Assembly: GCA_947571775.1 (NCBI GenBank)
Contig: CANOZK010000008.1
Location: 56,857-120,856, forward strand
DNA: 64,000 nucleotides
Reading direction: 5' to 3'
DNA from: an uncultured Lachnospiraceae bacterium
GTDB lineage: Bacteria; Bacillota; Clostridia; Lachnospirales; Lachnospiraceae
Shown: positions 1 through 64,000 of the stretch, piece by piece
Position numbering within the stretch: position 1 is the stretch's first letter
Layout of the letters: the number at the start of each line of letters is the position of its first letter
Program-made: the position numbers and the translations under genes
Notes under the pieces: model-generated
Databases searched by the model: none
What the model was told of the DNA's origin: nothing
Seen by the model: only the letters and a program-made list of their open reading frames with translations

Positions 1-783
1 CCCGTTGTGCTCATAAGTAATGTCCAGCGATTCTTTTCCCAAGGGGTGTTCCTGGATATACAATTCGTAATCCTTCTGATTGGCAATCTCTATCCCATCA
101 ATTTCTGTAATCACATCGCCTGGCTGGATTCCCGATTCCTCCAGAGGCATTCCTTTTATCAGAGACAGTACCTCTAGCTTCTCCGTATCCGCCCGGTTAA
201 AGCCCATCAAATATTTTTCTTGGGTTTTTGGCCGATAAGATATCTGCCGTTTTTCCCCATTCTGTTTTACGGTCATCTCAATAGGTGCGTCCTCCAATTC
301 ATTGAGGGCAAGCCAGGTATTCAGATCCTGTCCAATATCAATGGAATATCCCTGAAATTTTGTGATCTGGTCGCCCTCCCGCAGCCCTGCCGCATATGCT
401 GGGGAATCTTTCGGAACTTCCAACACCCTAGAAGGCACGTAGCCCATCATCGCCACGATAAGTACAGAGAGAACAAACGCCATGATAAAGTTAAAAATCG
501 GACCGGCCGCAACCGCTGCAATCCGTCCCCAGATTGGGGCGGAATTAAAGGAGCCTGGAGTCTCGCTGTCCTCGTCCTCGCCCAGCATCATGCAGGAACC
601 GCCGAGAGGAAGAAGCTTTAGACAATAGCGGGTGTCCCCTTTTTGGGTACTCAGCAGGGTAGGTCCCATTCCCAGGGAAAACTGCTGAACAACAATCCCG
701 TTTTTCTTTGCCAGAAGAAAATGCCCGAACTCATGAAATAGCACCAAAACGCTGAAAATAATCACAGCAATGAGAATCTTCAT
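1..783 (-). CDS. rseP: RseP-like site-2 zinc metalloprotease (partial)
   Basis: Intramembrane M50 zinc metalloprotease that cleaves transmembrane substrates such as anti-sigma factors. The gene reads leftward and runs off the left edge, so about 261 N-terminal residues are present. Translating the minus strand from the ATG at 783 gives an N-terminal membrane segment with the zinc motif HEFGH (about residues 18-22), then a second hydrophobic stretch (FNFIMAF) and two PDZ-like stretches with GLREGDQI and GIQPGDVI turns. It follows dxr with a one-base gap and is the last visible gene of the pyrH-frr-uppS-cdsA-dxr run, the usual clostridial order. The second conserved LDG zinc motif lies beyond the edge, so activity cannot be confirmed here. 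Confidence 0.9.
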   Translation of the reverse strand, partial: MKILIAVIIFSVLVLFHEFGHFLLAKKNGIVVQQFSLGMGPTLLSTQKGDTRYCLKLLPLGGSCMMLGEDEDSETPGSFNSAPIWGRIAAVAAGPIFNFIMAFVLSVLIVAMMGYVPSRVLEVPKDSPAYAAGLREGDQITKFQGYSIDIGQDLNTWLALNELEDAPIEMTVKQNGEKRQISYRPKTQEKYLMGFNRADTEKLEVLSLIKGMPLEESGIQPGDVITEIDGIEIANQKDYELYIQEHPLGKESLDITYEHNG

Positions 784-784
784 A

Positions 785-1927
785 CTACCACCTGCTTTCC
801 AACCATTGATTTGTATCGGTTTCAATTTCCAGAATTGTTTCCAGAGAAGGCTCTACAACAACCTGATGTCTGTTCATGGCGCTCCGAATACAGTCATAAA
901 TATCCAGAAATCCGATTTCCCGGTGCAAAAATTTGCGCACAGCCTGTTCGTTGGCCGCATTAAAGACCGTAGGCATACTGCCGCCAGTTCTGGCCGCTTC
1001 CATAGCCATGGCAAGCCCCTGAAACGTATCCAAATCCGGCGCCTCAAAACTGAGCGTTCCCAATGCGGAAAAGTCCAGCCGCTCACCAGACAAAAAACGC
1101 CGTTCAGGGTAATAAAGGGCATACTGAATCGGAAGTTTCATATCTGGCGTGCCCAACTGTGCCATTACCGCGCCGTCCTCAAATTCCACCATAGAATGGA
1201 TGACACTCTGGGGCTGCACCACCACCTCTACCTGTTCCAAATCCGCCTGAAACAGCCAGCAGGCTTCCATAACTTCCAGCCCTTTATTGACCAATGTAGC
1301 AGAGTCCACCGTGATTTTCTGTCCCATCACCCAGTTGGGATGCTTTAGCGTATCTTCCAGTGTAACTTTTTCCAGCTTTTTTCTGCTGTATCCCCGGAAC
1401 GGCCCGCCCGATGCAGTCAACAACAACCGCCGGAACGTATGGGGTGTCTCTCTGTGAAGACACTGGAAAATGGCGCTGTGCTCGCTGTCAACCGGAAGAA
1501 TGGAAACCCCTGATTTGTGCGCCAGAGGCATGATCAAATGCCCCGCCGTAACCAGAGTCTCCTTATTTGCCAGCGCAATATCTTTGCCTGCCCGTATGGC
1601 TTCGATGGTGGGACGAATGCCAATCATGCCCACCACGGCTGTGACCAAAAGTTCCATGTCCTCCAGGGATGCCAACTCCAGCATTCCATCCATGCCGCCG
1701 GCTACTCTTGTGCGGGTATCCTGTATGCGCACCGCTAGATCCTTTGCCTTTGCCTCGTCCATCACCGATACCATTTCCGGCGTAAATTCCCGAACCTGCT
1801 TTTCCAAGAGTTCAATATTGGAACCTGCCGCTAGACCTCGTATCTGGATGTCCCCATTCTGTCTAACCACCTCCAGCGTCTGCGTCCCTATCGATCCAGT
1901 GGAACCCAAAATCCCAATTTTTTTCAT
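785..1927 (-). CDS. dxr: 1-deoxy-D-xylulose 5-phosphate reductoisomerase
   Basis: Second enzyme of the MEP isoprenoid pathway; it converts DXP to 2-C-methyl-D-erythritol 4-phosphate with NADPH and a divalent metal in the cytoplasm. The 380-residue protein has normal family length. The N-terminal NADPH-binding GSTGSIG motif is at residues 8-14, the LANKETLV motif of the central domain follows, and the metal-binding stretch LPVDSEHSAIFQC is present. It sits between cdsA (14-base gap) and rseP (one-base gap), so it is cotranscribed. Grouping with uppS and cdsA makes sense, since all three supply lipid carriers and membrane lipids. Confidence 0.97.
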   Translation of the reverse strand: MKKIGILGSTGSIGTQTLEVVRQNGDIQIRGLAAGSNIELLEKQVREFTPEMVSVMDEAKAKDLAVRIQDTRTRVAGGMDGMLELASLEDMELLVTAVVGMIGIRPTIEAIRAGKDIALANKETLVTAGHLIMPLAHKSGVSILPVDSEHSAIFQCLHRETPHTFRRLLLTASGGPFRGYSRKKLEKVTLEDTLKHPNWVMGQKITVDSATLVNKGLEVMEACWLFQADLEQVEVVVQPQSVIHSMVEFEDGAVMAQLGTPDMKLPIQYALYYPERRFLSGERLDFSALGTLSFEAPDLDTFQGLAMAMEAARTGGSMPTVFNAANEQAVRKFLHREIGFLDIYDCIRSAMNRHQVVVEPSLETILEIETDTNQWLESRW

Positions 1928-1940
1928 AAACGTTCCCCTC

Positions 1941-2759
1941 TTAATTCATCCATACCACCAGGTAATAAATCACTGGGGCGGTAAAAATCACGCTGTCAAA
2001 CCGATCCAGGATACCGCCATGTCCGGGAATCAGTTTTCCATAATCTTTGATTCCTGTCTGTCTTTTTATGGCAGAAGCCGCTAAATCCCCCACCATAGAG
2101 AGAATCGCTCCCGCTGCGCAGATCACGCCGTAACCTATCGCGCTGCCTTTTGTTAAATAGGCATAAAGAATTCCCAGCAAAACAGCGCCCACGACTCCGC
2201 CTACCGCGCCTTCCACTGACTTTTTCGGGCTTAGCACCGGCGTCATCTTATGCTTTCCAAACAATACGCCCACGCAATACGCACAGGTATCGCATCCCCA
2301 GGAACACAGGAAAATCAGCCACACATGATAAAAGCCGCCTTCCAGTTGGCGTGTCAGATAAATACAGGAAAGCATCACCGCTACATAGACGATCCCGAAA
2401 AATGTGGCCATTACCTGCCCCGCCTGGTATCTGGGATACGTAAAGACATATACAAACATCAGAAGCATCAAAGCGGCTATCACTGCCAGCATCCCATATT
2501 CCTGCACTCCAAACCAGAGGGCAGCGTTATAGAGCAAAGCTCCTGCATAACCCGCCAGCTCCAAAATTTCTGCTTGCTGTGAAGAGTCATTGTCTGAACG
2601 GACGCCATCTGGATAGGCTTTCATGGCCTGGTACAGCTCCCGCATTCCAATGAAGGAAACCGCTGCTACAACGGCATACAGCAAAATTCCTCCCCGGGAT
2701 ATCACCAAAAAGACTGCCAGCACCAGCAAAATTCCGCTGAGCAGCCGCGTCCTAAACAT
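1941..2759 (-). CDS. cdsA: phosphatidate cytidylyltransferase
   Basis: Integral membrane enzyme that makes CDP-diacylglycerol from phosphatidic acid and CTP, the branch point for phospholipid synthesis. The 272-residue sequence is a string of hydrophobic helices with the CDP-alcohol synthase signature near the C-terminus: SMVGDLAASAIKR followed by KDYGKLIPGHGGILDRFDS. The SPKKSVEGAVGG stretch also matches the family. The start overlaps the last eight bases of uppS, implying translational coupling. Length and motifs are complete. Confidence 0.96.
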   Translation of the reverse strand: MFRTRLLSGILLVLAVFLVISRGGILLYAVVAAVSFIGMRELYQAMKAYPDGVRSDNDSSQQAEILELAGYAGALLYNAALWFGVQEYGMLAVIAALMLLMFVYVFTYPRYQAGQVMATFFGIVYVAVMLSCIYLTRQLEGGFYHVWLIFLCSWGCDTCAYCVGVLFGKHKMTPVLSPKKSVEGAVGGVVGAVLLGILYAYLTKGSAIGYGVICAAGAILSMVGDLAASAIKRQTGIKDYGKLIPGHGGILDRFDSVIFTAPVIYYLVVWMN

Positions 2760-3468
2760 TGTTGCCCTCCTTTACTCCGCCATACCTTCTATCTCTTTTA
2801 TTATATTGCTCAATAGCTTTGACCAATTCCTTTTGATTAAAATCCGGCCAATGCACATCGGTAAAATAAAATTCCGTATAGGCAAGCTGCCACAAAAGGA
2901 AATTAGAAAGCCGCTGTTCGCCGCTGGTTCTGATCAGAAGATCCGGATCGGGAAGCCCTGCCGTATCCAAATAATCTGCAAAATTTTCTTCCGTGAGTTC
3001 TTCTGGAGACAATTCCCCTGCCTGACATTTTTCCAGCATCTTTTTTACGCCTCGAACCATCTCGTTTCTGCTTCCGTAATTCAGTGCAAGCTGAAAATGC
3101 AACTCTTCAAACTGGCTGGAGAACTCCTCCAAAGTCCGCACGCTGTCCTGAATATCCTGGTCGAATGCAGAGATCTCGCCGATAACCCGAACCTTCATCT
3201 GCCACTTCTGCGAAATTTTGATGCATTTTTTCAAATAATCCCGGAAAAGTTTCATCAACCCCTCTACCTCTGTTTTGGAGCGTTTCCAGTTTTCTGTGGA
3301 AAAAGCGTATACGGTGAGGTACTTCACCCCTAATTCACGGGCATATTCGCAGACCTTTTCCAGATTTTCACAGCCCTTCACATGTCCGTATCCTCTGGGC
3401 ATCCCTTTGCGTTTTGCCCATCTGCCATTGCCATCTAGAATAATGGCGATATGCCTGGGTACATTCAT
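2752..3468 (-). CDS. uppS: undecaprenyl (isoprenyl) diphosphate synthase
   Basis: Cis-prenyltransferase that elongates farnesyl diphosphate to the C55 carrier used for peptidoglycan and surface glycans. The 238-residue protein opens with the signature HIAIILDGNGRWAKRKG, carrying the catalytic Asp at about residue 12 and the IPP-binding region; the C-terminal DLLIRTSGEQRLSNFLLWQ motif is intact. It overlaps cdsA by eight bases. A GC-rich hairpin lies between it and the upstream gene frr, so its expression may be reduced relative to frr and pyrH. The product is the lipid carrier needed by the glycan island elsewhere in this window. Confidence 0.97.
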   Translation of the reverse strand: MNVPRHIAIILDGNGRWAKRKGMPRGYGHVKGCENLEKVCEYARELGVKYLTVYAFSTENWKRSKTEVEGLMKLFRDYLKKCIKISQKWQMKVRVIGEISAFDQDIQDSVRTLEEFSSQFEELHFQLALNYGSRNEMVRGVKKMLEKCQAGELSPEELTEENFADYLDTAGLPDPDLLIRTSGEQRLSNFLLWQLAYTEFYFTDVHWPDFNQKELVKAIEQYNKRDRRYGGVKEGNNV

Positions 3469-3500
3469 ACAAATCTCCTCTCAAAAATACAAGTCAGAAA

Positions 3501-3524
3501 CAGGGGCCTCCTATAAGGCCCCTG
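3501..3524 (-). terminator. hairpin between frr and uppS
   Basis: A perfect nine-base-pair stem (CAGGGGCCT / AGGCCCCTG) with a six-base loop lies in the 112-base gap between frr and uppS. The minus-strand 3' side continues TTTCTGACTTG, a poor U-run. It may act as a partial intra-operon terminator or as an mRNA-stabilising or processing element. The plus-strand side is followed by TTATTT. Confidence 0.55.
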
Positions 3525-3580
3525 TTATTTAAGTCGCCGCTCACTCATTGAACAGTAACTGATTGCTTCATGAATGGCTG

Positions 3581-4132
3581 CTATACCGTTAAAATCTCCT
3601 TCGATTTATCCTCCACAGCAGCATCCACCTTTTTCACGTATTGATCCGTCATTTTCTGCACTTGTTCTTCCAACTCTTTGATCTCATCCTCTGAGACATC
3701 CCCTTTGCCCAGTTTCTTTAAGGTATCGTTGGCATCCCTGCGAATATTGCGGAGTGCTACCTTGGCGGCCTCTCCACGTTTTTTGATGTCCTTTACCAAG
3801 TCTTTTCTGCGCTCCTCTGTCAATTCTGGAAATACCAGTCGGATTGTTTTTCCATCGTTGGTCGGGTTGATTCCCAAATCAGATGTGAGAATTGCTTTCT
3901 CAATCTTCTTTACCATATCTGGCTCCCACGGCTGGATCTGAATCATCCTGGCCTCTGGCACACTGACATTGGCCACTTGCTGGATTGGCGTGGGTGCGCC
4001 GTAATAATCTACGGTCAGCCGATCCAGTACTCTTGGATTTGCCCTTCCTGCCCGGATCGCCGCATATTCCGATTCCAGATTATTCATTGTTTTCTTCATT
4101 TTCTCATCATACTTTTGAATTCTCTCATCCAT
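3581..4132 (-). CDS. frr: ribosome recycling factor
   Basis: Splits post-termination ribosomes together with EF-G. The 183-residue length is canonical. The family signature is evident: the AGRANPRVLD segment near residue 30, VDYYGAPTPIQQVA, and the conserved RKDLVKDIKKRGEAAKVALRNIRRDAND stretch. It lies 43 bases downstream of pyrH, the usual pyrH-frr pairing, and is transcribed with it from the promoter near 6.1 kb. Confidence 0.98.
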   Translation of the reverse strand: MDERIQKYDEKMKKTMNNLESEYAAIRAGRANPRVLDRLTVDYYGAPTPIQQVANVSVPEARMIQIQPWEPDMVKKIEKAILTSDLGINPTNDGKTIRLVFPELTEERRKDLVKDIKKRGEAAKVALRNIRRDANDTLKKLGKGDVSEDEIKELEEQVQKMTDQYVKKVDAAVEDKSKEILTV

Positions 4133-4175
4133 TTGTTATTCTCCCTCAAAATTTTTTCACAGGCAGTGATATCTT

Positions 4176-4874
4176 TTAAGATACCAGCACCCTTGTACCA
4201 TGGAATTCTCCCCGCGCTGTACGGATAATACTGTCTTTCTCATTTAAGCCAAACACCAGCATAGGCATATGGTTCTCCATGCACAGAACAGAGGCCGTCA
4301 TATCGATCACTGCCAATTGTTTATGAATCACATCCTGAATGTGTATTTCATCATATTTTACTGCATTCGGGTTCTCTTTCGGATCGCTGTCGTAGACACC
4401 ATCCACCGCCTTTGCCAGCAATATGGCCTCCGCCTCGATCTCAACAGCCCGCAGCACCGTTGTGGTATCGGTGGAAAAATAGGGGTGTCCCGTACCTCCG
4501 GCAAAGAATACAGCCTTTCCCTGTTCCAGAGCCGCAACAGCTTCATCTTTGGAAAACAGTTTCGTAAATGCATCGCAGACAAACGGCGTAAACACTTCTG
4601 TCTGCAATCCCACATGGCGGCAGATTTCCGATACGTAAATACAGTTCATCACCGTGGCCATCATGCCAATCTGATCCGCTTTCGTCCGATCCATGGCATT
4701 GCTGGATCTTCCACGCCAGAAATTACCCCCGCCAATGACGATCCCCGGCTGTATGCCTTCATCCGCAATCGCTTTTATCTGCCTGGCTGTCTCCATAACC
4801 GTAGCCTCGTCAAATCCTGTTTTCTTATCGCCAGCCAGAGCTTCCCCACTTAGTTTCAGTAATACCCTTTTCAT
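4176..4874 (-). CDS. pyrH: UMP kinase
   Basis: Phosphorylates UMP to UDP in pyrimidine nucleotide synthesis; the bacterial enzyme is a hexamer of the amino-acid-kinase fold. The 232-residue protein begins MKRVLLKLSGEAL, has the glycine-rich IVIGGGNFWRGR loop at about residues 45-56, the FFAGGTGHPYFSTDT nucleotide-binding segment and a C-terminal GTRV stretch. The UDP-sugar pool it feeds is used by the pse genes of the island, although that link is only metabolic. It is 15 bases downstream of a lipoprotein gene. Confidence 0.97.
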   Translation of the reverse strand: MKRVLLKLSGEALAGDKKTGFDEATVMETARQIKAIADEGIQPGIVIGGGNFWRGRSSNAMDRTKADQIGMMATVMNCIYVSEICRHVGLQTEVFTPFVCDAFTKLFSKDEAVAALEQGKAVFFAGGTGHPYFSTDTTTVLRAVEIEAEAILLAKAVDGVYDSDPKENPNAVKYDEIHIQDVIHKQLAVIDMTASVLCMENHMPMLVFGLNEKDSIIRTARGEFHGTRVLVS

Positions 4875-4889
4875 CTTTCGCCCTTTCTT

Positions 4890-5960
4890 TTACCAAATTC
4901 CGGTAACGGTCTGTCCGCCGTCCTCGCCTTCCACAGTAGAAACTGCAAAACCATCATAATAATGATAAACAATGGTATTGCCTGTGGCCTCGTCCGTACC
5001 ATATTCCGTGGCATTCGCCGTTCCAATATCACCGATTAAGTTATCCATATCCTGGCCCACGTAACCTTGGGCTGTATCCCGAATATCCTGACCCTGGTTC
5101 TCCAATCCTGGAGGAACGACATCTCCTCCTCCTTCATTGGAATTTCCGGGATCTTCACCAGATGGATCGGTTTGCGTTGGTGTTGAATCGCCTCCTGTTT
5201 CAGAACCGGAATCTGACGGCTGCTGTGCAGAAGATGTATCTGAAGATGAATCGCCCGCTCCTGTACTTGCATTTGTATTTGTATTTGTTCCAGAACCTGT
5301 ACGCTTGCTGCCCGTTGTCTGAGTGGAGGAAGAACCTTGTGTACTTTCACTGGAACCCGAATCCGGCAGCCCCATCCGCTTTCTTGCCGCTGATAAAGTA
5401 GAAACCTGCTGCTTCGTTGACAAACTCTGATATTTCACATAGGGAACACCATCGTCCAGATTCAAGGAAAGTTCTTCGATATCACTCAATGTCAGTTCCC
5501 GGAAATAACAGTCGTCCATGCTTTCATCCGCAAAAGAAACCCGTAAATCATATTTTGTGATGGCAGACCCAGAAGAAGATTTTGCCTCTTTATCATAATA
5601 AAACAGTGCCCTGTCACTATTTTTTAACGTAAATTTCCCCTCTACATAATCCATACCCCAGTCTTCATCATCAGAAGAGCGGGCATAGAATGCGCTGATG
5701 TCCTCTCCTGTCAGATTGGTAATGACCAAATCGCCGGACGTAGCTGTCTGCGTGCCCATCACATTGGTAATCTGACTCTTATCTACACTGCTGCCCTGCT
5801 GCATTTCAACTACCTGACCGGACACGCTGTCGCTTTTGGTGATGATTGTCGGCTCTTCAGAAGAGGCAGAAACCTTGGCGGCGTCTGTTTTCTTCTTACA
5901 GCCTCCCAGCACACAACATACTGTCAGCATGCCAATAAGCAATAAATACTTTCTCTTCAT
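4890..5960 (-). CDS. Ser/Thr-rich lipoprotein of unknown function
   Basis: Predicted secreted lipoprotein. I chose the ATG at 5960 because a GGAGG sits eight bases upstream and it yields a clean lipoprotein signal (MKRKYLLLIGMLTVCCVLGGC, lipobox LGGC); an in-frame ATG 15 bases earlier has no such site. The body (about residues 25-185) has no motif I recognise. A low-complexity linker rich in Ser, Thr, Gly and Pro of roughly 100 residues follows, then a small C-terminal domain of about 65 residues that begins GYVGQDMDNLIGDIG and resembles short periplasmic repeat domains. It heads the pyrH operon. I cannot assign a function. Confidence 0.8.
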   Translation of the reverse strand: MKRKYLLLIGMLTVCCVLGGCKKKTDAAKVSASSEEPTIITKSDSVSGQVVEMQQGSSVDKSQITNVMGTQTATSGDLVITNLTGEDISAFYARSSDDEDWGMDYVEGKFTLKNSDRALFYYDKEAKSSSGSAITKYDLRVSFADESMDDCYFRELTLSDIEELSLNLDDGVPYVKYQSLSTKQQVSTLSAARKRMGLPDSGSSESTQGSSSTQTTGSKRTGSGTNTNTNASTGAGDSSSDTSSAQQPSDSGSETGGDSTPTQTDPSGEDPGNSNEGGGDVVPPGLENQGQDIRDTAQGYVGQDMDNLIGDIGTANATEYGTDEATGNTIVYHYYDGFAVSTVEGEDGGQTVTGIW

Positions 5961-6090
5961 ATATGATTCCTCCATTTCCTCTTATATGTACTCTTGGAAT
6001 CTTTTTGTATCTGATGCAAAGATTCTGAGAGTACAGCTTATCCGCTGTCGTTTGCCGATAGCGATATACAGGACATTCCCCTACCTTCTC

Positions 6091-6118
6091 ATTATATATT
6101 GTCTTTCAAGCTTGTCAA
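6091..6118 (-). promoter_or_regulatory. sigma-A promoter of the lipoprotein-pyrH-frr-uppS operon
   Basis: On the minus strand TTGACA (6118-6113) is followed after 16 bases by a perfect TATAAT (6096-6091), about 130 bases upstream of the lipoprotein start. No other strong promoter was seen between here and rseP, so it probably drives the whole run. The rest of 5961-6253 shows nothing else I recognise besides the hairpin at 6210-6239. Confidence 0.75.
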
Positions 6119-6209
6119 CCAATATCTCAGGAATTTATGGAACTTTAAGATTAGAATGTGTTTGAATCTGGAAAATTTCCCGGAAATTGAAACTCTTTAC
6201 GCCGCAAAC

Positions 6210-6239
6210 GACGGCCCCGCCATTTTCGACGGAGCCGTC
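6210..6239 (-). other. GC-rich hairpin downstream of the VTC-like gene
   Basis: A stem with arms GACGGCTCCG and CGGGGCCGTC lies just after the stop of the VTC-like gene. No U-run follows on either strand, so it may be a rho-dependent or weak terminator or an mRNA 3'-end stabiliser. Confidence 0.4.
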
Positions 6240-6253
6240 CAGCTCAAGGATCA

Positions 6254-6859
6254 TCAGGCATAGGCCCACTGCTCGGAAGCGGGTTCGATATTCACCAGCA
6301 TATTCAAGATATATCGAGGAATCGTCTTGGCCCTCCGTACACGGACTTGTACATCATCTTCAAACAGACATTCCAAGAAGTACTGATCTACCTGCCGACG
6401 AATGGCTTTATCAAACACTACATAATCCTGTTTCTCATAATGATAAACTTCTCTTTCAAATTCCATCATATGGCTGTATTCTAATCCATTCAGCGTACTC
6501 TGCAAATAGAAATCCCGAACAAGAGGCCGCTCATCTTCCTTCATCCACGCAATCTCGCCGTTTAAAATACGGCTGCCTTCCTCTTCACTGATCGTCTCCC
6601 GCTGCTTGCAGATCAGGTTGCCCTGTACATTTTTCTTTTCGAGATAAACTTCATGCGTTTCACCTTTCTTTTTGCACAGGGAATACTCGGAAGCATCTTT
6701 CACCTCATCTAAACAAAAAGTAAAAATATATTTGTGAAGAAGAAATTTTTGAATCGTTTCTTTTTTATTTTTATTCTTGTTTTTCAGTTTTTCTGCAGCC
6801 TCTTTATAATCTTCTATTGATATGATTTCTCCATTTTCGTAATAAGCCAGGTATTTCAT
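6254..6859 (-). CDS. VTC-domain-like protein lacking the usual N-terminal strands
   Basis: 201 residues from the ATG at 6859, chosen because GGAGG lies nine bases upstream; an upstream in-frame ATG at 6937 lacks a site. From about residue 70 the sequence follows the pattern of bacterial VTC (polyphosphate-polymerase-like tunnel) proteins: VYLEKK, then ICKQRETISEEEGSRIL, then MMEFEREVYHYEKQDYVVFD and a terminal VQVRVRRAKTIPRYIL. These correspond to the family's basic LEKK strand, the (L/I)xKxR strand, the YERExY stretch and the E(V/I)K-PxxI end. The typical N-terminal FRxELKY and SLYFDD segments are not seen; instead there is a Lys/Asn-rich stretch. It may be a divergent or truncated member. 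The match is by eye. Confidence 0.55.
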   Translation of the reverse strand: MKYLAYYENGEIISIEDYKEAAEKLKNKNKNKKETIQKFLLHKYIFTFCLDEVKDASEYSLCKKKGETHEVYLEKKNVQGNLICKQRETISEEEGSRILNGEIAWMKEDERPLVRDFYLQSTLNGLEYSHMMEFEREVYHYEKQDYVVFDKAIRRQVDQYFLECLFEDDVQVRVRRAKTIPRYILNMLVNIEPASEQWAYA

Positions 6860-7015
6860 ATACTGATTACCTCCATTCTTGTATTCTTGGAATATGCATC
6901 CTCTGGATTTCCCCTCCAAGATATATTCTATGTTCATTTCTGATATTTATTACTTTAACAGTAAAATGTGAATGGAGCGTGTCCTAATTCTGAAATCTTT
7001 CTAAAATCACAAAAA

Positions 7016-7062
7016 GATTACAACGATTTTTTTGTCCAAATTAGACTTGAATCATTGTAATC
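7016..7062 (-). terminator. terminator of the phosphatase-like gene
   Basis: Immediately after the stop at 7065 the minus strand folds GATTACAATGATT against AATCGTTGTAATC (one G-T pair) around a 21-base loop, followed by TTTTTG. This is a plausible intrinsic terminator. Confidence 0.7.
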
Positions 7063-7064
7063 CT

Positions 7065-8054
7065 CTAAAATAAATACCTGTCTTTCAAAAAATTCATATC
7101 AAATGGAGTTAACCCCAAAGCTTTTTTTACATATTTATCGAATGTGCCGTATTTTTCCGCGATCTTGTCGAAAGCCCTTTGCAAATAAATCTCCTTTACT
7201 CCCAACATAATCTCCGCGTTTTTTAAAGCCCGGCGGGGAACACCACGGTTTTCCAGCATCAGAAGCATAAATTCTGTGTCTTTTTGCAGATAATCTTTTG
7301 TCTGCATATACTCCGCCAGAATCTCCGTCTGGGAAACGCCCAGGATACGCAGCAACAGCGCAGTCCCCACGCCTGTCCGATCTTTGCCCTCATTGCCGTG
7401 CCATAACACAGCGCCCTCTGCATGATGCTTTAAGATACGCAGAAAACTTCCATATGCACTCTGTGCTCTCTGGCTCAGCACCAGATCCTCATAAAGCTGA
7501 AGCATACGGGCTTCGCCGTCGCCGGAAAAGCGGACAAGGGGTTCCATCGCTGCAAAGGATTTTTCCAAAATCGGATGTTCTATGTAATCCACTCCATTCA
7601 GTAACGCATCCGGCCTTTCTTCCCATTCCTCTTCTGTCCGAAAATCAACGACCGTTTTCAGCTTATATTCCCTGCACAGATAATTCTGATCGTCATAAGA
7701 AATGTGATACAAATCCCCGCTGCGCAGCAGGCGGCCCGGCAGGATACAACGTCCGTCTTTGGTCTGAATAGACCCCAAATCTCTGACATTATCCAAACTG
7801 TTCAAGGGCAGTTTCCCGCCTTTTTGATGACCTGCTATCAATTCGGGAATTTCTCTTTTCAGCGCTTTCAGACACTTCTCAGCCTCTTCGCCGTCCATTT
7901 CGATTGAATACTGATCTTTTTGCTGCGTGTGAATCACAATCTTATTGTCTTCCAAATATGCCCAGACAAGCTCCTTATATGTGATAAAATGCTCTTTTCC
8001 ATCCGCGGCAAACCGTATTCTTCGGTCTTCCAAGTGCAGCCCGCCAAAATCCAT
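7065..8054 (-). CDS. tyrosine-phosphatase-family protein with catalytic Cys replaced by Gly
   Basis: 329 residues from ATG 8054, where GGGAGG lies about seven bases upstream; the longer reading to 8171 runs back into a repeat-like element. The first 70 residues look like a small PH-like beta domain (GLHLEDRRIRF to IEMDGEEAEKCLKAL). Then comes a Y_phosphatase3-type domain: NVRDLGSIQTKDGR, LLRSGDLYHIS, VVDFRTEEEWEERPD, and the P-loop region. The expected HCxxGKDRTG loop reads HGNEGKDRTG (residues 219-228): codon 220 (7395-7397) is GGC instead of TGC. Arg227 and the GKDRTG frame are intact. Without the nucleophile the enzyme should not hydrolyse phosphotyrosine or phosphoinositide, so it may bind ligands only. 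Confidence 0.85.
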   Translation of the reverse strand: MDFGGLHLEDRRIRFAADGKEHFITYKELVWAYLEDNKIVIHTQQKDQYSIEMDGEEAEKCLKALKREIPELIAGHQKGGKLPLNSLDNVRDLGSIQTKDGRCILPGRLLRSGDLYHISYDDQNYLCREYKLKTVVDFRTEEEWEERPDALLNGVDYIEHPILEKSFAAMEPLVRFSGDGEARMLQLYEDLVLSQRAQSAYGSFLRILKHHAEGAVLWHGNEGKDRTGVGTALLLRILGVSQTEILAEYMQTKDYLQKDTEFMLLMLENRGVPRRALKNAEIMLGVKEIYLQRAFDKIAEKYGTFDKYVKKALGLTPFDMNFLKDRYLF

Positions 8055-8160
8055 CGGTGTCCTCCCAGGAAGCTGTCTAAATGTGTTTAAAACACACCCT
8101 AAGCCTTCTCTTAATGTATCTTTGGAATCTTTTATTCCCGCAGACAACGAGCCAAGCGAA

Positions 8161-8255
8161 CATGCTTGCATGTCTATTTGGCGACTGCCGCAAGGGTTAA
8201 ATACCCCGCCCTTGTGGGCACTTCAACTTTGACGCCCGGTTGCTTGCGGCGGGGT
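8161..8255. repeat. intergenic block of nested inverted repeats
   Basis: Between the phosphatase-like and DUF1015 genes lie the palindrome CATGCTTGCATG (8161-8172), the pair GCCGCAAG (8187-8194) / CTTGCGGC (8243-8250), the pair CCCCGCC (8204-8210) / GGCGGGG (8248-8254) and an internal GCCC...GGGC hairpin. On the plus strand TTTTT follows. It looks like a small dispersed palindromic element that also supplies a terminator-like stem; its copy number in the genome is unknown. Confidence 0.45.
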
Positions 8256-8262
8256 TTTTGAC

Positions 8263-9504
8263 TTAACTAAGTCGGTGCACAAAAAGCCCGCTGCGCAGTT
8301 TCGGCTCAAACCAGGTAGATTTCGGCGGCATAATGTGATTGTTGTCTGCAATATCCATCAAATCGTCCAATCCCGTGGGATACATGGCGAAAGCGACTGC
8401 TTTTCCCTCATCTACCATTTTCTCCAGTTCCTTTAGTCCCCGAATGCCCCCTACAAAATCAATGCGGCTGCTGGTTCTCGGATCTTCAATGCCAAGCAGC
8501 GGTGTCAATACCTGATTCTGTAAAATCGAAACATCCAGCCGTCCCACTGGATCGTCTTCGGAAAAACTGCCCTCTTTTGCCTGGCAGAGATACCACTTTC
8601 CGTCCAGATACATGCCCATGGCATGTTTTTCCTCCGGTCTGCATGTTCCCTGCACTTCCTGCCAATCGTAAACCTGGCCCAATTTTTCCAGAAATTCCTC
8701 TTTGCTCATCCCGTTCAGATCGTGAACCACCCGGTTGTAATCCAGAATCTTCAGTTCTTCATCGGGGAACAACACGGCAAGAAAATAATTAAACTCTTCC
8801 TCGCCCGTATATCCTGGATGCTGTTCTCTGCGCTTCTGTCCCACTTTTACCGCAGAAGCCGTCCGGTGATGCCCGTCTGCGATGTAGAAGTCCGGCACTT
8901 GACGAAATGCCTGTTCAAAAGCTGTGATTTCCTCCTGATTATTTACCACCCATACCCGGTGTCCAATCCCATCCTCTGCTGTAAAATCATAAATCGGATC
9001 ATGCTCTCCGATCCAGGATTTTACCCGCTGGGAAATATCGGAAACTGCCCGATAGGTAAGGAAAATAGGCCCCGTATTGGCGTCGCACACATCCACATGG
9101 CGGATCCGGTCGGCTTCTTTATCTGAGCGGGTCAGCTCGTGTTTCTTGATGTGGTTCTGTATGTAATCGTCAATTGCCGCGCAGCCCACGATTCCTGTCT
9201 GGGCGCGGCCATCCATGATCTGCTGATAAATATAAAAACAGGGAGTTTCCTCTTTCAGATAAGTCCCCTCTTTTTCCATCCGCAGAAGATTCTCCGCCGC
9301 CTTTTCATATACCCGATCGTCATAGATGTCCACCGAAGACTCCAGGTCAATCTCCGCCTTGTCCACATGGAGGAACGAATAGGGATTGTCTTTGGCCAGC
9401 TCCCGCGCTTCCTGACTGTTCATAACGTCATAAGGCAGGGCGGCCACCCGGCTCGCCAGATCCTTCTGGGGCCGGATTGCCTGAAATGGTCGAAATATTG
9501 CCAT
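8263..9504 (-). CDS. DUF1015 family protein
   Basis: 413 residues from ATG 9504, which has GAGGAGG upstream; the earlier ATG at 9537 is in a hairpin and lacks a site. It begins AIFRPFQAIRPQKDLASRVAALPYDV, the hallmark of DUF1015, and contains the conserved FYIADGHHRTASA stretch at about residues 205-217, reminiscent of the ParB/sulfiredoxin-type GxxHR loop. DUF1015 genes commonly neighbour serC and serA in Clostridia. Here serC is directly upstream (91-base gap) and serA is not between them. Function is not established; a role in serine metabolism is inference from the neighbourhood and the loop. Confidence 0.85.
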   Translation of the reverse strand: MAIFRPFQAIRPQKDLASRVAALPYDVMNSQEARELAKDNPYSFLHVDKAEIDLESSVDIYDDRVYEKAAENLLRMEKEGTYLKEETPCFYIYQQIMDGRAQTGIVGCAAIDDYIQNHIKKHELTRSDKEADRIRHVDVCDANTGPIFLTYRAVSDISQRVKSWIGEHDPIYDFTAEDGIGHRVWVVNNQEEITAFEQAFRQVPDFYIADGHHRTASAVKVGQKRREQHPGYTGEEEFNYFLAVLFPDEELKILDYNRVVHDLNGMSKEEFLEKLGQVYDWQEVQGTCRPEEKHAMGMYLDGKWYLCQAKEGSFSEDDPVGRLDVSILQNQVLTPLLGIEDPRTSSRIDFVGGIRGLKELEKMVDEGKAVAFAMYPTGLDDLMDIADNNHIMPPKSTWFEPKLRSGLFVHRLS

Positions 9505-9595
9505 AATTTCCTCCTCTTGACGCACTTGCTGCGTCATTCAGGTAGATTTGGAAGTTTTGCTTCCAAACTTTTTCTCCTAAAGTAATATCCTTGGG
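9505..9595 (-). other. two small hairpins between serC and the DUF1015 gene
   Basis: On the minus strand two hairpins follow the serC stop: TTTGGAAG-CAAAA-CTTCCAAA and TGACGCA-GCAAG-TGCGTCA. The second ends four bases before the GAGGAGG ribosome site of the DUF1015 gene. They may protect or separate the two messages. Confidence 0.45.
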
Positions 9596-10684
9596 TTATG
9601 CGTTCTTGCTCTCAAACTCTTTCATAAAGTTTACCAGAGCCTCTACGCCCTCGATTGGCATCGCATTGTAAATGCTGGCCCGCATACCGCCTACGCTGCG
9701 GTGTCCCTTCAGGTTTGCAAAGCCTGCCTCGCCCGATTCCTGGATAAATTTTTTCTCCAGCTCGTCGTTTCCGATGACAAAGGGCACATTCATAAGAGAG
9801 CGATCCTCCGGAACTACGGTTCCGCGGAACATCTGGCTCTGATCCAGATAATCATACAGAATCTTTGCCTTCTTCTCGTTGCGTTCCTTGACTACTTCCA
9901 GTCCGCCCATCTTTTTCAGCCACTTAAATACCTTTCCGCAGATATAAATACAGTAGCAGTTCGGCGTATTGTAAAGGGACTCTGCGTCGGCATGCGTCTT
10001 ATAGGTCAGCATGGTCGGCGTCTGAGGCAGCACATCTTCTGTGATCAAATCTTCCCGGATAATCGTAATGACCATACCTGCCGGGCCGATGTTTTTCTGA
10101 ACGCCGCCGTAAATAATGCCGTATTTGCTCACATCCACCGGTTCAGATAAGAAGCAGGAGGATACATCGGCTACCAAAAGTTTTCCTTTTGTATTGGGCA
10201 GTTTTTTGTATTTTGTGCCGTAAATAGTGTTGTTCTCGCAGATATATACATAATCGGCGTCGTCACTGATCGGCAGATCGGAGCAATCCGGTATGTAAGA
10301 AAAGGTTTTGTCCTCGGAGGAAGCAATGACATTGGCCTTTCCGAATTTCGTCGCCTCTTTCCATGCTTTCTTTGCCCACTGTCCGGTGATGATGTAATCC
10401 GCCACTCTATTTTTCATCAAGTTCATAGGAATCATCGCAAACTGCTGGGAAGCGCCGCCCTGAAGGAACAAAACTTTATAGTTATCTGGAATATTCATCA
10501 GTTCACGCAGATCTTTTTCCGCTTCCTTGATAATGTGTTCAAAAGCTTTGGAGCGGTGGCTCATCTCCATCACAGACATACCGCTTCCCTGGCAATTCAG
10601 CATTTCCTCTGCCGCTTCCTTTAAAACCTCTTCCGGCAGCACTGCCGGGCCTGCTGAAAAATTGTATACTCTTTCTGTTGACAT
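9596..10684 (-). CDS. serC: phosphoserine aminotransferase
   Basis: PLP enzyme converting 3-phosphohydroxypyruvate and glutamate to phosphoserine. The 362-residue protein starts with RVYNFSAGPAVLPEEVL, has the FLQGGASQQFAMIPMNL phosphate/PLP-binding segment and the Schiff-base lysine in YGGVQKNIGPAG (about residue 196). C-terminal GHRSVGGMRASIYNAMP is typical. The start has GAAAGGA upstream. Serine synthesis also needs serA and serB, which are not in this window. Confidence 0.97.
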   Translation of the reverse strand: MSTERVYNFSAGPAVLPEEVLKEAAEEMLNCQGSGMSVMEMSHRSKAFEHIIKEAEKDLRELMNIPDNYKVLFLQGGASQQFAMIPMNLMKNRVADYIITGQWAKKAWKEATKFGKANVIASSEDKTFSYIPDCSDLPISDDADYVYICENNTIYGTKYKKLPNTKGKLLVADVSSCFLSEPVDVSKYGIIYGGVQKNIGPAGMVITIIREDLITEDVLPQTPTMLTYKTHADAESLYNTPNCYCIYICGKVFKWLKKMGGLEVVKERNEKKAKILYDYLDQSQMFRGTVVPEDRSLMNVPFVIGNDELEKKFIQESGEAGFANLKGHRSVGGMRASIYNAMPIEGVEALVNFMKEFESKNA

Positions 10685-10815
10685 ATGTTCTATCGTCCTT
10701 TCTTAAATGTCTTTGTAGCTTCATCTCTTTTTATGCCTCAGCGCGCGTTTGAAGATACACCTTAACATTCTACCACACTTCGCAGACGGCAACAATCCCA
10801 AAAAAACTGGAAAGC

Positions 10816-13044
10816 TCATCTTTTTATCGTAATTTTTGCGCTGTACTTGCTGCACTGCTCTCCAAAACCGATTTTGCTGACGCAAGCTTGCGCCTTGAAA
10901 CGCTGCCAGTGGTAATTCTTCAAATCAATGTCTGGTAAAGTGCAGGTAATCTTCCCACCAGATTTTTGAGCCGTACCAATTTTTTGATATTTTTTGGCTG
11001 ATCTCTGATAACGGTACAACTTATTTCCCTTGATTTGATACGCAATCTGATATTTTTTTGTACGGTGATTATATTGGTAAATCTTATATGCGGAAGCTCT
11101 GGCGCTGGTTTTTATGGTTATTTTCACCTTCGTAGCCTTCTCAGAGGCTTTACCGCTGCGCTTAATGGATAGTTTAGCGGGTGCTTCCGGTTTCGTCAAT
11201 ACCTTTTGGATGCCGCTGTAAGCTCCATAACTGACAGCAGCTCCCGTCCCGTTCACTGCGCGCACTCGGTAACGGTAGGCCGAAGCCGACTGGACGGTCT
11301 TATCTATATAGGAAGTTTTCGACGTCGTTTTCAGTAATTTCCAGCTTCCGCCGGAGGCCGGCGCACGGTACACCTCGTATTTGACGGCATTTGCAGCCGA
11401 ATCCCATTTGATGGTCACTTTTTTTACCGCAGGCGTTGTTGTCTGAACCGAAGCTTTTGCCGGAGCCGGAGCGGTCAAAACAATGGAAGAATCTTCGGTA
11501 TACGCCTTAATCCGGGCGTTTACCGACTTTCCGGTGCTGAGATAATTCCCGTTCATGTCCTGCCAGCCCGTCCCGTTCGCGCCGCGGTAAAAAGACTGTC
11601 CGGCTCCTACACTGGCCTCAAATGCAATCCAACCGCTGTCCACCGTAGATTCAATGGAAAAATTCTTTTCCGTGTCGCTTCGATTGGTAAAAATTACGCT
11701 GAAATAACTGTTTTCCCGCAATGCTACCTCGTTTTGCAGCGGGAACGTATAATATCCGCTGTAACGGGCAGACACCGGTTGAGCGGAAATCATATGGATA
11801 CCGCTCGACGGATCTGCCGGATCGGTCAGCTCGGTATAGACATCTACTGCCAAATCGGTATTGGCAGAACTTATCAAAATCCCTACGGCTTTTAAGATCT
11901 CACTGCCAGAGGGATTGCCTTTTACCTGAAAAACATTGGCATGGGAAGCCCTTGTGGCAACACGCACCGAGCTGCTCCCGGAAGATCCATCGTACTGGTA
12001 ATTATGGCGATAATTATCCGCTGACTCAAACTCCGTAAACACTGCCCCAGAAATGCTTTTGTCCTCATAAGAAATGTAAATATATCCCTCGTCCCCGAAT
12101 GCGTCCCCCCAACTGTTTTTGACAATCCACGCGCCATCCCTGGATACGCCGCAGGACGGATCAAAGTTTTCTTTCTGATAGGCATCGTCCCAACCCACAA
12201 TTGTAACTGCATGGTTGATGCTTCTTCCCGCCTCTGGACAAGAGTACGCGGCTGTGCTCTCATTATAATAAGGAAATGCATAGTAGAAATTAATCCCTAC
12301 GGGCTGCTGTCTGGAAGACAAAACCTCTTTGATCTCCTCCTCAGAAGCATAGATAAACCCGGCATTTTGCAGATGGGCTTCCGATACATACGCCAGCCCT
12401 TCGTCCAAGTCGGATATCTCAGAAACGTACGGAGCAGTCTCTTCCCTGGCCACGCCTGACCAAGTAGACAAAAACTTGCTGGAGAGCTGCATATTTCCGC
12501 CAATGGTTCGATAATTGCTCGATGCATCGTTTGCGATATTCTTATCCCCGGAAGTATTTCCCAGCGGGTCATTGACCCGATTATAAAAAAAGTAAGCCAG
12601 ATGCTCTTCCGAAAGATCGGGATTGGCTTCTAGCCCCTGTTTTAATAAAGCTGACTCGGCCATGGACATGGCGGCAAAAGCCCAGCACATGCCGTTCTCC
12701 ACCTGGTTTTTTACACTGCTTACCAGTCCTAAATCCCGCAAATCAAATCTTTCCTGATAAGATGCCTTGGCCCGCTGCTCCTGAGTCAGCACTGGCTCCG
12801 CCTCCTCGTCCGGCGTCGGCAGCTCATGAAGCTCTGGAACCATGGCTTTCTGCTCCTGCTTCTCTGCCTCGGTCATCGGTCTTCCCAAAATATAATCCAG
12901 ACCATCTTCTGCTGTGTCTTGGCTCACGGACTGTCCCCTTGGTTCCTGCTCCATATTCTGGGCAAAAACAGAGACAGAGCCGCTTCCTGCCGCCAGTCCC
13001 AGGCTTAATATTGCCGCCAGGCAGATTCCTCTTGCTTTTTTCAT
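10816..13044 (-). CDS. secreted C1A papain-like cysteine protease with Fn3-type C-terminus
   Basis: 742 residues. Signal peptide 1-28; a short pro-region; then a peptidase C1A domain with oxyanion Gln114, catalytic Cys120 (GMCWAF), His278 (INHAVTIVGW) and Asn310 (KNSWG). A beta-rich region at about residues 340-510 resembles the lectin-like domain often fused to clostridial C1A proteases. One clear fibronectin type III-like repeat (about 530-615) and a further beta domain rich in Lys/Tyr complete it. No LPxTG anchor. All four active-site residues are present. Its ATG overlaps the stop of the upstream surface-protein gene by four bases, so both are made together and may act at the envelope. 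Confidence 0.9.
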   Translation of the reverse strand: MKKARGICLAAILSLGLAAGSGSVSVFAQNMEQEPRGQSVSQDTAEDGLDYILGRPMTEAEKQEQKAMVPELHELPTPDEEAEPVLTQEQRAKASYQERFDLRDLGLVSSVKNQVENGMCWAFAAMSMAESALLKQGLEANPDLSEEHLAYFFYNRVNDPLGNTSGDKNIANDASSNYRTIGGNMQLSSKFLSTWSGVAREETAPYVSEISDLDEGLAYVSEAHLQNAGFIYASEEEIKEVLSSRQQPVGINFYYAFPYYNESTAAYSCPEAGRSINHAVTIVGWDDAYQKENFDPSCGVSRDGAWIVKNSWGDAFGDEGYIYISYEDKSISGAVFTEFESADNYRHNYQYDGSSGSSSVRVATRASHANVFQVKGNPSGSEILKAVGILISSANTDLAVDVYTELTDPADPSSGIHMISAQPVSARYSGYYTFPLQNEVALRENSYFSVIFTNRSDTEKNFSIESTVDSGWIAFEASVGAGQSFYRGANGTGWQDMNGNYLSTGKSVNARIKAYTEDSSIVLTAPAPAKASVQTTTPAVKKVTIKWDSAANAVKYEVYRAPASGGSWKLLKTTSKTSYIDKTVQSASAYRYRVRAVNGTGAAVSYGAYSGIQKVLTKPEAPAKLSIKRSGKASEKATKVKITIKTSARASAYKIYQYNHRTKKYQIAYQIKGNKLYRYQRSAKKYQKIGTAQKSGGKITCTLPDIDLKNYHWQRFKAQACVSKIGFGEQCSKYSAKITIKR

Positions 13045-13991
13045 AAAGCCCTCCTTCCCTTCATACAGACGACGCCAACTACTGTGCTTACCAAAAATAT
13101 AGGTATGAAAAATGATTTTCCGATTTCCTGTTTGGATTCGCTCAACGTTGAAGTTTTTGTGTCTGTATTTTCCGTTGGAGGGCCTTGCTCTCTCCTTTTT
13201 GGTTTGTTCTCCTTTTCTTTTACAGTCTTTTCCAGCGCTGCGGAAATCTTTGGTTCCGGTTCTTCCGTATCAACAACGGCCATCTTTACATCCGCAGATT
13301 CGTCCGTCAAAACATCCAAATAGCCTTCTGTTTTTATCGGTATTTCTTCTGGTATGGCTTTTAGTTTCTCTTCCAGAAGAGTTGTTATCTGTTCGTTTGC
13401 TATTTCATCAATGTCTTCGGCTTTCTCTTCCTCCGGGAAGATAACTTCTGGAATAACACTTGCAAAAATGGAGGACTCCAGATTTTCTTCTTCGCGTTCG
13501 TTAGCAACATCTAATTCTTCTTCCGTCTTTATGTGAAAAGCAACCACATCGTAAGAAGTTGCGGTTACCTGGCGTACTTCCTCTTCTGGACAAAAATCCT
13601 TCGATACCGACGCTGCTGGTACCTCCTCCACTATTTCCCCCGGCATGATGTCCGAAACTTTGCCGTCAATTTTTGATATTCTCTGGTAAACCGCTGTATA
13701 AAGGGCGCTTTCTGTCACAACCTCCTGAATTTGCGGCTCCCATCCTGCAAACTGGTAAATATACTGCTCGTCCTCTTTTTGCTCTGGAATGCAGATATCT
13801 TCCAGCACATCCCCATATGTACAAATCTTTGAATCCAAAATATTCCCGTCGTCATCCAGAAAGTCGACGATATAGCTGATCGTTTCCATCGACTCCAGAC
13901 TGTCCCCAGAAATTTCAGCAGCACTTATGGGAACTGCAGCCACCATACAAACAGCAAATACAGCCATTGCCAAGATACTTTTGTTTTTCAT
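13041..13991 (-). CDS. membrane-anchored acidic surface protein with InlB-repeat-like domain
   Basis: 316 residues. Signal peptide 1-25 (cut after ISAA). Residues 35-108 look like a bacterial beta-grasp repeat of the InlB-B/MucBP type: YIVDFLDDDGNILDS, FAGWEPQ, ALYTAVYQ. A long acidic Glu-rich region follows, then a C-terminal membrane segment (FFIPIFLVSTVVGVVCM) ending KGRRAL, so the protein is likely tethered to the membrane face-out. No sortase motif. It precedes the papain-like protease with a four-base overlap; it may present, anchor or inhibit that enzyme, but this is inference. Confidence 0.75.
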   Translation of the reverse strand: MKNKSILAMAVFAVCMVAAVPISAAEISGDSLESMETISYIVDFLDDDGNILDSKICTYGDVLEDICIPEQKEDEQYIYQFAGWEPQIQEVVTESALYTAVYQRISKIDGKVSDIMPGEIVEEVPAASVSKDFCPEEEVRQVTATSYDVVAFHIKTEEELDVANEREEENLESSIFASVIPEVIFPEEEKAEDIDEIANEQITTLLEEKLKAIPEEIPIKTEGYLDVLTDESADVKMAVVDTEEPEPKISAALEKTVKEKENKPKRREQGPPTENTDTKTSTLSESKQEIGKSFFIPIFLVSTVVGVVCMKGRRAL

Positions 13992-14029
13992 TGGCTCTCT
14001 CTTTTCCTTTCGTAGATTCGCTCCCTTTT

Positions 14030-14058
14030 ACTATACTTGCTTTTCCCCTATTTTGCAA
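14030..14058 (-). promoter_or_regulatory. promoter of the surface protein-protease pair
   Basis: Minus strand TTGCAA (14058-14053), 17-base spacer, TATAGT (14035-14030), 39 bases before the ATG at 13991. The remaining sequence to 14270 contains no gene I recognise. Confidence 0.65.
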
Positions 14059-14270
14059 GCGAATGTAATCTCGCCGATAGCGTAAAATTTTGCTCGTTTT
14101 TAGAAATACAGCCATTTTCTCCAGAAATTAGTATTAGAATGCGCCTGAAAAGGATTGTCCAATGCTGGCTTGAATATTTGATAATATAACAATTCTCTGG
14201 TATAGTCAAATCGATAAACCTAAAATATCATTTGTTCTGCCTGACCAATGAGAATTTGTCGCTTTGTTAA

Positions 14271-15020
14271 TCAACTCCGCTTTTTACTACAATGCACAGC
14301 AATAGCCTGTTTGACGAAACCGGCCGTTCCATCTCCGCCTGCTTTGTCAATGCTGCTCTTGAAACGTTCATCACATACATACATTTCACCCAATCCGCTA
14401 AGGATTTCATTTGTACATACATAGTAGTTATCGGTTATAAATTTCTGTAATGCAGAGATTTTCTTTTGTACTTCATCGACATTAGGAGTTAAATGTTTTA
14501 ATTCTCCTAATTCAGAAAACATGGTCATTAGTTCGTTTGCAATCTTGCTATAATCACCTTCATTTCGAGTAATATCTTTTTGTTCGTACTCTTGATACGC
14601 TTTCGTATTGCCCCATTTTGCCTTGACTTCCGCCTCATACTTTTTAATTTCGCTCTTGTCGAAAACGTCAAAATTCATTGTTGTCACTCCTTTGTTTTGA
14701 ATTTCACGGGCAAAGATAATAAGTTCCCCTATGTGTTTATATTGTAATTCTAACAACTCAATTTGCTGAGCAATTGCTTCTGATGGGTCAAAATCAGGGC
14801 TGTCAAGAATTACTTTGATTTCTTTTAAGGGAAACTCTAATTCACGAAACAATAAAATATTTTGCAAACGGCTAAGTGCCGTATCGTCATACATTCGATA
14901 GCCTGATTCGGTTACTTTCGTAGGTTTCAAAAGCCCGATTTCATCATAATAATGAAGTGTGCGGGCGGTGATGCCAGTCAATTTAGCAACCTCATGGACA
15001 GACATAGATTCTTTAGTCAT
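14271..15020 (-). CDS. MerR-family regulator with TipAS effector domain
   Basis: 249 residues. N-terminal winged helix of the MerR type: VHEVAKLTGITARTLHYYDEIGLLKP (residues 8-33), ESGYRMYDD, then a dimerising coiled coil. From about residue 120 the TipAS-like domain (YEAEVKAKWGNTKAYQEYEQKD, then helices to ALQKFITDNYYVC) binds hydrophobic or antibiotic-like ligands in this family. GGAGG lies nine bases before the ATG. The regulator sits downstream of a promoter with a 19-base spacer, the classic MerR-activated geometry, so it is probably autoregulated. The gene it once shared the message with is deleted. Confidence 0.9.
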   Translation of the reverse strand: MTKESMSVHEVAKLTGITARTLHYYDEIGLLKPTKVTESGYRMYDDTALSRLQNILLFRELEFPLKEIKVILDSPDFDPSEAIAQQIELLELQYKHIGELIIFAREIQNKGVTTMNFDVFDKSEIKKYEAEVKAKWGNTKAYQEYEQKDITRNEGDYSKIANELMTMFSELGELKHLTPNVDEVQKKISALQKFITDNYYVCTNEILSGLGEMYVCDERFKSSIDKAGGDGTAGFVKQAIAVHCSKKRS

Positions 15021-15163
15021 TCCAAAATTCCTCCGCAGCGTCTAAAATTTCTTTTGCGGGTAAAAGTGTCGCTTCAACCGCACTTTTACCAGTTTTTTTC
15101 AAGTAATGCTTTACTAAATGATAGCCGCAAGCATATCCAGCGCCGTACAACAGATACCTTCAT
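15013..15163 (-). pseudogene. deleted DUF2268-like Zn-protease gene (start fused to C-terminus)
   Basis: A good ribosome site (GGAAAGGAGC) and ATG at 15163 are followed by only four to five codons in frame before the reading shifts. In another frame the C-terminus of a DUF2268-type predicted zinc protease is legible: LYGAGYACGYHLVKHYLKK, then TGKSAVEATLLPAKEIL and EEFWND, with the stop at 15013-15015 inside the start of the merR gene. The pattern is what a large internal deletion would leave. Eight-base overlap with merR shows the intact gene was translationally coupled to it. Confidence 0.6.
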
Positions 15164-15191
15164 ATTTTTTGCTCCTTTCCTGTTTTCCCAT

Positions 15192-15222
15192 ATAATAAAC
15201 TATGACGTAACGTGAAAGTCAA
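15192..15222 (-). promoter_or_regulatory. MerR-type promoter with 19-base spacer
   Basis: Minus strand TTGACT (15222-15217), 19-base spacer, TATTAT (15197-15192). The spacer TTCACGTTACGTCATAGTT contains an imperfect dyad as expected for a MerR operator. It would drive the deleted protease gene and merR. Confidence 0.7.
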
Positions 15223-15404
15223 GGGGCAATTCAACTTTCTGACAGAAGCATTCAGAAAAAAACGGGGGTACAAATCATTGTGATGATACAACGTCAAATG
15301 GAAAAAGACTGTGAATCGCTGTTCGGGATACCGAAATGGAATGGCCGATTTCGGCCCTATGGGCCAGGGTGAGATATGTGCATTGGAATCATGGGATATA
15401 ACAA

Positions 15405-15430
15405 AAAAATCCCTGTAATCAGGGATTTTT
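15405..15430 (-). terminator. terminator after the tRNA cluster
   Basis: Minus strand AAAAATCCCTGATTACAGGGATTTTTTT: stem ATCCCTG/CAGGGAT with flanking A/T pairing and a U-run, directly after the tRNA-Leu gene. Confidence 0.85.
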
Positions 15431-15434
15431 CCAA

Positions 15435-15521
15435 TGCCGCAGACCGGAATCGAACCGGTACGGGTATCACTACCCACGGGATTTTAAGTCCCGGGCGTCT
15501 GCCAGTTCCGCCACTGCGGCA
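15435..15521 (-). tRNA. tRNA-Leu (UAA)
   Basis: 87-base class II tRNA on the minus strand: acceptor arms TGCCGCA / TGCGGCA, anticodon loop ACTTAAAAT giving UAA, a long variable arm, and T-loop GGTTCGATTCC. Last gene of the four-tRNA cluster. CCA is not encoded. Confidence 0.95.
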
Positions 15522-15526
15522 TATAA

Positions 15527-15600
15527 CGACCCAGAAGAGACTCGAACTCTCGACCTCCGCCGTGACAGGGCGGCGCTCTAACCAACTGAGCCACTGGGCC
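15527..15600 (-). tRNA. tRNA-Asp (GUC)
   Basis: Minus strand, 74 bases: acceptor GGCCCAG / CTGGGTC with discriminator G, anticodon loop CTGTCAC giving GUC, T-loop AGTTCGAGTCT. Third gene of the cluster. Confidence 0.95.
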
Positions 15601-15630
15601 AAAATATACAACTATCATATCGAAACTAAA

Positions 15631-15704
15631 TGGACCTTCGGGGACTCGAACCCTGGACCGACCGGTTATGAGCCGGGTGCTCTAACCAACTGAGCTAAAG
15701 GTCC
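15631..15704 (-). tRNA. tRNA-Met (CAU), elongator
   Basis: Minus strand, 74 bases: acceptor GGACCTT / AAGGTCC, anticodon loop CTCATAA giving CAU, T-loop GGTTCGAGTCC. The GGACCTTTAGCTCAG start matches elongator Met tRNAs; tRNA-Ile2 with a modified CAU is the alternative. It is not an initiator, lacking the unpaired 1-72 end. Confidence 0.88.
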
Positions 15705-15714
15705 GTCTTTTGGA

Positions 15715-15786
15715 TGACTCCAAGGGGATTTGAACCCCTGTTACCGCCGTGAAAGGGCGGTGTCTTAACCACTTGACCATGGAGCC
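15715..15786 (-). tRNA. tRNA-Glu (UUC)
   Basis: Minus strand, 72 bases: acceptor GGCTCCA / TGGAGTC, anticodon loop CTTTCAC giving UUC, T-loop GGTTCAAATCC. First gene of the Glu-Met-Asp-Leu cluster. Confidence 0.95.
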
Positions 15787-15905
15787 CTTGTCTTGACGAC
15801 GATGATAATTTTATCATATGTTTATCCCTTTTGCAAGAGTTTTTTTTCAAAAAAAAGGAATATTTTGAACGCCGCCAAGATGCGAGCGCGTATTCCCCAA
15901 AGAGC

Positions 15906-15943
15906 CTATATATTTAGCGATTTTTTAATCGCCAAATATATAG
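15906..15943. repeat. long near-perfect palindrome after rubrerythrin
   Basis: CTATATATTTAGCGATT pairs with AATCGCCAAATATATAG around a TTTT loop: 16 of 17 pairs. It lies just downstream of the rubrerythrin stop. It may be the gene's transcript end or a small dispersed palindromic element; there is no U-run after it on the minus strand. Confidence 0.6.
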
Positions 15944-15961
15944 TGCTCCATTCAGCAGGTT

Positions 15962-16561
15962 TTAAGCCATCCCATTCGGCAGCAAATCCAGACGGATGAA
16001 ATACCCCTGGTCGTGCCGGCAGACCGGACATGCTTTGGGCACTTCCGTCCCCTGATAAATATATCCGCAGTTCAAGCACATCCACGCGGTTTCCACATCC
16101 GAAACAAATAATTTTTTCTCCTCCAGAAGCTGCGCCAGATAACCAAACCGATCTCCATGAGTTTTCTCAATCTGGGCAATCCTGCGAAAAGAATCCGCTA
16201 CTTGGGGAAATCCCTCGGCGGCAGCCACTTCCCCAAAATGATGGTATACATCGTCATGCTCCTCGTACTCATTATGCTGTGCCGCCCGCAGCAGCTTGTC
16301 TACATCCTTGTAGTTATCTACCGGATAACCTGCATCAATGATAACCGTATGGCCGTTTAACTCTTGCAGATGATTGTAAAATATTTTCGCATGCTGCTGT
16401 TCCTGAGCCGCCGTAAAACGAAAAACCTGTTCAATCACATGAAGATGCTCTTTTTTTGAAAAATCAGCGCTGAATACATACCGATTCCTGGCCTGGCTCT
16501 CTCCGGCAAAAGCACGCATAAGATTGGCTTTTGTCTCACTATCACAAAATTTTATCGACAT
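15962..16561 (-). CDS. rbr: rubrerythrin
   Basis: Non-haem diiron peroxidase that reduces hydrogen peroxide in anaerobes. 199 residues from ATG 16561, which has AGGAGG six bases upstream; a longer reading to 16699 runs through a hairpin. The ferritin-like domain carries ExxH-type ligands (AGESQARNRY, AAQEQQHAKIF, EYEEHDD, QIEKTHGDRF) and the C-terminus is a rubredoxin-like knuckle with CLNCGYIY and CPVC. Complete and normal in length. It stands alone between tRNAs and cell-wall genes. Confidence 0.95.
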   Translation of the reverse strand: MSIKFCDSETKANLMRAFAGESQARNRYVFSADFSKKEHLHVIEQVFRFTAAQEQQHAKIFYNHLQELNGHTVIIDAGYPVDNYKDVDKLLRAAQHNEYEEHDDVYHHFGEVAAAEGFPQVADSFRRIAQIEKTHGDRFGYLAQLLEEKKLFVSDVETAWMCLNCGYIYQGTEVPKACPVCRHDQGYFIRLDLLPNGMA

Positions 16562-16649
16562 ACTGACCTCCTTGTACATTTTGTATACTCTCGAAATTTT
16601 TTTACTGTTACCAGTATGTCCGTTTTTTTCCATTTTATTACATACATCT

Positions 16650-16691
16650 AAGAGGCTGTTTGAAAAGCACGAACTTCTCAAACAGCCTCTT
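16650..16691. terminator. strong hairpin between NlpC/P60 gene and rbr
   Basis: A 14-base-pair stem AAGAGGCTGTTTGA / TCAAACAGCCTCTT with a 14-base loop. The plus-strand side is followed by seven T; on the minus strand it follows the stop at 16699 and the T-run is short. It probably ends the hydrolase message. Confidence 0.6.
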
Positions 16692-16698
16692 TTTTTCA

Positions 16699-18219
16699 TT
16701 ATATGACTCTTCTTACATCCAGAATGGTTCGGTAAGCTGCGTTATCGCTTACTTTGATTCCTCCGGCCGGATAGGGAGCGCTGTTGGACGCATGTACAAT
16801 CTGGCCATTTCCCATATAAATGGCAATGTGGCTTCCATAGCAAATCAGGTCGCCCGGCTGCGCCTGTGAATAGGGAACGCTCATGCCGTTTGCCATCTGG
16901 GCTTCCGACGTCCGATTTAAGGCCACCCCAAAGTGAGCATACACACTCTGGACAAATCCAGAACAGTCTGCGCCGTTTACCGGGTCAGTTCCGCCCCATA
17001 CATAGGGATTTCCCACAAATTGCAGTGCATAGTTGACAACCTCCTGGCCTGCGCCGCTGCCTGTGGAAACGGCTGGGAGTGTCTCCCCGGTTCCATACCC
17101 CTCGTCTATCACATTGCCGTATTCGTCTGTCTGTACGTCTCCGCTTTCTGTATCTGTAACGAAATCGTCTGTCAGATCTTCTTGGTCTTCCGTATCCTGA
17201 ATGAAAGAGTCATCGTCTGTAAATTCCTCTTCCTCTTCATCCGTCAGATCGGTATCTTCGTATTCATCTGCGAAGTCCTCTGTATCGGTATCTTCGGTAT
17301 CTTCGTTCTCGTCGGTATTGTCCGCAGTCTGTTCCGCAGCGGCGGCTTCTTCTGCTTCTGCTGCTGCTTTTGCCTGTCTCCTGGCTTCTTTTTCCGCCTC
17401 TTCTGCAAGTCTGGCCTCTTCTGCCTTGCGGGCGGCTTCTTCTGCTTCCGCTGCCGCCTCAGCCTGTCTTCTGGCCTCTTCCTCAGCCGCCAGGCGCTCC
17501 TCTTCCAGACGGGCAATTTCTGCGGTCTGCTGTTGCAGTAAGTATGCATATTCTTCTGCCTGTGCCTGTGCAGTAGCAATCTGCGCTTCGTAGTCTTCCG
17601 AAGCCGCTCTCTTATCTGCAAGCTGGCTTTCCAGGGAAACCTTCTGCGCTTCCTGCTGGCTTCTCATATCTACCAGTTCGGCTTTCTCTGCTTCCAGTTG
17701 TACACCTAGTTGTTTTACCCCTTTTACCGTCTCCTCGAATTTTTCCAGATTTGCGCGGTCATATTCATACATCTGCTGTGTATATTCCGCTTTATTTAAC
17801 AGATCCGAAAGATTTTTCGACTCCAGCAGCATCTGGAACCAAGCGGAATTCCCGCCCTTCTCGTAAAGGAACTGAATCCGTTTTTTCATGGATTCGTATT
17901 GCTCGTCTTTTTGTTCCTCTGCTTCTTTCAGATCTTCCTTCGTTTCCTTAATCGCAGTCTCTTTATTTGCAATATCCTGATCCAGCACATTGACAGCGAC
18001 CATGACATTGACCAGTTCCTGATCCAATTCGTTGATCTCTGCACTCAAAGCTTCCTTCTGGGCCTCCAGACTGTCAATTGTTTCATACGCCTCATTTAAG
18101 TTATTGTTGGTTGCCTCCTGCTCCACGCGCAGCTCTTCTTCTTTTGTAGCTCCTACACTTACAACCTGCGAGAAAGTAACAATAAACGCTAACATATAAC
18201 ATACAAGTCTTTTTTTCAT
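16699..18219 (-). CDS. secreted NlpC/P60 peptidoglycan endopeptidase with PcsB-like coiled coil
   Basis: 506 residues. Signal peptide 1-24; a long coiled coil (about 28-300) of the PcsB type, including a conserved GGNSAWFQMLLESKNLSDLL segment; an Ala/Glu-rich helical stretch; a very acidic Asp/Glu/Thr linker (about 300-375); then an NlpC/P60 domain with Cys419 (DCSGF), His464 (GSHIAIYMG) and IVHASN. It would cut stem peptides at the septum or wall. PcsB-like proteins are regulated by binding FtsEX, not seen here. Own promoter upstream. Confidence 0.93.
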   Translation of the reverse strand: MKKRLVCYMLAFIVTFSQVVSVGATKEEELRVEQEATNNNLNEAYETIDSLEAQKEALSAEINELDQELVNVMVAVNVLDQDIANKETAIKETKEDLKEAEEQKDEQYESMKKRIQFLYEKGGNSAWFQMLLESKNLSDLLNKAEYTQQMYEYDRANLEKFEETVKGVKQLGVQLEAEKAELVDMRSQQEAQKVSLESQLADKRAASEDYEAQIATAQAQAEEYAYLLQQQTAEIARLEEERLAAEEEARRQAEAAAEAEEAARKAEEARLAEEAEKEARRQAKAAAEAEEAAAAEQTADNTDENEDTEDTDTEDFADEYEDTDLTDEEEEEFTDDDSFIQDTEDQEDLTDDFVTDTESGDVQTDEYGNVIDEGYGTGETLPAVSTGSGAGQEVVNYALQFVGNPYVWGGTDPVNGADCSGFVQSVYAHFGVALNRTSEAQMANGMSVPYSQAQPGDLICYGSHIAIYMGNGQIVHASNSAPYPAGGIKVSDNAAYRTILDVRRVI

Positions 18220-18288
18220 AATCTCTCAACCCTTCATCTCTTTTATATCCCCAAGCTCCGCTATTGTATGCCTTGCTTCACTGTCCCT

Positions 18289-18317
18289 ATCATACCACAC
18301 TCTTTTTCCAGATTCAA
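18289..18317 (-). promoter_or_regulatory. promoter of the NlpC/P60 gene
   Basis: Minus strand TTGAAT (18317-18312), 17-base spacer ending in GTGTGG, TATGAT (18294-18289), 69 bases before the ATG. Confidence 0.7.
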
Positions 18318-18397
18318 GAGTAAAATTAAAAAAATTAAATACTTTTGTAACATTTTTATAATTTATGAGAAACAATATAACGATTTCAGGTAAAAAA

Positions 18398-18427
18398 AGA
18401 GATACCCAGCTTTCACCAGATATCTCT
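18398..18427 (-). terminator. terminator of the repeat-bearing hydrolase gene
   Basis: Minus strand AGAGATA / TATCTCT stem with a 16-base loop followed by TTTTTT, ten bases after the stop at 18437. Confidence 0.75.
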
Positions 18428-18436
18428 GTCCGGCAG

Positions 18437-19981
18437 TTATTCGCCGCCGCCAAACATATTTTCCAGAACCTGACCAGCACTTTTCGTCTTGTAGCCATCT
18501 GGATCTGAGAGTGTCTTTGTGTTCCATCTGAGTATATTGCTGGCCCTGATGTAAGAAGAACCCACACTGCAAGATAAATTGAATTTCTTTACCAGACTGG
18601 GATAATACTGGTTCATATACTGCTTCGCCAGTTCGACTGCCTCGCTGTCGTACCCCCCAGAAGGCGTTGTCGTCCCATTAATCTGAACGCAAGGGGGTGT
18701 GGAATGGACGATTACCAGACTGCCGTCCGAACATTGGCCAATAACAATAAAAGTATGCCCGGACATACTGCCTACATCCCCAGCTTTGAACCGTCCCAGA
18801 TAATTACTTTGACTCAATTTGGACTGGGACCACAACGCCCCGTAGCCCCGGCTGGCATATACGCTGGCAATGGTAGAAGCCTCTGCTACGTATCCGCTGC
18901 CCACGCCGCTCTGCGTCTCCATCACCTGATAAGTGCTCCAGCCCACGAACCCGGAACAATCCAGGCCCTTTGCCCTGGTGGTAACAGACAAATCCATAAA
19001 ATTAGCATAATTATAAGAACTGCCTTTGGAGTTAAACCAGGTCACCCATTCGGGATAAACCCCTATGTATGTAGCCGTAGGCTGCGCCCATCCGCCTCCC
19101 CATACGTACAGCGTCTTTCCTACCGGCTGCAATGCACCAAGGAGGAAATTCTTAATCGTGTGGGCCTCTCCCGGTTGATCGATGGTTGCATCACTTTCAT
19201 TAACCTCATATTCCAGGACCCCGGTTGAGTCGAAATGATACGTCTTATTGCTGATGGTCTGCGTACCAGTCAGCCTTGCCCCTTTGTTTTTTGCTTTCTT
19301 AGACAGATAGTACTTATCGCCGTTGTAGGTCAGCCACCCAGTTTTTACGTAGCCTTCGTCCTCAAAATAATACCAGTCGTTTCCGATTTGCTGCCACGCC
19401 TTATAAGTACCGGTCAGTGTGAAATAATATCTCTTGCTGTCAATGGTTTTCCAGCCTACCAGCAAACTTCCGTTTTCCGTGGCATAATAATATTTCTTGC
19501 CGACTTTGAGCAGCTCATCTGCGTGCATAATCCCTGTCGTTTTATCTAGGAAATATTTCTTTTTCTCCCCGGCAGAATTCTTTTCTGTAAGCCACCCGTA
19601 ACGCATGGAGCCGGGAGTGTTACTCTTATTAAAATAATACCAGTCCTCGTCGATCTGCTGCCATCCGGTAACCATCACGCCGTCTTGGCCCAGATAATAT
19701 TGCAGTCCGTCCGGTTTTGCTGTGACAAGTTCATTTTCTGCCATCGCGCCGTTTTTTGGCTTTAAATAATAATATTTGCTGTTGTAAAATACCCAGTCCC
19801 CTTTGACCTTCTTGTTATTTTTATAATAATACCAGATGTTATTTTGCTTTATCCAGCCGTTCTTAGCCGCGGCCTGTACCTCCACCGCTGTGGACTGCGC
19901 CGCGGCGCTTCCTGCCAGCAAAAGCATCAGAATAAAGAAACCTAAAATTTTCCAGCTTACACGTCTTCTCCTCATTGTCAT
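18437..19981 (-). CDS. secreted cell-wall hydrolase with choline-binding-like repeats and NlpC/P60-type domain
   Basis: 514 residues. Signal peptide 1-38; then about ten tandem cell-wall-binding repeats of the CW_binding_1 type (GWIKQNNIWYYY, GWQQIDEDWYYF, GWKTIDSKRYYF, GWLTYNGDKYYL) to about residue 255; then an NlpC/P60-like amidohydrolase with Cys342 (LDCSGFVGW) and His409 (MSGHTFIVIG). Such repeats bind choline or other glycan decorations in Firmicutes, which matches the presence of a LicD gene in the island. Perfect sigma-A promoter and its own terminator, so monocistronic. Catalytic specificity is unknown. Confidence 0.88.
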   Translation of the reverse strand: MTMRRRRVSWKILGFFILMLLLAGSAAAQSTAVEVQAAAKNGWIKQNNIWYYYKNNKKVKGDWVFYNSKYYYLKPKNGAMAENELVTAKPDGLQYYLGQDGVMVTGWQQIDEDWYYFNKSNTPGSMRYGWLTEKNSAGEKKKYFLDKTTGIMHADELLKVGKKYYYATENGSLLVGWKTIDSKRYYFTLTGTYKAWQQIGNDWYYFEDEGYVKTGWLTYNGDKYYLSKKAKNKGARLTGTQTISNKTYHFDSTGVLEYEVNESDATIDQPGEAHTIKNFLLGALQPVGKTLYVWGGGWAQPTATYIGVYPEWVTWFNSKGSSYNYANFMDLSVTTRAKGLDCSGFVGWSTYQVMETQSGVGSGYVAEASTIASVYASRGYGALWSQSKLSQSNYLGRFKAGDVGSMSGHTFIVIGQCSDGSLVIVHSTPPCVQINGTTTPSGGYDSEAVELAKQYMNQYYPSLVKKFNLSCSVGSSYIRASNILRWNTKTLSDPDGYKTKSAGQVLENMFGGGE

Positions 19982-20075
19982 CGCCCATCCTTTTACGAAA
20001 TATTACCTTTTCTCTACATTTGATCGCTGAATCAAACGGATTTTATTAAATGATTATTACAATAATATTTCGCTT

Positions 20076-20104
20076 ATTATAACGTGAAAACGGGAAATTG
20101 TCAA
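20076..20104 (-). promoter_or_regulatory. consensus sigma-A promoter of the repeat-bearing hydrolase
   Basis: Minus strand TTGACA (20104-20099), 17-base spacer, TATAAT (20081-20076). Both hexamers are perfect. Confidence 0.85.
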
Positions 20105-20166
20105 CAGAAAAGTAAAATCCTGTTACTATTTGTTATGGTTTCCGATAACAGGAGGGTACTAAACGC

Positions 20167-21306
20167 TTACGTTCCTTGCAGCACCCGATCCAAAATCTCC
20201 GCAAAAGGTTCCATAGCATTTTTCACCTCTTGAAGTGTATTTGTCTGTGCGCCCGCTTCCAGCAAAATGGCACGAGGGCGCAGGTGCAGATTATAGCGCA
20301 AACTGGATAAATAAATGTTGCGGCTCAAGCCAGGATAATATTGAGCGGCCTGCAAATTTAACTGGAAGGAAAAGGCCAAGTTTTCCTGTACATAAGGATT
20401 GGGAAGATATTCAACCTCCCCGTTCAGCGCACTATAACTAAGGCCGTTAAAGAACATAAATTTTGCCGTATCTTTTCCGTTGACCTCTGTCACCAGACGC
20501 CGGCCCTCCGCCACCCCGTCCCGGTGCAGGTCAATCACCACCTCAATGGTGGGATTTTCCGCCAAAATCTGTTCCACAGCCGCCATCGAATAATCATATG
20601 CACTATTCCGGTCTATCACACCGTCCACCACATCAAAAGTGTCTGTGTTGTGGATGACTCCATAGCCATATTGATCCTGAAGCAGTCCAGTCAGATAATT
20701 CCCCACCCCGACCACTGTATGCTCCGGATTTCCCTCCTCAGAGTCTGCGAATCCCTCCTGCGAATGGGTATGGTAAATCAGAATCTGCGGCACCTTTGGA
20801 TTCTTTTCCAGAGTCATGTCCAGATCCAACAATCCCGAAGCGTTGATCCGCGTCTCGTCCACCGCCGTGGTGCTGTCCACGATAAAAAAATTCCCTAGCA
20901 AGTAGTCGTAATCTTCCAACTGCTCTCTGCTAATCTCCACCTGGGGCTCCACAGCCGCTGAAGCGCTCTCGGCGTTTTCTGAGACCACCTCTTCTTCTTG
21001 TTCAGGCGGCTCCTCCTCCTGTACTTGTTCCTTTTCCTGAGCAAGCTGGTTCTCCCCTTCCACTTGCTCTTCCAGATACTTGGCATTTGCCTCTATGATT
21101 TTATCATAGGTATATTCATCCTCTATGGCAGGCCCGTACACCGCCTGATGCTTCATATATCCATAGACAGGGAACTGATGGAACAGCTTATCCACCATCC
21201 CTGTCTGCTGCTGCGGCGCAGGATAAAAACCGGGTAAATATATAAAAAGCAGTCCAATCATGCACAGACAAAGCAGGATACAAATAAATTTCTGCCAGTT
21301 GGTCAA
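20167..21306 (-). CDS. spoIIP: stage II sporulation protein P
   Basis: Peptidoglycan amidase/endopeptidase of the DMP machine that drives engulfment of the forespore. 379 residues with an N-terminal membrane anchor (FICILLCLCMIGLLFIYLP), an acidic Glu/Gln linker (about 85-120) and the SpoIIP domain: IYHTHSQEGF with the catalytic His and Glu, then VVIDLHRDG and a C-terminal LLEAGAQTNTLQEV. The start is TTG, preceded by GGGGTGAT; no in-frame ATG is available. It follows gpr by 40 bases, a normal clostridial pairing. Confidence 0.95.
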   Translation of the reverse strand: MTNWQKFICILLCLCMIGLLFIYLPGFYPAPQQQTGMVDKLFHQFPVYGYMKHQAVYGPAIEDEYTYDKIIEANAKYLEEQVEGENQLAQEKEQVQEEEPPEQEEEVVSENAESASAAVEPQVEISREQLEDYDYLLGNFFIVDSTTAVDETRINASGLLDLDMTLEKNPKVPQILIYHTHSQEGFADSEEGNPEHTVVGVGNYLTGLLQDQYGYGVIHNTDTFDVVDGVIDRNSAYDYSMAAVEQILAENPTIEVVIDLHRDGVAEGRRLVTEVNGKDTAKFMFFNGLSYSALNGEVEYLPNPYVQENLAFSFQLNLQAAQYYPGLSRNIYLSSLRYNLHLRPRAILLEAGAQTNTLQEVKNAMEPFAEILDRVLQGT

Positions 21307-21346
21307 CCAATCACCCCATAGTTGTTATATGAAGCGATCGGCCAGA

Positions 21347-22255
21347 TTATACGTCCTCTAAAGCAATATTCAGTGCCTCCGAGATGGTAAAACCCAGCCG
21401 TTTCATAGTTTCGTCCACATCTTTGGGCGTCACAAACATTGTGTGCAGATGCGGGGAAATCATTTCCTCCAGAAATTCCTTGCGTTCCTGTTCCTCCAGG
21501 GTATCCAAAAGATGCGCCATGGCATCGTGTACGATGGTCGCCGCGTCCACCACTGTGGGAATCCCAATGCCGATCACTTGTACTCCCAACGTTTCCGCAT
21601 TCAATCCGTCCCGGTGGTTGCCGATTCCAGAGCCGGGATTGATGCCTGTATCTGTAATCTGAATGGTACGATTCAGCCTTTTGGTGCTGCGGGCAGCCAG
21701 CGCATCCACGGCAATGACCACATCCGGCTTTGTCTCATCCACAACTCCCTGGATAATCTCCAGAGTTTCCATCCCAGTCTGTGCCATAACCCCTGGTACG
21801 ATTGCGCTGACTGCATGGGCACGGTCTTCCCCCATCCCCAGCGTCCCGTATTCCCGTAACACATGACGTGTAATATGCAGGTTTTGAACGACATTTGGAC
21901 CCAGGGCGTCGGGAGTCACATCCCGGTTTCCCAAACCCACCACCAGCACGGATTTTTCTTTATCCAGGGACGCCAGCTTGCGCAGATGTCTGGCCAGCTC
22001 TTTGGAAATTTCGCGGTGATAGTCCTGATCCGGCACAGACATATTGGGGGCTTCCATAGTAATGTAAATCCCCTGGGGCTTCCCCATCGCCTTGGCCCCC
22101 TTCTCTGTCTCAATCCTAACCAGCGTAGTCTGGATATCCTTTTCCTCGTCATAGGATTCCTCAATGACTACTCCGCTTATCTCCACATTGTCCTCTTCAA
22201 AACGCTCCTTTGTCTCCAGGGCCAGATCCGTCCGAATTCTGTAATTCGCCTGCAT
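21347..22255 (-). CDS. gpr: germination protease (spore protease GPR)
   Basis: Degrades small acid-soluble proteins during germination; made as a zymogen. 302 residues beginning NYRIRTDLALETKE, where the propeptide is normally removed just after the first residues, with the family segments SVLVVGLGNRDVTPDALGP, VSAIVPGVMAQTGMET and VIAVDALAARS. AGGAGG precedes the ATG. Together with spoIIP this shows an endospore former. Confidence 0.97.
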   Translation of the reverse strand: MQANYRIRTDLALETKERFEEDNVEISGVVIEESYDEEKDIQTTLVRIETEKGAKAMGKPQGIYITMEAPNMSVPDQDYHREISKELARHLRKLASLDKEKSVLVVGLGNRDVTPDALGPNVVQNLHITRHVLREYGTLGMGEDRAHAVSAIVPGVMAQTGMETLEIIQGVVDETKPDVVIAVDALAARSTKRLNRTIQITDTGINPGSGIGNHRDGLNAETLGVQVIGIGIPTVVDAATIVHDAMAHLLDTLEEQERKEFLEEMISPHLHTMFVTPKDVDETMKRLGFTISEALNIALEDV

Positions 22256-22361
22256 CCTATCTCTCCTCCTGTATCTATTATGTACTCTAGGAATTTTCCA
22301 AGAGCACGCTATTTATGATAGGATTACTATGCCCTTTTCTGAGACAAATATCCATTTCCTT

Positions 22362-23213
22362 TTATTCATCTTCTTTTTCCAGCAGCAGACGGTAAATCTC
22401 CCGTTTTCCCACCCCCCGGTCACGGGCGACCTGTTTCATCGCCTCTTTTCTGGAAAGTCCCTGCGCCTCGTAATAACTCATATGTTCCTCTATCTGCATC
22501 TCTTCCCATTGTGCCTGCCGCTCTTCTTTTAACTCCTGAGCGCTCTTTCCCTCGATAACCAGCACACACTCTCCTTTGACCTCCTGGTTTTTTATCTGTT
22601 CCAGCAGATTTTCCAGCGTGGTCCGATATACCGTTTCATGGCATTTCGTCAACTCACGGCACAAAGAAACTTTCCGGCTGCTGCCTAAAACCAGCGCAAG
22701 CTCCCCCAGCGTGCGCGCCAGACGATGCGGCGCTTCGTACAAAACGATCGTCCGCGTTTCTTTTGTCAGACTCTCCAACCGTTCCTTTCGTCTCTTCGTA
22801 TCCATAGGAAGAAATCCCTCAAAGGCAAAGCTGCGGGCAGGCAACCCGGACAATGTAAGGCCCAAAATACAAGCCGCCGCCCCTGGCAAAGCCGTCACCG
22901 CGATCCCCTGCTCATAACATAACTTGACCAAATCTTCCCCTGGGTCAGAGATACCCGGCGTTCCCGCGTCGGTCACCAACGCAATATCCTGTCCCTGCAA
23001 AAGCTTTTCCACCAGCACAGGGCCTTTTTTTCTCTGATTGTGTTCATGATAACTGGTAATGGGCGTATGGATATCGTAATGATTCAATAGCTTGATACTG
23101 TTTCTAGTATCCTCTGCTGCAATCAAATCCACCTCTTTTAACACACGCAGCACACGCAGCGTAATGTCCTCCAGGTTCCCAATCGGCGTGGCGCATAAAT
23201 ATAACGTTCCCAA
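22362..23213 (-). CDS. rsmI: 16S rRNA 2'-O-ribose C1402 methyltransferase
   Basis: Methylates C1402 of 16S rRNA with SAM. 283 residues with the tetrapyrrole-methylase-like fold: LYLCATPIGNLEDITLRVL, IAAEDTRNS, VTDAGTPGISDPGE, ALPGAAACILGLTLSG. The start is TTG at 23213, with AAAGGGGG eight bases upstream, and lies three bases after the trmN6 stop. Part of the holB-ricT-trmN6-rsmI run common in Firmicutes. Confidence 0.96.
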   Translation of the reverse strand: MGTLYLCATPIGNLEDITLRVLRVLKEVDLIAAEDTRNSIKLLNHYDIHTPITSYHEHNQRKKGPVLVEKLLQGQDIALVTDAGTPGISDPGEDLVKLCYEQGIAVTALPGAAACILGLTLSGLPARSFAFEGFLPMDTKRRKERLESLTKETRTIVLYEAPHRLARTLGELALVLGSSRKVSLCRELTKCHETVYRTTLENLLEQIKNQEVKGECVLVIEGKSAQELKEERQAQWEEMQIEEHMSYYEAQGLSRKEAMKQVARDRGVGKREIYRLLLEKEDE

Positions 23214-23216
23214 GGC

Positions 23217-23966
23217 TCAGTCCCCCTTTCCTCCATAATAGACATCCAGCGCTTCCTGTGTATAGACGCCCGGTTTCTTATATAGGATAAAAGGCTTTTC
23301 CACGGTCATCCTAGGATTTCCCCCCGAAATTCCTTCCAAAAGCACCATATTCGGCTCCTTGTCCACATAAGGGTGAACCAGACGCATCCGCTTAGGTTCC
23401 AGGCCGTACTGCACCATCCTGGGCAGGATTTCCCCCAGCCGAAACGGACGATGGATCATATAAAATCTGCCCCTGGGCCGTAATAGATTTGCCGCCTGAC
23501 GGATGACGTCCTCCAGCGTGCATAAAATCTCATGCCGGGCAACGGCCTTTTCCATACGGGCATTGGTCAGGCCGTGATGATAGATCATATACGGCGGATT
23601 GCAGGTGATAACGTCAAAAGAAGCCCCTCCAAAGATGGCGGAGGCTTCTTTGATATCTCCTGTCACAATTGTGATTTCCTTTTCCAAATGATTGTGGATA
23701 ACGCTTCTTCTCGCCATCTGTGCACAGTCCGGCTGGATCTCCAGCCCCACCACATGGCTCCCTTTCTTTCTGGCTCTCAAAAGGAGCGGGATAATGCCTG
23801 TCCCGCATCCCATGTCCAAAATCCGATCCGAATCCTGCGCACGGGCAAACCAGGACAGCAGCACCGCATCCGCGCCAAAACAAAATTTATTCGGATTCTG
23901 GATAATCTCATAGCCATTTTGCAGATCATCCAGACGCTCGCCCGGCAGTAATTTACTCTTCGTCAA
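23217..23966 (-). CDS. trmN6: tRNA1(Val) A37 N6-methyltransferase-like protein
   Basis: Class I SAM methyltransferase of the TrmN6/YabB group. 249 residues: SAM-binding ILDMGCGTGIIPLLL (about 42-56) and the N6-adenine motif NPPY in VITCNPPYM (about 121). Start is TTG at 23966 after GGGAGGG, overlapping the ricT stop by 14 bases. Substrate position is assumed from the family. Confidence 0.9.
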   Translation of the reverse strand: MTKSKLLPGERLDDLQNGYEIIQNPNKFCFGADAVLLSWFARAQDSDRILDMGCGTGIIPLLLRARKKGSHVVGLEIQPDCAQMARRSVIHNHLEKEITIVTGDIKEASAIFGGASFDVITCNPPYMIYHHGLTNARMEKAVARHEILCTLEDVIRQAANLLRPRGRFYMIHRPFRLGEILPRMVQYGLEPKRMRLVHPYVDKEPNMVLLEGISGGNPRMTVEKPFILYKKPGVYTQEALDVYYGGKGD

Positions 23967-24855
23967 AACTGGACTGCCCTCCCTTATCTTCCAATTGCTT
24001 CAATTCCCGAAATTCTTCTTCCGACAATTTTACCTTTTTCTTCCTGGGACGGAATTTCAGCTCTTCCACCTTATAATCCCGCATCTCCTTCTCGTCGTTG
24101 ACCTCCACCAGTACGCGCACATACTGCCGCAGAACGCTGACGCTGTGGACTTTTCCCTGCAAGCCCTCCTTGGTAGTCACCATATCGCCAATTCCCGGAA
24201 GCTTCCGGTTCAGCTCCTCGTAAATCTCCTGCTCATTTTTCAGGCAGCACATCAGCCGGCCGCAGGCGCCGGAAATCTTCGTCTGATTTAACGACAAATT
24301 CTGTTCCTTCGCCATCTTGATAGAAACCGGAGCAAATTCTGTGAGATACGTATGGCAGCAAAGGGGACGGCCGCAAATGCCGATGCCGCCCATAATCTTC
24401 GTCTCATCCCGCACGCCGATCTGCCGCAGTTCGATACGCGTCTTAAACACAGAGGCCAAATCCTTTACCAGCGCCCGAAAGTCCACTCGTCCGTCCGCTG
24501 TAAAATAAAACAACACTTTATTGTTATCAAATGTATATTCCGCATCGATTAACTTCATCCCCAGATGGTGATCCTGGATTTTCTTTAGGCAAATCTCAAA
24601 CGCCTCTTTTTCTTTCTCCCGGTTTTTCTCCTCCCGCTCTTCATCCTCCTGGGTGGCCATTCGCAACACGTCTTTGAGTGGCTGTACCACCATATGATCC
24701 TCCACTTCTCTGGGCGCCAGAACTACGTGTCCATATTCCATGCCCCTTGCAGTCTCTACAATTACATGGCTTCCTACATGGATATCGTAATCCTTTGGAC
24801 CAAAATAATAAATCTTCCCCACATTGCGAAATCTTACGCCAATCACTTTCGTCAT
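23953..24855 (-). CDS. ricT: RicT/PSP1-family regulator of RNA processing and sporulation
   Basis: 300 residues from ATG 24855, which has GGGAGA seven bases upstream; the reading to 24912 lies inside holB. Family signature: VRFRNVGKIYYFGP, TARGMEYGHVV, and the Cys-rich GGIGICGRPLCCHTYLTEF with SGACGRLMCCLKNEQ, which bind iron-sulfur clusters in RicAFT. In Bacillus this complex stimulates RNase Y and helps sporulation and biofilm formation. One base after holB. Confidence 0.95.
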   Translation of the reverse strand: MTKVIGVRFRNVGKIYYFGPKDYDIHVGSHVIVETARGMEYGHVVLAPREVEDHMVVQPLKDVLRMATQEDEEREEKNREKEKEAFEICLKKIQDHHLGMKLIDAEYTFDNNKVLFYFTADGRVDFRALVKDLASVFKTRIELRQIGVRDETKIMGGIGICGRPLCCHTYLTEFAPVSIKMAKEQNLSLNQTKISGACGRLMCCLKNEQEIYEELNRKLPGIGDMVTTKEGLQGKVHSVSVLRQYVRVLVEVNDEKEMRDYKVEELKFRPRKKKVKLSEEEFRELKQLEDKGGQSSFDEE

Positions 24856-24856
24856 G

Positions 24857-25846
24857 CTATTTCTCCCTGATTGCACAAAACAGCAACTCCATCGCCAGTT
24901 CAAAATTGACATTTGCTCTCAGCCGGACTTTCGCTTTGTCCGTAGCATGGATGATATTGTCAATCCCCTCGTAAGAGTGTTCGCTGGCCTGCTGCTTAAT
25001 GGTATTGATTTCTTTTTTAAACACCAGATGATCTACTTCCCGTGTAGCCTTAAACATCAGCACATCCCGGAACCACACCTGGAAAATATCCAGATAATCG
25101 TAAATATTCCCCTGTTCCTGGGACATCTTCCCCAAAATCTCGATCCATTCATGAACTTCCATCTTGGAGGCTTGTTTTAGCAAATACAAAGCCTTGCGCA
25201 TCGTATCGCCGAATCCATCCGAATCCGCCGACTGCCTGGCCTTGCCAATATTTCCCTGTGCAAAAGCCGCCTGCACAGCCGCCTCCTGCTCTGGCACATG
25301 CATCTGTTCCACCAGATACCGCTTCACCAGCGCATCGCTGACCGGGCGCACATCCAACCGCACACAGCGGGAGCAGATCGTCGGAAGCAGCGCGTCCACA
25401 TTGGCCGTAAGCAGCAAAAACACCGCATACTCCGGCGGATCTTCTATCGTCTTCAACATCGCGTTCTGTGCCTGCGGAGTCATCTTGTCCGCATCCGTAA
25501 TGATATAGATTTTATACCGCCCCCTGTACGGCCGGATAGCCGCATCTTCTACCACCTGTGCGCGGATCTCCTCCACCCCGATGGAATTGCGCTTCTCACG
25601 CTGCACATATATGATATCTGGATGAACTTTCTTGTCCGCCTTTTTGCAGGACTCACAGACCTTGCATGGGACACCGCCGCCCTGCTCGCACTGTAAGGCC
25701 ATCGCGTATGCATCGGCAAGCAGCTTCTTTCCCGAACCGTGTTGCCCTGCCAGTATATAGGCATGGGCAACTTTATCCTGCAAAATAGAATTCTTCATAT
25801 GGCTGATCATCTGCTCCTGACCCACAATGGATTCAAAATCTTTCAT
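24857..25846 (-). CDS. holB: DNA polymerase III delta' subunit
   Basis: Clamp-loader AAA+ subunit. 329 residues: Walker A-like GQHGSGKK (about 34-41), a zinc module with CKVCESC (about 60-66), IITDADKMTPQAQNAMLKTIEDPPE, and the SRC sensor stretch TICSRCVRLD. Head of the ricT-trmN6-rsmI unit. tmk, often next to holB, is not upstream; instead the composition drops to AT-rich island DNA immediately beyond. Confidence 0.95.
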   Translation of the reverse strand: MKDFESIVGQEQMISHMKNSILQDKVAHAYILAGQHGSGKKLLADAYAMALQCEQGGGVPCKVCESCKKADKKVHPDIIYVQREKRNSIGVEEIRAQVVEDAAIRPYRGRYKIYIITDADKMTPQAQNAMLKTIEDPPEYAVFLLLTANVDALLPTICSRCVRLDVRPVSDALVKRYLVEQMHVPEQEAAVQAAFAQGNIGKARQSADSDGFGDTMRKALYLLKQASKMEVHEWIEILGKMSQEQGNIYDYLDIFQVWFRDVLMFKATREVDHLVFKKEINTIKQQASEHSYEGIDNIIHATDKAKVRLRANVNFELAMELLFCAIREK

Positions 25847-26234
25847 ATAAGAATCTTCCTCCCTCGTAACTTATCTGGTTATTATAACATACTTGTGTGG
25901 GAAGAAACAGTATTTATTTTTTTATAAGGAAAAATGCAGGCTCTTGGTTTCTTTCGCCCTAAAATAGATTTGATTAGACATATATTCCATACGAAGCCCG
26001 CATAGCCCACTAAAGCATTCATTAATCATTTTTTCTTCATTATTCTGTCAGCTTTTCTATACATTCAAAACTATACTATTTACACTTAAATACCATATTG
26101 AGTAATTTCAGCTTTAATCCTTTCTATGGCACCTATACATGTATTTTTTCTTTGACTAAAGTTATATCATTTGTCCTCAACGCGCAGATGTTTGCAGAGA
26201 TCAGCTTCTAACGCATAGGAAGCGTCGATTACAT
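25847..26234. other. 388-base junction between core genes and the glycan island
   Basis: Gene-free stretch where base composition changes from the G+C-balanced holB run to very AT-rich DNA. It contains the oxidoreductase remnant at 26092-26170 described separately. I see no integrase, tRNA end or clear terminator. Confidence 0.6.
26092..26170 (-). pseudogene. remnant of a second Gfo/Idh-type oxidoreductase gene
   Basis: 79 bases closely resemble 26695-26765 inside the intact oxidoreductase. On the minus strand, with one base missing, it reads LVKEKI (shift) CIGAIERIKAEITQYG then a stop, against LIKKKITCIGPIKRINAEIAQYG in the intact gene. It is the tail of a diverged relative, not an exact duplication. 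Confidence 0.65.
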
Positions 26235-27098
26235 TCATTCGTGTATGGAATACTTCTTCTGAGAATCAACGTCATAATTAATCGCCTCAACATCTTGCAC
26301 TACCGCAATAGAAATTTGTTCATTTATTGAATTATGCATATTGATTGATTCATTAAATTCTCTTACAGCCCTTCCAAGATTATTGCTCTCATCAAAAGAA
26401 TACGTTGTTTTTTTACCATTAAAATATTGTTCTACAACATTTTCATTTCCCATCATATTAGCAGTAATAATTCCGTTAGTTCCAATAAATTCAATGAACC
26501 TCCGCTTCACATTAGAATACAATGAACTACGTATATATACAGATATACTACCTGCCACTCCAATTAGTATAGAATCATTCGTTTCCCCATACTCTGTAAA
26601 ATGTATCAATGAATAATCACTCATTATATAGTGAATAGCGGAAAGCATATGTACTCCTATCGTCTCAACTGCTGTGGCGTTTGGATAAAACTTTCCATAT
26701 TGAGCAATTTCAGCGTTGATCCTTTTTATAGGGCCTATACATGTTATCTTTTTTTTGATTAAATTAATTGATTCAGAGAACATATAAGTATAATCCGTAA
26801 ACAGGGTTTTTCCTCTCCTTCGCGCTAATGCATAAAGCTCTCTGGTAGATATGGCATCTCTTGTTAGAATCTTTTCACAAAATACGTTCAGGCCATGTTT
26901 TAATGAAAGAACCACATACTGATAATGGGTATCAACAGGAGTGCATATGAAAGCAGCCTCTACCTCTTTCAAATATTTTTGGAATGAGATTTCATCTGTA
27001 TTATGGTCAATTATCCCCACAACATCGAACCCATTCACTGCCAAATATTTTTTTAAAATGTTAGCCCAATATCCATTTCCAAACAATAAGCACCTCAT
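26235..27098 (-). CDS. Gfo/Idh/MocA-like NAD(P)-dependent oxidoreductase
   Basis: 287 residues. N-terminal Rossmann fold with LLFGNGYWANILKKYL in the nucleotide loop, then AFICTPVDTHYQYVVLSLKHGLNVFCEKIL, where the family's EKP reads EKI. Homologues oxidise or reduce sugars, often nucleotide sugars. It is somewhat shorter than the usual 320-350 residues and the C-terminal half is weak. It overlaps the upstream glycosyltransferase by four bases. Likely substrate is a precursor for the membrane glycosylation module beside it; this is inference. Confidence 0.75.
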   Translation of the reverse strand: MRCLLFGNGYWANILKKYLAVNGFDVVGIIDHNTDEISFQKYLKEVEAAFICTPVDTHYQYVVLSLKHGLNVFCEKILTRDAISTRELYALARRRGKTLFTDYTYMFSESINLIKKKITCIGPIKRINAEIAQYGKFYPNATAVETIGVHMLSAIHYIMSDYSLIHFTEYGETNDSILIGVAGSISVYIRSSLYSNVKRRFIEFIGTNGIITANMMGNENVVEQYFNGKKTTYSFDESNNLGRAVREFNESINMHNSINEQISIAVVQDVEAINYDVDSQKKYSIHE

Positions 27099-27829
27099 AC
27101 TTTTACATCCTTTTCATTCTTTAATGCTTTTTTAAGTTTTATAATCTGGATAATATAATTTGAAATTGTATCAATCACATCTACCTTTGAATTTTTGATA
27201 TCATCTTCCCAACGAACCGGAAGTTCCACAACTTTCATTCCCTTCCGCTCCGCACGGAGCAGCAGTTCTATAATAAGAAACCAACCATTCTCCTCTGACG
27301 CTTCGGAAACCAGTGCCATGGCGGCAGTCTGTTTGAAAAATTTAAATCCACATATTGCGTCCGTTGCTTTCATTGCAAACACTATTTTCAGAAGAAAAAC
27401 TAAGCCATAGGACGTGATATTACGATACCATTTTCTTCCCGTCGTTATTGATTTTTTATTAAAACGCGAGCCATTTATTAAATCAATGCTGTCATCATCT
27501 TCAAAAAGCTTTGTAACCCTTGAAAAATATCTGATATCCGTAGATAGATCAATATCCATGTAACCTACAATATCCGTTTTCAACCTCTTCACTCCAGATT
27601 TAAAAGCTACTCCTACACCTTTCTCCTTAATCCTCAGGTAATTCACATTTTCAAGCCTTTTGCATAGTTGTCTGGCAAGCTCTTCGGTCCTATCTGTTGA
27701 CCCATTGTCGACAATCAAAAATTCAAAAACAATGCCCAATGAGCTTATATATTGATAAGCTTCTTGAATCCCTTTTAATATACGTTTTTCTTCATTATAA
27801 ACAGGAAAAATAATGCCGTATGATGCCAT
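27095..27829 (-). CDS. GT2 glycosyltransferase, polyprenyl-phosphate sugar synthase-like
   Basis: 244 residues resembling dolichyl-phosphate mannose/glucose synthases: IIFPVYNEEKRIL, LIVDNGSTDRT, GVGVAFKSGVKRLKTDIVGYMDIDLSTD (with DxD-type DID) and the CGFKFFKQ segment. No C-terminal membrane pair. It would make a lipid-phosphate sugar for a membrane GT-C enzyme. Five genes from 31668 to 26235 run head to tail with overlaps. Confidence 0.85.
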   Translation of the reverse strand: MASYGIIFPVYNEEKRILKGIQEAYQYISSLGIVFEFLIVDNGSTDRTEELARQLCKRLENVNYLRIKEKGVGVAFKSGVKRLKTDIVGYMDIDLSTDIRYFSRVTKLFEDDDSIDLINGSRFNKKSITTGRKWYRNITSYGLVFLLKIVFAMKATDAICGFKFFKQTAAMALVSEASEENGWFLIIELLLRAERKGMKVVELPVRWEDDIKNSKVDVIDTISNYIIQIIKLKKALKNEKDVKV

Positions 27830-27835
27830 AACGTT

Positions 27836-28756
27836 TTACCTCGAAATTCTGTCAACCGATTTGACTATATATTTTTGGTGGGTAAATACTGTTTTTAGAA
27901 TCAATTCTGTGTATTTCGTAAGAATTGCCATAATGAGACCCAATCCAAAAAAACCCGCGCAAATTATAAGAACTATACTGGTCCACCCGGCAACCGGTAT
28001 TCCTTGCGCACGTATCACAAGAGCATAAGCGGAGATGCCTACTGTCATAAACAACATAAAACCCGTAAAAAATGATGCAAGTTTATATGCAAGGTCTGTA
28101 TACAGCACAAATGCATCTATTGCCAGCTTGATCCTATAACTATTATCATGCTTATGTATATTCCCTGAAGTGACTTGAAATAAATGTTTTTTCATCACAA
28201 ACCCACAATTCGCATATACCGCTTTCCGATATGGAAGGACACTGCTCATAGACCGGACTCTGTTGATTGCACGTCTGGAAAGTATGCGGAATGCATCTGC
28301 TTGTAACTTATAGTGCGGTTTTGAAACTTTATTGTACAAGTTATAAAACAAACTTGACCCTATTCCCCTATTCTTATCGGGGCAAGCCGATACAATATCA
28401 TTGCCTTCTAAGCACTCTTTGTAAATCTCATATATTATACTGAGATCATACGTTATATCAACCGAATCGAACTCGTAAACAAAATCCCCAATTGAGATAT
28501 CCACCCCGGCATTCATGGAAAGTTCCAAACCCTGGTGGAAACCCATATCCACTACAGTTATTGACGTTCCTTTTGACACATACTCTTTTATCAAAACAAC
28601 CGTGTTATCCGTTGAGCCGTCATCCACACATATTATCTCAAAATTTTCAAAACAGCCCGATATATAAATATAAATCTGATCAAGAAACTCCTTAACTCTT
28701 TCCCCATCATTGTAGGTATAGATTACAAATGACACAAACCCTTTTTCTTTATCCAC
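27836..28756 (-). CDS. GT2 glycosyltransferase with two C-terminal membrane helices (CsbB/GtrB-like)
   Basis: 306 residues. Catalytic GT2 part (FVIYTYNDGERVKEFL, IICVDDGSTDNTV, FDSVDI) and two hydrophobic helices near 225-290 (FFTGFMLFMTVGISAYALV and TSIVLIICAGFFGLGLIMAI), the layout of CsbB/GtrB enzymes that load a sugar on undecaprenyl phosphate. Start is GTG with GAGGTG upstream. Probably works with the GT-C-like membrane protein encoded at 29881-31668. Confidence 0.85.
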   Translation of the reverse strand: MDKEKGFVSFVIYTYNDGERVKEFLDQIYIYISGCFENFEIICVDDGSTDNTVVLIKEYVSKGTSITVVDMGFHQGLELSMNAGVDISIGDFVYEFDSVDITYDLSIIYEIYKECLEGNDIVSACPDKNRGIGSSLFYNLYNKVSKPHYKLQADAFRILSRRAINRVRSMSSVLPYRKAVYANCGFVMKKHLFQVTSGNIHKHDNSYRIKLAIDAFVLYTDLAYKLASFFTGFMLFMTVGISAYALVIRAQGIPVAGWTSIVLIICAGFFGLGLIMAILTKYTELILKTVFTHQKYIVKSVDRISR

Positions 28757-29876
28757 GTCTTAACACCTCATTTAACACATTATCCAAGTCATAAACTGTA
28801 TTAATCTTTCCTGAGAGAACCGACACAAACAATGGTTCCTCAGAAAACGTCTTAATAACAGTCGGCCTCGAATCATCAACTTCTGAAGCCATCAAAATAG
28901 GCTTTACGGAATACAAGGATTTCAGATATTTGAACTTATAGTCTTCCTTCAGATATTTTTTTGCCAGTTTACTCATATACGGCCATGCCGTCTTCGGTTC
29001 ATACTTGCATCCATTACAATTCTCTAACTGAGCCTTAGAACAATAGCCATCTCTCCCTCTTTTCTGGCAGTCAAATTCCGGCAATGTTTCATAGCTTGTG
29101 GCATGAGGGGTAAACGTTACAGATGTAAGCGAGTGAAGCCCTGTTTTTCCAAATGGCATGATCGAGAAAAATGGACCGTCCATTACAGTAATGCCAACAT
29201 TTTTCAGCTTTTCATCGGCTTCACATAAGATAATCTCACATAATTCATATTTGATTTTAAATGTCTGCACCCCAAACAGCTTGGCAATCTGATTCGTTGA
29301 GGCATATGTTGCGTTTAGCACAAAATCAGCATCAAAATTCCCCTTATTGGTTTCAATTTGATACACTTCTCCCCAATGGACATTTTTTAGCCGTACCTGG
29401 TAAATAATATCAATATTCGGATACCCTGATATTTTCTCCAAAAAATAATCCCTTAATATGTTAGCATCATAAGTATACTCACGGGTAAAAAAAGCTCCAT
29501 CACACATATTTGGATTAAAATACTCTTCTGGGTCAATCCTAACGCATTCTATGGATGCGTTTTCACAAAATTTTACAAATTCCCCTGCATCAGTCCATGA
29601 AAAATCTCTGCTTGTAGCATACACCTGCTTAAAATTTGTAAATACTGAGAAACCATAATCCTCCATAAAACGGTTAAAATAATGTGCAGATTTTTTAGCG
29701 GTTGAAAGAGAGCGAGGATAATGATAGCCCATGTGAACTCTTGCCTGATTTACGTACGTCGCACGCTTGAATGGCCCAGAATCATACTCTAAGACGATAA
29801 TCCTGTCGGTACATCGCTGCCCAAGATATAAAGCCGCATACAGGCCATAAATGCCAGCGCCAATAATAATCTTCAT
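28749..29876 (-). CDS. FAD-dependent oxidoreductase (DAO family)
   Basis: 375 residues from ATG 29876, five bases after the preceding gene's stop. FAD-binding start MKIIIGAGIYGLYAALYLG, then VLEYDSGPFKRATYVNQARVHMGYHYPRS, resembling D-amino-acid-oxidase-like enzymes, and a Cys-containing stretch CSKAQLENCNGCKYEP that may bind metal. Such enzymes occur in glycan clusters beside GT2 genes; the substrate is not known. The eight-base overlap with the next gene suggests a tight operon. Confidence 0.75.
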   Translation of the reverse strand: MKIIIGAGIYGLYAALYLGQRCTDRIIVLEYDSGPFKRATYVNQARVHMGYHYPRSLSTAKKSAHYFNRFMEDYGFSVFTNFKQVYATSRDFSWTDAGEFVKFCENASIECVRIDPEEYFNPNMCDGAFFTREYTYDANILRDYFLEKISGYPNIDIIYQVRLKNVHWGEVYQIETNKGNFDADFVLNATYASTNQIAKLFGVQTFKIKYELCEIILCEADEKLKNVGITVMDGPFFSIMPFGKTGLHSLTSVTFTPHATSYETLPEFDCQKRGRDGYCSKAQLENCNGCKYEPKTAWPYMSKLAKKYLKEDYKFKYLKSLYSVKPILMASEVDDSRPTVIKTFSEEPLFVSVLSGKINTVYDLDNVLNEVLRRG

Positions 29877-29880
29877 AATC

Positions 29881-31668
29881 TTAGTTACTCCCCTCCGCTT
29901 CATATACCCACACCCGATATATACTCGAGTCTATATCCGTCTTACGTTCCACCAATACAAGCCCTAAATCATCTGCATTATCCAGCTGATATTTCGAGAA
30001 AACAAATTTGCCACCTAGATTAGAAAATGCACTGGAATCAATAAACAAAGACCTACTTTCATCTGTCAAAAAAATTTCCGGTTCTACATTTTTCAAATTA
30101 TCTACAAAACAATATAATCTGCCACCCCATGTATCATAATATTTTTCTAATTCAGGATATTTGTCTAATGAAGGGGCTATGATTTCCCTGAATTTATAAT
30201 GGTACTCTAACGGATTAGTAGAGATGTATCCATCCAATGTATTAAAACCGTTAAACATGGCAACTGCCGGATGGTAGCCCACGCTGACAACACCCTCGTT
30301 GTTATATCCAATATCCTTTTTCAGTTCTGCAAAATAGTCAGTATCAAAAAACTGCGCAAAAGTCACATTGCCCTCGGCCAAGGAATCCTTGTGAAAGATA
30401 TTTTTTTCCGTATCCCTGTAAGTCCCCGGACTCATGATCACCACGCCAATGTTGATCGAAAGGCCAAGGAATAAAATTATATCCACCGCCTTATTCCTGT
30501 CCAACCCCAGAAAGATTGTAATGGCCAGCACATACCAGAGTACATTGTTAAAATAAACCACTCTCCCTAAATTAAATCCTTCTAAAAATGGCAGTATACT
30601 AGATACGATGCTCAGAATCTTCATTTCATTTAAGGCATATATTGCACATAATGCGACAATCACCAAAGCTATGACGGTAGGGAATACAATCCTTTTCAAT
30701 TCTTTTTTCTTGAGAAGCTGAAAAAACAAAACTGCATACCCTATCATGCATATTGGGATCAGCAAGTCTAGCACAGGTGCTGCATGATACTGCCCAAAAA
30801 GGCCAACTCTTCCTGTTGTTCTAATGAAGGTGGCTATGCCGGATTTGAAATCTCCTGGAAGGCTTGTCAAGAATAATGTTCTATTTGTTGCATCTCCACG
30901 CAATACATATATAAAAACGTTAATATTAGTAATCAATATCCCCAAAAACATCAAAAATCCATATAACAAGAAATTCTTTTTTACTTTTTTGTGCCTAATG
31001 GCATCAATAAGAAAAGCAATAAAATACACCCCAAAAACAAATATACCAATAGTAGGAAAATATACAAAAAATCCAAATGTTATAGATAAGACCACATAGC
31101 TAAACCGGATTTTATCATCTTGCTGCTCCAATATATTATACAGCATCTCTAAATACAATGGAAGAAAGGTGAAAGAAAGCGTCCAATTAGGGTATACTGC
31201 GGTAAATGCATATGCCGCAGCAAGCAGCGTAGTCATCCATTTTATCGAATATAATGAACTAACTTCCCTACTTTTGCACCTCATCCACACAAAACAATCT
31301 TCTTCAGCAATAATGTTGAATAGTCTTTTTGCGAAATAAAATCCAAATATCAGGCCAATTGCTTTATTTGCAATTTCACCCCATATAGGGCCAAAACAGA
31401 AATTCAGCAATCGATAGGCACCAAAATCAAAATAGAGATAGCATGTTGACATTCCGTCCATTATCGGCATACTTGAATCCGGTGCAAAGAAAAGATCTGA
31501 ACGCCTCAGCACTTCAAACAAGGAAGGCCAGCTATCCAGATAATCGTGTATTGTGAAAATATAATCTTCACGGTAGTAAATAAGGGGAAATAACACTACC
31601 ATAATCCCGATACAGACAATAATTCTTGATAAAACTATATATCTATCTGTTAATCTAATTTTATCCAT
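29881..31668 (-). CDS. polytopic membrane protein, DUF6044/YfhO-like putative GT-C glycosyltransferase
   Basis: 595 residues from ATG 31668 (GGAAGGAA upstream; the longer form would start with GTG). About 11-12 hydrophobic helices, with an extracytoplasmic loop after the first helix holding HDYLDSWPSLFEVL, the place where GT-C enzymes keep their catalytic acid. The C-terminal 150 residues are soluble. Resembles DUF6044 and YfhO. In Bacillus-type three-component systems CsbB charges a lipid phosphate and YfhO transfers the sugar outside; the two GT2 genes beside it suggest the same here. No GtcA-like flippase was found. Confidence 0.65.
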   Translation of the reverse strand: MDKIRLTDRYIVLSRIIVCIGIMVVLFPLIYYREDYIFTIHDYLDSWPSLFEVLRRSDLFFAPDSSMPIMDGMSTCYLYFDFGAYRLLNFCFGPIWGEIANKAIGLIFGFYFAKRLFNIIAEEDCFVWMRCKSREVSSLYSIKWMTTLLAAAYAFTAVYPNWTLSFTFLPLYLEMLYNILEQQDDKIRFSYVVLSITFGFFVYFPTIGIFVFGVYFIAFLIDAIRHKKVKKNFLLYGFLMFLGILITNINVFIYVLRGDATNRTLFLTSLPGDFKSGIATFIRTTGRVGLFGQYHAAPVLDLLIPICMIGYAVLFFQLLKKKELKRIVFPTVIALVIVALCAIYALNEMKILSIVSSILPFLEGFNLGRVVYFNNVLWYVLAITIFLGLDRNKAVDIILFLGLSINIGVVIMSPGTYRDTEKNIFHKDSLAEGNVTFAQFFDTDYFAELKKDIGYNNEGVVSVGYHPAVAMFNGFNTLDGYISTNPLEYHYKFREIIAPSLDKYPELEKYYDTWGGRLYCFVDNLKNVEPEIFLTDESRSLFIDSSAFSNLGGKFVFSKYQLDNADDLGLVLVERKTDIDSSIYRVWVYEAEGSN

Positions 31669-31740
31669 CACAAAAAAATTCCTTCCTAAAAATAATGCCA
31701 CAGAAATTTTGAGAAAACTCTTTGTTGCAAAAACAATATA

Positions 31741-31977
31741 CTATATTTTTGCGCATTTTTCGGAATTTGCTGATTTATTGTACACATATTTTTCCCTTAT
31801 ATACCTCAATTTTTTTGCAAAATATTTCTCCATTTCATTAAGTTGTTGTGTATTTAAATCATCATAATATCCAATACATTTATGTGTAGAAGTTGATTGT
31901 ATATATTTAAACATAGTGTTTATAATATTATACACTGCAATCTCACACAAAATCACCCCCCCCCTTATTTTTTTCAT
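31741..31977 (-). CDS. small open frame that becomes a tail of the VOC protein by frameshift
   Basis: 78 codons (MKKIRGGVILCEIAVYN, later DDLNTQQLNEMEKYFAKKLRYI) overlapping the end of the VOC gene in another frame. Its ATG lies just before the G9 run, with no ribosome site. If one G is lost, the VOC frame continues into this frame and adds about 76 residues. No family recognised. It may only be expressed as a fusion. Confidence 0.35.
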   Translation of the reverse strand: MKKIRGGVILCEIAVYNIINTMFKYIQSTSTHKCIGYYDDLNTQQLNEMEKYFAKKLRYIREKYVYNKSANSEKCAKI

Positions 31978-32356
31978 AGAGTTCTATCATCCCAATCACC
32001 GGACTCATCAAAAAAACAACTCTTCCATTCCCTAATGCTGGTGCTATACAAGGTTCATCAATTTGAACACATCCTTGTTGAGATAAATATTTTAAATCTT
32101 TCTCAAATTCATTCGAACTGTAACACAAATGATATGGCATATTACGATATTGTGTTATAAGCCCTGATACAACCGAATCCTTTCCAACTGGTGAAACCAA
32201 TTCAATCACATAGCCATCTTTTTCTACAAAAACGATATGAATTTTTCTATGCTCATCATATATTTTTTTCTGTTTCAGTTGAAATCCAAGGGTTTCAAAC
32301 GCCTCTACTGCTCTATCTAATTTTTTCACAAGATACCCTATATGATGTATTTTCAC
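31943..32356 (-). CDS. VOC (glyoxalase/epimerase-like) protein with 3' poly-G tract
   Basis: 137 residues. Vicinal-oxygen-chelate fold: KIHHIGYLVKKLDRAVEAFETLGF, FVEKDGYVIELVSP, LCYSSNEFEKDLKYL, VVFLMSPVIGMIELYEK, resembling methylmalonyl-CoA epimerase with metal ligands His4 and Glu at the strand ends. Start is GTG overlapping the ACP stop (GTGA). After the last strand comes a G9 run and the tail GGGDFV. The position right behind an FkbH-ACP pair suggests action on an acyl-ACP or its sugar product. Function is inferred from the fold only. Confidence 0.8.
   Translation of the reverse strand: MKIHHIGYLVKKLDRAVEAFETLGFQLKQKKIYDEHRKIHIVFVEKDGYVIELVSPVGKDSVVSGLITQYRNMPYHLCYSSNEFEKDLKYLSQQGCVQIDEPCIAPALGNGRVVFLMSPVIGMIELYEKNKGGGDFV
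31956..31964 (-). repeat. poly-G(9) tract at the 3' end of the VOC gene
   Basis: Nine C on the plus strand, nine G on the coding strand, frame AAG GGG GGG GGT GAT. With ten G the protein ends after GGG; with eight G it reads on into the 78-codon frame ending at 31741. Confidence 0.9.
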
Positions 32357-32595
32357 TTCTTCTCCTTTTCAATAATATTCAGAATTTTTTTCACACTTTT
32401 TATCTCCAACATTTCCTGCATGGAAAATTTTATATTAAATGCTTGTTCAATCTCGCCGATTAAAGTAAGATGATTTAATGAATTCCAATCTTCAATATCA
32501 TCTGAATTAGTTTCTTCTGTGATCTCCATATCCTCAACCTCAAACACTTCCTCAAAAATAGATACAAGTTCTTTTAACATCTCTTTTCTTTCCAT
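32353..32595 (-). CDS. acyl carrier protein
   Basis: 80 residues. The phosphopantetheine serine lies in DWNSLNHL (about Ser39), in place of the fatty-acid ACP DSLD. Acidic and helical as expected. It lies 20 bases after the FkbH-like gene and overlaps the VOC gene start. In FkbH pathways a dedicated ACP carries a glyceryl group derived from 1,3-bisphosphoglycerate. Confidence 0.92.
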   Translation of the reverse strand: MERKEMLKELVSIFEEVFEVEDMEITEETNSDDIEDWNSLNHLTLIGEIEQAFNIKFSMQEMLEIKSVKKILNIIEKEKK

Positions 32596-32615
32596 TGCAT
32601 AATCCTCCTCTATAC

Positions 32616-34352
32616 CTATCTCTTCTTTTCTTCGATATATGTTTTCTGAAGTTTATAGTCTTTTACGGTCATCTCATACGTACGTTCTCCAACACATTTA
32701 AATCCAAAATCACTATATAAATTTTTGACCATTTCATTTCTCTGTGTTGGAATATATTCTCCAATAACTTTCTGGTAACCTTCTTCTTCCGCAATTTCCA
32801 TCACTTTATTGATAATGAATTCTTCCATTCCTCGTTTCAGCACTCTGCATGACATCAGCCATTCTTGAATAAACAACTCTTCTTTTGATTTTTTTTCCAG
32901 GATCATTACGCCAATCAAACCATGATCTCCAAATTTATCTTTAAGACAAAAATAAAGCGTTAGAAAATCATCGTTTCTTGCAATTTCCTCAATTTCTGAC
33001 TCTGTATAACGAATGGTCCGCAAATTAAATTGATTAGAACGCTGTGTCAACTGTGCAATCCTGGAATAATACATTTTCTCAAAAGGCTTTACCCAGGCAG
33101 TCATTTCCAATTCTTTCAGATAATCTTGAAAAGATCTCGCTGTATCTTTTAAAGATTCTCGTTTAGCTTCTGCTCTGTATTGCTGCGTCCTTCCTACGTC
33201 TTCATCAGAAAAGGACGCAGTTTCAAATAAATTCAAAGATTTTAGATATCCCACATACTGTGCTGGATCTTCTGGCAAATCCGGTACCGTTAATTCGGGA
33301 AAAGCTGTCCGTACCAAATTTCTTTCAAAAGGATTGTCATCCACAAAAACCATACTATCTATGCCTATATTTAGCTTGTCCCGAATATATTGCACATTGG
33401 TTGCCTTGTCCTGCCAATTTGCCACAAAAATTACAAAATCGTCTAAATGAAGCGTCATCTCTGGGTGAGAAATAAACGGCTCTTTAGCTATATATTCCTG
33501 ATTTTTAGAACAAACTGCCAGTAAAATACCTCGATTTTTCAATTCTTTTAGCCAACGCTGAAAATCTGTAAAAGCACGTCCTTGTCCTAACTCGCCGATC
33601 TGAATGTTTTCTATGCCATCATCCCCGATAACACCGCCCCATAAGGTATTATCCAAATCCAAAATAACACATTTATGGAGCCGTCCATGAAGCGTTTCCA
33701 CCACATCCAAAACGCCTTTTGCAACTTCTGGCAGAGCTTCTAGTGTAAACGGCATCTTCGCTATATTGTACATCCGCTGATCGTAAAATCTGCTTTGACC
33801 TACTTTTTGTTGTATCATATCCAAATCAATCCAAAACAAATTTCTAAATGCTAGCGCCTGCTCGATCAACATATGATTTAACTTTATCAGCTGGTACGAA
33901 AAAGAAGATTCCGTTTTTAACGCATAATTTCCAAACACATTATCATTGTCGTAAGTAAACGTAAACTGCAAAATATGAACTTTAGTCACTTGATTGATAC
34001 TGTTCCAATAATTTACAATTTTCTCACCCATAATTTCTGCAAACGAAGTCCTCTGAGAGCTTGGCATGGCACAAAAATCTTCATATAATTTTTGAATACA
34101 CATATATATAAGAATAGATTGTGGTTGAAACAAATATAATTGTGACTGGTCATCCATCACCTGGATATCAATCTGATTATAGTCCGCTTCAAAGATTTCC
34201 AGTCCATATCCTTCCTCATATGCATAACCTTTAATGGCCGTAGTCAAATGCTGTGTGGCACAATCCCCCAAAACAGCCAACTTATAACGAACTCGCCCTT
34301 CCAGAGTTTTTTTGCTGTTCTTCTTTAACTGTGTAAATGTAAGCTTATTCAT
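32616..34352 (-). CDS. FkbH-like HAD-IIIC protein (glyceryl-ACP synthesis)
   Basis: 578 residues: an N-terminal SGNH-like part (LAVLGDCATQHL), a HAD domain with DLDNTLWGGVIGDDG (about 230-244) and VDDNPFERNLV (about 338-348), and a C-terminal GNAT-like domain (about 430-560). FkbH proteins dephosphorylate 1,3-bisphosphoglycerate and load the glyceryl group on an ACP; a cognate ACP follows immediately. The start overlaps the pseG stop by eight bases, linking it to the Pse pathway. Likely supplies glyceric acid to decorate a sugar. Confidence 0.88.
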   Translation of the reverse strand: MNKLTFTQLKKNSKKTLEGRVRYKLAVLGDCATQHLTTAIKGYAYEEGYGLEIFEADYNQIDIQVMDDQSQLYLFQPQSILIYMCIQKLYEDFCAMPSSQRTSFAEIMGEKIVNYWNSINQVTKVHILQFTFTYDNDNVFGNYALKTESSFSYQLIKLNHMLIEQALAFRNLFWIDLDMIQQKVGQSRFYDQRMYNIAKMPFTLEALPEVAKGVLDVVETLHGRLHKCVILDLDNTLWGGVIGDDGIENIQIGELGQGRAFTDFQRWLKELKNRGILLAVCSKNQEYIAKEPFISHPEMTLHLDDFVIFVANWQDKATNVQYIRDKLNIGIDSMVFVDDNPFERNLVRTAFPELTVPDLPEDPAQYVGYLKSLNLFETASFSDEDVGRTQQYRAEAKRESLKDTARSFQDYLKELEMTAWVKPFEKMYYSRIAQLTQRSNQFNLRTIRYTESEIEEIARNDDFLTLYFCLKDKFGDHGLIGVMILEKKSKEELFIQEWLMSCRVLKRGMEEFIINKVMEIAEEEGYQKVIGEYIPTQRNEMVKNLYSDFGFKCVGERTYEMTVKDYKLQKTYIEEKKR

Positions 34353-35412
34353 CTTGAAATACCCTTTGTTCTATCTTTTCGACTATTCTTCTGCAACCGT
34401 TTCCATCCACCAATGACTTTGCCCTTTCTGCAATTTCATCTCTTATGTCCACATGCGTCATTAAATATTTTATCTCATCTATTAATTGTTGCTGATTTAA
34501 TTCACGATAATACCCCACATATTTTAAAATCCCACACCGTTCCAATGCTTTTATATGGAGAAGTTGATTGTCTGCATATGCGAACACAACCGCCGGAATA
34601 CCACAAGCCGCAAGCTCATATAAAGTAGAACCGCCTGCCGTTACTGCGATATCGCATTTTGCCATAATACCAGATATATTTTCGGGTTTGTCATATAAAA
34701 AAATATTTTTACAATCGATTATGTTAGAATCTGACCAAATATCTTTTTCAAATCCCCCACCCACAACAACGTGGTACTGAAACTCAAAAAACCCCTTTTG
34801 CCCCATCAAAATATTTAAAATCTTTTCTGTCATGTGATATGGATCTGCACTTCCCGTTGTAATCAATATATCCTTTATAGGGATGCTTTTCTGTATTAGT
34901 CTTGGATTGCAAAACTCTTTCCTAACTTGATTATATTTTAGCCCCAATAAAAGTTGTGCAGACTGCCCTTTTTCATATCCCATATCAAAAGCAGAAGCTG
35001 TGCCATTGACTAAAATATCCACCGGATAAGAAAATAAATTAAGATCATCAATATAAACCAAACACTTCGTCAATGGCCTTAACTCTAAAAAGAATTCGGC
35101 CGATACATTATAAGTGTCAACAATAAGCGCATCTGCCTTTTCTTGAATTTTGTTGCGGATCTCCACAATATCTTCCTTCAATTCCTTTGGGTCTCCATAA
35201 AAAAAACCTTTTGAATCCGCAAAACAATGCTCATGCGAAATCTTATATACTGCAATATCAGCTTTCTGAACCATTTGGATCCCTTGCTCATATTTACTGA
35301 AAAATATTACGTCATGCCCTTGCTTTTGAAAAGCTGCCGCCAATGATAAAGAACGCACAATGTGTCCCAAACCAGTTTTTGCATTGCCATGTACAATAAA
35401 ATAAACCTCCAT
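34345..35412 (-). CDS. pseG: UDP-sugar hydrolase of pseudaminic acid synthesis
   Basis: Removes UDP from UDP-2,4-diacetamido-2,4,6-trideoxy-beta-L-altropyranose. 355 residues with a GT-B-like fold: GNAKTGLGHIVRSLSLA holds the conserved GxGHxxR (His about 17), DALIVDTYNVS and YIDDLN, and the second-domain ELAACGIPAVVFAYADNQ. Slightly longer than Campylobacter PseG. Overlaps the FkbH gene by eight bases. Confidence 0.85.
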   Translation of the reverse strand: MEVYFIVHGNAKTGLGHIVRSLSLAAAFQKQGHDVIFFSKYEQGIQMVQKADIAVYKISHEHCFADSKGFFYGDPKELKEDIVEIRNKIQEKADALIVDTYNVSAEFFLELRPLTKCLVYIDDLNLFSYPVDILVNGTASAFDMGYEKGQSAQLLLGLKYNQVRKEFCNPRLIQKSIPIKDILITTGSADPYHMTEKILNILMGQKGFFEFQYHVVVGGGFEKDIWSDSNIIDCKNIFLYDKPENISGIMAKCDIAVTAGGSTLYELAACGIPAVVFAYADNQLLHIKALERCGILKYVGYYRELNQQQLIDEIKYLMTHVDIRDEIAERAKSLVDGNGCRRIVEKIEQRVFQDE

Positions 35413-35439
35413 ATCCGCAACGTTCCTTTTTACAAATAA

Positions 35440-36312
35440 TTATTTCGTTATAATCACACTCCCACATCGATCCAATATGGGAACGTAGGAAATACTATTT
35501 TTTGAACAATATTCCCGCACCGCACTTCTCACTCCATACCCCCAAGCATAAGTTCCAAAATCATGAATAAAAATATACCCGCCTGTCACAAGACGTGGAT
35601 AGAAATAAGAAAGACCTGCTAATGTTGGCTTATACAAATCCGCATCCAGACTGACCAGACAATATGTTTCATTCTCCAGCCCTTTCGCAGTATCCGGAAA
35701 ATACCCTTTTCTTATAATGCAAGATTCCGGATTTTGCATCTTGCCAAGCACATCCAAAACAGAAGCATCTGTAAACTTATGATTACTATCTAACCAAATA
35801 TCCCGTTCATCATCATCATTCTCGTTAAAACCTGAAAATGTATCAAAGAGATATAACTTGCGTTTTGGAAAATACCTATTAAAGTATTTTGAAAACTCCC
35901 CTTTGTAAACTCCTAATTCCGCCAGATTTCCATTTATTTTGTTTTCTTTGATTTCTTCTATACACCGCCGCAACATAGCTATTCTGGGTTCCTCCCATTG
36001 GATCTCTTTTGAATTAGGCTTATACAAAATAATCTGACTATCTTTTATACCCCCCCCCTCTAAAATTTTCTTCGTCAAATTTTTCAACTGGTTTTTCATA
36101 TCTTCCACATAATCGGCAATGGATAAAATAATATAGTCAAAATCATACTTCCAAATATTTTCTGGAGAATCCACATAATACCCGTGAAAAGTTTTTCCTT
36201 GCACTTCTTTATTGTTATCAATGAAACAAAGCGTTTGAAATTTCATATCATCTAAGGAATACAAAGCATCCAGTCCGCATCCAGACGCCCCAAAGATTAT
36301 AACCTTTTTCAT
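35440..36312 (-). CDS. TylF-type methyltransferase with N-terminal Rossmann domain and internal poly-G
   Basis: 290 residues from ATG 36312 (AGGA upstream; the ATG at 36324 lies too close to it). Residues 1-82 form a small sugar-nucleotide-like Rossmann domain (KKVIIFGASGCGLDAL, CFIDNNKEVQGK). From about 105 a TylF/macrocin O-methyltransferase domain: NLAELGVYKGEFSKYF, LYLFDTFSGFNEND, LVSLDADLYKPTLAGL, GGYIFIHDF, with the acidic metal ligands typical of the family. The G9 run lies exactly between the domains (residues 86-88). Likely O-methylates a sugar or the glyceryl group. Either frame slip removes the catalytic domain. Confidence 0.85.
   Translation of the reverse strand: MKKVIIFGASGCGLDALYSLDDMKFQTLCFIDNNKEVQGKTFHGYYVDSPENIWKYDFDYIILSIADYVEDMKNQLKNLTKKILEGGGIKDSQIILYKPNSKEIQWEEPRIAMLRRCIEEIKENKINGNLAELGVYKGEFSKYFNRYFPKRKLYLFDTFSGFNENDDDERDIWLDSNHKFTDASVLDVLGKMQNPESCIIRKGYFPDTAKGLENETYCLVSLDADLYKPTLAGLSYFYPRLVTGGYIFIHDFGTYAWGYGVRSAVREYCSKNSISYVPILDRCGSVIITK
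36050..36058 (-). repeat. poly-G(9) tract inside the TylF-type methyltransferase gene
   Basis: Frame GAG GGG GGG GGT ATA. With eight G the next codons are GTA TAA (stop). With ten G they are TAT AAA AGA TAG (stop). Nine is the in-frame state. Confidence 0.92.
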
Positions 36313-36361
36313 TTGTTTTCCCATCCTTTTTACTGTTTAAATCTACACAAAAATACCCTTA

Positions 36362-36910
36362 CTATGGTGAAAATGAAATTGAATCATACGAAAAATCTTT
36401 CCTTTTCTTTCTCCATTCTTCTCCATTTATACTCATGATCACTAAATCATAAGAAGCCTCTTTTTTCAAAATCGCGTTTTTTTGGATTTCATTGATATGA
36501 TTTCCGCAGTATTCATGTAATTTTATAACTCCTGTATTAAAACTCAGACATTCACAAAAAATTTCCTGAAAGCTCATTTCTTCAAATACATAATCATACA
36601 AACTACATTCAATAGAAATTGCAGCGGCAAAAGAACGTAAACTTTTTTCGCCTACATAATATCCCCACTCACAAGTTTTCGCATCATAATCTATATCTGT
36701 TAAACAGACTACGCCAGCCGGAATATCATTTATTTCAATAACCCAATATTTTTTACTGGCATCTTCCTGGATTCGTTCATACCACTTTCTTTGCGTAGCA
36801 ATTGTAGCCTCAAAATCTGTTTTCATATATTTGGTAATATCCGGGTCTGTTCTCCATTTCAAAATCAACTCTAAATCTTCTTGTAACATATTTCTCACAG
36901 ATATTCCCAT
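36362..36910 (-). CDS. pseH: UDP-4-amino-sugar N-acetyltransferase (PseH type)
   Basis: GNAT enzyme acetylating N4 of UDP-4-amino-4,6-dideoxy-N-acetyl-beta-L-altrosamine. 182 residues: ELILKWRTDPDITKYMKT at the N-terminus is the PseH signature; GVVCLTDIDYDAKTCEWGYYVGE and FNTGVIKLHEYCG follow the GNAT core. The acetyl-CoA loop is degenerate, as is usual in PseH. GGAGAG precedes the ATG. Acceptance of another acyl donor, such as glyceryl-ACP, cannot be excluded. Confidence 0.85.
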   Translation of the reverse strand: MGISVRNMLQEDLELILKWRTDPDITKYMKTDFEATIATQRKWYERIQEDASKKYWVIEINDIPAGVVCLTDIDYDAKTCEWGYYVGEKSLRSFAAAISIECSLYDYVFEEMSFQEIFCECLSFNTGVIKLHEYCGNHINEIQKNAILKKEASYDLVIMSINGEEWRKKRKDFSYDSISFSP

Positions 36911-36924
36911 GCAATCTCTCCTCT

Positions 36925-37830
36925 TTATTGTAAAATAAAATATCCAGTCATGCTTCTTCCTAATCCGGCCTCTCCCAATTTTCTATAAATATCCACTAAT
37001 CCTTCAATTCCCATAACATCACGCATCAATTCTTCAATCTCTAAGCCTGCTTCATAACAACTCTTTCCCACGTTTTTCTTTTGAACATAATTTGTATTTT
37101 CATTAAATAAATGAAAATCAATGGGATAACTTCCCATTAAAACCTCCATTTTCCAGCCATATTCTGTCATCAAATTATTTAATCCATCTTTATTAAAATA
37201 GGATAGATGTTCCGGAGGATATGCAGCAGTAACCCAAAATGGAGTTTCTATGTATCCCTCTTCATATAATTTTTTCTGGGTAGCAGAAAAATCATTTGGC
37301 ACCGATATTACTAGACTTGTTCCAGGTACTGATATCTCCGTAATTATTTTTATCAACCTTTCAGGATCTACAACATGTTCCAATACGTGATCCATCAAAA
37401 TAGTTCCTTTATAACACCTCTTTTCCATTTGGCTCAACACTTCAAGGGCATCTCCCAATACCACTTTATCCGCCACATCTGAATTATGCTGTTGACATCC
37501 TTCCAAACTAAATTCTATCCCTGATACCTCATATCCTGCTTCCATAAAAAATTTTAATGCAAATCCTTCTCCACATCCAACATCTAAGAATTTTTTTCTT
37601 TCCTCAGAAACCGGCAACAAATTTTCCAAAACATACCGTTTTTCTTTCAATCTATAATTTTTTTCCTCCAATTCCCTTTCGGAATATTGTTTTCGGTAAA
37701 GAGACATTTCCTTTTGATAATAAGAATCCTGATATAAGGAATCAATATCCGCTTTCACATAATTACCTTTTAATTCATAATATCCATATCTATTTTTTTC
37801 CACATCTTTATACAAATCCTTTTGCGACAT
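36925..37830 (-). CDS. class I SAM-dependent methyltransferase
   Basis: 301 residues. SAM-binding FLDVGCGEGFALKFFMEAGY (about 83-102), DHVLEHVVDPERLI and SVPNDFSATQ typical of sugar or lipid-linked substrate methyltransferases (Methyltransf_11/23 type). It lies between pseI and pseH, so it probably methylates a nonulosonic acid or its glyceryl substituent; Campylobacter carries di-O-methylglyceryl pseudaminic acid, a parallel from established knowledge. Substrate unproven. Confidence 0.8.
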   Translation of the reverse strand: MSQKDLYKDVEKNRYGYYELKGNYVKADIDSLYQDSYYQKEMSLYRKQYSERELEEKNYRLKEKRYVLENLLPVSEERKKFLDVGCGEGFALKFFMEAGYEVSGIEFSLEGCQQHNSDVADKVVLGDALEVLSQMEKRCYKGTILMDHVLEHVVDPERLIKIITEISVPGTSLVISVPNDFSATQKKLYEEGYIETPFWVTAAYPPEHLSYFNKDGLNNLMTEYGWKMEVLMGSYPIDFHLFNENTNYVQKKNVGKSCYEAGLEIEELMRDVMGIEGLVDIYRKLGEAGLGRSMTGYFILQ

Positions 37831-37852
37831 ATTCCAACCCTTCTTTCCCAGA

Positions 37853-38920
37853 TTAATCTACTAACTCCCATGTTAACGGAGTGCCTCTTTTGATATCTAT
37901 TTTGGCTCTTTTTCCCAAGATTTCTTCATAATACATGGTATGCATGCCAAAGCCAGGACGTATAGATCTAACATTTTTTTCCGTAAATACCTCCCCCTGC
38001 TTTATATCCAAAACCACAAACAGAGAGCGGGAATGTTCACGGCTCTTAATTTGTTTAGGCGTTAAATGATATGTCACTCTTCCCATAGCTTTTTCCACAA
38101 TCCGAATCTCTTCTACCATTTTTTGAAACTCGTCCGGTTCCATGGAAAACACCCCGTCTGGACCGCCGTCTTCTCTGGAAAGCGTAAGATGTTTTTCAAC
38201 TACTTTTACTCCCATAGCCACAGCAGCCACGGCAACTGCACTGCCTAACGTGTGATCTGACAAACCAACCAGACAATCAAAAGTTTCTTTCATATTAACA
38301 ATCGTTTTCAGATTAATATCCTCATAAGGTGTTGGATATGAGGATGAGCATTTTAGTAAGATTACCTGTTCATTTCCCTCTTCTTTACAAGTGGCAATCG
38401 CTCTCTCTATATCTTCCATCCATGCAATTCCAGTTGAAATAATCACGGGTTTTCCCAACCTGGCAATCTTTTTTATCAAAGGAATATCTGTAATTTCAAA
38501 AGAAGCCACTTTGTATGCTGGAACATCTATTTTTTCCAAAAAATCCACAGAAGTTAAGTCAAACGGTGACGAAAAACATATAAGCCCTAATTCTTCAGCT
38601 ACCTTTTTTAGCTTTGGCTGCCATTCCCATGGGGTATAAGCTTCCTGATATAATTTATACAGTGTTGTTCCGTCCCATATAGTCCCTTGATTAATTCTGA
38701 AATATGAATTATCACAATCAATCGTAATAGATTCTGGTGTATACGTTTGAAGTTTAACCGCATCAGCTCCAGATTCTTTCGCTTTCCTTATTATTTTTAC
38801 AGCGCGATCATAATTTTGTAGATGATTAGCAGATATTTCTGCTATGATAAATACAGGATATTCTCCACCAATCTTTCTACCATTCATTTCTATTGTCTTT
38901 CTCATTACACTTTCATCCAT
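37853..38920 (-). CDS. pseI: pseudaminic acid synthase
   Basis: Condenses 2,4-diacetamido-2,4,6-trideoxy-L-altrose with PEP to give pseudaminic acid. 355 residues: NeuB-type TIM barrel (FIIAEISANHLQNYDRAVKI, ADAVKLQTYTPESITID, GTIWDGTTLYKLYQEAYTPWEW, which is the PseI rather than NeuB form) and a C-terminal SAF antifreeze-like domain (SREHSRSLFVVLDIKQGE to LGKRAKIDIKRGTPL). A second start at 38905 is possible; neither has a strong ribosome site. Confidence 0.92.
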   Translation of the reverse strand: MDESVMRKTIEMNGRKIGGEYPVFIIAEISANHLQNYDRAVKIIRKAKESGADAVKLQTYTPESITIDCDNSYFRINQGTIWDGTTLYKLYQEAYTPWEWQPKLKKVAEELGLICFSSPFDLTSVDFLEKIDVPAYKVASFEITDIPLIKKIARLGKPVIISTGIAWMEDIERAIATCKEEGNEQVILLKCSSSYPTPYEDINLKTIVNMKETFDCLVGLSDHTLGSAVAVAAVAMGVKVVEKHLTLSREDGGPDGVFSMEPDEFQKMVEEIRIVEKAMGRVTYHLTPKQIKSREHSRSLFVVLDIKQGEVFTEKNVRSIRPGFGMHTMYYEEILGKRAKIDIKRGTPLTWELVD

Positions 38921-39142
38921 TCACTATTTGATATTTTGTATAACCATTCCTTAATCATTCATTTTTTATAGATTTCTGATACACAAGACAACACTAATCC
39001 GAACTTTGCGTTATGAACATATATAACTTTCTAAATATTATCTGTGCAATTGTACAAATAAAAAAGTTATTATATTCTTTGTTTGTTCAATTCACCTATT
39101 TTTAATATTTTTTGTTTTATTTTTACGTTTCTTCACACTCCA

Positions 39143-39832
39143 TTATTTACTTTCTCCAATCCGGTATTTCATTTCTGCTATTTCCCAATCCTCCAAATTA
39201 TCAATATCTTGTACTTCTAACCCGTCCATTATCATGGGAATCACATTTTTTCCCATGAGTACTCCCGATTCCAAAAAAGAAGAAATATTAAATACATAGA
39301 ATTGACCACTATCATGATAAATAGGTTCTAAATCCTGCGATCGTATATTCAAATTCTCTGGAAATTGCATTTTCGCCATTCCATCACGAATAATAATCGC
39401 ACGTTGTGGAGGAAAAGAATATGCTACAACCGGAATGACCGTATCCGCTTTCTTCTTTTCTATTATAGATAAAGCACGCTTCAATTTACTTGCCGTTATA
39501 AAGGGGGCTGTTGGGTAAATACAACATCCATAATCAAAATTTTTACCCATTTGATTATATCTCATTAGCACTTCTTTTAATACGTCGGATGTAACCGCAT
39601 AATCATCAGAATTCTCTGGAGAGCGAAAAAACGGCACCTTTGCCCCTGCTTTTCTAGAAATATCCGCTATCTCCTCATCATCCGTTGATACCATTATTTC
39701 ATCAAATACAGCACTATTTATTGCCGCTTCTATTGAATAAAGAATAATTGGTTTTCCACAAAATTTTTTTATATTTTTTCTTGGAATTCGTTTACTTCCA
39801 CCTCTTGCAGTTATAATAGCAATTGTTTTCAT
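39143..39832 (-). CDS. pseF: CMP-pseudaminic acid cytidylyltransferase
   Basis: Activates pseudaminic acid with CTP. 229 residues from ATG 39832 (a GTG three codons earlier sits on the ribosome site). CTP-binding IITARGGSKRIPRKNIK, IMVSTDDEEIADISRKAGAKVPF and CIYPTAPF are intact, as is the metal-binding YHDSGQFYVF end. The stretch 38921-39142 before pseI is AT-rich with no gene. Confidence 0.92.
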   Translation of the reverse strand: MKTIAIITARGGSKRIPRKNIKKFCGKPIILYSIEAAINSAVFDEIMVSTDDEEIADISRKAGAKVPFFRSPENSDDYAVTSDVLKEVLMRYNQMGKNFDYGCCIYPTAPFITASKLKRALSIIEKKKADTVIPVVAYSFPPQRAIIIRDGMAKMQFPENLNIRSQDLEPIYHDSGQFYVFNISSFLESGVLMGKNVIPMIMDGLEVQDIDNLEDWEIAEMKYRIGESK

Positions 39833-40310
39833 TTTTTTCACACCCTTTTAGCATTATTCTTAAATAACTGAATGGTTAAATGTTTTCAATTCAGAATTAC
39901 CTATATCTGCCCATACTCTACAAGGACAAACTACAAGGTCTGGTACTACAAACCCTACCTTACATAGATATGTCCTGACGTAAATCGTTATGAAGCATTT
40001 GCACTATATGAAAAACGAACCTATCTCTGATCCGACTGATGATGGCACTGTATTTCCAAACAATATACCAACTGCTCTCAATAGATATACGTGAATAAAA
40101 CATGACTGCTTTCCACCTGCTGGGATTTATGGTATTCTTATAGGCAATACATCTCGGCTTATGCATTGGTTTCTGGATTTATCAATCTAGTTACAATATA
40201 TATCTACATATATTCACTTAAGATGGCATCTTTTTTATTTGAGATTTTCTAACTGTCCAATTAAATATAGTTCCTAATATTTTTTCCTTTTCAAAGCCAA
40301 AAGCAAATTA
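39833..40310. other. 478-base gap with no recognisable gene
   Basis: AT-rich spacer between the GT2 gene and pseF. Short frames on both strands show no family I know, although a hydrophobic reading on the plus strand with several stops (QTIYQLLSIDI, LLGFMVFL) could be an old membrane-protein or transposase remnant. I cannot support a call. Confidence 0.4.
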
Positions 40311-41396
40311 TCATATGTTATCTAAAAATTTTTTCACTCTTCTTTTCAAAACCAAATAATTATAGTAAACGACTGCATACTGTTTTGGGAATTTTGATAC
40401 TATTCTATTCTTTCGTTTTATCTTAGACGATATTATTTCTTGATAATATTTATTACTTTCCCATTTTGGAAATAGAGACTTTAAGTCATCTATAAACAAA
40501 ACCATTTCTTCAACAAATAATTTATCAAACCATCCGAAAAATGCAAAATAGGTTCCAAAAGCATACCTAGATGCAAACATATATTCCCACGCTTGATAAT
40601 ATTTTTCAAATAGATCTCTTTTCTGCGCTTCATACAATAAATCTTTTTCTATTTTCACTCTATCAAATTGAAACATTTCATTTCTACTATGTGTAGTAGA
40701 ATTTAAATTTTGCCTATAATAATACATAACACATGGAATAAACGAAACCTTCCTAATATAACACTTAATTAAACTTCCCCAATAATTATCTTCATATTTT
40801 AAGTGTTCTGGAAAATACACCTCGTTTTCAGTTATAATGTCCTTTTTCCATAACCCGCAGACACATCCGCCTATCTGATAACACATCAAATCCATACGCC
40901 CATAATCGTCTAATTGTAACGAATCCAGTGCAATAAGTTTTTTATGCCACTGAATTAAAGGTTTATCGCTACTCCCTCCCTCCTCGTTTTTTGAAACAAT
41001 CAACATTTCCTCATCTTCTGGAACAGACATATACTGAATAAATGTTACATCCGCATTCGTTCTCACTGCCTTTTTATACAGCAAACTATACATATCTGGA
41101 TTTACAAAATCATCACTATCTACAAATCCGATATACTTTCCTTGTGCAACTCTAATACCTGCATTTCTTGCTCCTCCCTGACATAAATTTTCCCTTAAAT
41201 TAACAATTTTAATCTTGTCTAACGCCTTTTCTGCATTTTTTTGCAAAATTTCCAACGAATGATCTGTAGATGCATCATTTACAAAAATCAATTCCATATC
41301 CTTCATCGTCTGATTTAAAAGACTATCTATACAAGACTGCAGAAACTTTTCTGTATTATATACTGGAATTATAACGCTTATCTCAACTTTTTTCAT
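40311..41396 (-). CDS. GT2 family glycosyltransferase
   Basis: 361 residues. GT-A fold: ISVIIPVYNTEKFLQSCIDSL, LIFVNDASTDHSLEIL, GGARNAGIRVAQGKYIGFVDSDD (DxD at about 92-94). The C-terminal half (residues 200-340) is the CpsJ/EpsJ type without membrane helices. Sugar donor unknown. It is the only intact transferase between the Pse genes and the decayed block. Confidence 0.9.
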   Translation of the reverse strand: MKKVEISVIIPVYNTEKFLQSCIDSLLNQTMKDMELIFVNDASTDHSLEILQKNAEKALDKIKIVNLRENLCQGGARNAGIRVAQGKYIGFVDSDDFVNPDMYSLLYKKAVRTNADVTFIQYMSVPEDEEMLIVSKNEEGGSSDKPLIQWHKKLIALDSLQLDDYGRMDLMCYQIGGCVCGLWKKDIITENEVYFPEHLKYEDNYWGSLIKCYIRKVSFIPCVMYYYRQNLNSTTHSRNEMFQFDRVKIEKDLLYEAQKRDLFEKYYQAWEYMFASRYAFGTYFAFFGWFDKLFVEEMVLFIDDLKSLFPKWESNKYYQEIISSKIKRKNRIVSKFPKQYAVVYYNYLVLKRRVKKFLDNI

Positions 41397-41565
41397 ATAT
41401 CATAGTACCCTCTCCATAACGCAACCATCGATTTTAACAAACTATAATTCTAAATTGGATAGGACAGTAACACAGCGTTTGTCACCTCAATTTGCTAAAA
41501 TACCAAAAACTATTATATTTCGTATCAAGTAAGGCATTTTTGACTTACCACAAAGTCTCCTTAAT

Positions 41566-42462
41566 CTATTTAACCATTTTTAAAATACTTTCTTCAAAAT
41601 CAGATTTACACTCAAACCCAGTATCTCTATATAAAGCTTCCAAATCAATCATGGAATAATCAATATTTTGCACATCTTATATTCACCAAATATTAATTCA
41701 ATATCAGGATTGATTACATCTCTAACTTCCATCATCCACTGCCTAAAAGTCTTTAATTTTCTATGTTCTATATAATACCCTCTGCAATTTGCGCCTTTAT
41801 CTCCAATCACAATAAATGCATCCACTATGTTTTAATATAAATAATATCATACATATTCTTTCTTTCCACAAGTTTAGGCGCCACACCCTTATTTAAACAA
41901 TCTATCACCACATTCATTAACTGTTTTGAATAATTATTTCCTCCATAAGACATAGGAATAAAAGCAACATTATAATCAATGCCTAGGTCATATGCCAATA
42001 TACGGCATATGAGGTCGGCTGCTGTTTTTCCTGTGGAATATATGCAAGTATATCTTGGTTCAAAACTTTCTGTTGCCAAAAAATTTCTAATTTCGTATTC
42101 ATTAATAGGTGCCTGCATGTACAAATTTATTACATTCTATTTCTTTAGCTGCAACAAGAGTATCCCCAGTATACGCTGCATTCTGCATCTGTAATGAATA
42201 ATCTCGAATAGACGATGTAAATCCTCCTGTTCATGCAAAATGGTAAAATACGTCTATTTCTCTAATCCTTAATTAGTTGAGGCAATTTACCATATATTGA
42301 AAAATCTGCAATCACTGGAATAAAATTTTGATATTCAATAAATTTATTGAATTTTGATATATCTATATCCGCACCATAAACTATCATCTCTTTATGAAAC
42401 AATTCCTTTACCAGTGATTCATCTATAAACCCACCCGCGCCAGTAACAATAACTTTCCTCAT
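41566..42462 (-). pseudogene. decayed NAD-dependent sugar epimerase/dehydratase gene
   Basis: N-terminal frame 42462-42262 has the nucleotide loop VIVTGAGGFIDESLVKELF; a later frame 42124-41825 has STGKTAADLICRILAYDLGI with the SxnxxK-type active region; the last part reads VDAFIVIGDKGANCRGYYIEH, shifts, and ends IDLEALYRDTGFECKSDFEE and a stop at 41566. At least two shifts and a stop separate the parts. Overlaps the stop of the 2,3-dehydratase remnant (ATGA), so both were one operon. Confidence 0.8.
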
Positions 42463-42660
42463 TCATAATTTTGTTCATCTGAAAAGTATTCTAAGTAAGC
42501 AGGCGCTTTTCCTCCATGTGTCTGCATAAAATTACTTTTTGTCGCCTGAATCGTTGGTGAAATCTGAATTCTATTGACATTACCTGGTTCAATTTTGGCC
42601 TGCATCAAAAAAATACATATCCCATCAGTCACCTTACTACAATAATTTCTCTGCCCATTT
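42459..42660 (-). pseudogene. C-terminal remnant of an NDP-hexose 2,3-dehydratase gene
   Basis: The minus strand reads continuously to a TGA at 42459: LMQAKIEPGNVNRIQISPT, then QATKSNFMQTHGGKAPAYLE and YFSDEQNYE. This is the hallmark end of NDP-hexose 2,3-dehydratases, which make 3-deoxy- and 2-deoxysugars. The rest of the gene is gone: upstream of about 42660 I find glycosyltransferase remnants instead. Confidence 0.75.
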
Positions 42661-42769
42661 TTAAGCTTTCCTTAAATATATGTTTTCTGTATATGTTCCG
42701 ATGTTTTGTCATCCAGAACATACAACTTAAAAATATATAATAAAACGCCGCCTTCTATATTCTTTTCTA

Positions 42770-43525
42770 TAATTTTCTGAACAACTCAATATGGAAAGTT
42801 TTTCATAATAATAGGCCGCCGCTTTTATTCTATCCTCAACCTTTTTAGGCGTAAAAGAAGCTGTTTGACTATTCTGATCACCAATACGAAAATACAATAA
42901 TTCCTCTGTTGACCCATAAGATTCTATGTAATTTACAACCCAATAATTATATAGAACACCACATATTCAAACATTTTCCGGAAATAAAACTTGATTATCA
43001 ATCAATATGTCTCTTCGATATAAATTGCCAAATACATATCCAAAATTTCTGCAAAGAGACGTTTTTCATTCTTCGTTCATATCTGTTCTATAATCAATAT
43101 TTGGTCTAAAATATTTTCTGCCATCATTTCCTAAAATTCCTTTTCTAAAATCCCACATGAGACACAATCAGTAGTCCCATTTTGCGTCAAATGATACATT
43201 TTTCCTAACATAGAAAAATCTGGATAATCGTCCTGATCTATAAAAAGAATATATTTACCAGACGCCTTGCTGACGCCAATATTCCTTGCACGTCCGGCTC
43301 TTCCATTATTATTACACTTAATTAATTTAAAAATACTTTTTCTCTCAAAATTGTTTTTTTATTCTCGACTAACTGAACGCTCTCATCCGTAGATATATCA
43401 TCTACAATGATGATCTCATATACACCGACAAAAGTTTGCTCAGCTAATCTTTCCAAACATGTCATAACTTTTTCCCCTCCATTATAGAGAGGAATAATTA
43501 CACTAATTAGTATTCTTTTATTCAT
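42770..43525 (-). pseudogene. decayed GT2 glycosyltransferase gene
   Basis: Starts with an intact first 67 codons (ISVIIPLYNGGEKVMTCLERL, IIIVDDISTDESVQLVE) and a stop at 43322. In another frame the chain goes on: GRAGRARNIGVSKASGKYIL and FIDQDDYPDFSMLGKMYHLT, then further stops and shifts (VSCGIWDFRKGI, LYRRDILIDNQVLFPENV). All GT2 landmarks can be found but not in one frame. Confidence 0.8.
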
Positions 43526-43605
43526 TATGAGTTCGCCAGGTTTTTATTATTAATACATATTTTTAGCAAAGTAGAGAAATAAAGCAATTTTTGAATTTAG
43601 CAATC

Positions 43606-44805
43606 CTAGATTTTTTTATAATTCGCGGTTACTTTATTCACTGCATGGACAACATCCTCTACATCCTGATCTGTCATTTTCGGATACAATGGAATACTCA
43701 TAATGCTCTTATATATTTCTTCTGCCTGAGGACATAATCCCTTTTTATATCCTAAATGTCTATAATATGGAAACCAATAAACAGGAATATAATGAACTTG
43801 ACACTGTACATTTTCCGCACTCATCGCATCGTAGAATTCCCTTCGCGTACAAACCAGCTTGTCCAAATCAAGACGAATAATATACAAATGACGACAAGTA
43901 TCTGACTCTGGAATTTCCTGTTGAACTATAATCTCTGGCAACGCTGCAAATGCCTCATCATATGTTTTTACAATCTCTTTTCGCCGCTTTGCAAATTTCT
44001 GCAGTTTTTTCATCTGACTTACAATTAACGCTGCCTGAAAATCTGTGATACGATAATTATATCCCAAAGTAATCTCTTCATAACACCATGATCCCTCGTG
44101 AAAATCATCTTCCATCATATTTTTATCACGGGTAATGCCATGAGTACGAGCCAATGCTAATTTCGTATATAATTCCTGACTATTTGTAAGCACTGCCCCA
44201 CCTTCACCGCCAGTAATCGTTTTTACCGGATGGAAACTAAAACATGTCATATCTGCAAGCGATCCAACTTGTTTCCCATCATATTTTGTGCCAATTGCGT
44301 GAGCGGCATCCTCAATAAATATCAATCCATATTCATCGCAAATTTCACGTATCTCCCTGTTCTGCACCGACTGCCCTGTAAAATCCACTGCTATAACCGC
44401 TTTCGTTTTCTTAGTAATATGCGCACGAATACTGTTCGGATCAATGTTATAAGTTTTTGGGTTAATATCAGCAAACACAGGACGCGCCCCACAATACAAA
44501 ACACAATTTGCACTGGCTGCAAAAGTAATAGATGTTGTAATCACTTCATCACCGGCCCCTATGCCGGCCGCTATGCAAGCACAATGCAGTGCAGCCGTTC
44601 CGTTCGATACGGCAACTGCATATTCAGCCCCAGTATACATTTTCAGAGTGTATTCCATCTCCTCTATCTTTGGTCCACATGTAAGATAATCACTGCGCAA
44701 TGTATCACATACCGCCTCAATATCGTCCTCTTCTATCCATTGATGACCATAGAATATTTTTTCGCGTCGAACTGACGTCCCTCCATCAATTGCCAATTTC
44801 TCCAT
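43606..44805 (-). CDS. pseC: UDP-4-keto-sugar aminotransferase (PseC)
   Basis: PLP enzyme that aminates the 4-keto sugar made by PseB. 399 residues from ATG 44805 (GGGAG upstream; a TTG at 44829 is the only earlier start). DegT/DnrJ/EryC1 fold: VSNGTAALHCACIAAGIGAGDEV, VDFTGQSV, FIEDAAHAIGTKYDG, and the PLP lysine in SFHPVKTITGGEGG (about residue 192). Lies 20 bases downstream of pseB. Confidence 0.93.
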   Translation of the reverse strand: MEKLAIDGGTSVRREKIFYGHQWIEEDDIEAVCDTLRSDYLTCGPKIEEMEYTLKMYTGAEYAVAVSNGTAALHCACIAAGIGAGDEVITTSITFAASANCVLYCGARPVFADINPKTYNIDPNSIRAHITKKTKAVIAVDFTGQSVQNREIREICDEYGLIFIEDAAHAIGTKYDGKQVGSLADMTCFSFHPVKTITGGEGGAVLTNSQELYTKLALARTHGITRDKNMMEDDFHEGSWCYEEITLGYNYRITDFQAALIVSQMKKLQKFAKRRKEIVKTYDEAFAALPEIIVQQEIPESDTCRHLYIIRLDLDKLVCTRREFYDAMSAENVQCQVHYIPVYWFPYYRHLGYKKGLCPQAEEIYKSIMSIPLYPKMTDQDVEDVVHAVNKVTANYKKI

Positions 44806-44825
44806 TCCCACATCTCCCGTAATGT

Positions 44826-45821
44826 TCAATGCTTATCCAAATCCGTTTTCAAAAGTCTCTGAATATCCTCAACACTTAACCAATCCACATTTGTCCCTGA
44901 ACTATACTCAAATTCCGGAGCAACCAGTTTTCCTCCAGGTATGATGTTTTTCTGCGCCCACCAATTATAATTAGGAAACACGATAAAATGTTTTTCATAT
45001 TCGAATGTATGCATGGAATCTTCCCTAGTCACCATAATCTCATGCAGTTTCTCTCCTTCTCTTATCCCCACTTCCGGCATTTCACAGCCGGGAAGCATTG
45101 CCTGCGCCAAATCTGTAATCTTAAAAGAAGGAATCTTAGAAATAAAAGTCTCCCCGCCTCTAGCCTCTTTCAATGCCTTTATGACAAGCTCTACACCCTG
45201 TTTTAAACTAATCCAGAACCGTGTCATACGAAAATCTGTAATTGGCAGCTCTTTTCCCCCATGATCGATAATATTTTTAAAAAATGGAATAACCGATCCA
45301 CGACTCCCTGCAACATTCCCATAACGGACCACCGCAAAACGTGTGCCATCAATTCCTGAATAAGAGTTTGCCGCTATAAATAGTTTATCCGAAACTAGCT
45401 TAGTGCCCCCATACAGATTAATTGGATTTACCGCTTTATCTGTAGACAAAGCAACAACTTTTTTCACGCCTGCATCTAACGATGCTGTAATTACATTCAT
45501 TGCGCCATTTACATTTGTTTTAATTGCCTCATTTGGATTATATTCACAGGCTGGCACCTGTTTTAATGCAGCAGCATGAATAACATAATCTACACCCTTC
45601 ATAGCCATTCTAAGTCTCGCTTCATCCCTGACATCACCAATAAAATACCGCAGTGTATCACGATATTCACTATATTCATTGCTCATAACAAATTGCTTAT
45701 ATTCGTCTCTGGAATATATAATTACTTTTTGAGGTTTGTAATGATGAAACACATAGTCTACAAATTGATGTCCAAATGACCCTGTGCCTCCTGTCAGCAA
45801 AATAGTTTTATCATTTAACAT
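44826..45821 (-). CDS. pseB: UDP-N-acetylglucosamine 4,6-dehydratase (inverting), PseB
   Basis: First enzyme of pseudaminic acid synthesis: dehydrates UDP-GlcNAc and inverts C5. 331 residues: NADP loop ILLTGGTGSFGHQFVDYV, VIIYSRDEYKQFVMSNEY, HAAALKQVPACEYNP, and the STDKAVNPINLYGGTK active segment (Tyr and Lys of the SDR motif). Preceded at a distance by the ABC flippase. The gene block pseB-pseC is separated from the other four pse genes by the decayed block and a GT2. Confidence 0.94.
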   Translation of the reverse strand: MLNDKTILLTGGTGSFGHQFVDYVFHHYKPQKVIIYSRDEYKQFVMSNEYSEYRDTLRYFIGDVRDEARLRMAMKGVDYVIHAAALKQVPACEYNPNEAIKTNVNGAMNVITASLDAGVKKVVALSTDKAVNPINLYGGTKLVSDKLFIAANSYSGIDGTRFAVVRYGNVAGSRGSVIPFFKNIIDHGGKELPITDFRMTRFWISLKQGVELVIKALKEARGGETFISKIPSFKITDLAQAMLPGCEMPEVGIREGEKLHEIMVTREDSMHTFEYEKHFIVFPNYNWWAQKNIIPGGKLVAPEFEYSSGTNVDWLSVEDIQRLLKTDLDKH

Positions 45822-45877
45822 ACATTTTGTCCTCCGTCTAAATTAATTTCTGTAATTTTTTAATGAATTAAATAGAA

Positions 45878-47623
45878 TTATACATAATCGTCAATTTTAC
45901 TTTTTACAACTTTATGGTTATCAACTTTGTATACAATGTCACAGTTTCTAACTGTAGACAATCTGTGAGCAATAATTACCATTGTCTTATTACCATTAAA
46001 GCTTTCAATGGCCTCCATCACTGCCGATTCCGTTTCCGTATCTAACGCTGATGTGGCCTCGTCCAAAATAATAACCTGAGGATCATTATACAGAACTCTT
46101 GCAATTCCTATCCTTTGCCGCTGCCCTCCGGACAGCCTCATTCCGCCTTCCCCGATATTTGTATCTAAGCCGTTTTCCAGTAGTTCAACAAATTCTTTCA
46201 TCTGCGCTTCTTCTAACGCCTTCCATACTTTTACATCATCTATATCTTCTTCAGGTATTCCAAAAGCCACATTATTTCTCAAAGTATCGTCCATAATGTA
46301 AATACTCTGAGGAATATATCCTAACTTCTTATGCCAAGAATCCACCCCTAATTGAATATCTTTCCCATCCACCATTATTTTCCCACTCTGTGGCTCTAAA
46401 ACTCCCAAAATTAAATCTGCCAGAGTTGTTTTCCCAGCTCCAGATGGTCCAATAAAGGCAACTGACATATTCTTTGGTATTTTTAAACTAATTTTATTTA
46501 AAACAGGATTATTTGTTTTCGGATATGAAAAAGTAAGATTTTCCACAGAAATATCTTTCTGAAAATATATCTCATCTACTTTTTCTTGTGATTTCTTTCC
46601 ATTAATATAATTTTCCGCCTGTTTTAAATCAGAATAAATTCGATCTACCGCTGTCCGATTAAACATAACTGTGTTCATATTATTTGTAATACGATTAAAA
46701 GATGGCAGCATACGAAATGCAGCTATTGCAAATACAGATAATGTGGGTACAAAATTATCCAATTCAACGCCACACAATAATCGAATGATTACAACAATTA
46801 GTAAACCCGTAACACAGAACATTTCCAATACAGGCCTAGGCAATATTCCTAGTAAAGAATATTTTCTCTGACTCTCCGCATACAAATAATAAGCATTCTC
46901 ATATTTTTTGCTAAAAAAACGCTCACTATTCATAACCTTTATTTCTTTGATGCCCCCCATAGCCTGCAACATCCATTTATTCATTTCTGCCTGGTAATTG
47001 CGTGACTTTAAACCCATACTACTGAGTCTAGTACGAAATAATTTCATAAATCCCATAGCAAAAATACTAAGCAATACTGATACACCAATTGTAATCCAAA
47101 TATCCATAAATAGCAAAAATATAACCAAAACTAAACATACGGATACTTCAGTAGACAATTGGAGGATTCCCAATACTACTTGAAAAAAAACAGATACATC
47201 CATATTCACATTTCTTAACAATTCTGCACTGTTATGCTCTACATGAAAAAGATAACTTTCCTGTAAATATGAATTCAATAATTTAGAAGATATCCTACAT
47301 TGATTACGATAAGTAAAACGATACTGCGCGTCATACATCAAGGCAATATATAAATTTTTTATAATATATACTACAATTAAACAAACACCCAAAAAAATCA
47401 TAAAACTATTTACAGAATTAAATTCTAATAGCTCATAAAAAAAACTTAAATATGGTGTTTTCTCAATAGAATCAGGCTCTAATACTACGTTAATAAAAGG
47501 TAAAATTGCACTAACTCCAAGTAATTCAAATAGAGCGCCTATAATAATAATAATAGTCAATTGAACTAATCTTATTTTTTGTTTCCTATTAAATATGTAA
47601 TTTATTTTATATATTAAATTCAT
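45878..47623 (-). CDS. ABC exporter, PglK/MsbA-like flippase of lipid-linked glycan
   Basis: 581 residues: six hydrophobic segments in the first 320 residues, then an ATPase with Walker A GPSGAGKTT (392-400), signature LSGGQ (497-501), Walker B VIILDEAT (about 517-524) and an H-loop in IIAHRLST. Length and half-transporter form match PglK, which flips undecaprenyl-linked oligosaccharide for glycoprotein or surface glycan synthesis. No Wzx is present in the window, so this is the likely flippase. Confidence 0.9.
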   Translation of the reverse strand: MNLIYKINYIFNRKQKIRLVQLTIIIIIGALFELLGVSAILPFINVVLEPDSIEKTPYLSFFYELLEFNSVNSFMIFLGVCLIVVYIIKNLYIALMYDAQYRFTYRNQCRISSKLLNSYLQESYLFHVEHNSAELLRNVNMDVSVFFQVVLGILQLSTEVSVCLVLVIFLLFMDIWITIGVSVLLSIFAMGFMKLFRTRLSSMGLKSRNYQAEMNKWMLQAMGGIKEIKVMNSERFFSKKYENAYYLYAESQRKYSLLGILPRPVLEMFCVTGLLIVVIIRLLCGVELDNFVPTLSVFAIAAFRMLPSFNRITNNMNTVMFNRTAVDRIYSDLKQAENYINGKKSQEKVDEIYFQKDISVENLTFSYPKTNNPVLNKISLKIPKNMSVAFIGPSGAGKTTLADLILGVLEPQSGKIMVDGKDIQLGVDSWHKKLGYIPQSIYIMDDTLRNNVAFGIPEEDIDDVKVWKALEEAQMKEFVELLENGLDTNIGEGGMRLSGGQRQRIGIARVLYNDPQVIILDEATSALDTETESAVMEAIESFNGNKTMVIIAHRLSTVRNCDIVYKVDNHKVVKSKIDDYV

Positions 47624-47840
47624 ACTTACGTTCTCCTACCTTAAACCCTATACAAAAAAATGTTAATGCAATGACTAAAAACTGTATATTTTATTTAATA
47701 CATAGCAAGCCACTCCTTTTTGTGGAATAAACCACATAAATGATACCATTCATTTTTTGCCATAGTGCATCTTTAACTGAAACTCTATTTTCAAAATTCC
47801 TACCCAATTATTGTTAAAATTTTTTTGTACGTATAATAAT

Positions 47841-48707
47841 TTATATTTCTACGTTATTCGCTTTATATATGCCGCTTTCCATAAACAAATCATACTTTTT
47901 ATCAAACATATCTAACATAGAATCCTCAGTCAAATTAATCACATTTAACTTCATTTCCTTTGCATATTCACTTGCAATTTCAAACTGCCTAAAAGTATTA
48001 TAAATTGACCAAAAATATTCAGAAACCCTAATTTGATCCTTGGTATAAATATAATGTTCTTTTCCGTAATGATGGATCGTTTCAAATACAATATCATTTT
48101 GATCTGTAACCGCAATTTTCTTAAAAAAATCCATTTCAACGCCTATTAAATATATATTTTTCACTCTTTTAGTAATTGCATAAAATAATCCTGACAAAAC
48201 AACATTTTGCGGCGCAAAACAAGCCATATTTCTCTTGTAAAAAAATTTTCTAAAGTAATTTCCTTCATAAACATTATTGGTTAAATATATATGATGAATC
48301 CATTTGTTTTTTACGGGTATATTCTGTCCCAATCTAGAAATAATATATATATCCCAATCCACATTTTCCAATATATTAAACAATTCCTGATTTTTTTCAC
48401 TAATGCCAGCTCCTCTTTCCATATAAAACGCTGGATCAACCAATGCTACATATTTAGGTTTAATCTCTAAAAAACGTTTATCTTTCAAAGGAAAATAGTT
48501 CACTACACAAACATCAAAATTATTTCGTTTGACAATTTTATTCAATGAAAACCCAGCAGCGCTTGGCCCATTTCCCACTATTAAAAGATTATTAATCACC
48601 AATTCAGGCCATTTGAGATTTTTTCTAAATGGCATCTCTATACAACATTTTATTATACATTTTAATAATTTCCACATATTATTTGCACATCCACGAATCA
48701 TTCCCAT
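47841..48707 (-). CDS. GT42/Maf-like protein, candidate pseudaminyltransferase
   Basis: 288 residues, close to the length of Campylobacter Cst-II. NNLLIVGNGPSAAGFSL near residue 40 is the CMP-binding GNGPS loop shared by GT42 sialyltransferases and motility accessory factors; DVCVVNYFPLKDKRFLEIKP and FYAITKRVKNIYLIGVEMDF parallel the rest of that fold. HHYGKEHYI may hold the catalytic His. Lying one gene from pseB in a CMP-Pse locus, it is the best candidate for transferring pseudaminic acid. The family is inferred by eye. Confidence 0.6.
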   Translation of the reverse strand: MGMIRGCANNMWKLLKCIIKCCIEMPFRKNLKWPELVINNLLIVGNGPSAAGFSLNKIVKRNNFDVCVVNYFPLKDKRFLEIKPKYVALVDPAFYMERGAGISEKNQELFNILENVDWDIYIISRLGQNIPVKNKWIHHIYLTNNVYEGNYFRKFFYKRNMACFAPQNVVLSGLFYAITKRVKNIYLIGVEMDFFKKIAVTDQNDIVFETIHHYGKEHYIYTKDQIRVSEYFWSIYNTFRQFEIASEYAKEMKLNVINLTEDSMLDMFDKKYDLFMESGIYKANNVEI

Positions 48708-48934
48708 AATTTACAACCCTTTCATCCATAATAACAGCTTTTTATCAATATTATTTTTTTAACACCTAAAATGCTCTACTGCACAAAGTGCATAATAAAA
48801 ACACAAAAAGTTTCTATTTTGAAATTTTCTCTGAAAAAATGAAATTTATAATGGATAAAAGAATTTTTTTCTAAATCTAACACTGACAATATTTTACCTT
48901 GCCACAAGACTCTAGTTTCCAGCCAAATGTAATC

Positions 48935-49600
48935 CTACTTAAAATCCGTAAAAAATTGTTCAGCATCATCAAATAACTCAGCATTTTCTGCAATCCATTC
49001 CTCACCTTTATCCCACCATTTTAGTCTTATTAATTTCTCAATCACTTCTTCAGAAAATCTATATTTAATTGTTTTTGCTGGTACGCCACCTACTATAGCA
49101 TACGGAGGAATATCTTTTGTCACAACAGCGCCCGTCCCAATAATTGCTCCATCGCCAATTTTTATACCCTCCAATATACGAACTCCTTCACCGATCCACA
49201 CATCATTCCCTATGCGAATAGAAATTTGTTTTTCTTTATCCAGTCTTTTATTAACTTCAAATTTATCATTTCTAACATAAGTAAATCCATTCTGTTGTGT
49301 AGTCGAGTAAAATGCTGGATGAATAGACATGAAATTAGATGAAGGATGTATTCCAATAACCGTCCTAACATAGCCCGCAATACAAACATAACGTCCTATT
49401 TCTACATCTTTTAAAAAACAATTTATACTCGTTCCGCTTGCATATCCAAAATGAGCATTAACCACTTCCGTACCTGCACTTAAGTAATTTCTCCCTTCAA
49501 ATGTACTTTTCATATCGGCGGTCGCATTATGAGAAAAACTGCATACCCCCCCCCACCGAAATTTTAATATTACCTTTTTTAAAAGCTTTTTTAATAACAT
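48935..49600 (-). CDS. left-handed beta-helix acetyltransferase with internal poly-G
   Basis: 222 residues from ATG 49600 (after the GT2 stop at 49621; a longer reading overlaps that gene). N-terminal basic helix MLLKKLLKKVILKFRW, then hexapeptide repeats (CFLKDVEIGRYVCIAG, IRIGNDVWIGEGVRIL, IKIGDGAIIGTGAVVT, AIVGGVPAK) of the xenobiotic/CatB-type O-acetyltransferases with a C-terminal helix pair. The G9 run falls at residues 15-17, before the catalytic core, so a slip removes the whole enzyme. Likely O-acetylates the glycan. Confidence 0.9.
   Translation of the reverse strand: MLLKKLLKKVILKFRWGGVCSFSHNATADMKSTFEGRNYLSAGTEVVNAHFGYASGTSINCFLKDVEIGRYVCIAGYVRTVIGIHPSSNFMSIHPAFYSTTQQNGFTYVRNDKFEVNKRLDKEKQISIRIGNDVWIGEGVRILEGIKIGDGAIIGTGAVVTKDIPPYAIVGGVPAKTIKYRFSEEVIEKLIRLKWWDKGEEWIAENAELFDDAEQFFTDFK
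49546..49554 (-). repeat. poly-G(9) tract inside the acetyltransferase gene
   Basis: Frame CGG TGG GGG GGG GTA TGC. With eight G the frame ends ten codons later at ATA TGA; with ten G it ends after six at TCA TAA. Nine is the in-frame state. Confidence 0.92.
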
Positions 49601-49620
49601 ATTGACACCCCAAGACTTCT

Positions 49621-50445
49621 CTATTTTCCAAATAACAATTTGATATATGGCGTCCAACACCTCAAGATAGCTATTACAATTCCATAATTTTTATGTAAAT
49701 AATGAAACCATTGATTAAAAGGAGCCCCCTTAGGACTTTCCTTATCTTTCAACCGTTGTAAAATGGTTTTGCGCTTATCTAAATACGATTCCAAATTATC
49801 GTCACATTCTCCTACATAATCCATAGATGTATAAATTTTATAACCTGACCGAACGATCATCATTCCATAGTCAAATTCTCCCCAATTATGCGTATAAGCC
49901 GCATCCATAGGACCTATTTCAACAAATATATTCTTGGGTATCAATACACAGTTCCCATTAAATGTATCTGCTTCCACTTCTTGATCATTCAAATCCAATT
50001 TCTTATATTTTAGACTTTTTTTTGTTTTAAATTTTATTGCTCCATAGTTCAATTCTCCAATCTCATTATGAATAGCTCCCACTATAACAGCATTGTTTTT
50101 TTTCAGACTCTTTTCAACCATCCCATCAAGAAAGCCTTCAAAAAACTCAACATCATCATTGACCATTAACAAATAATCAAACTTCCAATGTAACGCTATA
50201 ATATACTCCATTCCTTTCCGCATACCACCAGTATAATATAGCTCCCCGTTCCCCTTTACAATATGTAATATATATTTTTTTGAATAAAAAGAAAGCATCT
50301 CCTCAGTCCCATCGCTACTGCCATCATCTACAACAACAAATTCCAAGGCATATTGATGGTTATTTTCCTTTGCCAATGATTCAATGCATCTCTTCGTTTT
50401 TTCACACCGGTTAAAGCAAGTCATTAAAACAACTATAGTTTTCAT
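49621..50445 (-). CDS. GT2 family glycosyltransferase (rhamnosyltransferase-like)
   Basis: 274 residues: VVLMTCFNRCEKTKRCIESL, VVVDDGSSDGTEEML, LLMVNDDVEFFEGFLDGM (DxD-type DDV) and FNGNCVLIPKNIFVEIG, the pattern of dTDP-rhamnose:glycan transferases and relatives. No membrane helix. Donor not known. Just upstream of the acetyltransferase. Confidence 0.88.
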   Translation of the reverse strand: MKTIVVLMTCFNRCEKTKRCIESLAKENNHQYALEFVVVDDGSSDGTEEMLSFYSKKYILHIVKGNGELYYTGGMRKGMEYIIALHWKFDYLLMVNDDVEFFEGFLDGMVEKSLKKNNAVIVGAIHNEIGELNYGAIKFKTKKSLKYKKLDLNDQEVEADTFNGNCVLIPKNIFVEIGPMDAAYTHNWGEFDYGMMIVRSGYKIYTSMDYVGECDDNLESYLDKRKTILQRLKDKESPKGAPFNQWFHYLHKNYGIVIAILRCWTPYIKLLFGK

Positions 50446-50492
50446 AATTTCCCCACTTTATAATTCAAATTTGTCAAAAAAAGAATTTCACC

Positions 50493-51296
50493 TTATTCTT
50501 TCCACTCCGCCTCAAAATAATGTATAATCCTTTCCTCCTCAGGAGGTAATTTCATATAATCTCCATATATTCTATTTAACCATTTACCCCCCCCCTTAGG
50601 AATTTTGAAAAAGTGTCCTTCAAATTCTCCTTCGTCGACAGCTTCAAACACTTCTTTTGATATACATTCACTGGGCAAATAACCCCATACTATATTAGTC
50701 ACAAATTCACTTTGATCATAGGGATATTTCTCACAAAGCTTATCCAATTTTTCACAAATCCATTTACTGCTAATCAATCGAGAAAAAGGGTACATAACAT
50801 TTTTTACAAATTTTTTTAACTTGGTAGAACCTTCACCAAATCTATAATTTGCGAAAGCATATAATTTATAGTATATTGCCGCTTTTTTCTCTAATCTTTT
50901 CCTTTTTTTCTCGTTATCTGGCATTCCATCCAGAGGGAATACATCAATATAAACCCCTAATGTATCTGTAATAAGATATTTTTCAGAAAGCTTGGTTCGA
51001 GTATCAATTACTTTGGCAAAAGGAAATGTATGAACATCATGGTAATCTAAAACGCGAAAATATTCTCCAATATTTTCTTCTTTTACTAATTTCATAAACT
51101 GATCGTAATCCGGTCTAGGCATAACAACATCAACATCATTATCCCATGGTATAAAACCTTTATGGCGTATAGAGCCTATCAAAGTTCCATACGCCAAAAA
51201 ATATCTTAAATTATATTTCTCACAATATTTTGCAAACTTAATTAATATTTCTAATTCTAGTTTTCCAACCTCTATGTCACTTATTTTCCTCCCCAT
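50493..51296 (-). CDS. LicD-family phosphotransferase with internal poly-G
   Basis: 267 residues. LicD core: FAKYCEKYNLRYFLAYGTLIGSIRHKGFIPWDNDVDVVMPR (about 21-61), which holds the nucleotidyltransferase-like acidic residues, and the C-terminal IYGDYMKLPPEE. LicD enzymes attach phosphocholine or another phospho-alcohol to surface glycans. The G9 run encodes Gly235-237, in the loop where relatives have a varied sequence just before WLxRIYGDYM. A slip deletes this conserved end. No choline kinase or LicA-C set is in the window, so the head group is unknown. Confidence 0.88.
   Translation of the reverse strand: MGRKISDIEVGKLELEILIKFAKYCEKYNLRYFLAYGTLIGSIRHKGFIPWDNDVDVVMPRPDYDQFMKLVKEENIGEYFRVLDYHDVHTFPFAKVIDTRTKLSEKYLITDTLGVYIDVFPLDGMPDNEKKRKRLEKKAAIYYKLYAFANYRFGEGSTKLKKFVKNVMYPFSRLISSKWICEKLDKLCEKYPYDQSEFVTNIVWGYLPSECISKEVFEAVDEGEFEGHFFKIPKGGGKWLNRIYGDYMKLPPEEERIIHYFEAEWKE
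50587..50595 (-). repeat. poly-G(9) tract inside the LicD-family gene
   Basis: Frame AAG GGG GGG GGT AAA. With eight G: GTA AAT GGT TAA (stop). With ten G: GGG TAA (stop). Nine is the in-frame state. Confidence 0.92.
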
Positions 51297-51351
51297 TTTC
51301 TCAAACCTTTCTTAAACAGGTCAATAATTCCATTTTACGAAAAATCTACAA

Positions 51352-52455
51352 TCATTTTTTTGCAATAACATTTTCTAACGCTTGAATGTATCCATCAGAT
51401 ACGCTTTCAAATCGAAATTTATCGGAGGATGTTGTTTGTGCGCGCACTGCAATTTTTTCATCCATTAATGCTTGTTGTATAGCATTTCCCAATGCCTTAC
51501 TATCATATGGATCAACAATAAATCCATTGCTTCCATCAACCACAATATCATATACTCCATCCGCATATTTTGATGAAACAATCGGAATCTTCGCACAAAA
51601 AGCTTCCAGCAATACCAATCCAAAACAATCCTCCCTGGTTGGCAAAACAAATATCTGAGCCTGCCTATATTCATCTATAAGGGAATCTCCTGTTTTAAAA
51701 CCGCACCAAGTAATTTTATCATAAACTTTTTTTTCTTTTGCGATTTTTTTTAAAGAAGATATTTCATCTTTAGTTCCATCCCCAACTATATGCAAATTAA
51801 ATTCTGTACACAGATAAGGAAGCGCCTTAATTAACAAGTCCAACCCTTTACGCTTAATCATGCTTCCCACATAAAGTATACGCCCTGGACAGACTTCCCT
51901 TTTTAAATTTCCATATTGACTTATATCCACTGTTAAAAGACTGGTAAAAATCTCTTTTTCACCAGCCCCCCATGCAATCAATTTTTCTTTTGCTTTTAAG
52001 CTGCTGGCTATATATGCATCTGAATTTTTTATAATAATCTTTCGAGCAAGCATCTGCATTTTTCCAATATTCCGTTCAGAATATAAAGTTCCATCTGTTA
52101 AATGAACAAATCCTTTATTATGAATTTTACACCAAGCCAAGCTTTGAATTGCCGCCACGTTGTATTCAAAGCCTATCACAATATCCGGTGAAATTCTATT
52201 TAAACACGACATCACATTGACTGGTAAATGGATATAACGATTATCCAGTTTTCCCTTTATTTTTATTACTTTCGAATGTAAAATAATAGAATTTAGAAGT
52301 TTATTTTCATCAAAAAACCACTGACGGTTATCTTCTGTTTTATTTGTATATATGATATGAAATTCATATTCTGAGAAATGAGTCTGCATATAATAAAACA
52401 AATCCACTCTATAAGGAGCTGGAATATTTGTCACTATAACTACTTTATTTGCCAT
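51352..52455 (-). CDS. GT4 family glycosyltransferase
   Basis: 367 residues from ATG 52455 (a GTG two codons earlier is the alternative). GT-B fold: VVIVTNIPAPYRVDLFYYM, GRILYVGSMIKRKGLDLLIKAL, IFVLPTREDCFGLVLLEAFCAKIPIVSS with the donor-binding Glu pair. Retaining transferase of unknown donor. It is the leftmost gene before the composition becomes less AT-rich. Confidence 0.9.
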   Translation of the reverse strand: MANKVVIVTNIPAPYRVDLFYYMQTHFSEYEFHIIYTNKTEDNRQWFFDENKLLNSIILHSKVIKIKGKLDNRYIHLPVNVMSCLNRISPDIVIGFEYNVAAIQSLAWCKIHNKGFVHLTDGTLYSERNIGKMQMLARKIIIKNSDAYIASSLKAKEKLIAWGAGEKEIFTSLLTVDISQYGNLKREVCPGRILYVGSMIKRKGLDLLIKALPYLCTEFNLHIVGDGTKDEISSLKKIAKEKKVYDKITWCGFKTGDSLIDEYRQAQIFVLPTREDCFGLVLLEAFCAKIPIVSSKYADGVYDIVVDGSNGFIVDPYDSKALGNAIQQALMDEKIAVRAQTTSSDKFRFESVSDGYIQALENVIAKK

Positions 52456-52526
52456 ATGCACCCATCCTTCTATAAATTCAAAACGCCTAATTCAACCATA
52501 TAATACAAGTTCATGAAAAAGCCCCT

Positions 52527-53714
52527 CTAGCAATTCGCCTTACGATATATCTCCATCAAATTTTTATAATTCTGCTCTTCTGTATATTTCTCTTTATACT
52601 CTGCTACGGTGATCTTACAAATATCCAAATATGTATTTACCCGAAGCGCCGATTTCATCAACTCCTCTGGTGAATCAGCAACGAATTTACACCCCGTCAA
52701 GCCTTCTTCCACCAAGTTCCCCGCATTTCCCAAATCCGAAGCAATCACCGGCGTCCCCACCGAGAATGCCTCTGCAATCGTCATAGGAAAACCTTCATAA
52801 CACTGCGTTGGCAATATAAGAGCCCTTGAATTGGCAATCAGCTTCCGGATCTCCGCATTCGGAACAAAGCCCATCATCTCAACCGAATCCAACCCATTCT
52901 TGGCAATATACTCCCGACACTGCTCCTCCATAAGTCCGTTCCCACACAACAGCAGCTTTGGAGCCGAATCCCCCATCCTCTTCCAGGCCTTAAGCAGAAC
53001 ATCCACGCCTTTCAGCTTCTCCAAACGTCCTACAAATATAAACCGATCCGCCCTCTTCTCCGGTGGAACAATCTCACTATCTATACTTTCGACAAAATTA
53101 GGCTTGACGAATACCCTTTCCGGCGCAATTTGTTTAAAAGACAACAGCTTTTCTTTGTTGAATTCAGTTAAACAAATATAATTTAACTTTTTATAAATCC
53201 CCGTCAACCGATGGAATTTGGCATTGATTACGCATGCCAAAGTCTGCAGTCGGCTTCCCCTGTAGCATCCATATTTTACCGCATGAAAAAGCCCTTTTTC
53301 CAAGCACTCTTCACAGATATGCCCATCGCGGTAGAATGTCGCCCCGGGACACAGCAGACGGAAATTATGAATGGTCTGCACCACTGGCGTTTTACAGGCA
53401 GCCGCCGCATAATATACTGCAGGACTGATCAGATTCAAGGTATTATGAACATGAACGATATCCACCTGCTGTTTGTGGATAATCCGCCTCACTTCATCGT
53501 AAGTCCGTTTGTTAAAAACAGTGGTAAAAGGCAGCATCAGTTTTTGCCATCTGGACAGTTCTTTCAGTTCCGAATTATGCCTGGTATACAAAATCACCTT
53601 ATGCCCATACTTTTCCAGCATTCGCTTTTCGTTGGCAACCACGGTATCCTCGCCGCCTGGAATCTGATAATAATTGTGTACAATCAGCACAGTTGGCTTA
53701 TATTCATCTTTCAC
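52527..53714 (-). CDS. GT4 family glycosyltransferase
   Basis: 395 residues. Acceptor domain VLIVHNYYQIPGGEDTVVANEKRML, CPGATFYRDGHICEECLEKGLF with paired Cys, and donor domain FIFVGRLEKLKGVDVLLKAW, ILPTQCYEGFPMTIAEAFSVGTPVIAS. Start is GTG with AAGGGGA nine bases upstream. More G+C-rich than the genes to its left, like wecG next to it, so it belongs to a different layer of the locus. Confidence 0.9.
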   Translation of the reverse strand: MKDEYKPTVLIVHNYYQIPGGEDTVVANEKRMLEKYGHKVILYTRHNSELKELSRWQKLMLPFTTVFNKRTYDEVRRIIHKQQVDIVHVHNTLNLISPAVYYAAAACKTPVVQTIHNFRLLCPGATFYRDGHICEECLEKGLFHAVKYGCYRGSRLQTLACVINAKFHRLTGIYKKLNYICLTEFNKEKLLSFKQIAPERVFVKPNFVESIDSEIVPPEKRADRFIFVGRLEKLKGVDVLLKAWKRMGDSAPKLLLCGNGLMEEQCREYIAKNGLDSVEMMGFVPNAEIRKLIANSRALILPTQCYEGFPMTIAEAFSVGTPVIASDLGNAGNLVEEGLTGCKFVADSPEELMKSALRVNTYLDICKITVAEYKEKYTEEQNYKNLMEIYRKANC

Positions 53715-53718
53715 CCGT

Positions 53719-54480
53719 TCATTTCCCCTTAATTACAGCTTCCCAGATAAATTTCACATTTGTGTGCCAATACCGTTTGAACAGCCTTCCCGGCTCCTGC
53801 ATCAGGCGGTACAGCCATTCCAGATTTAGTTTCTGCATCCACCCCGGAGCTCTTTTTATATTTCCCACAAAATAATCAAAACCGGCGCCTACACCTACCA
53901 TCAGCCCGTCCACACGCCCCTGGTGAGCCGCCATCCATTTTTCCTGCTTGGGCGCGCCCAGCGCAACCCACACAAAATCCGGCTTCGTAGCGTTCATGTC
54001 TTTTACAAGAGCCTCATCTTCCTCTTTTGTCATTGGACCAAAGGGCGGACTGTACATTCCCACAATCAAAAGCCCCGGATGCTCTTTCAGCAGACGCTTC
54101 CGCATTTTTCCTAAGGTCTCTTTTGTAGAACCATAAAAATAATGCCTGTAGCCTCTTTCCGCTGAAATTTTCATAATTTCACCCATATAATCCGGGCCGG
54201 TGATTCTCTCCATATGGGAATAGCCCCGCCTGCGCCCTACGGAAGACAAAGGCCCGCCATCTGGAATAGCCATAATGCCTCCGTTTTGAATGGCGCGATA
54301 CTCCTCATCCTCATATGCCGTAACCGTTGTATGCACATTAGACACACATAGATAATCACCGGATAAATCCTGGATATGCCTTTTTGTAAAATCCAGCAGC
54401 CACTGCATATTAACGGCGGCAATGTTCACCCCCAAAATCTTGCATGTGGGAATCTGCGCTTTTACTATTTTCCTCTCCAT
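53719..54480 (-). CDS. WecG/TagA/CpsF family glycosyltransferase (GT26)
   Basis: Membrane-associated transferase adding N-acetylmannosamine-type sugars to undecaprenyl-PP-GlcNAc. 253 residues from ATG 54480 (TTG two codons earlier is the alternative). Motifs: LCVSNVHTTVTA, GGIMAIPDGGPLSSV, ERITGPDYM, WVALGAPKQEKWM, RAPGWMQKLNLEWLYRLMQEP. Implies that TagO/WecA primes the chain, a gene not in this window. It lies between a GT4 and the ligase/polymerase. Confidence 0.93.
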   Translation of the reverse strand: MERKIVKAQIPTCKILGVNIAAVNMQWLLDFTKRHIQDLSGDYLCVSNVHTTVTAYEDEEYRAIQNGGIMAIPDGGPLSSVGRRRGYSHMERITGPDYMGEIMKISAERGYRHYFYGSTKETLGKMRKRLLKEHPGLLIVGMYSPPFGPMTKEEDEALVKDMNATKPDFVWVALGAPKQEKWMAAHQGRVDGLMVGVGAGFDYFVGNIKRAPGWMQKLNLEWLYRLMQEPGRLFKRYWHTNVKFIWEAVIKGK

Positions 54481-54527
54481 GAACAATCATTCCATCTTTT
54501 CAAAACCTTAATCAAAGGTCCATCCAT

Positions 54528-56129
54528 TTACTCCTCTGCATACTCATCTTTTCTTTTCAGTAATGCCACTCCAATCCCCATCACGATAAAGATAATTGGG
54601 GTACAGATAATCTGCTGATAACAGAAGAAATTATGCAGAAAATAAGAAACAAGCGCTGTCGCACCTCCCACTACAAACGGATGACATTTCCAATTTTTTA
54701 GGAATACAAGAAATGCCGTTACAAAACTGCCCAGATATGTAACCAGGCCAAAAATCCCCATATCCACCAGACAATTCATCCATTCATTGTGAGCACAGGC
54801 TAATATTGAATTGCCCCAAAAGCCCTGCAGACTGGGTGCATCAAATGCATAAGCTGCACTGGCATAAGCATCTGGGCCGCATCCAAACAGTTTTTCCCGA
54901 AATCCATACTCCCCAAACATACGCGCCGTAAACTTCCATGTAAAACCACGAGCATTTCCCCAGGAATTATCAAAATTCAAATACCCAATCTTATTCAAAA
55001 AAGTGCCTGTAATCTTACCTACTGTAATAAAGTAAATACAAATAATCAAAGCAACAATAAAAATTGGTATCAATGCATAAAGAACATTGCGAACCATACG
55101 AAACTTATTAATATGCAGTTTTTCTTTCATATTAACAAAGTATAAACCAACATATATAACAACCACTACCACCAACAAAATCAAAGTCGCTGTACTTTGG
55201 GAACAAAAAGTTGACAGTCCCTCCAATTTGACTGTGCGATCTGAAAAAATTTTCTGCAAAACCCCAATCACTTTAAAAGATGCCAAACACAAAATTACCA
55301 ATTCCCAGAATCTCATAAAGTACTCATTGGATTCAAAGGACAACCAGAAAAGCACCAAAAAGCTTCCGCCCACCGCCATGAATGCACTATCACTGTTCTG
55401 CGTAACAACCGATGCAAATGCGATACAAAGAAACAGCCCCCACAATATAGACCATTTCTGCTCCCGCCGATACCAATAACAGGCCATACCAATCGGCAAA
55501 GCAATACACAGATAGCTCGAATACCAAGTTGCCTGTCCCAATGTAGAAAGAAACAGAATTTTTGTAGCTTCATCCACCCCCACATACATCCCCAAGGGGT
55601 CAACATTGAAACGATGCAAAATCCCCAATAAGAAAACTACTGCAGAAGGAAGCGCAAGAAACCACCAGTAACTCCAATGCCACAAAAACCACCGTGACAC
55701 AAAGAAATACAACAATACAAAAATAGTCTGTGTCATAACCCCCATAAACCAGCCGTCGTATCCCCAAAATGCAGCTTCCTTATAATCGGAAAGCCCATAG
55801 GATATCCAACAAACAATAATATAGGCTAACACAAACCAGTCTGTCAATAACATTTCCTGGCAAGTCTTTTTGATGGATAGTTCTTTTCTTTTTAAGAACA
55901 AATAACATACCCACGCCAGCAGCATGACAGGAATAAAGATTGTATAAGCAGTTTTAAAAAAATCGTATTTTGCACTTCCCATATTGGCATATTTATCCTG
56001 GAAATATAGCGGATAAAGGGCAAAAATAGCAAATATAAAAACTGCAACCCCGCCGATCATAATGGTCTCTGGAAGTGTCTCCTGTTGGATCTCCTTCTTT
56101 GGTTCTTTTATCGTGTTTGTCTGCGCCAT
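54528..56129 (-). CDS. O-antigen ligase/polymerase-like membrane protein (Wzy/WaaL)
   Basis: 533 residues, about twelve hydrophobic helices, a family Wzy_C-type loop between them including FGCGPDAYASAAY and AHNEWMNCLVDMGIFG, where HNEWM matches the HNxxL-type ligase motif. It would polymerise or attach a lipid-linked glycan on the outer face. First gene of the island; AGGAGAGG five bases before the ATG. Confidence 0.88.
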   Translation of the reverse strand: MAQTNTIKEPKKEIQQETLPETIMIGGVAVFIFAIFALYPLYFQDKYANMGSAKYDFFKTAYTIFIPVMLLAWVCYLFLKRKELSIKKTCQEMLLTDWFVLAYIIVCWISYGLSDYKEAAFWGYDGWFMGVMTQTIFVLLYFFVSRWFLWHWSYWWFLALPSAVVFLLGILHRFNVDPLGMYVGVDEATKILFLSTLGQATWYSSYLCIALPIGMACYWYRREQKWSILWGLFLCIAFASVVTQNSDSAFMAVGGSFLVLFWLSFESNEYFMRFWELVILCLASFKVIGVLQKIFSDRTVKLEGLSTFCSQSTATLILLVVVVVIYVGLYFVNMKEKLHINKFRMVRNVLYALIPIFIVALIICIYFITVGKITGTFLNKIGYLNFDNSWGNARGFTWKFTARMFGEYGFREKLFGCGPDAYASAAYAFDAPSLQGFWGNSILACAHNEWMNCLVDMGIFGLVTYLGSFVTAFLVFLKNWKCHPFVVGGATALVSYFLHNFFCYQQIICTPIIFIVMGIGVALLKRKDEYAEE

Positions 56130-56215
56130 TTCAACCTCTCCTTAATATAACAAAAAATAGGCGTGCCAATTACAAAAATTAATTTTCCAAACACACCTTT
56201 ATAGAAAGCGATTTT

Positions 56216-56244
56216 ATTATACAATACTTTTATGCACTTTTCCA
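56216..56244 (-). promoter_or_regulatory. likely promoter of the glycan island
   Basis: Minus strand TGGAAA (56244-56239), 17-base spacer, perfect TATAAT (56221-56216), about 87 bases before the ligase ATG. No other promoter of this quality was noticed in the next 30 kb on this strand, so it may feed a very long message. Confidence 0.55.
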
Positions 56245-56358
56245 TAGTTAATTTTGAAAAAATCCAGTTCCGCAGCGTTCATGCCTTATCGGTCAAAAAC
56301 ATAAAATAATATTAAATTATATTTATATATTTTTTAATTTTATAAATGCAATATATTA

Positions 56359-56387
56359 TTGACACACGCTTCATAGAGTGGTACAAT
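56359..56387 (+). promoter_or_regulatory. promoter of trpS
   Basis: TTGACA (56359-56364), 17-base spacer, TACAAT (56382-56387), 154 bases before the ATG. The leader shows no T-box (no AGGGTGGnACCGCG-type segment). The 411-base gap 56130-56540 holds this and the divergent island promoter and nothing else that I see. Confidence 0.8.
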
Positions 56388-56540
56388 ATGGTTGTTTTCC
56401 ACCCAAGTGACAAAAAGAGGACATCTATGCCTCAGATTCTATTTTCTTGAAGAGCCGCCAAAAATATGATATAGTTTTACTGTTCAAAATCTGATATTGA
56501 TAGAGCAATAATTATAGAAGTATTTTAGGAGGATTGTCCC

Positions 56541-57542
56541 ATGATCAATGGCAAAAAAGTATTATTCAGCGGTATGCAGGCTACCGGAAACCTGACTTTG
56601 GGAAATTATCTGGGAGCCCTGAAAAACTGGGTAACCTTAAGCAGCGAATATGAATGTTTTTACAGCGTGGTAGATATGCATTCCATTACGGTCCGCCAGG
56701 ATCCGTCTGTACTGCGCAAACGTGCAAGGACGCTGCTTACCCTGTACATCGCCGCAGGCTTGGATCCAAAAGTCAACTGTCTTTATTACCAGTCCCATGT
56801 ATCCGGTCACGCCGAATTAAGCTGGATTTTAAGCTGTTTTACTTATATGGGCGAGCTGAACCGCATGACCCAGTTCAAAGACAAATCTGCCAAGCATGGA
56901 GATAATATTAACGCCGGGCTGTTCACCTATCCGGTGCTGATGGCTGCGGATATCCTTCTGTACCAGGCGGATGTGGTTCCCGTGGGTGTGGATCAGATGC
57001 AGCATCTGGAGCTTACGCGAGACATTGCGGAGCGTTTTAACAACCTTTATGGGGACGTTTTTACCATTCCCGAAGCCTATATCGGCAAAATAGGGGCAAA
57101 AATCATGAGTCTCCAGGATCCGTCCAAAAAAATGTCCAAATCCGATCAGAACCCCAACGGGAGCATTTATCTGATGGATGATATGGATACGATTATTCGG
57201 AAATGCAAAAAAGCAGTCACCGATTCCGAAGGCACAATCTTATACCGTGCAGAACAGCCAGGGGTAAAAAACCTGATTGACATTTACAGCTCCTGTACAG
57301 GAAAAACGCCGGAAGATGTTGTGCGGGAATTTGACGGCAAAGGTTATGGAGATTTTAAAATGGCAGTGGGGGAAGCTGTGGTTTCTGTTTTGAAACCGCT
57401 TCAGGAAGAAGCGGCGCGCCTGGAAAAGGACAAAGACTATGTAGATTCCATCATCAAAGAAAATGCGGAAAAAGCCAGCTATTATGCCATGAAAACCCTG
57501 CGGAAAGTGCAAAAGAAAGTAGGATTTCCGGTAAGACTTTAA
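56541..57542 (+). CDS. trpS: tryptophanyl-tRNA synthetase
   Basis: Charges tRNA-Trp. 333 residues: HIGH-type TGNLTLGNYLGALKNW at 14-29, DQMQHLELTRDIAERFN, and KMSKS in DPSKKMSKSDQNP (about 192-204). AGGAGG eight bases upstream. First gene of a plus-strand set with an alcohol and an aldehyde dehydrogenase. Confidence 0.97.
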   Translation: MINGKKVLFSGMQATGNLTLGNYLGALKNWVTLSSEYECFYSVVDMHSITVRQDPSVLRKRARTLLTLYIAAGLDPKVNCLYYQSHVSGHAELSWILSCFTYMGELNRMTQFKDKSAKHGDNINAGLFTYPVLMAADILLYQADVVPVGVDQMQHLELTRDIAERFNNLYGDVFTIPEAYIGKIGAKIMSLQDPSKKMSKSDQNPNGSIYLMDDMDTIIRKCKKAVTDSEGTILYRAEQPGVKNLIDIYSSCTGKTPEDVVREFDGKGYGDFKMAVGEAVVSVLKPLQEEAARLEKDKDYVDSIIKENAEKASYYAMKTLRKVQKKVGFPVRL

Positions 57543-57561
57543 AAAAGCTACAAGGAGAAAG

Positions 57562-58770
57562 TTGCCCATGTTTGTATTCCGAAAACTTTATTGCAGAACC
57601 TTCCAATTTGCTTTTAAAATGGCATTGCCATTCCTTCCATATCGAAAACCAAAACTTATCCCCTGTATATCTGGGATTGCAAAAATATGCAGACAGAAGA
57701 ATATACGTTCTGTTTTGATTGTGACAGACAGGGATATTCGCGGCCTGGGGCTTACTCGTCCTCTGGAGCGAACGCTTGCTAAACACGGAATTTCCTACTA
57801 TATTTACAGCAAAACAGTGGCAAATCCAACTATCTGGAATGTGGAAGAAGCCCGCCGGATGTATATTCGGCATGGAGCCCAGGCTATCGTTGCTTTTGGC
57901 GGAGGTTCTGCCATGGATTGCGCCAAAGCGGCCGGCGCCAGAATTGCAAAACCCAAACAGAATGTCCGGCAGATGAAAGGGCTTTTGAAAATACACAAAA
58001 AACTTCCGCTTCTGATTGCCGTTCCCACTACTGCCGGAACCGGAAGTGAAACGACCCTGGCCGCGGTCATCACTGACAGCGAGAAACACTACAAATACCC
58101 AATCAACGATTTCAGCTTGATTCCCCGTTATGCAGTACTGGACTACCGCGTGACTTTGGGATTGCCTGCGGATATCACCGCCGCCACGGGTATGGACGCC
58201 CTGACCCATGCCGTAGAAGCGTACATCGGAAACACGACCACAAGGGAAACCCGTAGAATGGCAGAAAAAGCGGTCTGCCTGATTTCCCAATATCTGAAAG
58301 CCGCTTATGATGACGGACAGAACAAAAAGGCACGCAAAGGGATGCTGCATGCTTCCTACTACGCGGGAGCTGCATTTACCAAATCTTATGTGGGTTATGT
58401 CCATGCTGTCGCCCATTCCCTGGGCGGACAGTACGGAATTCCTCATGGGCTTGCTAATGCAGTAATCCTTCCGATTGTTCTTCGTATGTATGGCTCTGCC
58501 TGTGAAAAGAAGCTGGCCAAACTGGCGCGAAAAGCAGGCATTGTAAACAGACAGCTAAAGAACCAAGAAGCGGCGCAGGCATTTATCCAATGGATTCAGG
58601 AATTAAATGATTCTATGAGAATTCCGCGTCATTTTCCGCAAATTCAGAGAAAAGATATTCCTGTGATGGCCCGCCATGCAGATAAGGAAGGAAATCCGCT
58701 GTATCCGGTTCCCATACTGATGAATCAAAAAGAGCTGGAACGTATTTATGAGAAAGTGAAAGGGGATTAA
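57562..58770 (+). CDS. iron-containing alcohol dehydrogenase
   Basis: 402 residues. Group III ADH: nucleotide loop GGGSAMDCAKAAGA (about 113-126), PTTAGTGSETTLAAVITD, metal-binding TGMDALTHAVEAYIG and the two-His stretch HAVAHSLGGQYGIPHGLANA (about 275-294). Reduces aldehydes to alcohols with NAD(P)H. Four-base gap to the aldehyde dehydrogenase gene suggests the two oxidise or reduce the same metabolite. Confidence 0.93.
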   Translation: MPMFVFRKLYCRTFQFAFKMALPFLPYRKPKLIPCISGIAKICRQKNIRSVLIVTDRDIRGLGLTRPLERTLAKHGISYYIYSKTVANPTIWNVEEARRMYIRHGAQAIVAFGGGSAMDCAKAAGARIAKPKQNVRQMKGLLKIHKKLPLLIAVPTTAGTGSETTLAAVITDSEKHYKYPINDFSLIPRYAVLDYRVTLGLPADITAATGMDALTHAVEAYIGNTTTRETRRMAEKAVCLISQYLKAAYDDGQNKKARKGMLHASYYAGAAFTKSYVGYVHAVAHSLGGQYGIPHGLANAVILPIVLRMYGSACEKKLAKLARKAGIVNRQLKNQEAAQAFIQWIQELNDSMRIPRHFPQIQRKDIPVMARHADKEGNPLYPVPILMNQKELERIYEKVKGD

Positions 58771-58773
58771 AGG

Positions 58774-60144
58774 ATGCAAATAGAAGAATTGATGCAGAAA
58801 CAAAGGGATTTTTTTGCATCGGGAAGGACATTTCCGATTTCCTGTCGGATAGAGGCACTGAATCTTCTGGAGCGCGCAATCCTCAAATACAAACAAAAGC
58901 TGTATAAAGCCCTCCAGTCCGATCTGGGAAAATCCAAAGCGGAATCCTATATGTGCGAGGTGGGACTTACTTTGTCTGAACTGCGCTTTGTGCGAAAACA
59001 TATCCATAGCTGGAGCAAAACCCGAACTGTCCAGACACCTCTGGCACAGTTTCATGGAAAAAGCTTTACCATACAGGAACCATATGGTGTTGTTCTAATT
59101 CTGTCTCCTTGGAATTATCCGGTGCTTTTAACTTTGGAACCTCTGATCGGGGCGCTGGCGGCAGGCAACTGCTGCGTTGTAAAACCGTCTGCGTATTCTC
59201 CGGCTACCTCTCAGGTTATCGCACAACTGATCCAAGAGACATTTCCCAAAGGATATGTCGCTGTGGTGAAAGGCGGAAGAGAAGAAAACCAAACTCTTCT
59301 GGAACAGACATTTGATTATATTTTCTTTACTGGAGGCGTAAACGTAGGAAAGTTAGTTATGGAAAAAGCGTCTGCCCATTTAACTCCGGTGACCTTGGAG
59401 CTGGGCGGAAAAAGTCCCTGTGTCATCGACCATACTGCGAATTTAAAACTCGCCGCCAAAAGGATTGTATTTGGAAAATATCTGAATTGCGGACAGACCT
59501 GTGTCGCTCCCGACTATGTACTAATTGAACCAGGCGTAAAAGATCGTTTCCTAAAATATGTAAAACGCGAAATCGCCCGCATGTATGGAAACAATCCCTT
59601 GGACAACCCAAACTATGGAAAAATGATAAACCAGAAACATTTTGATCGGGTGCTGGGACTGATTCACAGCGCAAAAACCGTATATGGCGGCGAAAGCAAC
59701 GCGGACACTTTACAGATAGCTCCAACTATTTTGGATCGGATAACCGAAGAAGACGCCGTCATGCAAGAGGAAATCTTCGGGCCAGTGCTACCCATTCTGA
59801 CTGTTTCTTCCATGGATGAAGCCTATGCCTTTATAAGAAAACGCCCCCAACCGTTAGCATTGTATCTCTTTACCTCAAATAAGAAGATGGAAAAACGGTT
59901 TTTGAAAAGAGTCCCCTTTGGGGGCGGATGTGTCAATGACACAATTATCCATTTAGCCACTCCTTATATGGGCTTTGGCGGTGTGGGGAATAGCGGCATG
60001 GGGTCTTATCACGGTAAAAAAAGTTTTGAAACCTTCAGTCACGAAAAAAGCATTGTAAAAAAATACACCTGGATAGACCTTCCTCTGCGCTATCCGCCTT
60101 ATAACAAATTAAAAGAAAAACTGGTGCGGATGTTTGTAAAATAA
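58774..60144 (+). CDS. NAD(P)-dependent aldehyde dehydrogenase
   Basis: 456 residues, class 3-like. VVLILSPWNYPVLLTLEPLIGALAAGNCCVVKPS, FTGGVNVGKLVMEKAS, glutamate in VTLELGGKSPCVID and the catalytic Cys in YLNCGQTCVAPDYVL (about 240). C-terminal GVGNSGMGSYHGKKSFETFSH is typical. Substrate unknown; works beside the alcohol dehydrogenase. Confidence 0.93.
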   Translation: MQIEELMQKQRDFFASGRTFPISCRIEALNLLERAILKYKQKLYKALQSDLGKSKAESYMCEVGLTLSELRFVRKHIHSWSKTRTVQTPLAQFHGKSFTIQEPYGVVLILSPWNYPVLLTLEPLIGALAAGNCCVVKPSAYSPATSQVIAQLIQETFPKGYVAVVKGGREENQTLLEQTFDYIFFTGGVNVGKLVMEKASAHLTPVTLELGGKSPCVIDHTANLKLAAKRIVFGKYLNCGQTCVAPDYVLIEPGVKDRFLKYVKREIARMYGNNPLDNPNYGKMINQKHFDRVLGLIHSAKTVYGGESNADTLQIAPTILDRITEEDAVMQEEIFGPVLPILTVSSMDEAYAFIRKRPQPLALYLFTSNKKMEKRFLKRVPFGGGCVNDTIIHLATPYMGFGGVGNSGMGSYHGKKSFETFSHEKSIVKKYTWIDLPLRYPPYNKLKEKLVRMFVK

Positions 60145-60155
60145 TTGTTTTACAG

Positions 60156-61409
60156 CTAAAAACCTGTTTTTGATACTTTGACAATTTGCCTGCGCAATTC
60201 ATGGGTAAAAGGCGTATTCCTTTTATAAGCCAAAACACTTTCATATAAATTGGCGGCATGGATATCCTGTTTCAGCATCGCCTGCGCATGTGTGCTCAAC
60301 AAGGAATCCTTTTTTAAAAATTTGGCCGGCTGAGATATGAGAGGAATCCTGCTTGTTTTTTTTATCTGTGTCAGCAGCGGAGCGGATTCTTTGCAAAAGC
60401 CCAGGACACGGGCATAAGGAGAAAGCTCCTGCAACGACAAATAAGGATCTGGCTGGTACAAATTCAAAAGAATATGCAAAAGTCCCCTCGCAGCACGGGT
60501 ATAAGTAATTTCGCTAGTTTTTATCCGGGCAATGAACTCCCGGTAATTGATAAAATCATTCAGGCAATGATGAATCCGGTTGGCCATTTCCTCTGACACA
60601 TCAAAAAAACAGCACAGCTTTTCGGGGGACGTTTCCATACATTTATATTTAAGCAAAAGGGAAAAATCATTTTCCTGTATCCAGCCTCTCTCCCGCAGCA
60701 CATGCTCCAAGATTTCAGCAGCCGCTTCGGGAAGGTGTTCAGACCAAACTGAAAAAGGACTACCTTCCAAAATAGCCTGCCGGATAGCGGTTGCCGAGCT
60801 GTACTGCAGTCCAAGGTTTGTCTGATGGTAAGTCGATTCCCGGCGGTTGATAACAAAAGGACGTATTGGAGAAGCAAAGTCCTGGAGAGCCATGCAATAT
60901 TCCAGGCCCAGAATATTATTTGGAGAATCCAGCAGTCCGTCTGGAATCGGAAATGACAGACATTCCTGGAGGGCCTGATGCCTGGCCAAAGGAAAGGTGC
61001 AGCCCATGGAAAGATACGCCCGCAGTTTTTTTTGAAAAGTGGGAAGCTCTTGCTGTAATACCTGGCTGACTTTCTCGAAAGCTTCCAACGCGCCGCTTTC
61101 GCTTCCAAAACACAGGCAGTCCACAGACTGTAAATTGTGCAGAAGCGCAACGGCTCCTCTGGCAAAATAGGCGGCACTTCCCGTAGTATGGATGACTGGA
61201 AGTTCCAACACCAGATCTGCACCGCAGGTCAGAGCCATCTGTGCGCGGACAAATTTATCGGCCAGGGCCGGAGCTCCCCTCTGGGTAAAATCACCGCTCA
61301 TCACAACCACCAGATAATCCGCTTTCGTCTCCCGGCGAGCTTTCTCCAGATGATACAAATGACCATTGTGAAAGGGATTGTATTCCGCGATAATTCCTGT
61401 AATTTTCAT
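60156..61409 (-). CDS. tmcAL: tRNA(Met) cytidine acetate ligase TmcAL
   Basis: Forms N4-acetylcytidine at the wobble position of elongator tRNA-Met from acetate and ATP. 417 residues from ATG 61409 (GAGG nine bases upstream; ATG 61418 is too close). N-terminal nucleotidyltransferase with ITGIIAEYNPFHNGHLYHLEKAR (HxGH), VMSGDFTQRGAPA, VLELP; then SATAIRQAI. The product needs acetate, made by the divergent pta-ackA pair, and its target Met tRNA is in this window. Confidence 0.94.
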   Translation of the reverse strand: MKITGIIAEYNPFHNGHLYHLEKARRETKADYLVVVMSGDFTQRGAPALADKFVRAQMALTCGADLVLELPVIHTTGSAAYFARGAVALLHNLQSVDCLCFGSESGALEAFEKVSQVLQQELPTFQKKLRAYLSMGCTFPLARHQALQECLSFPIPDGLLDSPNNILGLEYCMALQDFASPIRPFVINRRESTYHQTNLGLQYSSATAIRQAILEGSPFSVWSEHLPEAAAEILEHVLRERGWIQENDFSLLLKYKCMETSPEKLCCFFDVSEEMANRIHHCLNDFINYREFIARIKTSEITYTRAARGLLHILLNLYQPDPYLSLQELSPYARVLGFCKESAPLLTQIKKTSRIPLISQPAKFLKKDSLLSTHAQAMLKQDIHAANLYESVLAYKRNTPFTHELRRQIVKVSKTGF

Positions 61410-61471
61410 AAAATCCATACCTCACAGCAGAAAGAAAACGTGAAACCTCACATATTTTACCACTATAAAAC

Positions 61472-61500
61472 TTGAAATACAAGACAGCAAGGTTTATAAT
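61472..61500 (+). promoter_or_regulatory. promoter of pta-ackA
   Basis: TTGAAA (61472-61477), 17-base spacer, TATAAT (61495-61500), 79 bases before the pta ATG. Confidence 0.85.
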
Positions 61501-61578
61501 AATAGAAGAACGGCAGCCTGTCCATATGGACGTTTGCCGGAACTTTCACAGTAAATATAGGAAAGGAGTCAAAAAATC

Positions 61579-62577
61579 ATGGGATTTATTGACACAATTA
61601 AGGCAAGGGCAAAAGCTGCCCAGAAAACCATTGTATTGCCTGAGACAGAGGACAGAAGAACCTTAGAAGCAACAGAAATGATATTAAAAGAAGGATTGGC
61701 AAAGGTCGTTCTGATCGGAAACGAGGAAACAATTAAAAAAGATGCTGACGGTCTGGATATTTCCGGTGCAACGATCGTTGATCCGGCTGTTTCCGATAAG
61801 ACAGCCGCTTATATTGACAAGCTGGTGGAACTGAGAAGCAAGAAAGGAATGACTCCAGAACAGGCAAAAGAGATTCTACTGAACCAGTACTTGTACTACG
61901 GAGTTATGATGGTAAAAATGGGAGATGCAGATGGTATGGTATCCGGTGCCTGCCATTCTACCGCAGATACCTTGCGTCCATGCCTGCAGATTCTGAAAAC
62001 CAAACCAGGTACAAAATTAGTTTCCGCTTTCTTCCTGATGGTAGTGCCTGATTGCGAATTTGGCGCAGACGGAACATTTATTTATGCCGATTCTGGACTG
62101 AACCAGAATCCAACATCCGAAGAACTGGCTGCTATCGCCGGATCTTCTGCTGAATCTTTCCGTCTTCTGGTAGAAAAAGAACCGGTTGTTGCTATGCTCT
62201 CTCATTCAACCATGGGCAGTGCAAAACATGCAGATGTAGATAAAGTAGTGGAAGCTACCCGCATTGCAAAGGAACAATACCCAGATCTGAAATTGGACGG
62301 AGAATTCCAGTTGGATGCTGCAATCGTTCCCAGCGTAGGCGCTTCTAAGGCTCCCAACAGCCCAGTAGCAGGTAAGGCAAATGTATTGATTTTCCCAGAT
62401 CTGGATGCAGGAAACATTGGTTATAAACTGACACAGAGACTGGCAAAAGCAGAAGCATACGGGCCTATCACACAGGGAATCGCTATGCCTGTAAACGATC
62501 TTTCCAGAGGATGCTCTGCGGAAGATATCGTGGGTGTAACCGCAATTACAGCAGTACAGTGCCTGGCAGAAAATTAA
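61579..62577 (+). CDS. pta: phosphate acetyltransferase
   Basis: Converts acetyl-CoA and phosphate to acetyl phosphate. 332 residues, the short class I form with no extra N-terminal domain: VLPETEDRRTLEAT, VSGACHSTADTLRP, FADCE-like VVPDCEFGADGTFIYAD, FPDLDAGNIGYKL. GGAGG precedes the ATG. First gene of the acetate-ATP pathway; ackA follows 25 bases on. Confidence 0.97.
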   Translation: MGFIDTIKARAKAAQKTIVLPETEDRRTLEATEMILKEGLAKVVLIGNEETIKKDADGLDISGATIVDPAVSDKTAAYIDKLVELRSKKGMTPEQAKEILLNQYLYYGVMMVKMGDADGMVSGACHSTADTLRPCLQILKTKPGTKLVSAFFLMVVPDCEFGADGTFIYADSGLNQNPTSEELAAIAGSSAESFRLLVEKEPVVAMLSHSTMGSAKHADVDKVVEATRIAKEQYPDLKLDGEFQLDAAIVPSVGASKAPNSPVAGKANVLIFPDLDAGNIGYKLTQRLAKAEAYGPITQGIAMPVNDLSRGCSAEDIVGVTAITAVQCLAEN

Positions 62578-62602
62578 GAATAAAAAACCGGAGGAAATAA
62601 AA

Positions 62603-63793
62603 ATGAATGTATTGGTAATCAACTGTGGAAGTTCTTCTCTGAAATTCCAGATGATTAATTCCGACAGCGAAGCTGTTCTGGCAAAAGGTCTTTGCGAGAG
62701 AATCGGCATTGACGGCAGACTGACCTATCAGCCCGCTGACGGTGAAAAAGAAGTTACAGAGGCAGCTATGCCCACACACAAACAGGCAATCCAGATGGTA
62801 TTGGATGCGCTGATGAATGAAAAAACAGGCGTAATCAAGAGCCTGGATGAAGTAGACGCCGTAGGCCACCGGGTAGTGCATGGCGGCGAAAAATTCGCTT
62901 CCTCTGTGGTTATCAACGATGAAGTAATGGCAGCAATCGAAGAGTGTAACGATCTGGCTCCGTTACATAATCCCGCAAACTTAATCGGGATTCGTGCGTG
63001 CCAGGAACTGATGCCAAAAGCACCTATGGTTGCTGTATTTGATACCGCTTTCCATCAGACAATGCCGGAGAAAGCTTATCTGTATGGACTTCCCTACGAA
63101 TATTATGAGAAATACAAAGTAAGGAGATATGGTTTCCACGGAACCTCACACAGCTTTGTATCCAAACATGCGGCAGAATTCTTGGGCCTGGATGCAAATA
63201 ATTGCAAGATGATCGTTGCTCACCTTGGAAACGGAGCGTCTATCAGTGCTGTTGTAAACGGAAAATGTGTGGATACTTCTATGGGTCTGACTCCTCTGGA
63301 GGGTCTGGTAATGGGAACCCGTTCTGGTGATATTGACCCAGCTATTATGGAATTTATCGCTAAGAAAGAAAACCTGGATATCGCAGGCGTTATGAATGTA
63401 CTGAATAAAAAATCTGGTGTAGAAGGCCTTTCCGGCGGACTTTCCAGTGACTTCCGTGATCTGGAAGAAGGTATGAACAGCGGCAACAAACTGGCAGAAA
63501 ACGCAATTGAAGTATTCTGTTACCGCGTAGCAAAATATATCGGTTCTTATGTAGCTGCAATGAATGGTGTGGATGCGATTGCCTTCACAGCCGGCATTGG
63601 CGAAAATGCTGCAAATGTACGTGAAAAGGTAGTTGGATATTTAGGCTATCTGGGAATTGAATTGGATGAGGCAGCAAACTCTCAGAGAGGTGAGGATATC
63701 GTAATCTCCACAGCTTCTTCTAAAGTGAAAGTAGCTGTTATCCCCACAAATGAAGAATTGGCTATCTGCCGTGAAACGGTAGCATTGGTTTAA
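62603..63793 (+). CDS. ackA: acetate kinase
   Basis: Makes ATP and acetate from acetyl phosphate. 396 residues of ASKHA fold: VLVINCGSSSLKFQM, GHRVVHGGEKF, FDTAFHQTMPEKAYLYGLPYE, RRYGFHGTSHSFVSK, VAHLGNGASISAV, FTAGIGENAANVREKV. GGAGG precedes the ATG. Indicates fermentation to acetate. Confidence 0.98.
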   Translation: MNVLVINCGSSSLKFQMINSDSEAVLAKGLCERIGIDGRLTYQPADGEKEVTEAAMPTHKQAIQMVLDALMNEKTGVIKSLDEVDAVGHRVVHGGEKFASSVVINDEVMAAIEECNDLAPLHNPANLIGIRACQELMPKAPMVAVFDTAFHQTMPEKAYLYGLPYEYYEKYKVRRYGFHGTSHSFVSKHAAEFLGLDANNCKMIVAHLGNGASISAVVNGKCVDTSMGLTPLEGLVMGTRSGDIDPAIMEFIAKKENLDIAGVMNVLNKKSGVEGLSGGLSSDFRDLEEGMNSGNKLAENAIEVFCYRVAKYIGSYVAAMNGVDAIAFTAGIGENAANVREKVVGYLGYLGIELDEAANSQRGEDIVISTASSKVKVAVIPTNEELAICRETVALV

Positions 63794-63807
63794 TCAATAT
63801 ATGTTTT

Positions 63808-63835
63808 AACCCCCACAGCTTTCTGTGGGGGTTTT
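63808..63835 (+). terminator. terminator of pta-ackA
   Basis: Stem AACCCCCACAG / CTGTGGGGGTT with loop CTTT, followed by TTTTC; 15 bases after the ackA stop. Confidence 0.9.
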
Positions 63836-64000
63836 CTTATACAAAGCGATCGCGCTCGGCGCAGATGGTAATAACTGCTATCTATATAAAAAACAGCCGA
63901 TATTTTTATCCGCTGCTTTGTTGTTATCTTCTTTTTTGTCTTTTTGCGTACCTTCAAAACCGCATATACGTCTCTCCTTCATTCTGGTCAAACCCTCACC
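63836..64000 (-). other. end of an operon entering from the right, possibly rRNA
   Basis: Around 63890-63915 the minus strand has CAGCGGAT...ATCGGCTG (one mismatch) followed by TTTTTT, a terminator-like stem. At the very edge (63986-64000) the minus strand reads GGTGAGGGTTTGACC, similar to the 3' end of clostridial 23S rRNA. Fifteen bases is too little to call; no 5S gene is visible before the hairpin. Confidence 0.3.

What the first reader, a model, noticed from the sequence alone, without database searches (positions are those of the whole stretch)
31943..51296. Four G9 runs in one glycan island: a multi-gene slipped-strand contingency system
Runs of exactly nine G lie on the coding strand of four genes: VOC protein (31956-31964), TylF-type methyltransferase (36050-36058), hexapeptide acetyltransferase (49546-49554) and LicD-type phosphotransferase (50587-50595). 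The host DNA there is AT-rich, where such runs are very unlikely by chance, and I found none longer than six in the core flanks. All lie in modifiers, not backbone enzymes, and all are in-frame at nine. This predicts independent ON/OFF switching, up to 16 surface types per clone. Poly-G contingency loci are well known in Campylobacter and other Proteobacteria; I know of no described case in gut Clostridia, although I could not search.
Basis: partly seen in the sequence, partly recalled or inferred. Interest (0 to 1): 0.93.

Follow-up and report, generated by a model that had tools for sequence, protein, structure and literature searches.

The report
Poly-G switches in Clostridia sugar island
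Four genes of a surface-sugar gene cluster in a genome that is likely a Lachnospiraceae (gut-type Clostridia) each carry a run of exactly nine Gs, and sister species carry such runs at lengths of 8 to 13, often in genes of similar kinds, so three of the four genes would be switched on and off at random by slippage at the run, as in Campylobacter, which our literature searches did not find described for this group.

Summary
In detail: four G9 runs, G on the coding strand, no other run over six in the window. Genome-wide, G/C runs of 6/7/8/9/10+ number 224/8/3/9/0: a clear excess at nine, four of the nine in 18.6 kb. Four sister-species genomes hold 42 runs of 9 to 13. Of 23 tract-side gene pieces with a Pfam match, 17 are glycan-type enzymes or repeat-type surface proteins; reading states are mixed. 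One capsule-type gene has a tract at the same site in two species, in frame in one, out of frame in the other. Protein records hold in-frame products and exact C-terminal suffixes (TylF, hexapeptide) and a LicD relative shifted one base at the tract. I read this as slipped-strand phase variation. Any change of one or two Gs truncates TylF, hexapeptide and LicD. VOC is different: its tract lies past the conserved domain, so "16 types" becomes eight. The island has all six pseudaminic acid genes plus FkbH, a carrier protein and two methyltransferases, much like the Campylobacter locus where a tract gene varies the same sugar. MutS and MutL are present. Switching in culture is untested. New member of a known kind; nine searches (capped lists) showed no report in this group.

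The parts
36050..36058 (-). G9 tract in TylF-type methyltransferase gene (from codon 89 of 294)
   Evidence: encodes GGG in a length-variable loop; relatives at 70-72% identity lack the GGG; after helix 70-87 in the model
35440..36324 (-). Methyltransferase: N-terminal NeuD/PglD-like Rossmann part (weak match, below cut-off) + TylF domain (PF05711)
49546..49554 (-). G9 tract in hexapeptide acyltransferase gene (from codon 36 of the 241-codon ORF; close homologues of 221 aa start at codon 21)
48935..49660 (-). Hexapeptide (PF00132) acyltransferase-like gene
50587..50595 (-). G9 tract in LicD gene (from codon 234 of 267)
   Evidence: at the junction of strand 228-233 and helix 236-248 of the model, upstream of near-invariant C-terminal columns
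50493..51296 (-). LicD-family phosphotransferase (PF04991)
31956..31964 (-). G9 tract at the 3' end of the VOC gene; changes the tail, not the domain
31943..32356 (-). VOC/glyoxalase-fold protein (PF13669)
32353..32595 (-). Acyl carrier protein (PF00550)
32616..34352 (-). FkbH-type protein (TIGR01686, 307 bits, cut-off 147)
34345..35412 (-). PseG (TIGR03590, over cut-off)
36362..36910 (-). PseH (TIGR03585, over cut-off)
36925..37830 (-). Second SAM methyltransferase (PF13489)
37853..38920 (-). PseI pseudaminic acid synthase (TIGR03586, over cut-off)
39143..39841 (-). PseF (TIGR03584, over cut-off)
43606..44829 (-). PseC (TIGR03588, over cut-off)
44826..45821 (-). PseB (TIGR03589, over cut-off)

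Best explanation
Three of the four G9 runs (in the TylF-type methyltransferase, the hexapeptide acyltransferase and LicD) are likely slipped-strand contingency tracts: a gain or loss of one or two Gs during replication would cut the encoded protein to 92-95, 43-50 or 236-240 residues, so a clone would switch each gene on and off independently, reversibly and at random. Shown here: the runs, their excess over chance, the computed truncations, the same kind of run at other lengths and in both reading states in sister species, and one gene with a tract at the same site in two species in different states. Inferred: that the lengths change within a clone, the rate, and that the effect is varied decoration of a pseudaminic-acid-containing surface glycan (methyl, acyl and phosphocholine-type groups), which would help against phage and antibody. 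The fourth run, at the end of the VOC gene, is predicted to change only the tail of the protein, or to be idle.
For: Excess at exactly nine, none at ten or more, genome-wide. Sister species: 42 runs >=9 in G001-G004, lengths 9 to 13, most often 9. Of 30 gene pieces beside tracts given to Pfam (27 from sister species, 3 from the own genome) 23 matched: 14 glycan-type enzymes, 3 repeat-type surface proteins, 2 polytopic membrane families, 4 other. Of 55 tracts >=8 in five genomes, 30 met a coding criterion: 16 in frame, 14 out of frame. Same-site pair: NKWYS gene, G9 in frame in G002, G8 out of frame in the window's own genome, flanking protein parts 76% and 53% identical. Public proteins: P0126 (178 aa, 5 contigs up to 23,256 bases) is an exact suffix of P0121 (97% identical to the window's TylF), which carries the tract codons in frame; P0245 (192 aa, 2 contigs up to 17,607 bases) is an exact suffix of the 221-aa P0242 and P0243 (87% identical to the window's hexapeptide protein); P0004 (78% identical to LicD) departs at the tract, and its tail is compatible with the LicD C-terminus read one base out (14 of 16 residues; shuffled tails at most 0.62). 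Truncated LicD loses near-invariant residues Y244, G245, Y247, M248, L250-P252, R256, H259. A contig end lies within 120 bases of a tract in 6 of 42 cases against 0.44 expected from rounded contig counts.
Against: No DNA reads were available, so no length mixture in one culture was seen. The suffix proteins are known only as protein records; a gene caller choosing a late start would look the same, and the source of the P0126 cluster is hidden. P0242 and P0243 have Arg or Glu at the tract codon, so their own G run is interrupted. P0040, a LicD relative, is frameshifted away from the tract, so errors or decay occur in this material without poly-G. In the same-site pair the letters after the run differ too, so the frame difference is not the G count alone. 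Mismatch repair genes are present (own genome: MutS frame 881 aa, MutL frame 673 aa), which should lower slippage. The own genome's nine G9 tracts are all exactly nine, which fits a fixed length as well as a common modal length. Of the 25 tracts that failed the coding criterion, six (not counting two beside an N gap) lie in an open frame of over 200 codons on the C strand, so not every tract is poly-G in a gene. Some frame assignments are doubtful: VOC counts as out of frame only because two frames are long, L113 as in frame although one search shows a stop at the tract, L094 and L107 are unclear, and L005 is probably a chance G8.
Confidence: 0.8

Rival explanations
1. The runs are fixed: Gly-Gly-Gly loops that happen to use GGG codons and do not switch at any useful rate.
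For: All nine G9 runs of the genome are exactly nine; MutS and MutL are present.
Against: GGG is only 104 of 446 Gly codons outside the tracts in the island genes, and none of the 26 Gly-Gly pairs outside them is GGGGGG. Relatives of TylF at 70-72% identity lack the triple Gly. Sister genomes show 8 to 13 Gs and out-of-frame copies.
Confidence: 0.11
2. Programmed slippage in transcription or translation at the G9 run makes two products at once, without any change in DNA.
For: Long homopolymers can slip during transcription (recalled); the in-frame DNA would then express both forms.
Against: It does not explain differing tract lengths between species or out-of-frame genomic copies, or the shifted P0004.
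Confidence: 0.05
3. Sequencing or assembly artefact: the lengths are unreliable in short-read assemblies.
For: Homopolymers are error-prone (recalled), and contigs end at tracts (6 of 42).
Against: The runs recur in several assemblies, often in glycan-type and surface genes, and three window genes read through in frame at nine. An artefact would not choose such genes.
Confidence: 0.04

Closest known systems
Campylobacter poly-G phasome (PhasomeIt survey, PMC6321876; passages seen)
   Same: G runs inside reading frames; length peak at 9 (there 53% at 9 and 26% at 10; here, of 51 runs of nine or more in five genomes, 30 are 9 and 10 are 10); surface-glycan genes; mixed reading states.
   Different: Clostridia, not Campylobacter; fewer tracts per genome (9 here; 1 to 22 runs >=9 in four sister genomes); switching not yet shown; MutS1 and MutL present (their state in Campylobacter was not looked up). 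There only 5% of tracts in frames were poly-C; I made no matching strand count.
C. jejuni flagellin glycosylation locus and Cj1295 (PMC3068675; abstract and Discussion read)
   Same: A pseudaminic acid gene set with homopolymer-tract genes that alter the sugar; there Cj1295 is required for a di-O-methylglyceroyl form. This island has PseB, C, H, G, I, F plus FkbH, an acyl carrier protein and two methyltransferases, which would fit a methylated glyceroyl group (inferred).
   Different: The tract genes here are a TylF-type methyltransferase, a hexapeptide acyltransferase and LicD; I did not search for a Cj1295 homologue. No flagellar gene was recognised among the 27 window proteins searched; WecG/TagA, Wzy-like and LicD genes suggest a cell-wall or capsular glycan.
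Phosphocholine phase variation (lic1 of Haemophilus influenzae; poly-G pptA of Neisseria): recalled, not looked up
   Same: Switching of a phosphocholine-type decoration; LicD family here (PF04991) with a choline-binding-repeat protein in the same window.
   Different: lic1 switches by tetranucleotide repeats in licA (recalled); here it is a poly-G run in the LicD gene itself.
Invertible-promoter phase variation in Clostridioides difficile (review PMC11868660; 12 of 14 passages seen)
   Same: Phase variation in Clostridia.
   Different: DNA inversion, not homopolymer slippage; the passages seen name no homopolymer case in Clostridia.

Membership tests
Poly-G simple-sequence contingency locus (slipped-strand phase variation) | G run of 8 or more inside a reading frame, G on the coding strand | tested here: met
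   four of four window genes
Poly-G simple-sequence contingency locus (slipped-strand phase variation) | Runs more frequent than chance | tested here: met
   (one search's whole-window shuffle alone does not show it)
Poly-G simple-sequence contingency locus (slipped-strand phase variation) | A one-base length change truncates the product | tested here: met
   TylF, hexapeptide and LicD, three of four
Poly-G simple-sequence contingency locus (slipped-strand phase variation) | A one-base length change truncates the product (VOC gene) | tested here: not met
   domain ends before the tract at any length
Poly-G simple-sequence contingency locus (slipped-strand phase variation) | Tract at the same site differs in length or state between lineages | tested here: met
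   NKWYS gene outside the window, G9 in frame vs G8 out of frame, though letters after the run differ too; for the window's own genes only by protein records
Poly-G simple-sequence contingency locus (slipped-strand phase variation) | Length polymorphism within one species | tested here: inconclusive
   exact-suffix and shifted proteins; DNA not seen
Poly-G simple-sequence contingency locus (slipped-strand phase variation) | Frequent, reversible switching in culture | not testable with these tools
   needs reads or colonies
Pseudaminic acid biosynthesis locus | PseB, C, H, G, I, F all present | tested here: met
   six of six over NCBIfam cut-offs
Cj1295-type pseudaminic acid switch | Cj1295 homologue with a homopolymer tract | not tested
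   no search made
lic1-type phosphocholine switch | LicD-family enzyme with a length-variable repeat | tested here: inconclusive
   family met; relative P0004 shifted at the tract; variation in this species unseen

The most novel reading that the evidence does not exclude
Gut Clostridia run a Campylobacter-style poly-G phasome: dozens of glycan-modifying and surface genes scattered through genera of this family are switched by G runs, converging even on the same pseudaminic acid sugar, and a resident prophage of a sister species carries a G run in a tail-fibre-region gene, so host and phage may both shuffle their interface by slippage.
Probability: 0.4. Interest if true: 0.85.

Novelty: new member of a known kind. 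Interest (0 to 1): 0.66.

Why it matters
In the review passages seen, phase variation in Clostridia is DNA inversion. If poly-G slippage also drives the surface glycans of such commensals, strain differences in phage sensitivity, antibody coating and glycan signalling could be read from ordinary metagenomes by measuring G-run lengths, and genes now annotated as broken could be switched-off genes. The convergence with Campylobacter on tract type, tract length and sugar makes a direct comparison possible.

Tried and rejected
Four ON/OFF genes: rejected for VOC. Loss of mismatch repair as the cause: not supported; the MutS_I and MutL_C domains were found in the own genome and all four sister species, in frames of 881-917 aa (MutS) and 673-728 aa (MutL; 409 aa in the 61% complete G004). 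TylF and LicD copies in related species for a direct length comparison: 3 of 397 and 2 of 397 family genomes match at the strict cut-offs, the own genome included; the genes are accessory. Viral contigs for TylF relatives: none. Genome contigs with the hexapeptide protein: ten relatives, the best 54% identical, no near strain. A trait special to this genus: rejected; 253 of 397 family genomes have at least one G9 window and, by my hand count of the table, about 62 have nine or more; most of these were not examined. The folds served only to place the tracts. Taxonomy: the tools name no organism for the window; Lachnospiraceae is inferred from the name of LicD relative P0010 and the many genera in the family.
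Full report
Observation. Outside them the longest G or C run of the window is six. The island (26.0-52.5 kb) is 34% G+C, the whole window 41%.

Chance. Window counts over the whole genome (G6 285, G7 41, G8 21, G9 9) translate into 224 runs of exactly six, 8 of seven, 3 of eight, 9 of nine, none longer. From the eight sevens, at most 0.35 runs of nine or more are expected (P at most 1.4e-10); four of the nine in 18.6 kb has P about 4e-5. Markov simulations of the masked island agree. The dinucleotide shuffle of the entire window (12 G7 windows, 7.9 expected, 16 of 100 shuffles as high) does not; it includes the tracts and the GC-richer flanks. GGG is 104 of 446 Gly codons outside the tracts in 23 island genes and none of 26 Gly-Gly pairs is GGGGGG.

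What a length change does. With 7, 8, 10 or 11 Gs the TylF-type protein ends at 92-95 of 294 residues, the hexapeptide protein at 43-50 of 241, LicD at 236-240 of 267. TylF then lacks its catalytic domain (residues 114-279). LicD lacks most of a C-terminal helix and a strand (model) and residues near-invariant in 41 aligned sequences (Y244, G245, Y247, M248, L250-P252, R256, H259, A263, W265). VOC is different: its Pfam domain spans 4-113, relatives in 31 of 397 family genomes (own included) align to residues 127-135, and the tract begins at codon 131; the product is 133/134, 137 or 204/205 residues. I therefore do not count VOC as ON/OFF.

Where the tracts sit. In TylF the tract codes for GGG in a loop after helix 70-87 (mean pLDDT 72 for residues 81-90); relatives of 70-72% identity have a slightly shorter loop without the triple Gly. 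In LicD it lies at the junction of strand 228-233 and helix 236-248, where relatives have other residues such as GFD or GYD. So the tracts look young and placed in tolerant sites.

Sister species. Four same-genus genomes hold 42 runs of nine or more: 22 in G002, 13 in G003, 6 in G001, 1 in the incomplete G004, lengths 9 to 13; G002 also has a G8 in a TylF-type gene, out of frame. Of 30 gene pieces next to tracts that I gave to Pfam (27 from sister species, 3 from the own genome, chosen for length), 23 matched: 14 glycan-type enzymes (TylF and FkbM methyltransferases, acyltransferase families, MBOAT, hexapeptide, glycosyltransferases, NKWYS capsule type), 3 surface proteins with Ig-like or leucine-rich repeats, 2 polytopic membrane families (YfhO, DUF6056), 4 others; 7 had none. 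Among all 55 tracts of eight or more in the five genomes, 30 met a coding criterion: 16 in frame and 14 out of frame; 25 did not meet it, two of them beside an N gap. Six of the other 23 lie in a C-strand frame of over 200 codons, so poly-C or intergenic tracts exist too. Some single assignments are doubtful (VOC, L113, L005, L094, L107). Mixed states are what phase variation predicts; partial decay would also give them.

Same site, two states. The NKWYS-type gene has a tract at the same place in G002 (G9, in frame) and in the window's own genome (G8 followed by further G-rich letters, out of frame), with flanking protein parts 76% and 53% identical. The frame difference is not the G count alone. 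The own genome also has a G9 just behind a signal-peptide-like start of a Big_2 surface protein, out of frame, so it carries both states.

Alleles in public proteins. The 178-residue P0126 (5 contigs, longest 23,256 bases) is an exact suffix of P0121 (219 residues, contig of 854 bases), whose sequence includes the in-frame tract codons; the 192-residue P0245 is an exact suffix of the 221-residue P0242 and P0243, which differ from each other only at the tract codon (Arg or Glu); P0244 starts at the tract. LicD relative P0004 (78% identical) departs at the tract, and 14 of 16 positions of the LicD C-terminus are compatible with its tail read one base out, against a best fraction of 0.62 for 2,000 shuffled tails. 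The simplest reading is OFF alleles. Caveats: protein records only; late start choice possible; P0040 shows a frameshift elsewhere in the gene, so errors do occur.

Assembly breaks. Six of the 42 sister-species tracts lie within 120 bases of a contig end, 0.44 expected from the rounded contig counts. This fits length mixtures that stop assemblers, but also plain homopolymer trouble.

Mismatch repair. MutS_I and MutL_C domains were found in the own genome and all four sister species, in long open frames except a 409-aa MutL frame in the incomplete G004. As in Neisseria (recalled), this does not exclude switching but suggests modest rates.

What the island makes. PseB, C, H, G, I and F all exceed their NCBIfam cut-offs, and so does FkbH; an acyl carrier protein, two methyltransferases, a hexapeptide acyltransferase, LicD, glycosyltransferases, an ABC transporter and WecG/TagA and Wzy-like genes lie there or just beside it. 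A methylated glyceroyl pseudaminic acid is my inference from FkbH plus carrier protein plus methyltransferases; C. jejuni makes a di-O-methylglyceroyl form that needs the tract gene Cj1295 (PMC3068675, abstract and Discussion). A choline-binding-repeat protein lies in the same window as LicD.

Range. In 397 genomes of the family, 253 have at least one G9 window, about 62 nine or more by hand count. I looked into two further genera: all 14 tracts listed for G017 (13 stretches) and 11 of about 26 for G033 (7 stretches). By eye, and for the hexapeptide protein by BLAST, they include acyltransferases, a hexapeptide protein and starts of lipoproteins; many others are outside recognisable genes. The trait is thus patchy across the family.

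Known or not. Nine full-text searches on phase variation (three with capped lists) showed no report of homopolymer phase variation in Lachnospiraceae or gut Clostridia; a tenth on pseudaminic acid added none. The recurring hit PMC6437147 speaks of Campylobacter tracts and, separately, of Lachnospiraceae abundance (passages). A 2025 review names inverted promoters in C. difficile (PMC11868660, passages). The PhasomeIt survey gives the Campylobacter length peak at 9 (53%) and 10 (26%) (PMC6321876, passages). The library is open-access only.

Verdict. A poly-G contingency system in a Clostridia glycan island, three ON/OFF genes rather than four, strong by comparison of genomes and not yet seen switching.

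Noticed in passing
L087:2493-3641 (G002 C13): A gene between a tail-fibre gene and a holin in a prophage of a sister species carries an in-frame G12 run; a related neighbour gene at 1088-1993 has none. Phage counter-switching is possible.
   Followed up: partly
window 41400-43600, - strand: Remains of a family-2 glycosyltransferase and a sugar epimerase gene, broken by several stops and not by G runs, inside the same island (gene names by eye).
   Followed up: no
own genome C6:88661 and C6:88804 (L006): Two G9 runs 143 bases apart with no frame over 106 codons on either strand, perhaps in a promoter region.
   Followed up: no
own genome C3:113275 (L002): G9 directly behind a signal-peptide-like start of a Big_2 surface protein, out of frame; sister species have similar tracts behind such starts (L084 in frame, L106 out of frame).
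   Followed up: partly
L109, L110 (G003): Two paralogous loci, 72-76% identical, both with G9 at the same place and both out of frame; no Pfam (one L109 piece) or PHROGs (two L109 pieces) match.
   Followed up: no
P0242 and P0243: Two hexapeptide proteins identical but for Arg/Glu at the tract codon, as if the run had been interrupted twice and locked ON.
   Followed up: no
G063, G076, G085, G097 (other families); G188, G190, G237, G410, G411 (same family): Genomes with about 70 to 400 G9 windows each; not examined, base composition unknown.
   Followed up: no
L179, L182, L183 (G017): G9/G10 runs directly behind lipoprotein-like signal peptides, one out of frame and two in frame, in another genus of the family (by eye).
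   Followed up: no
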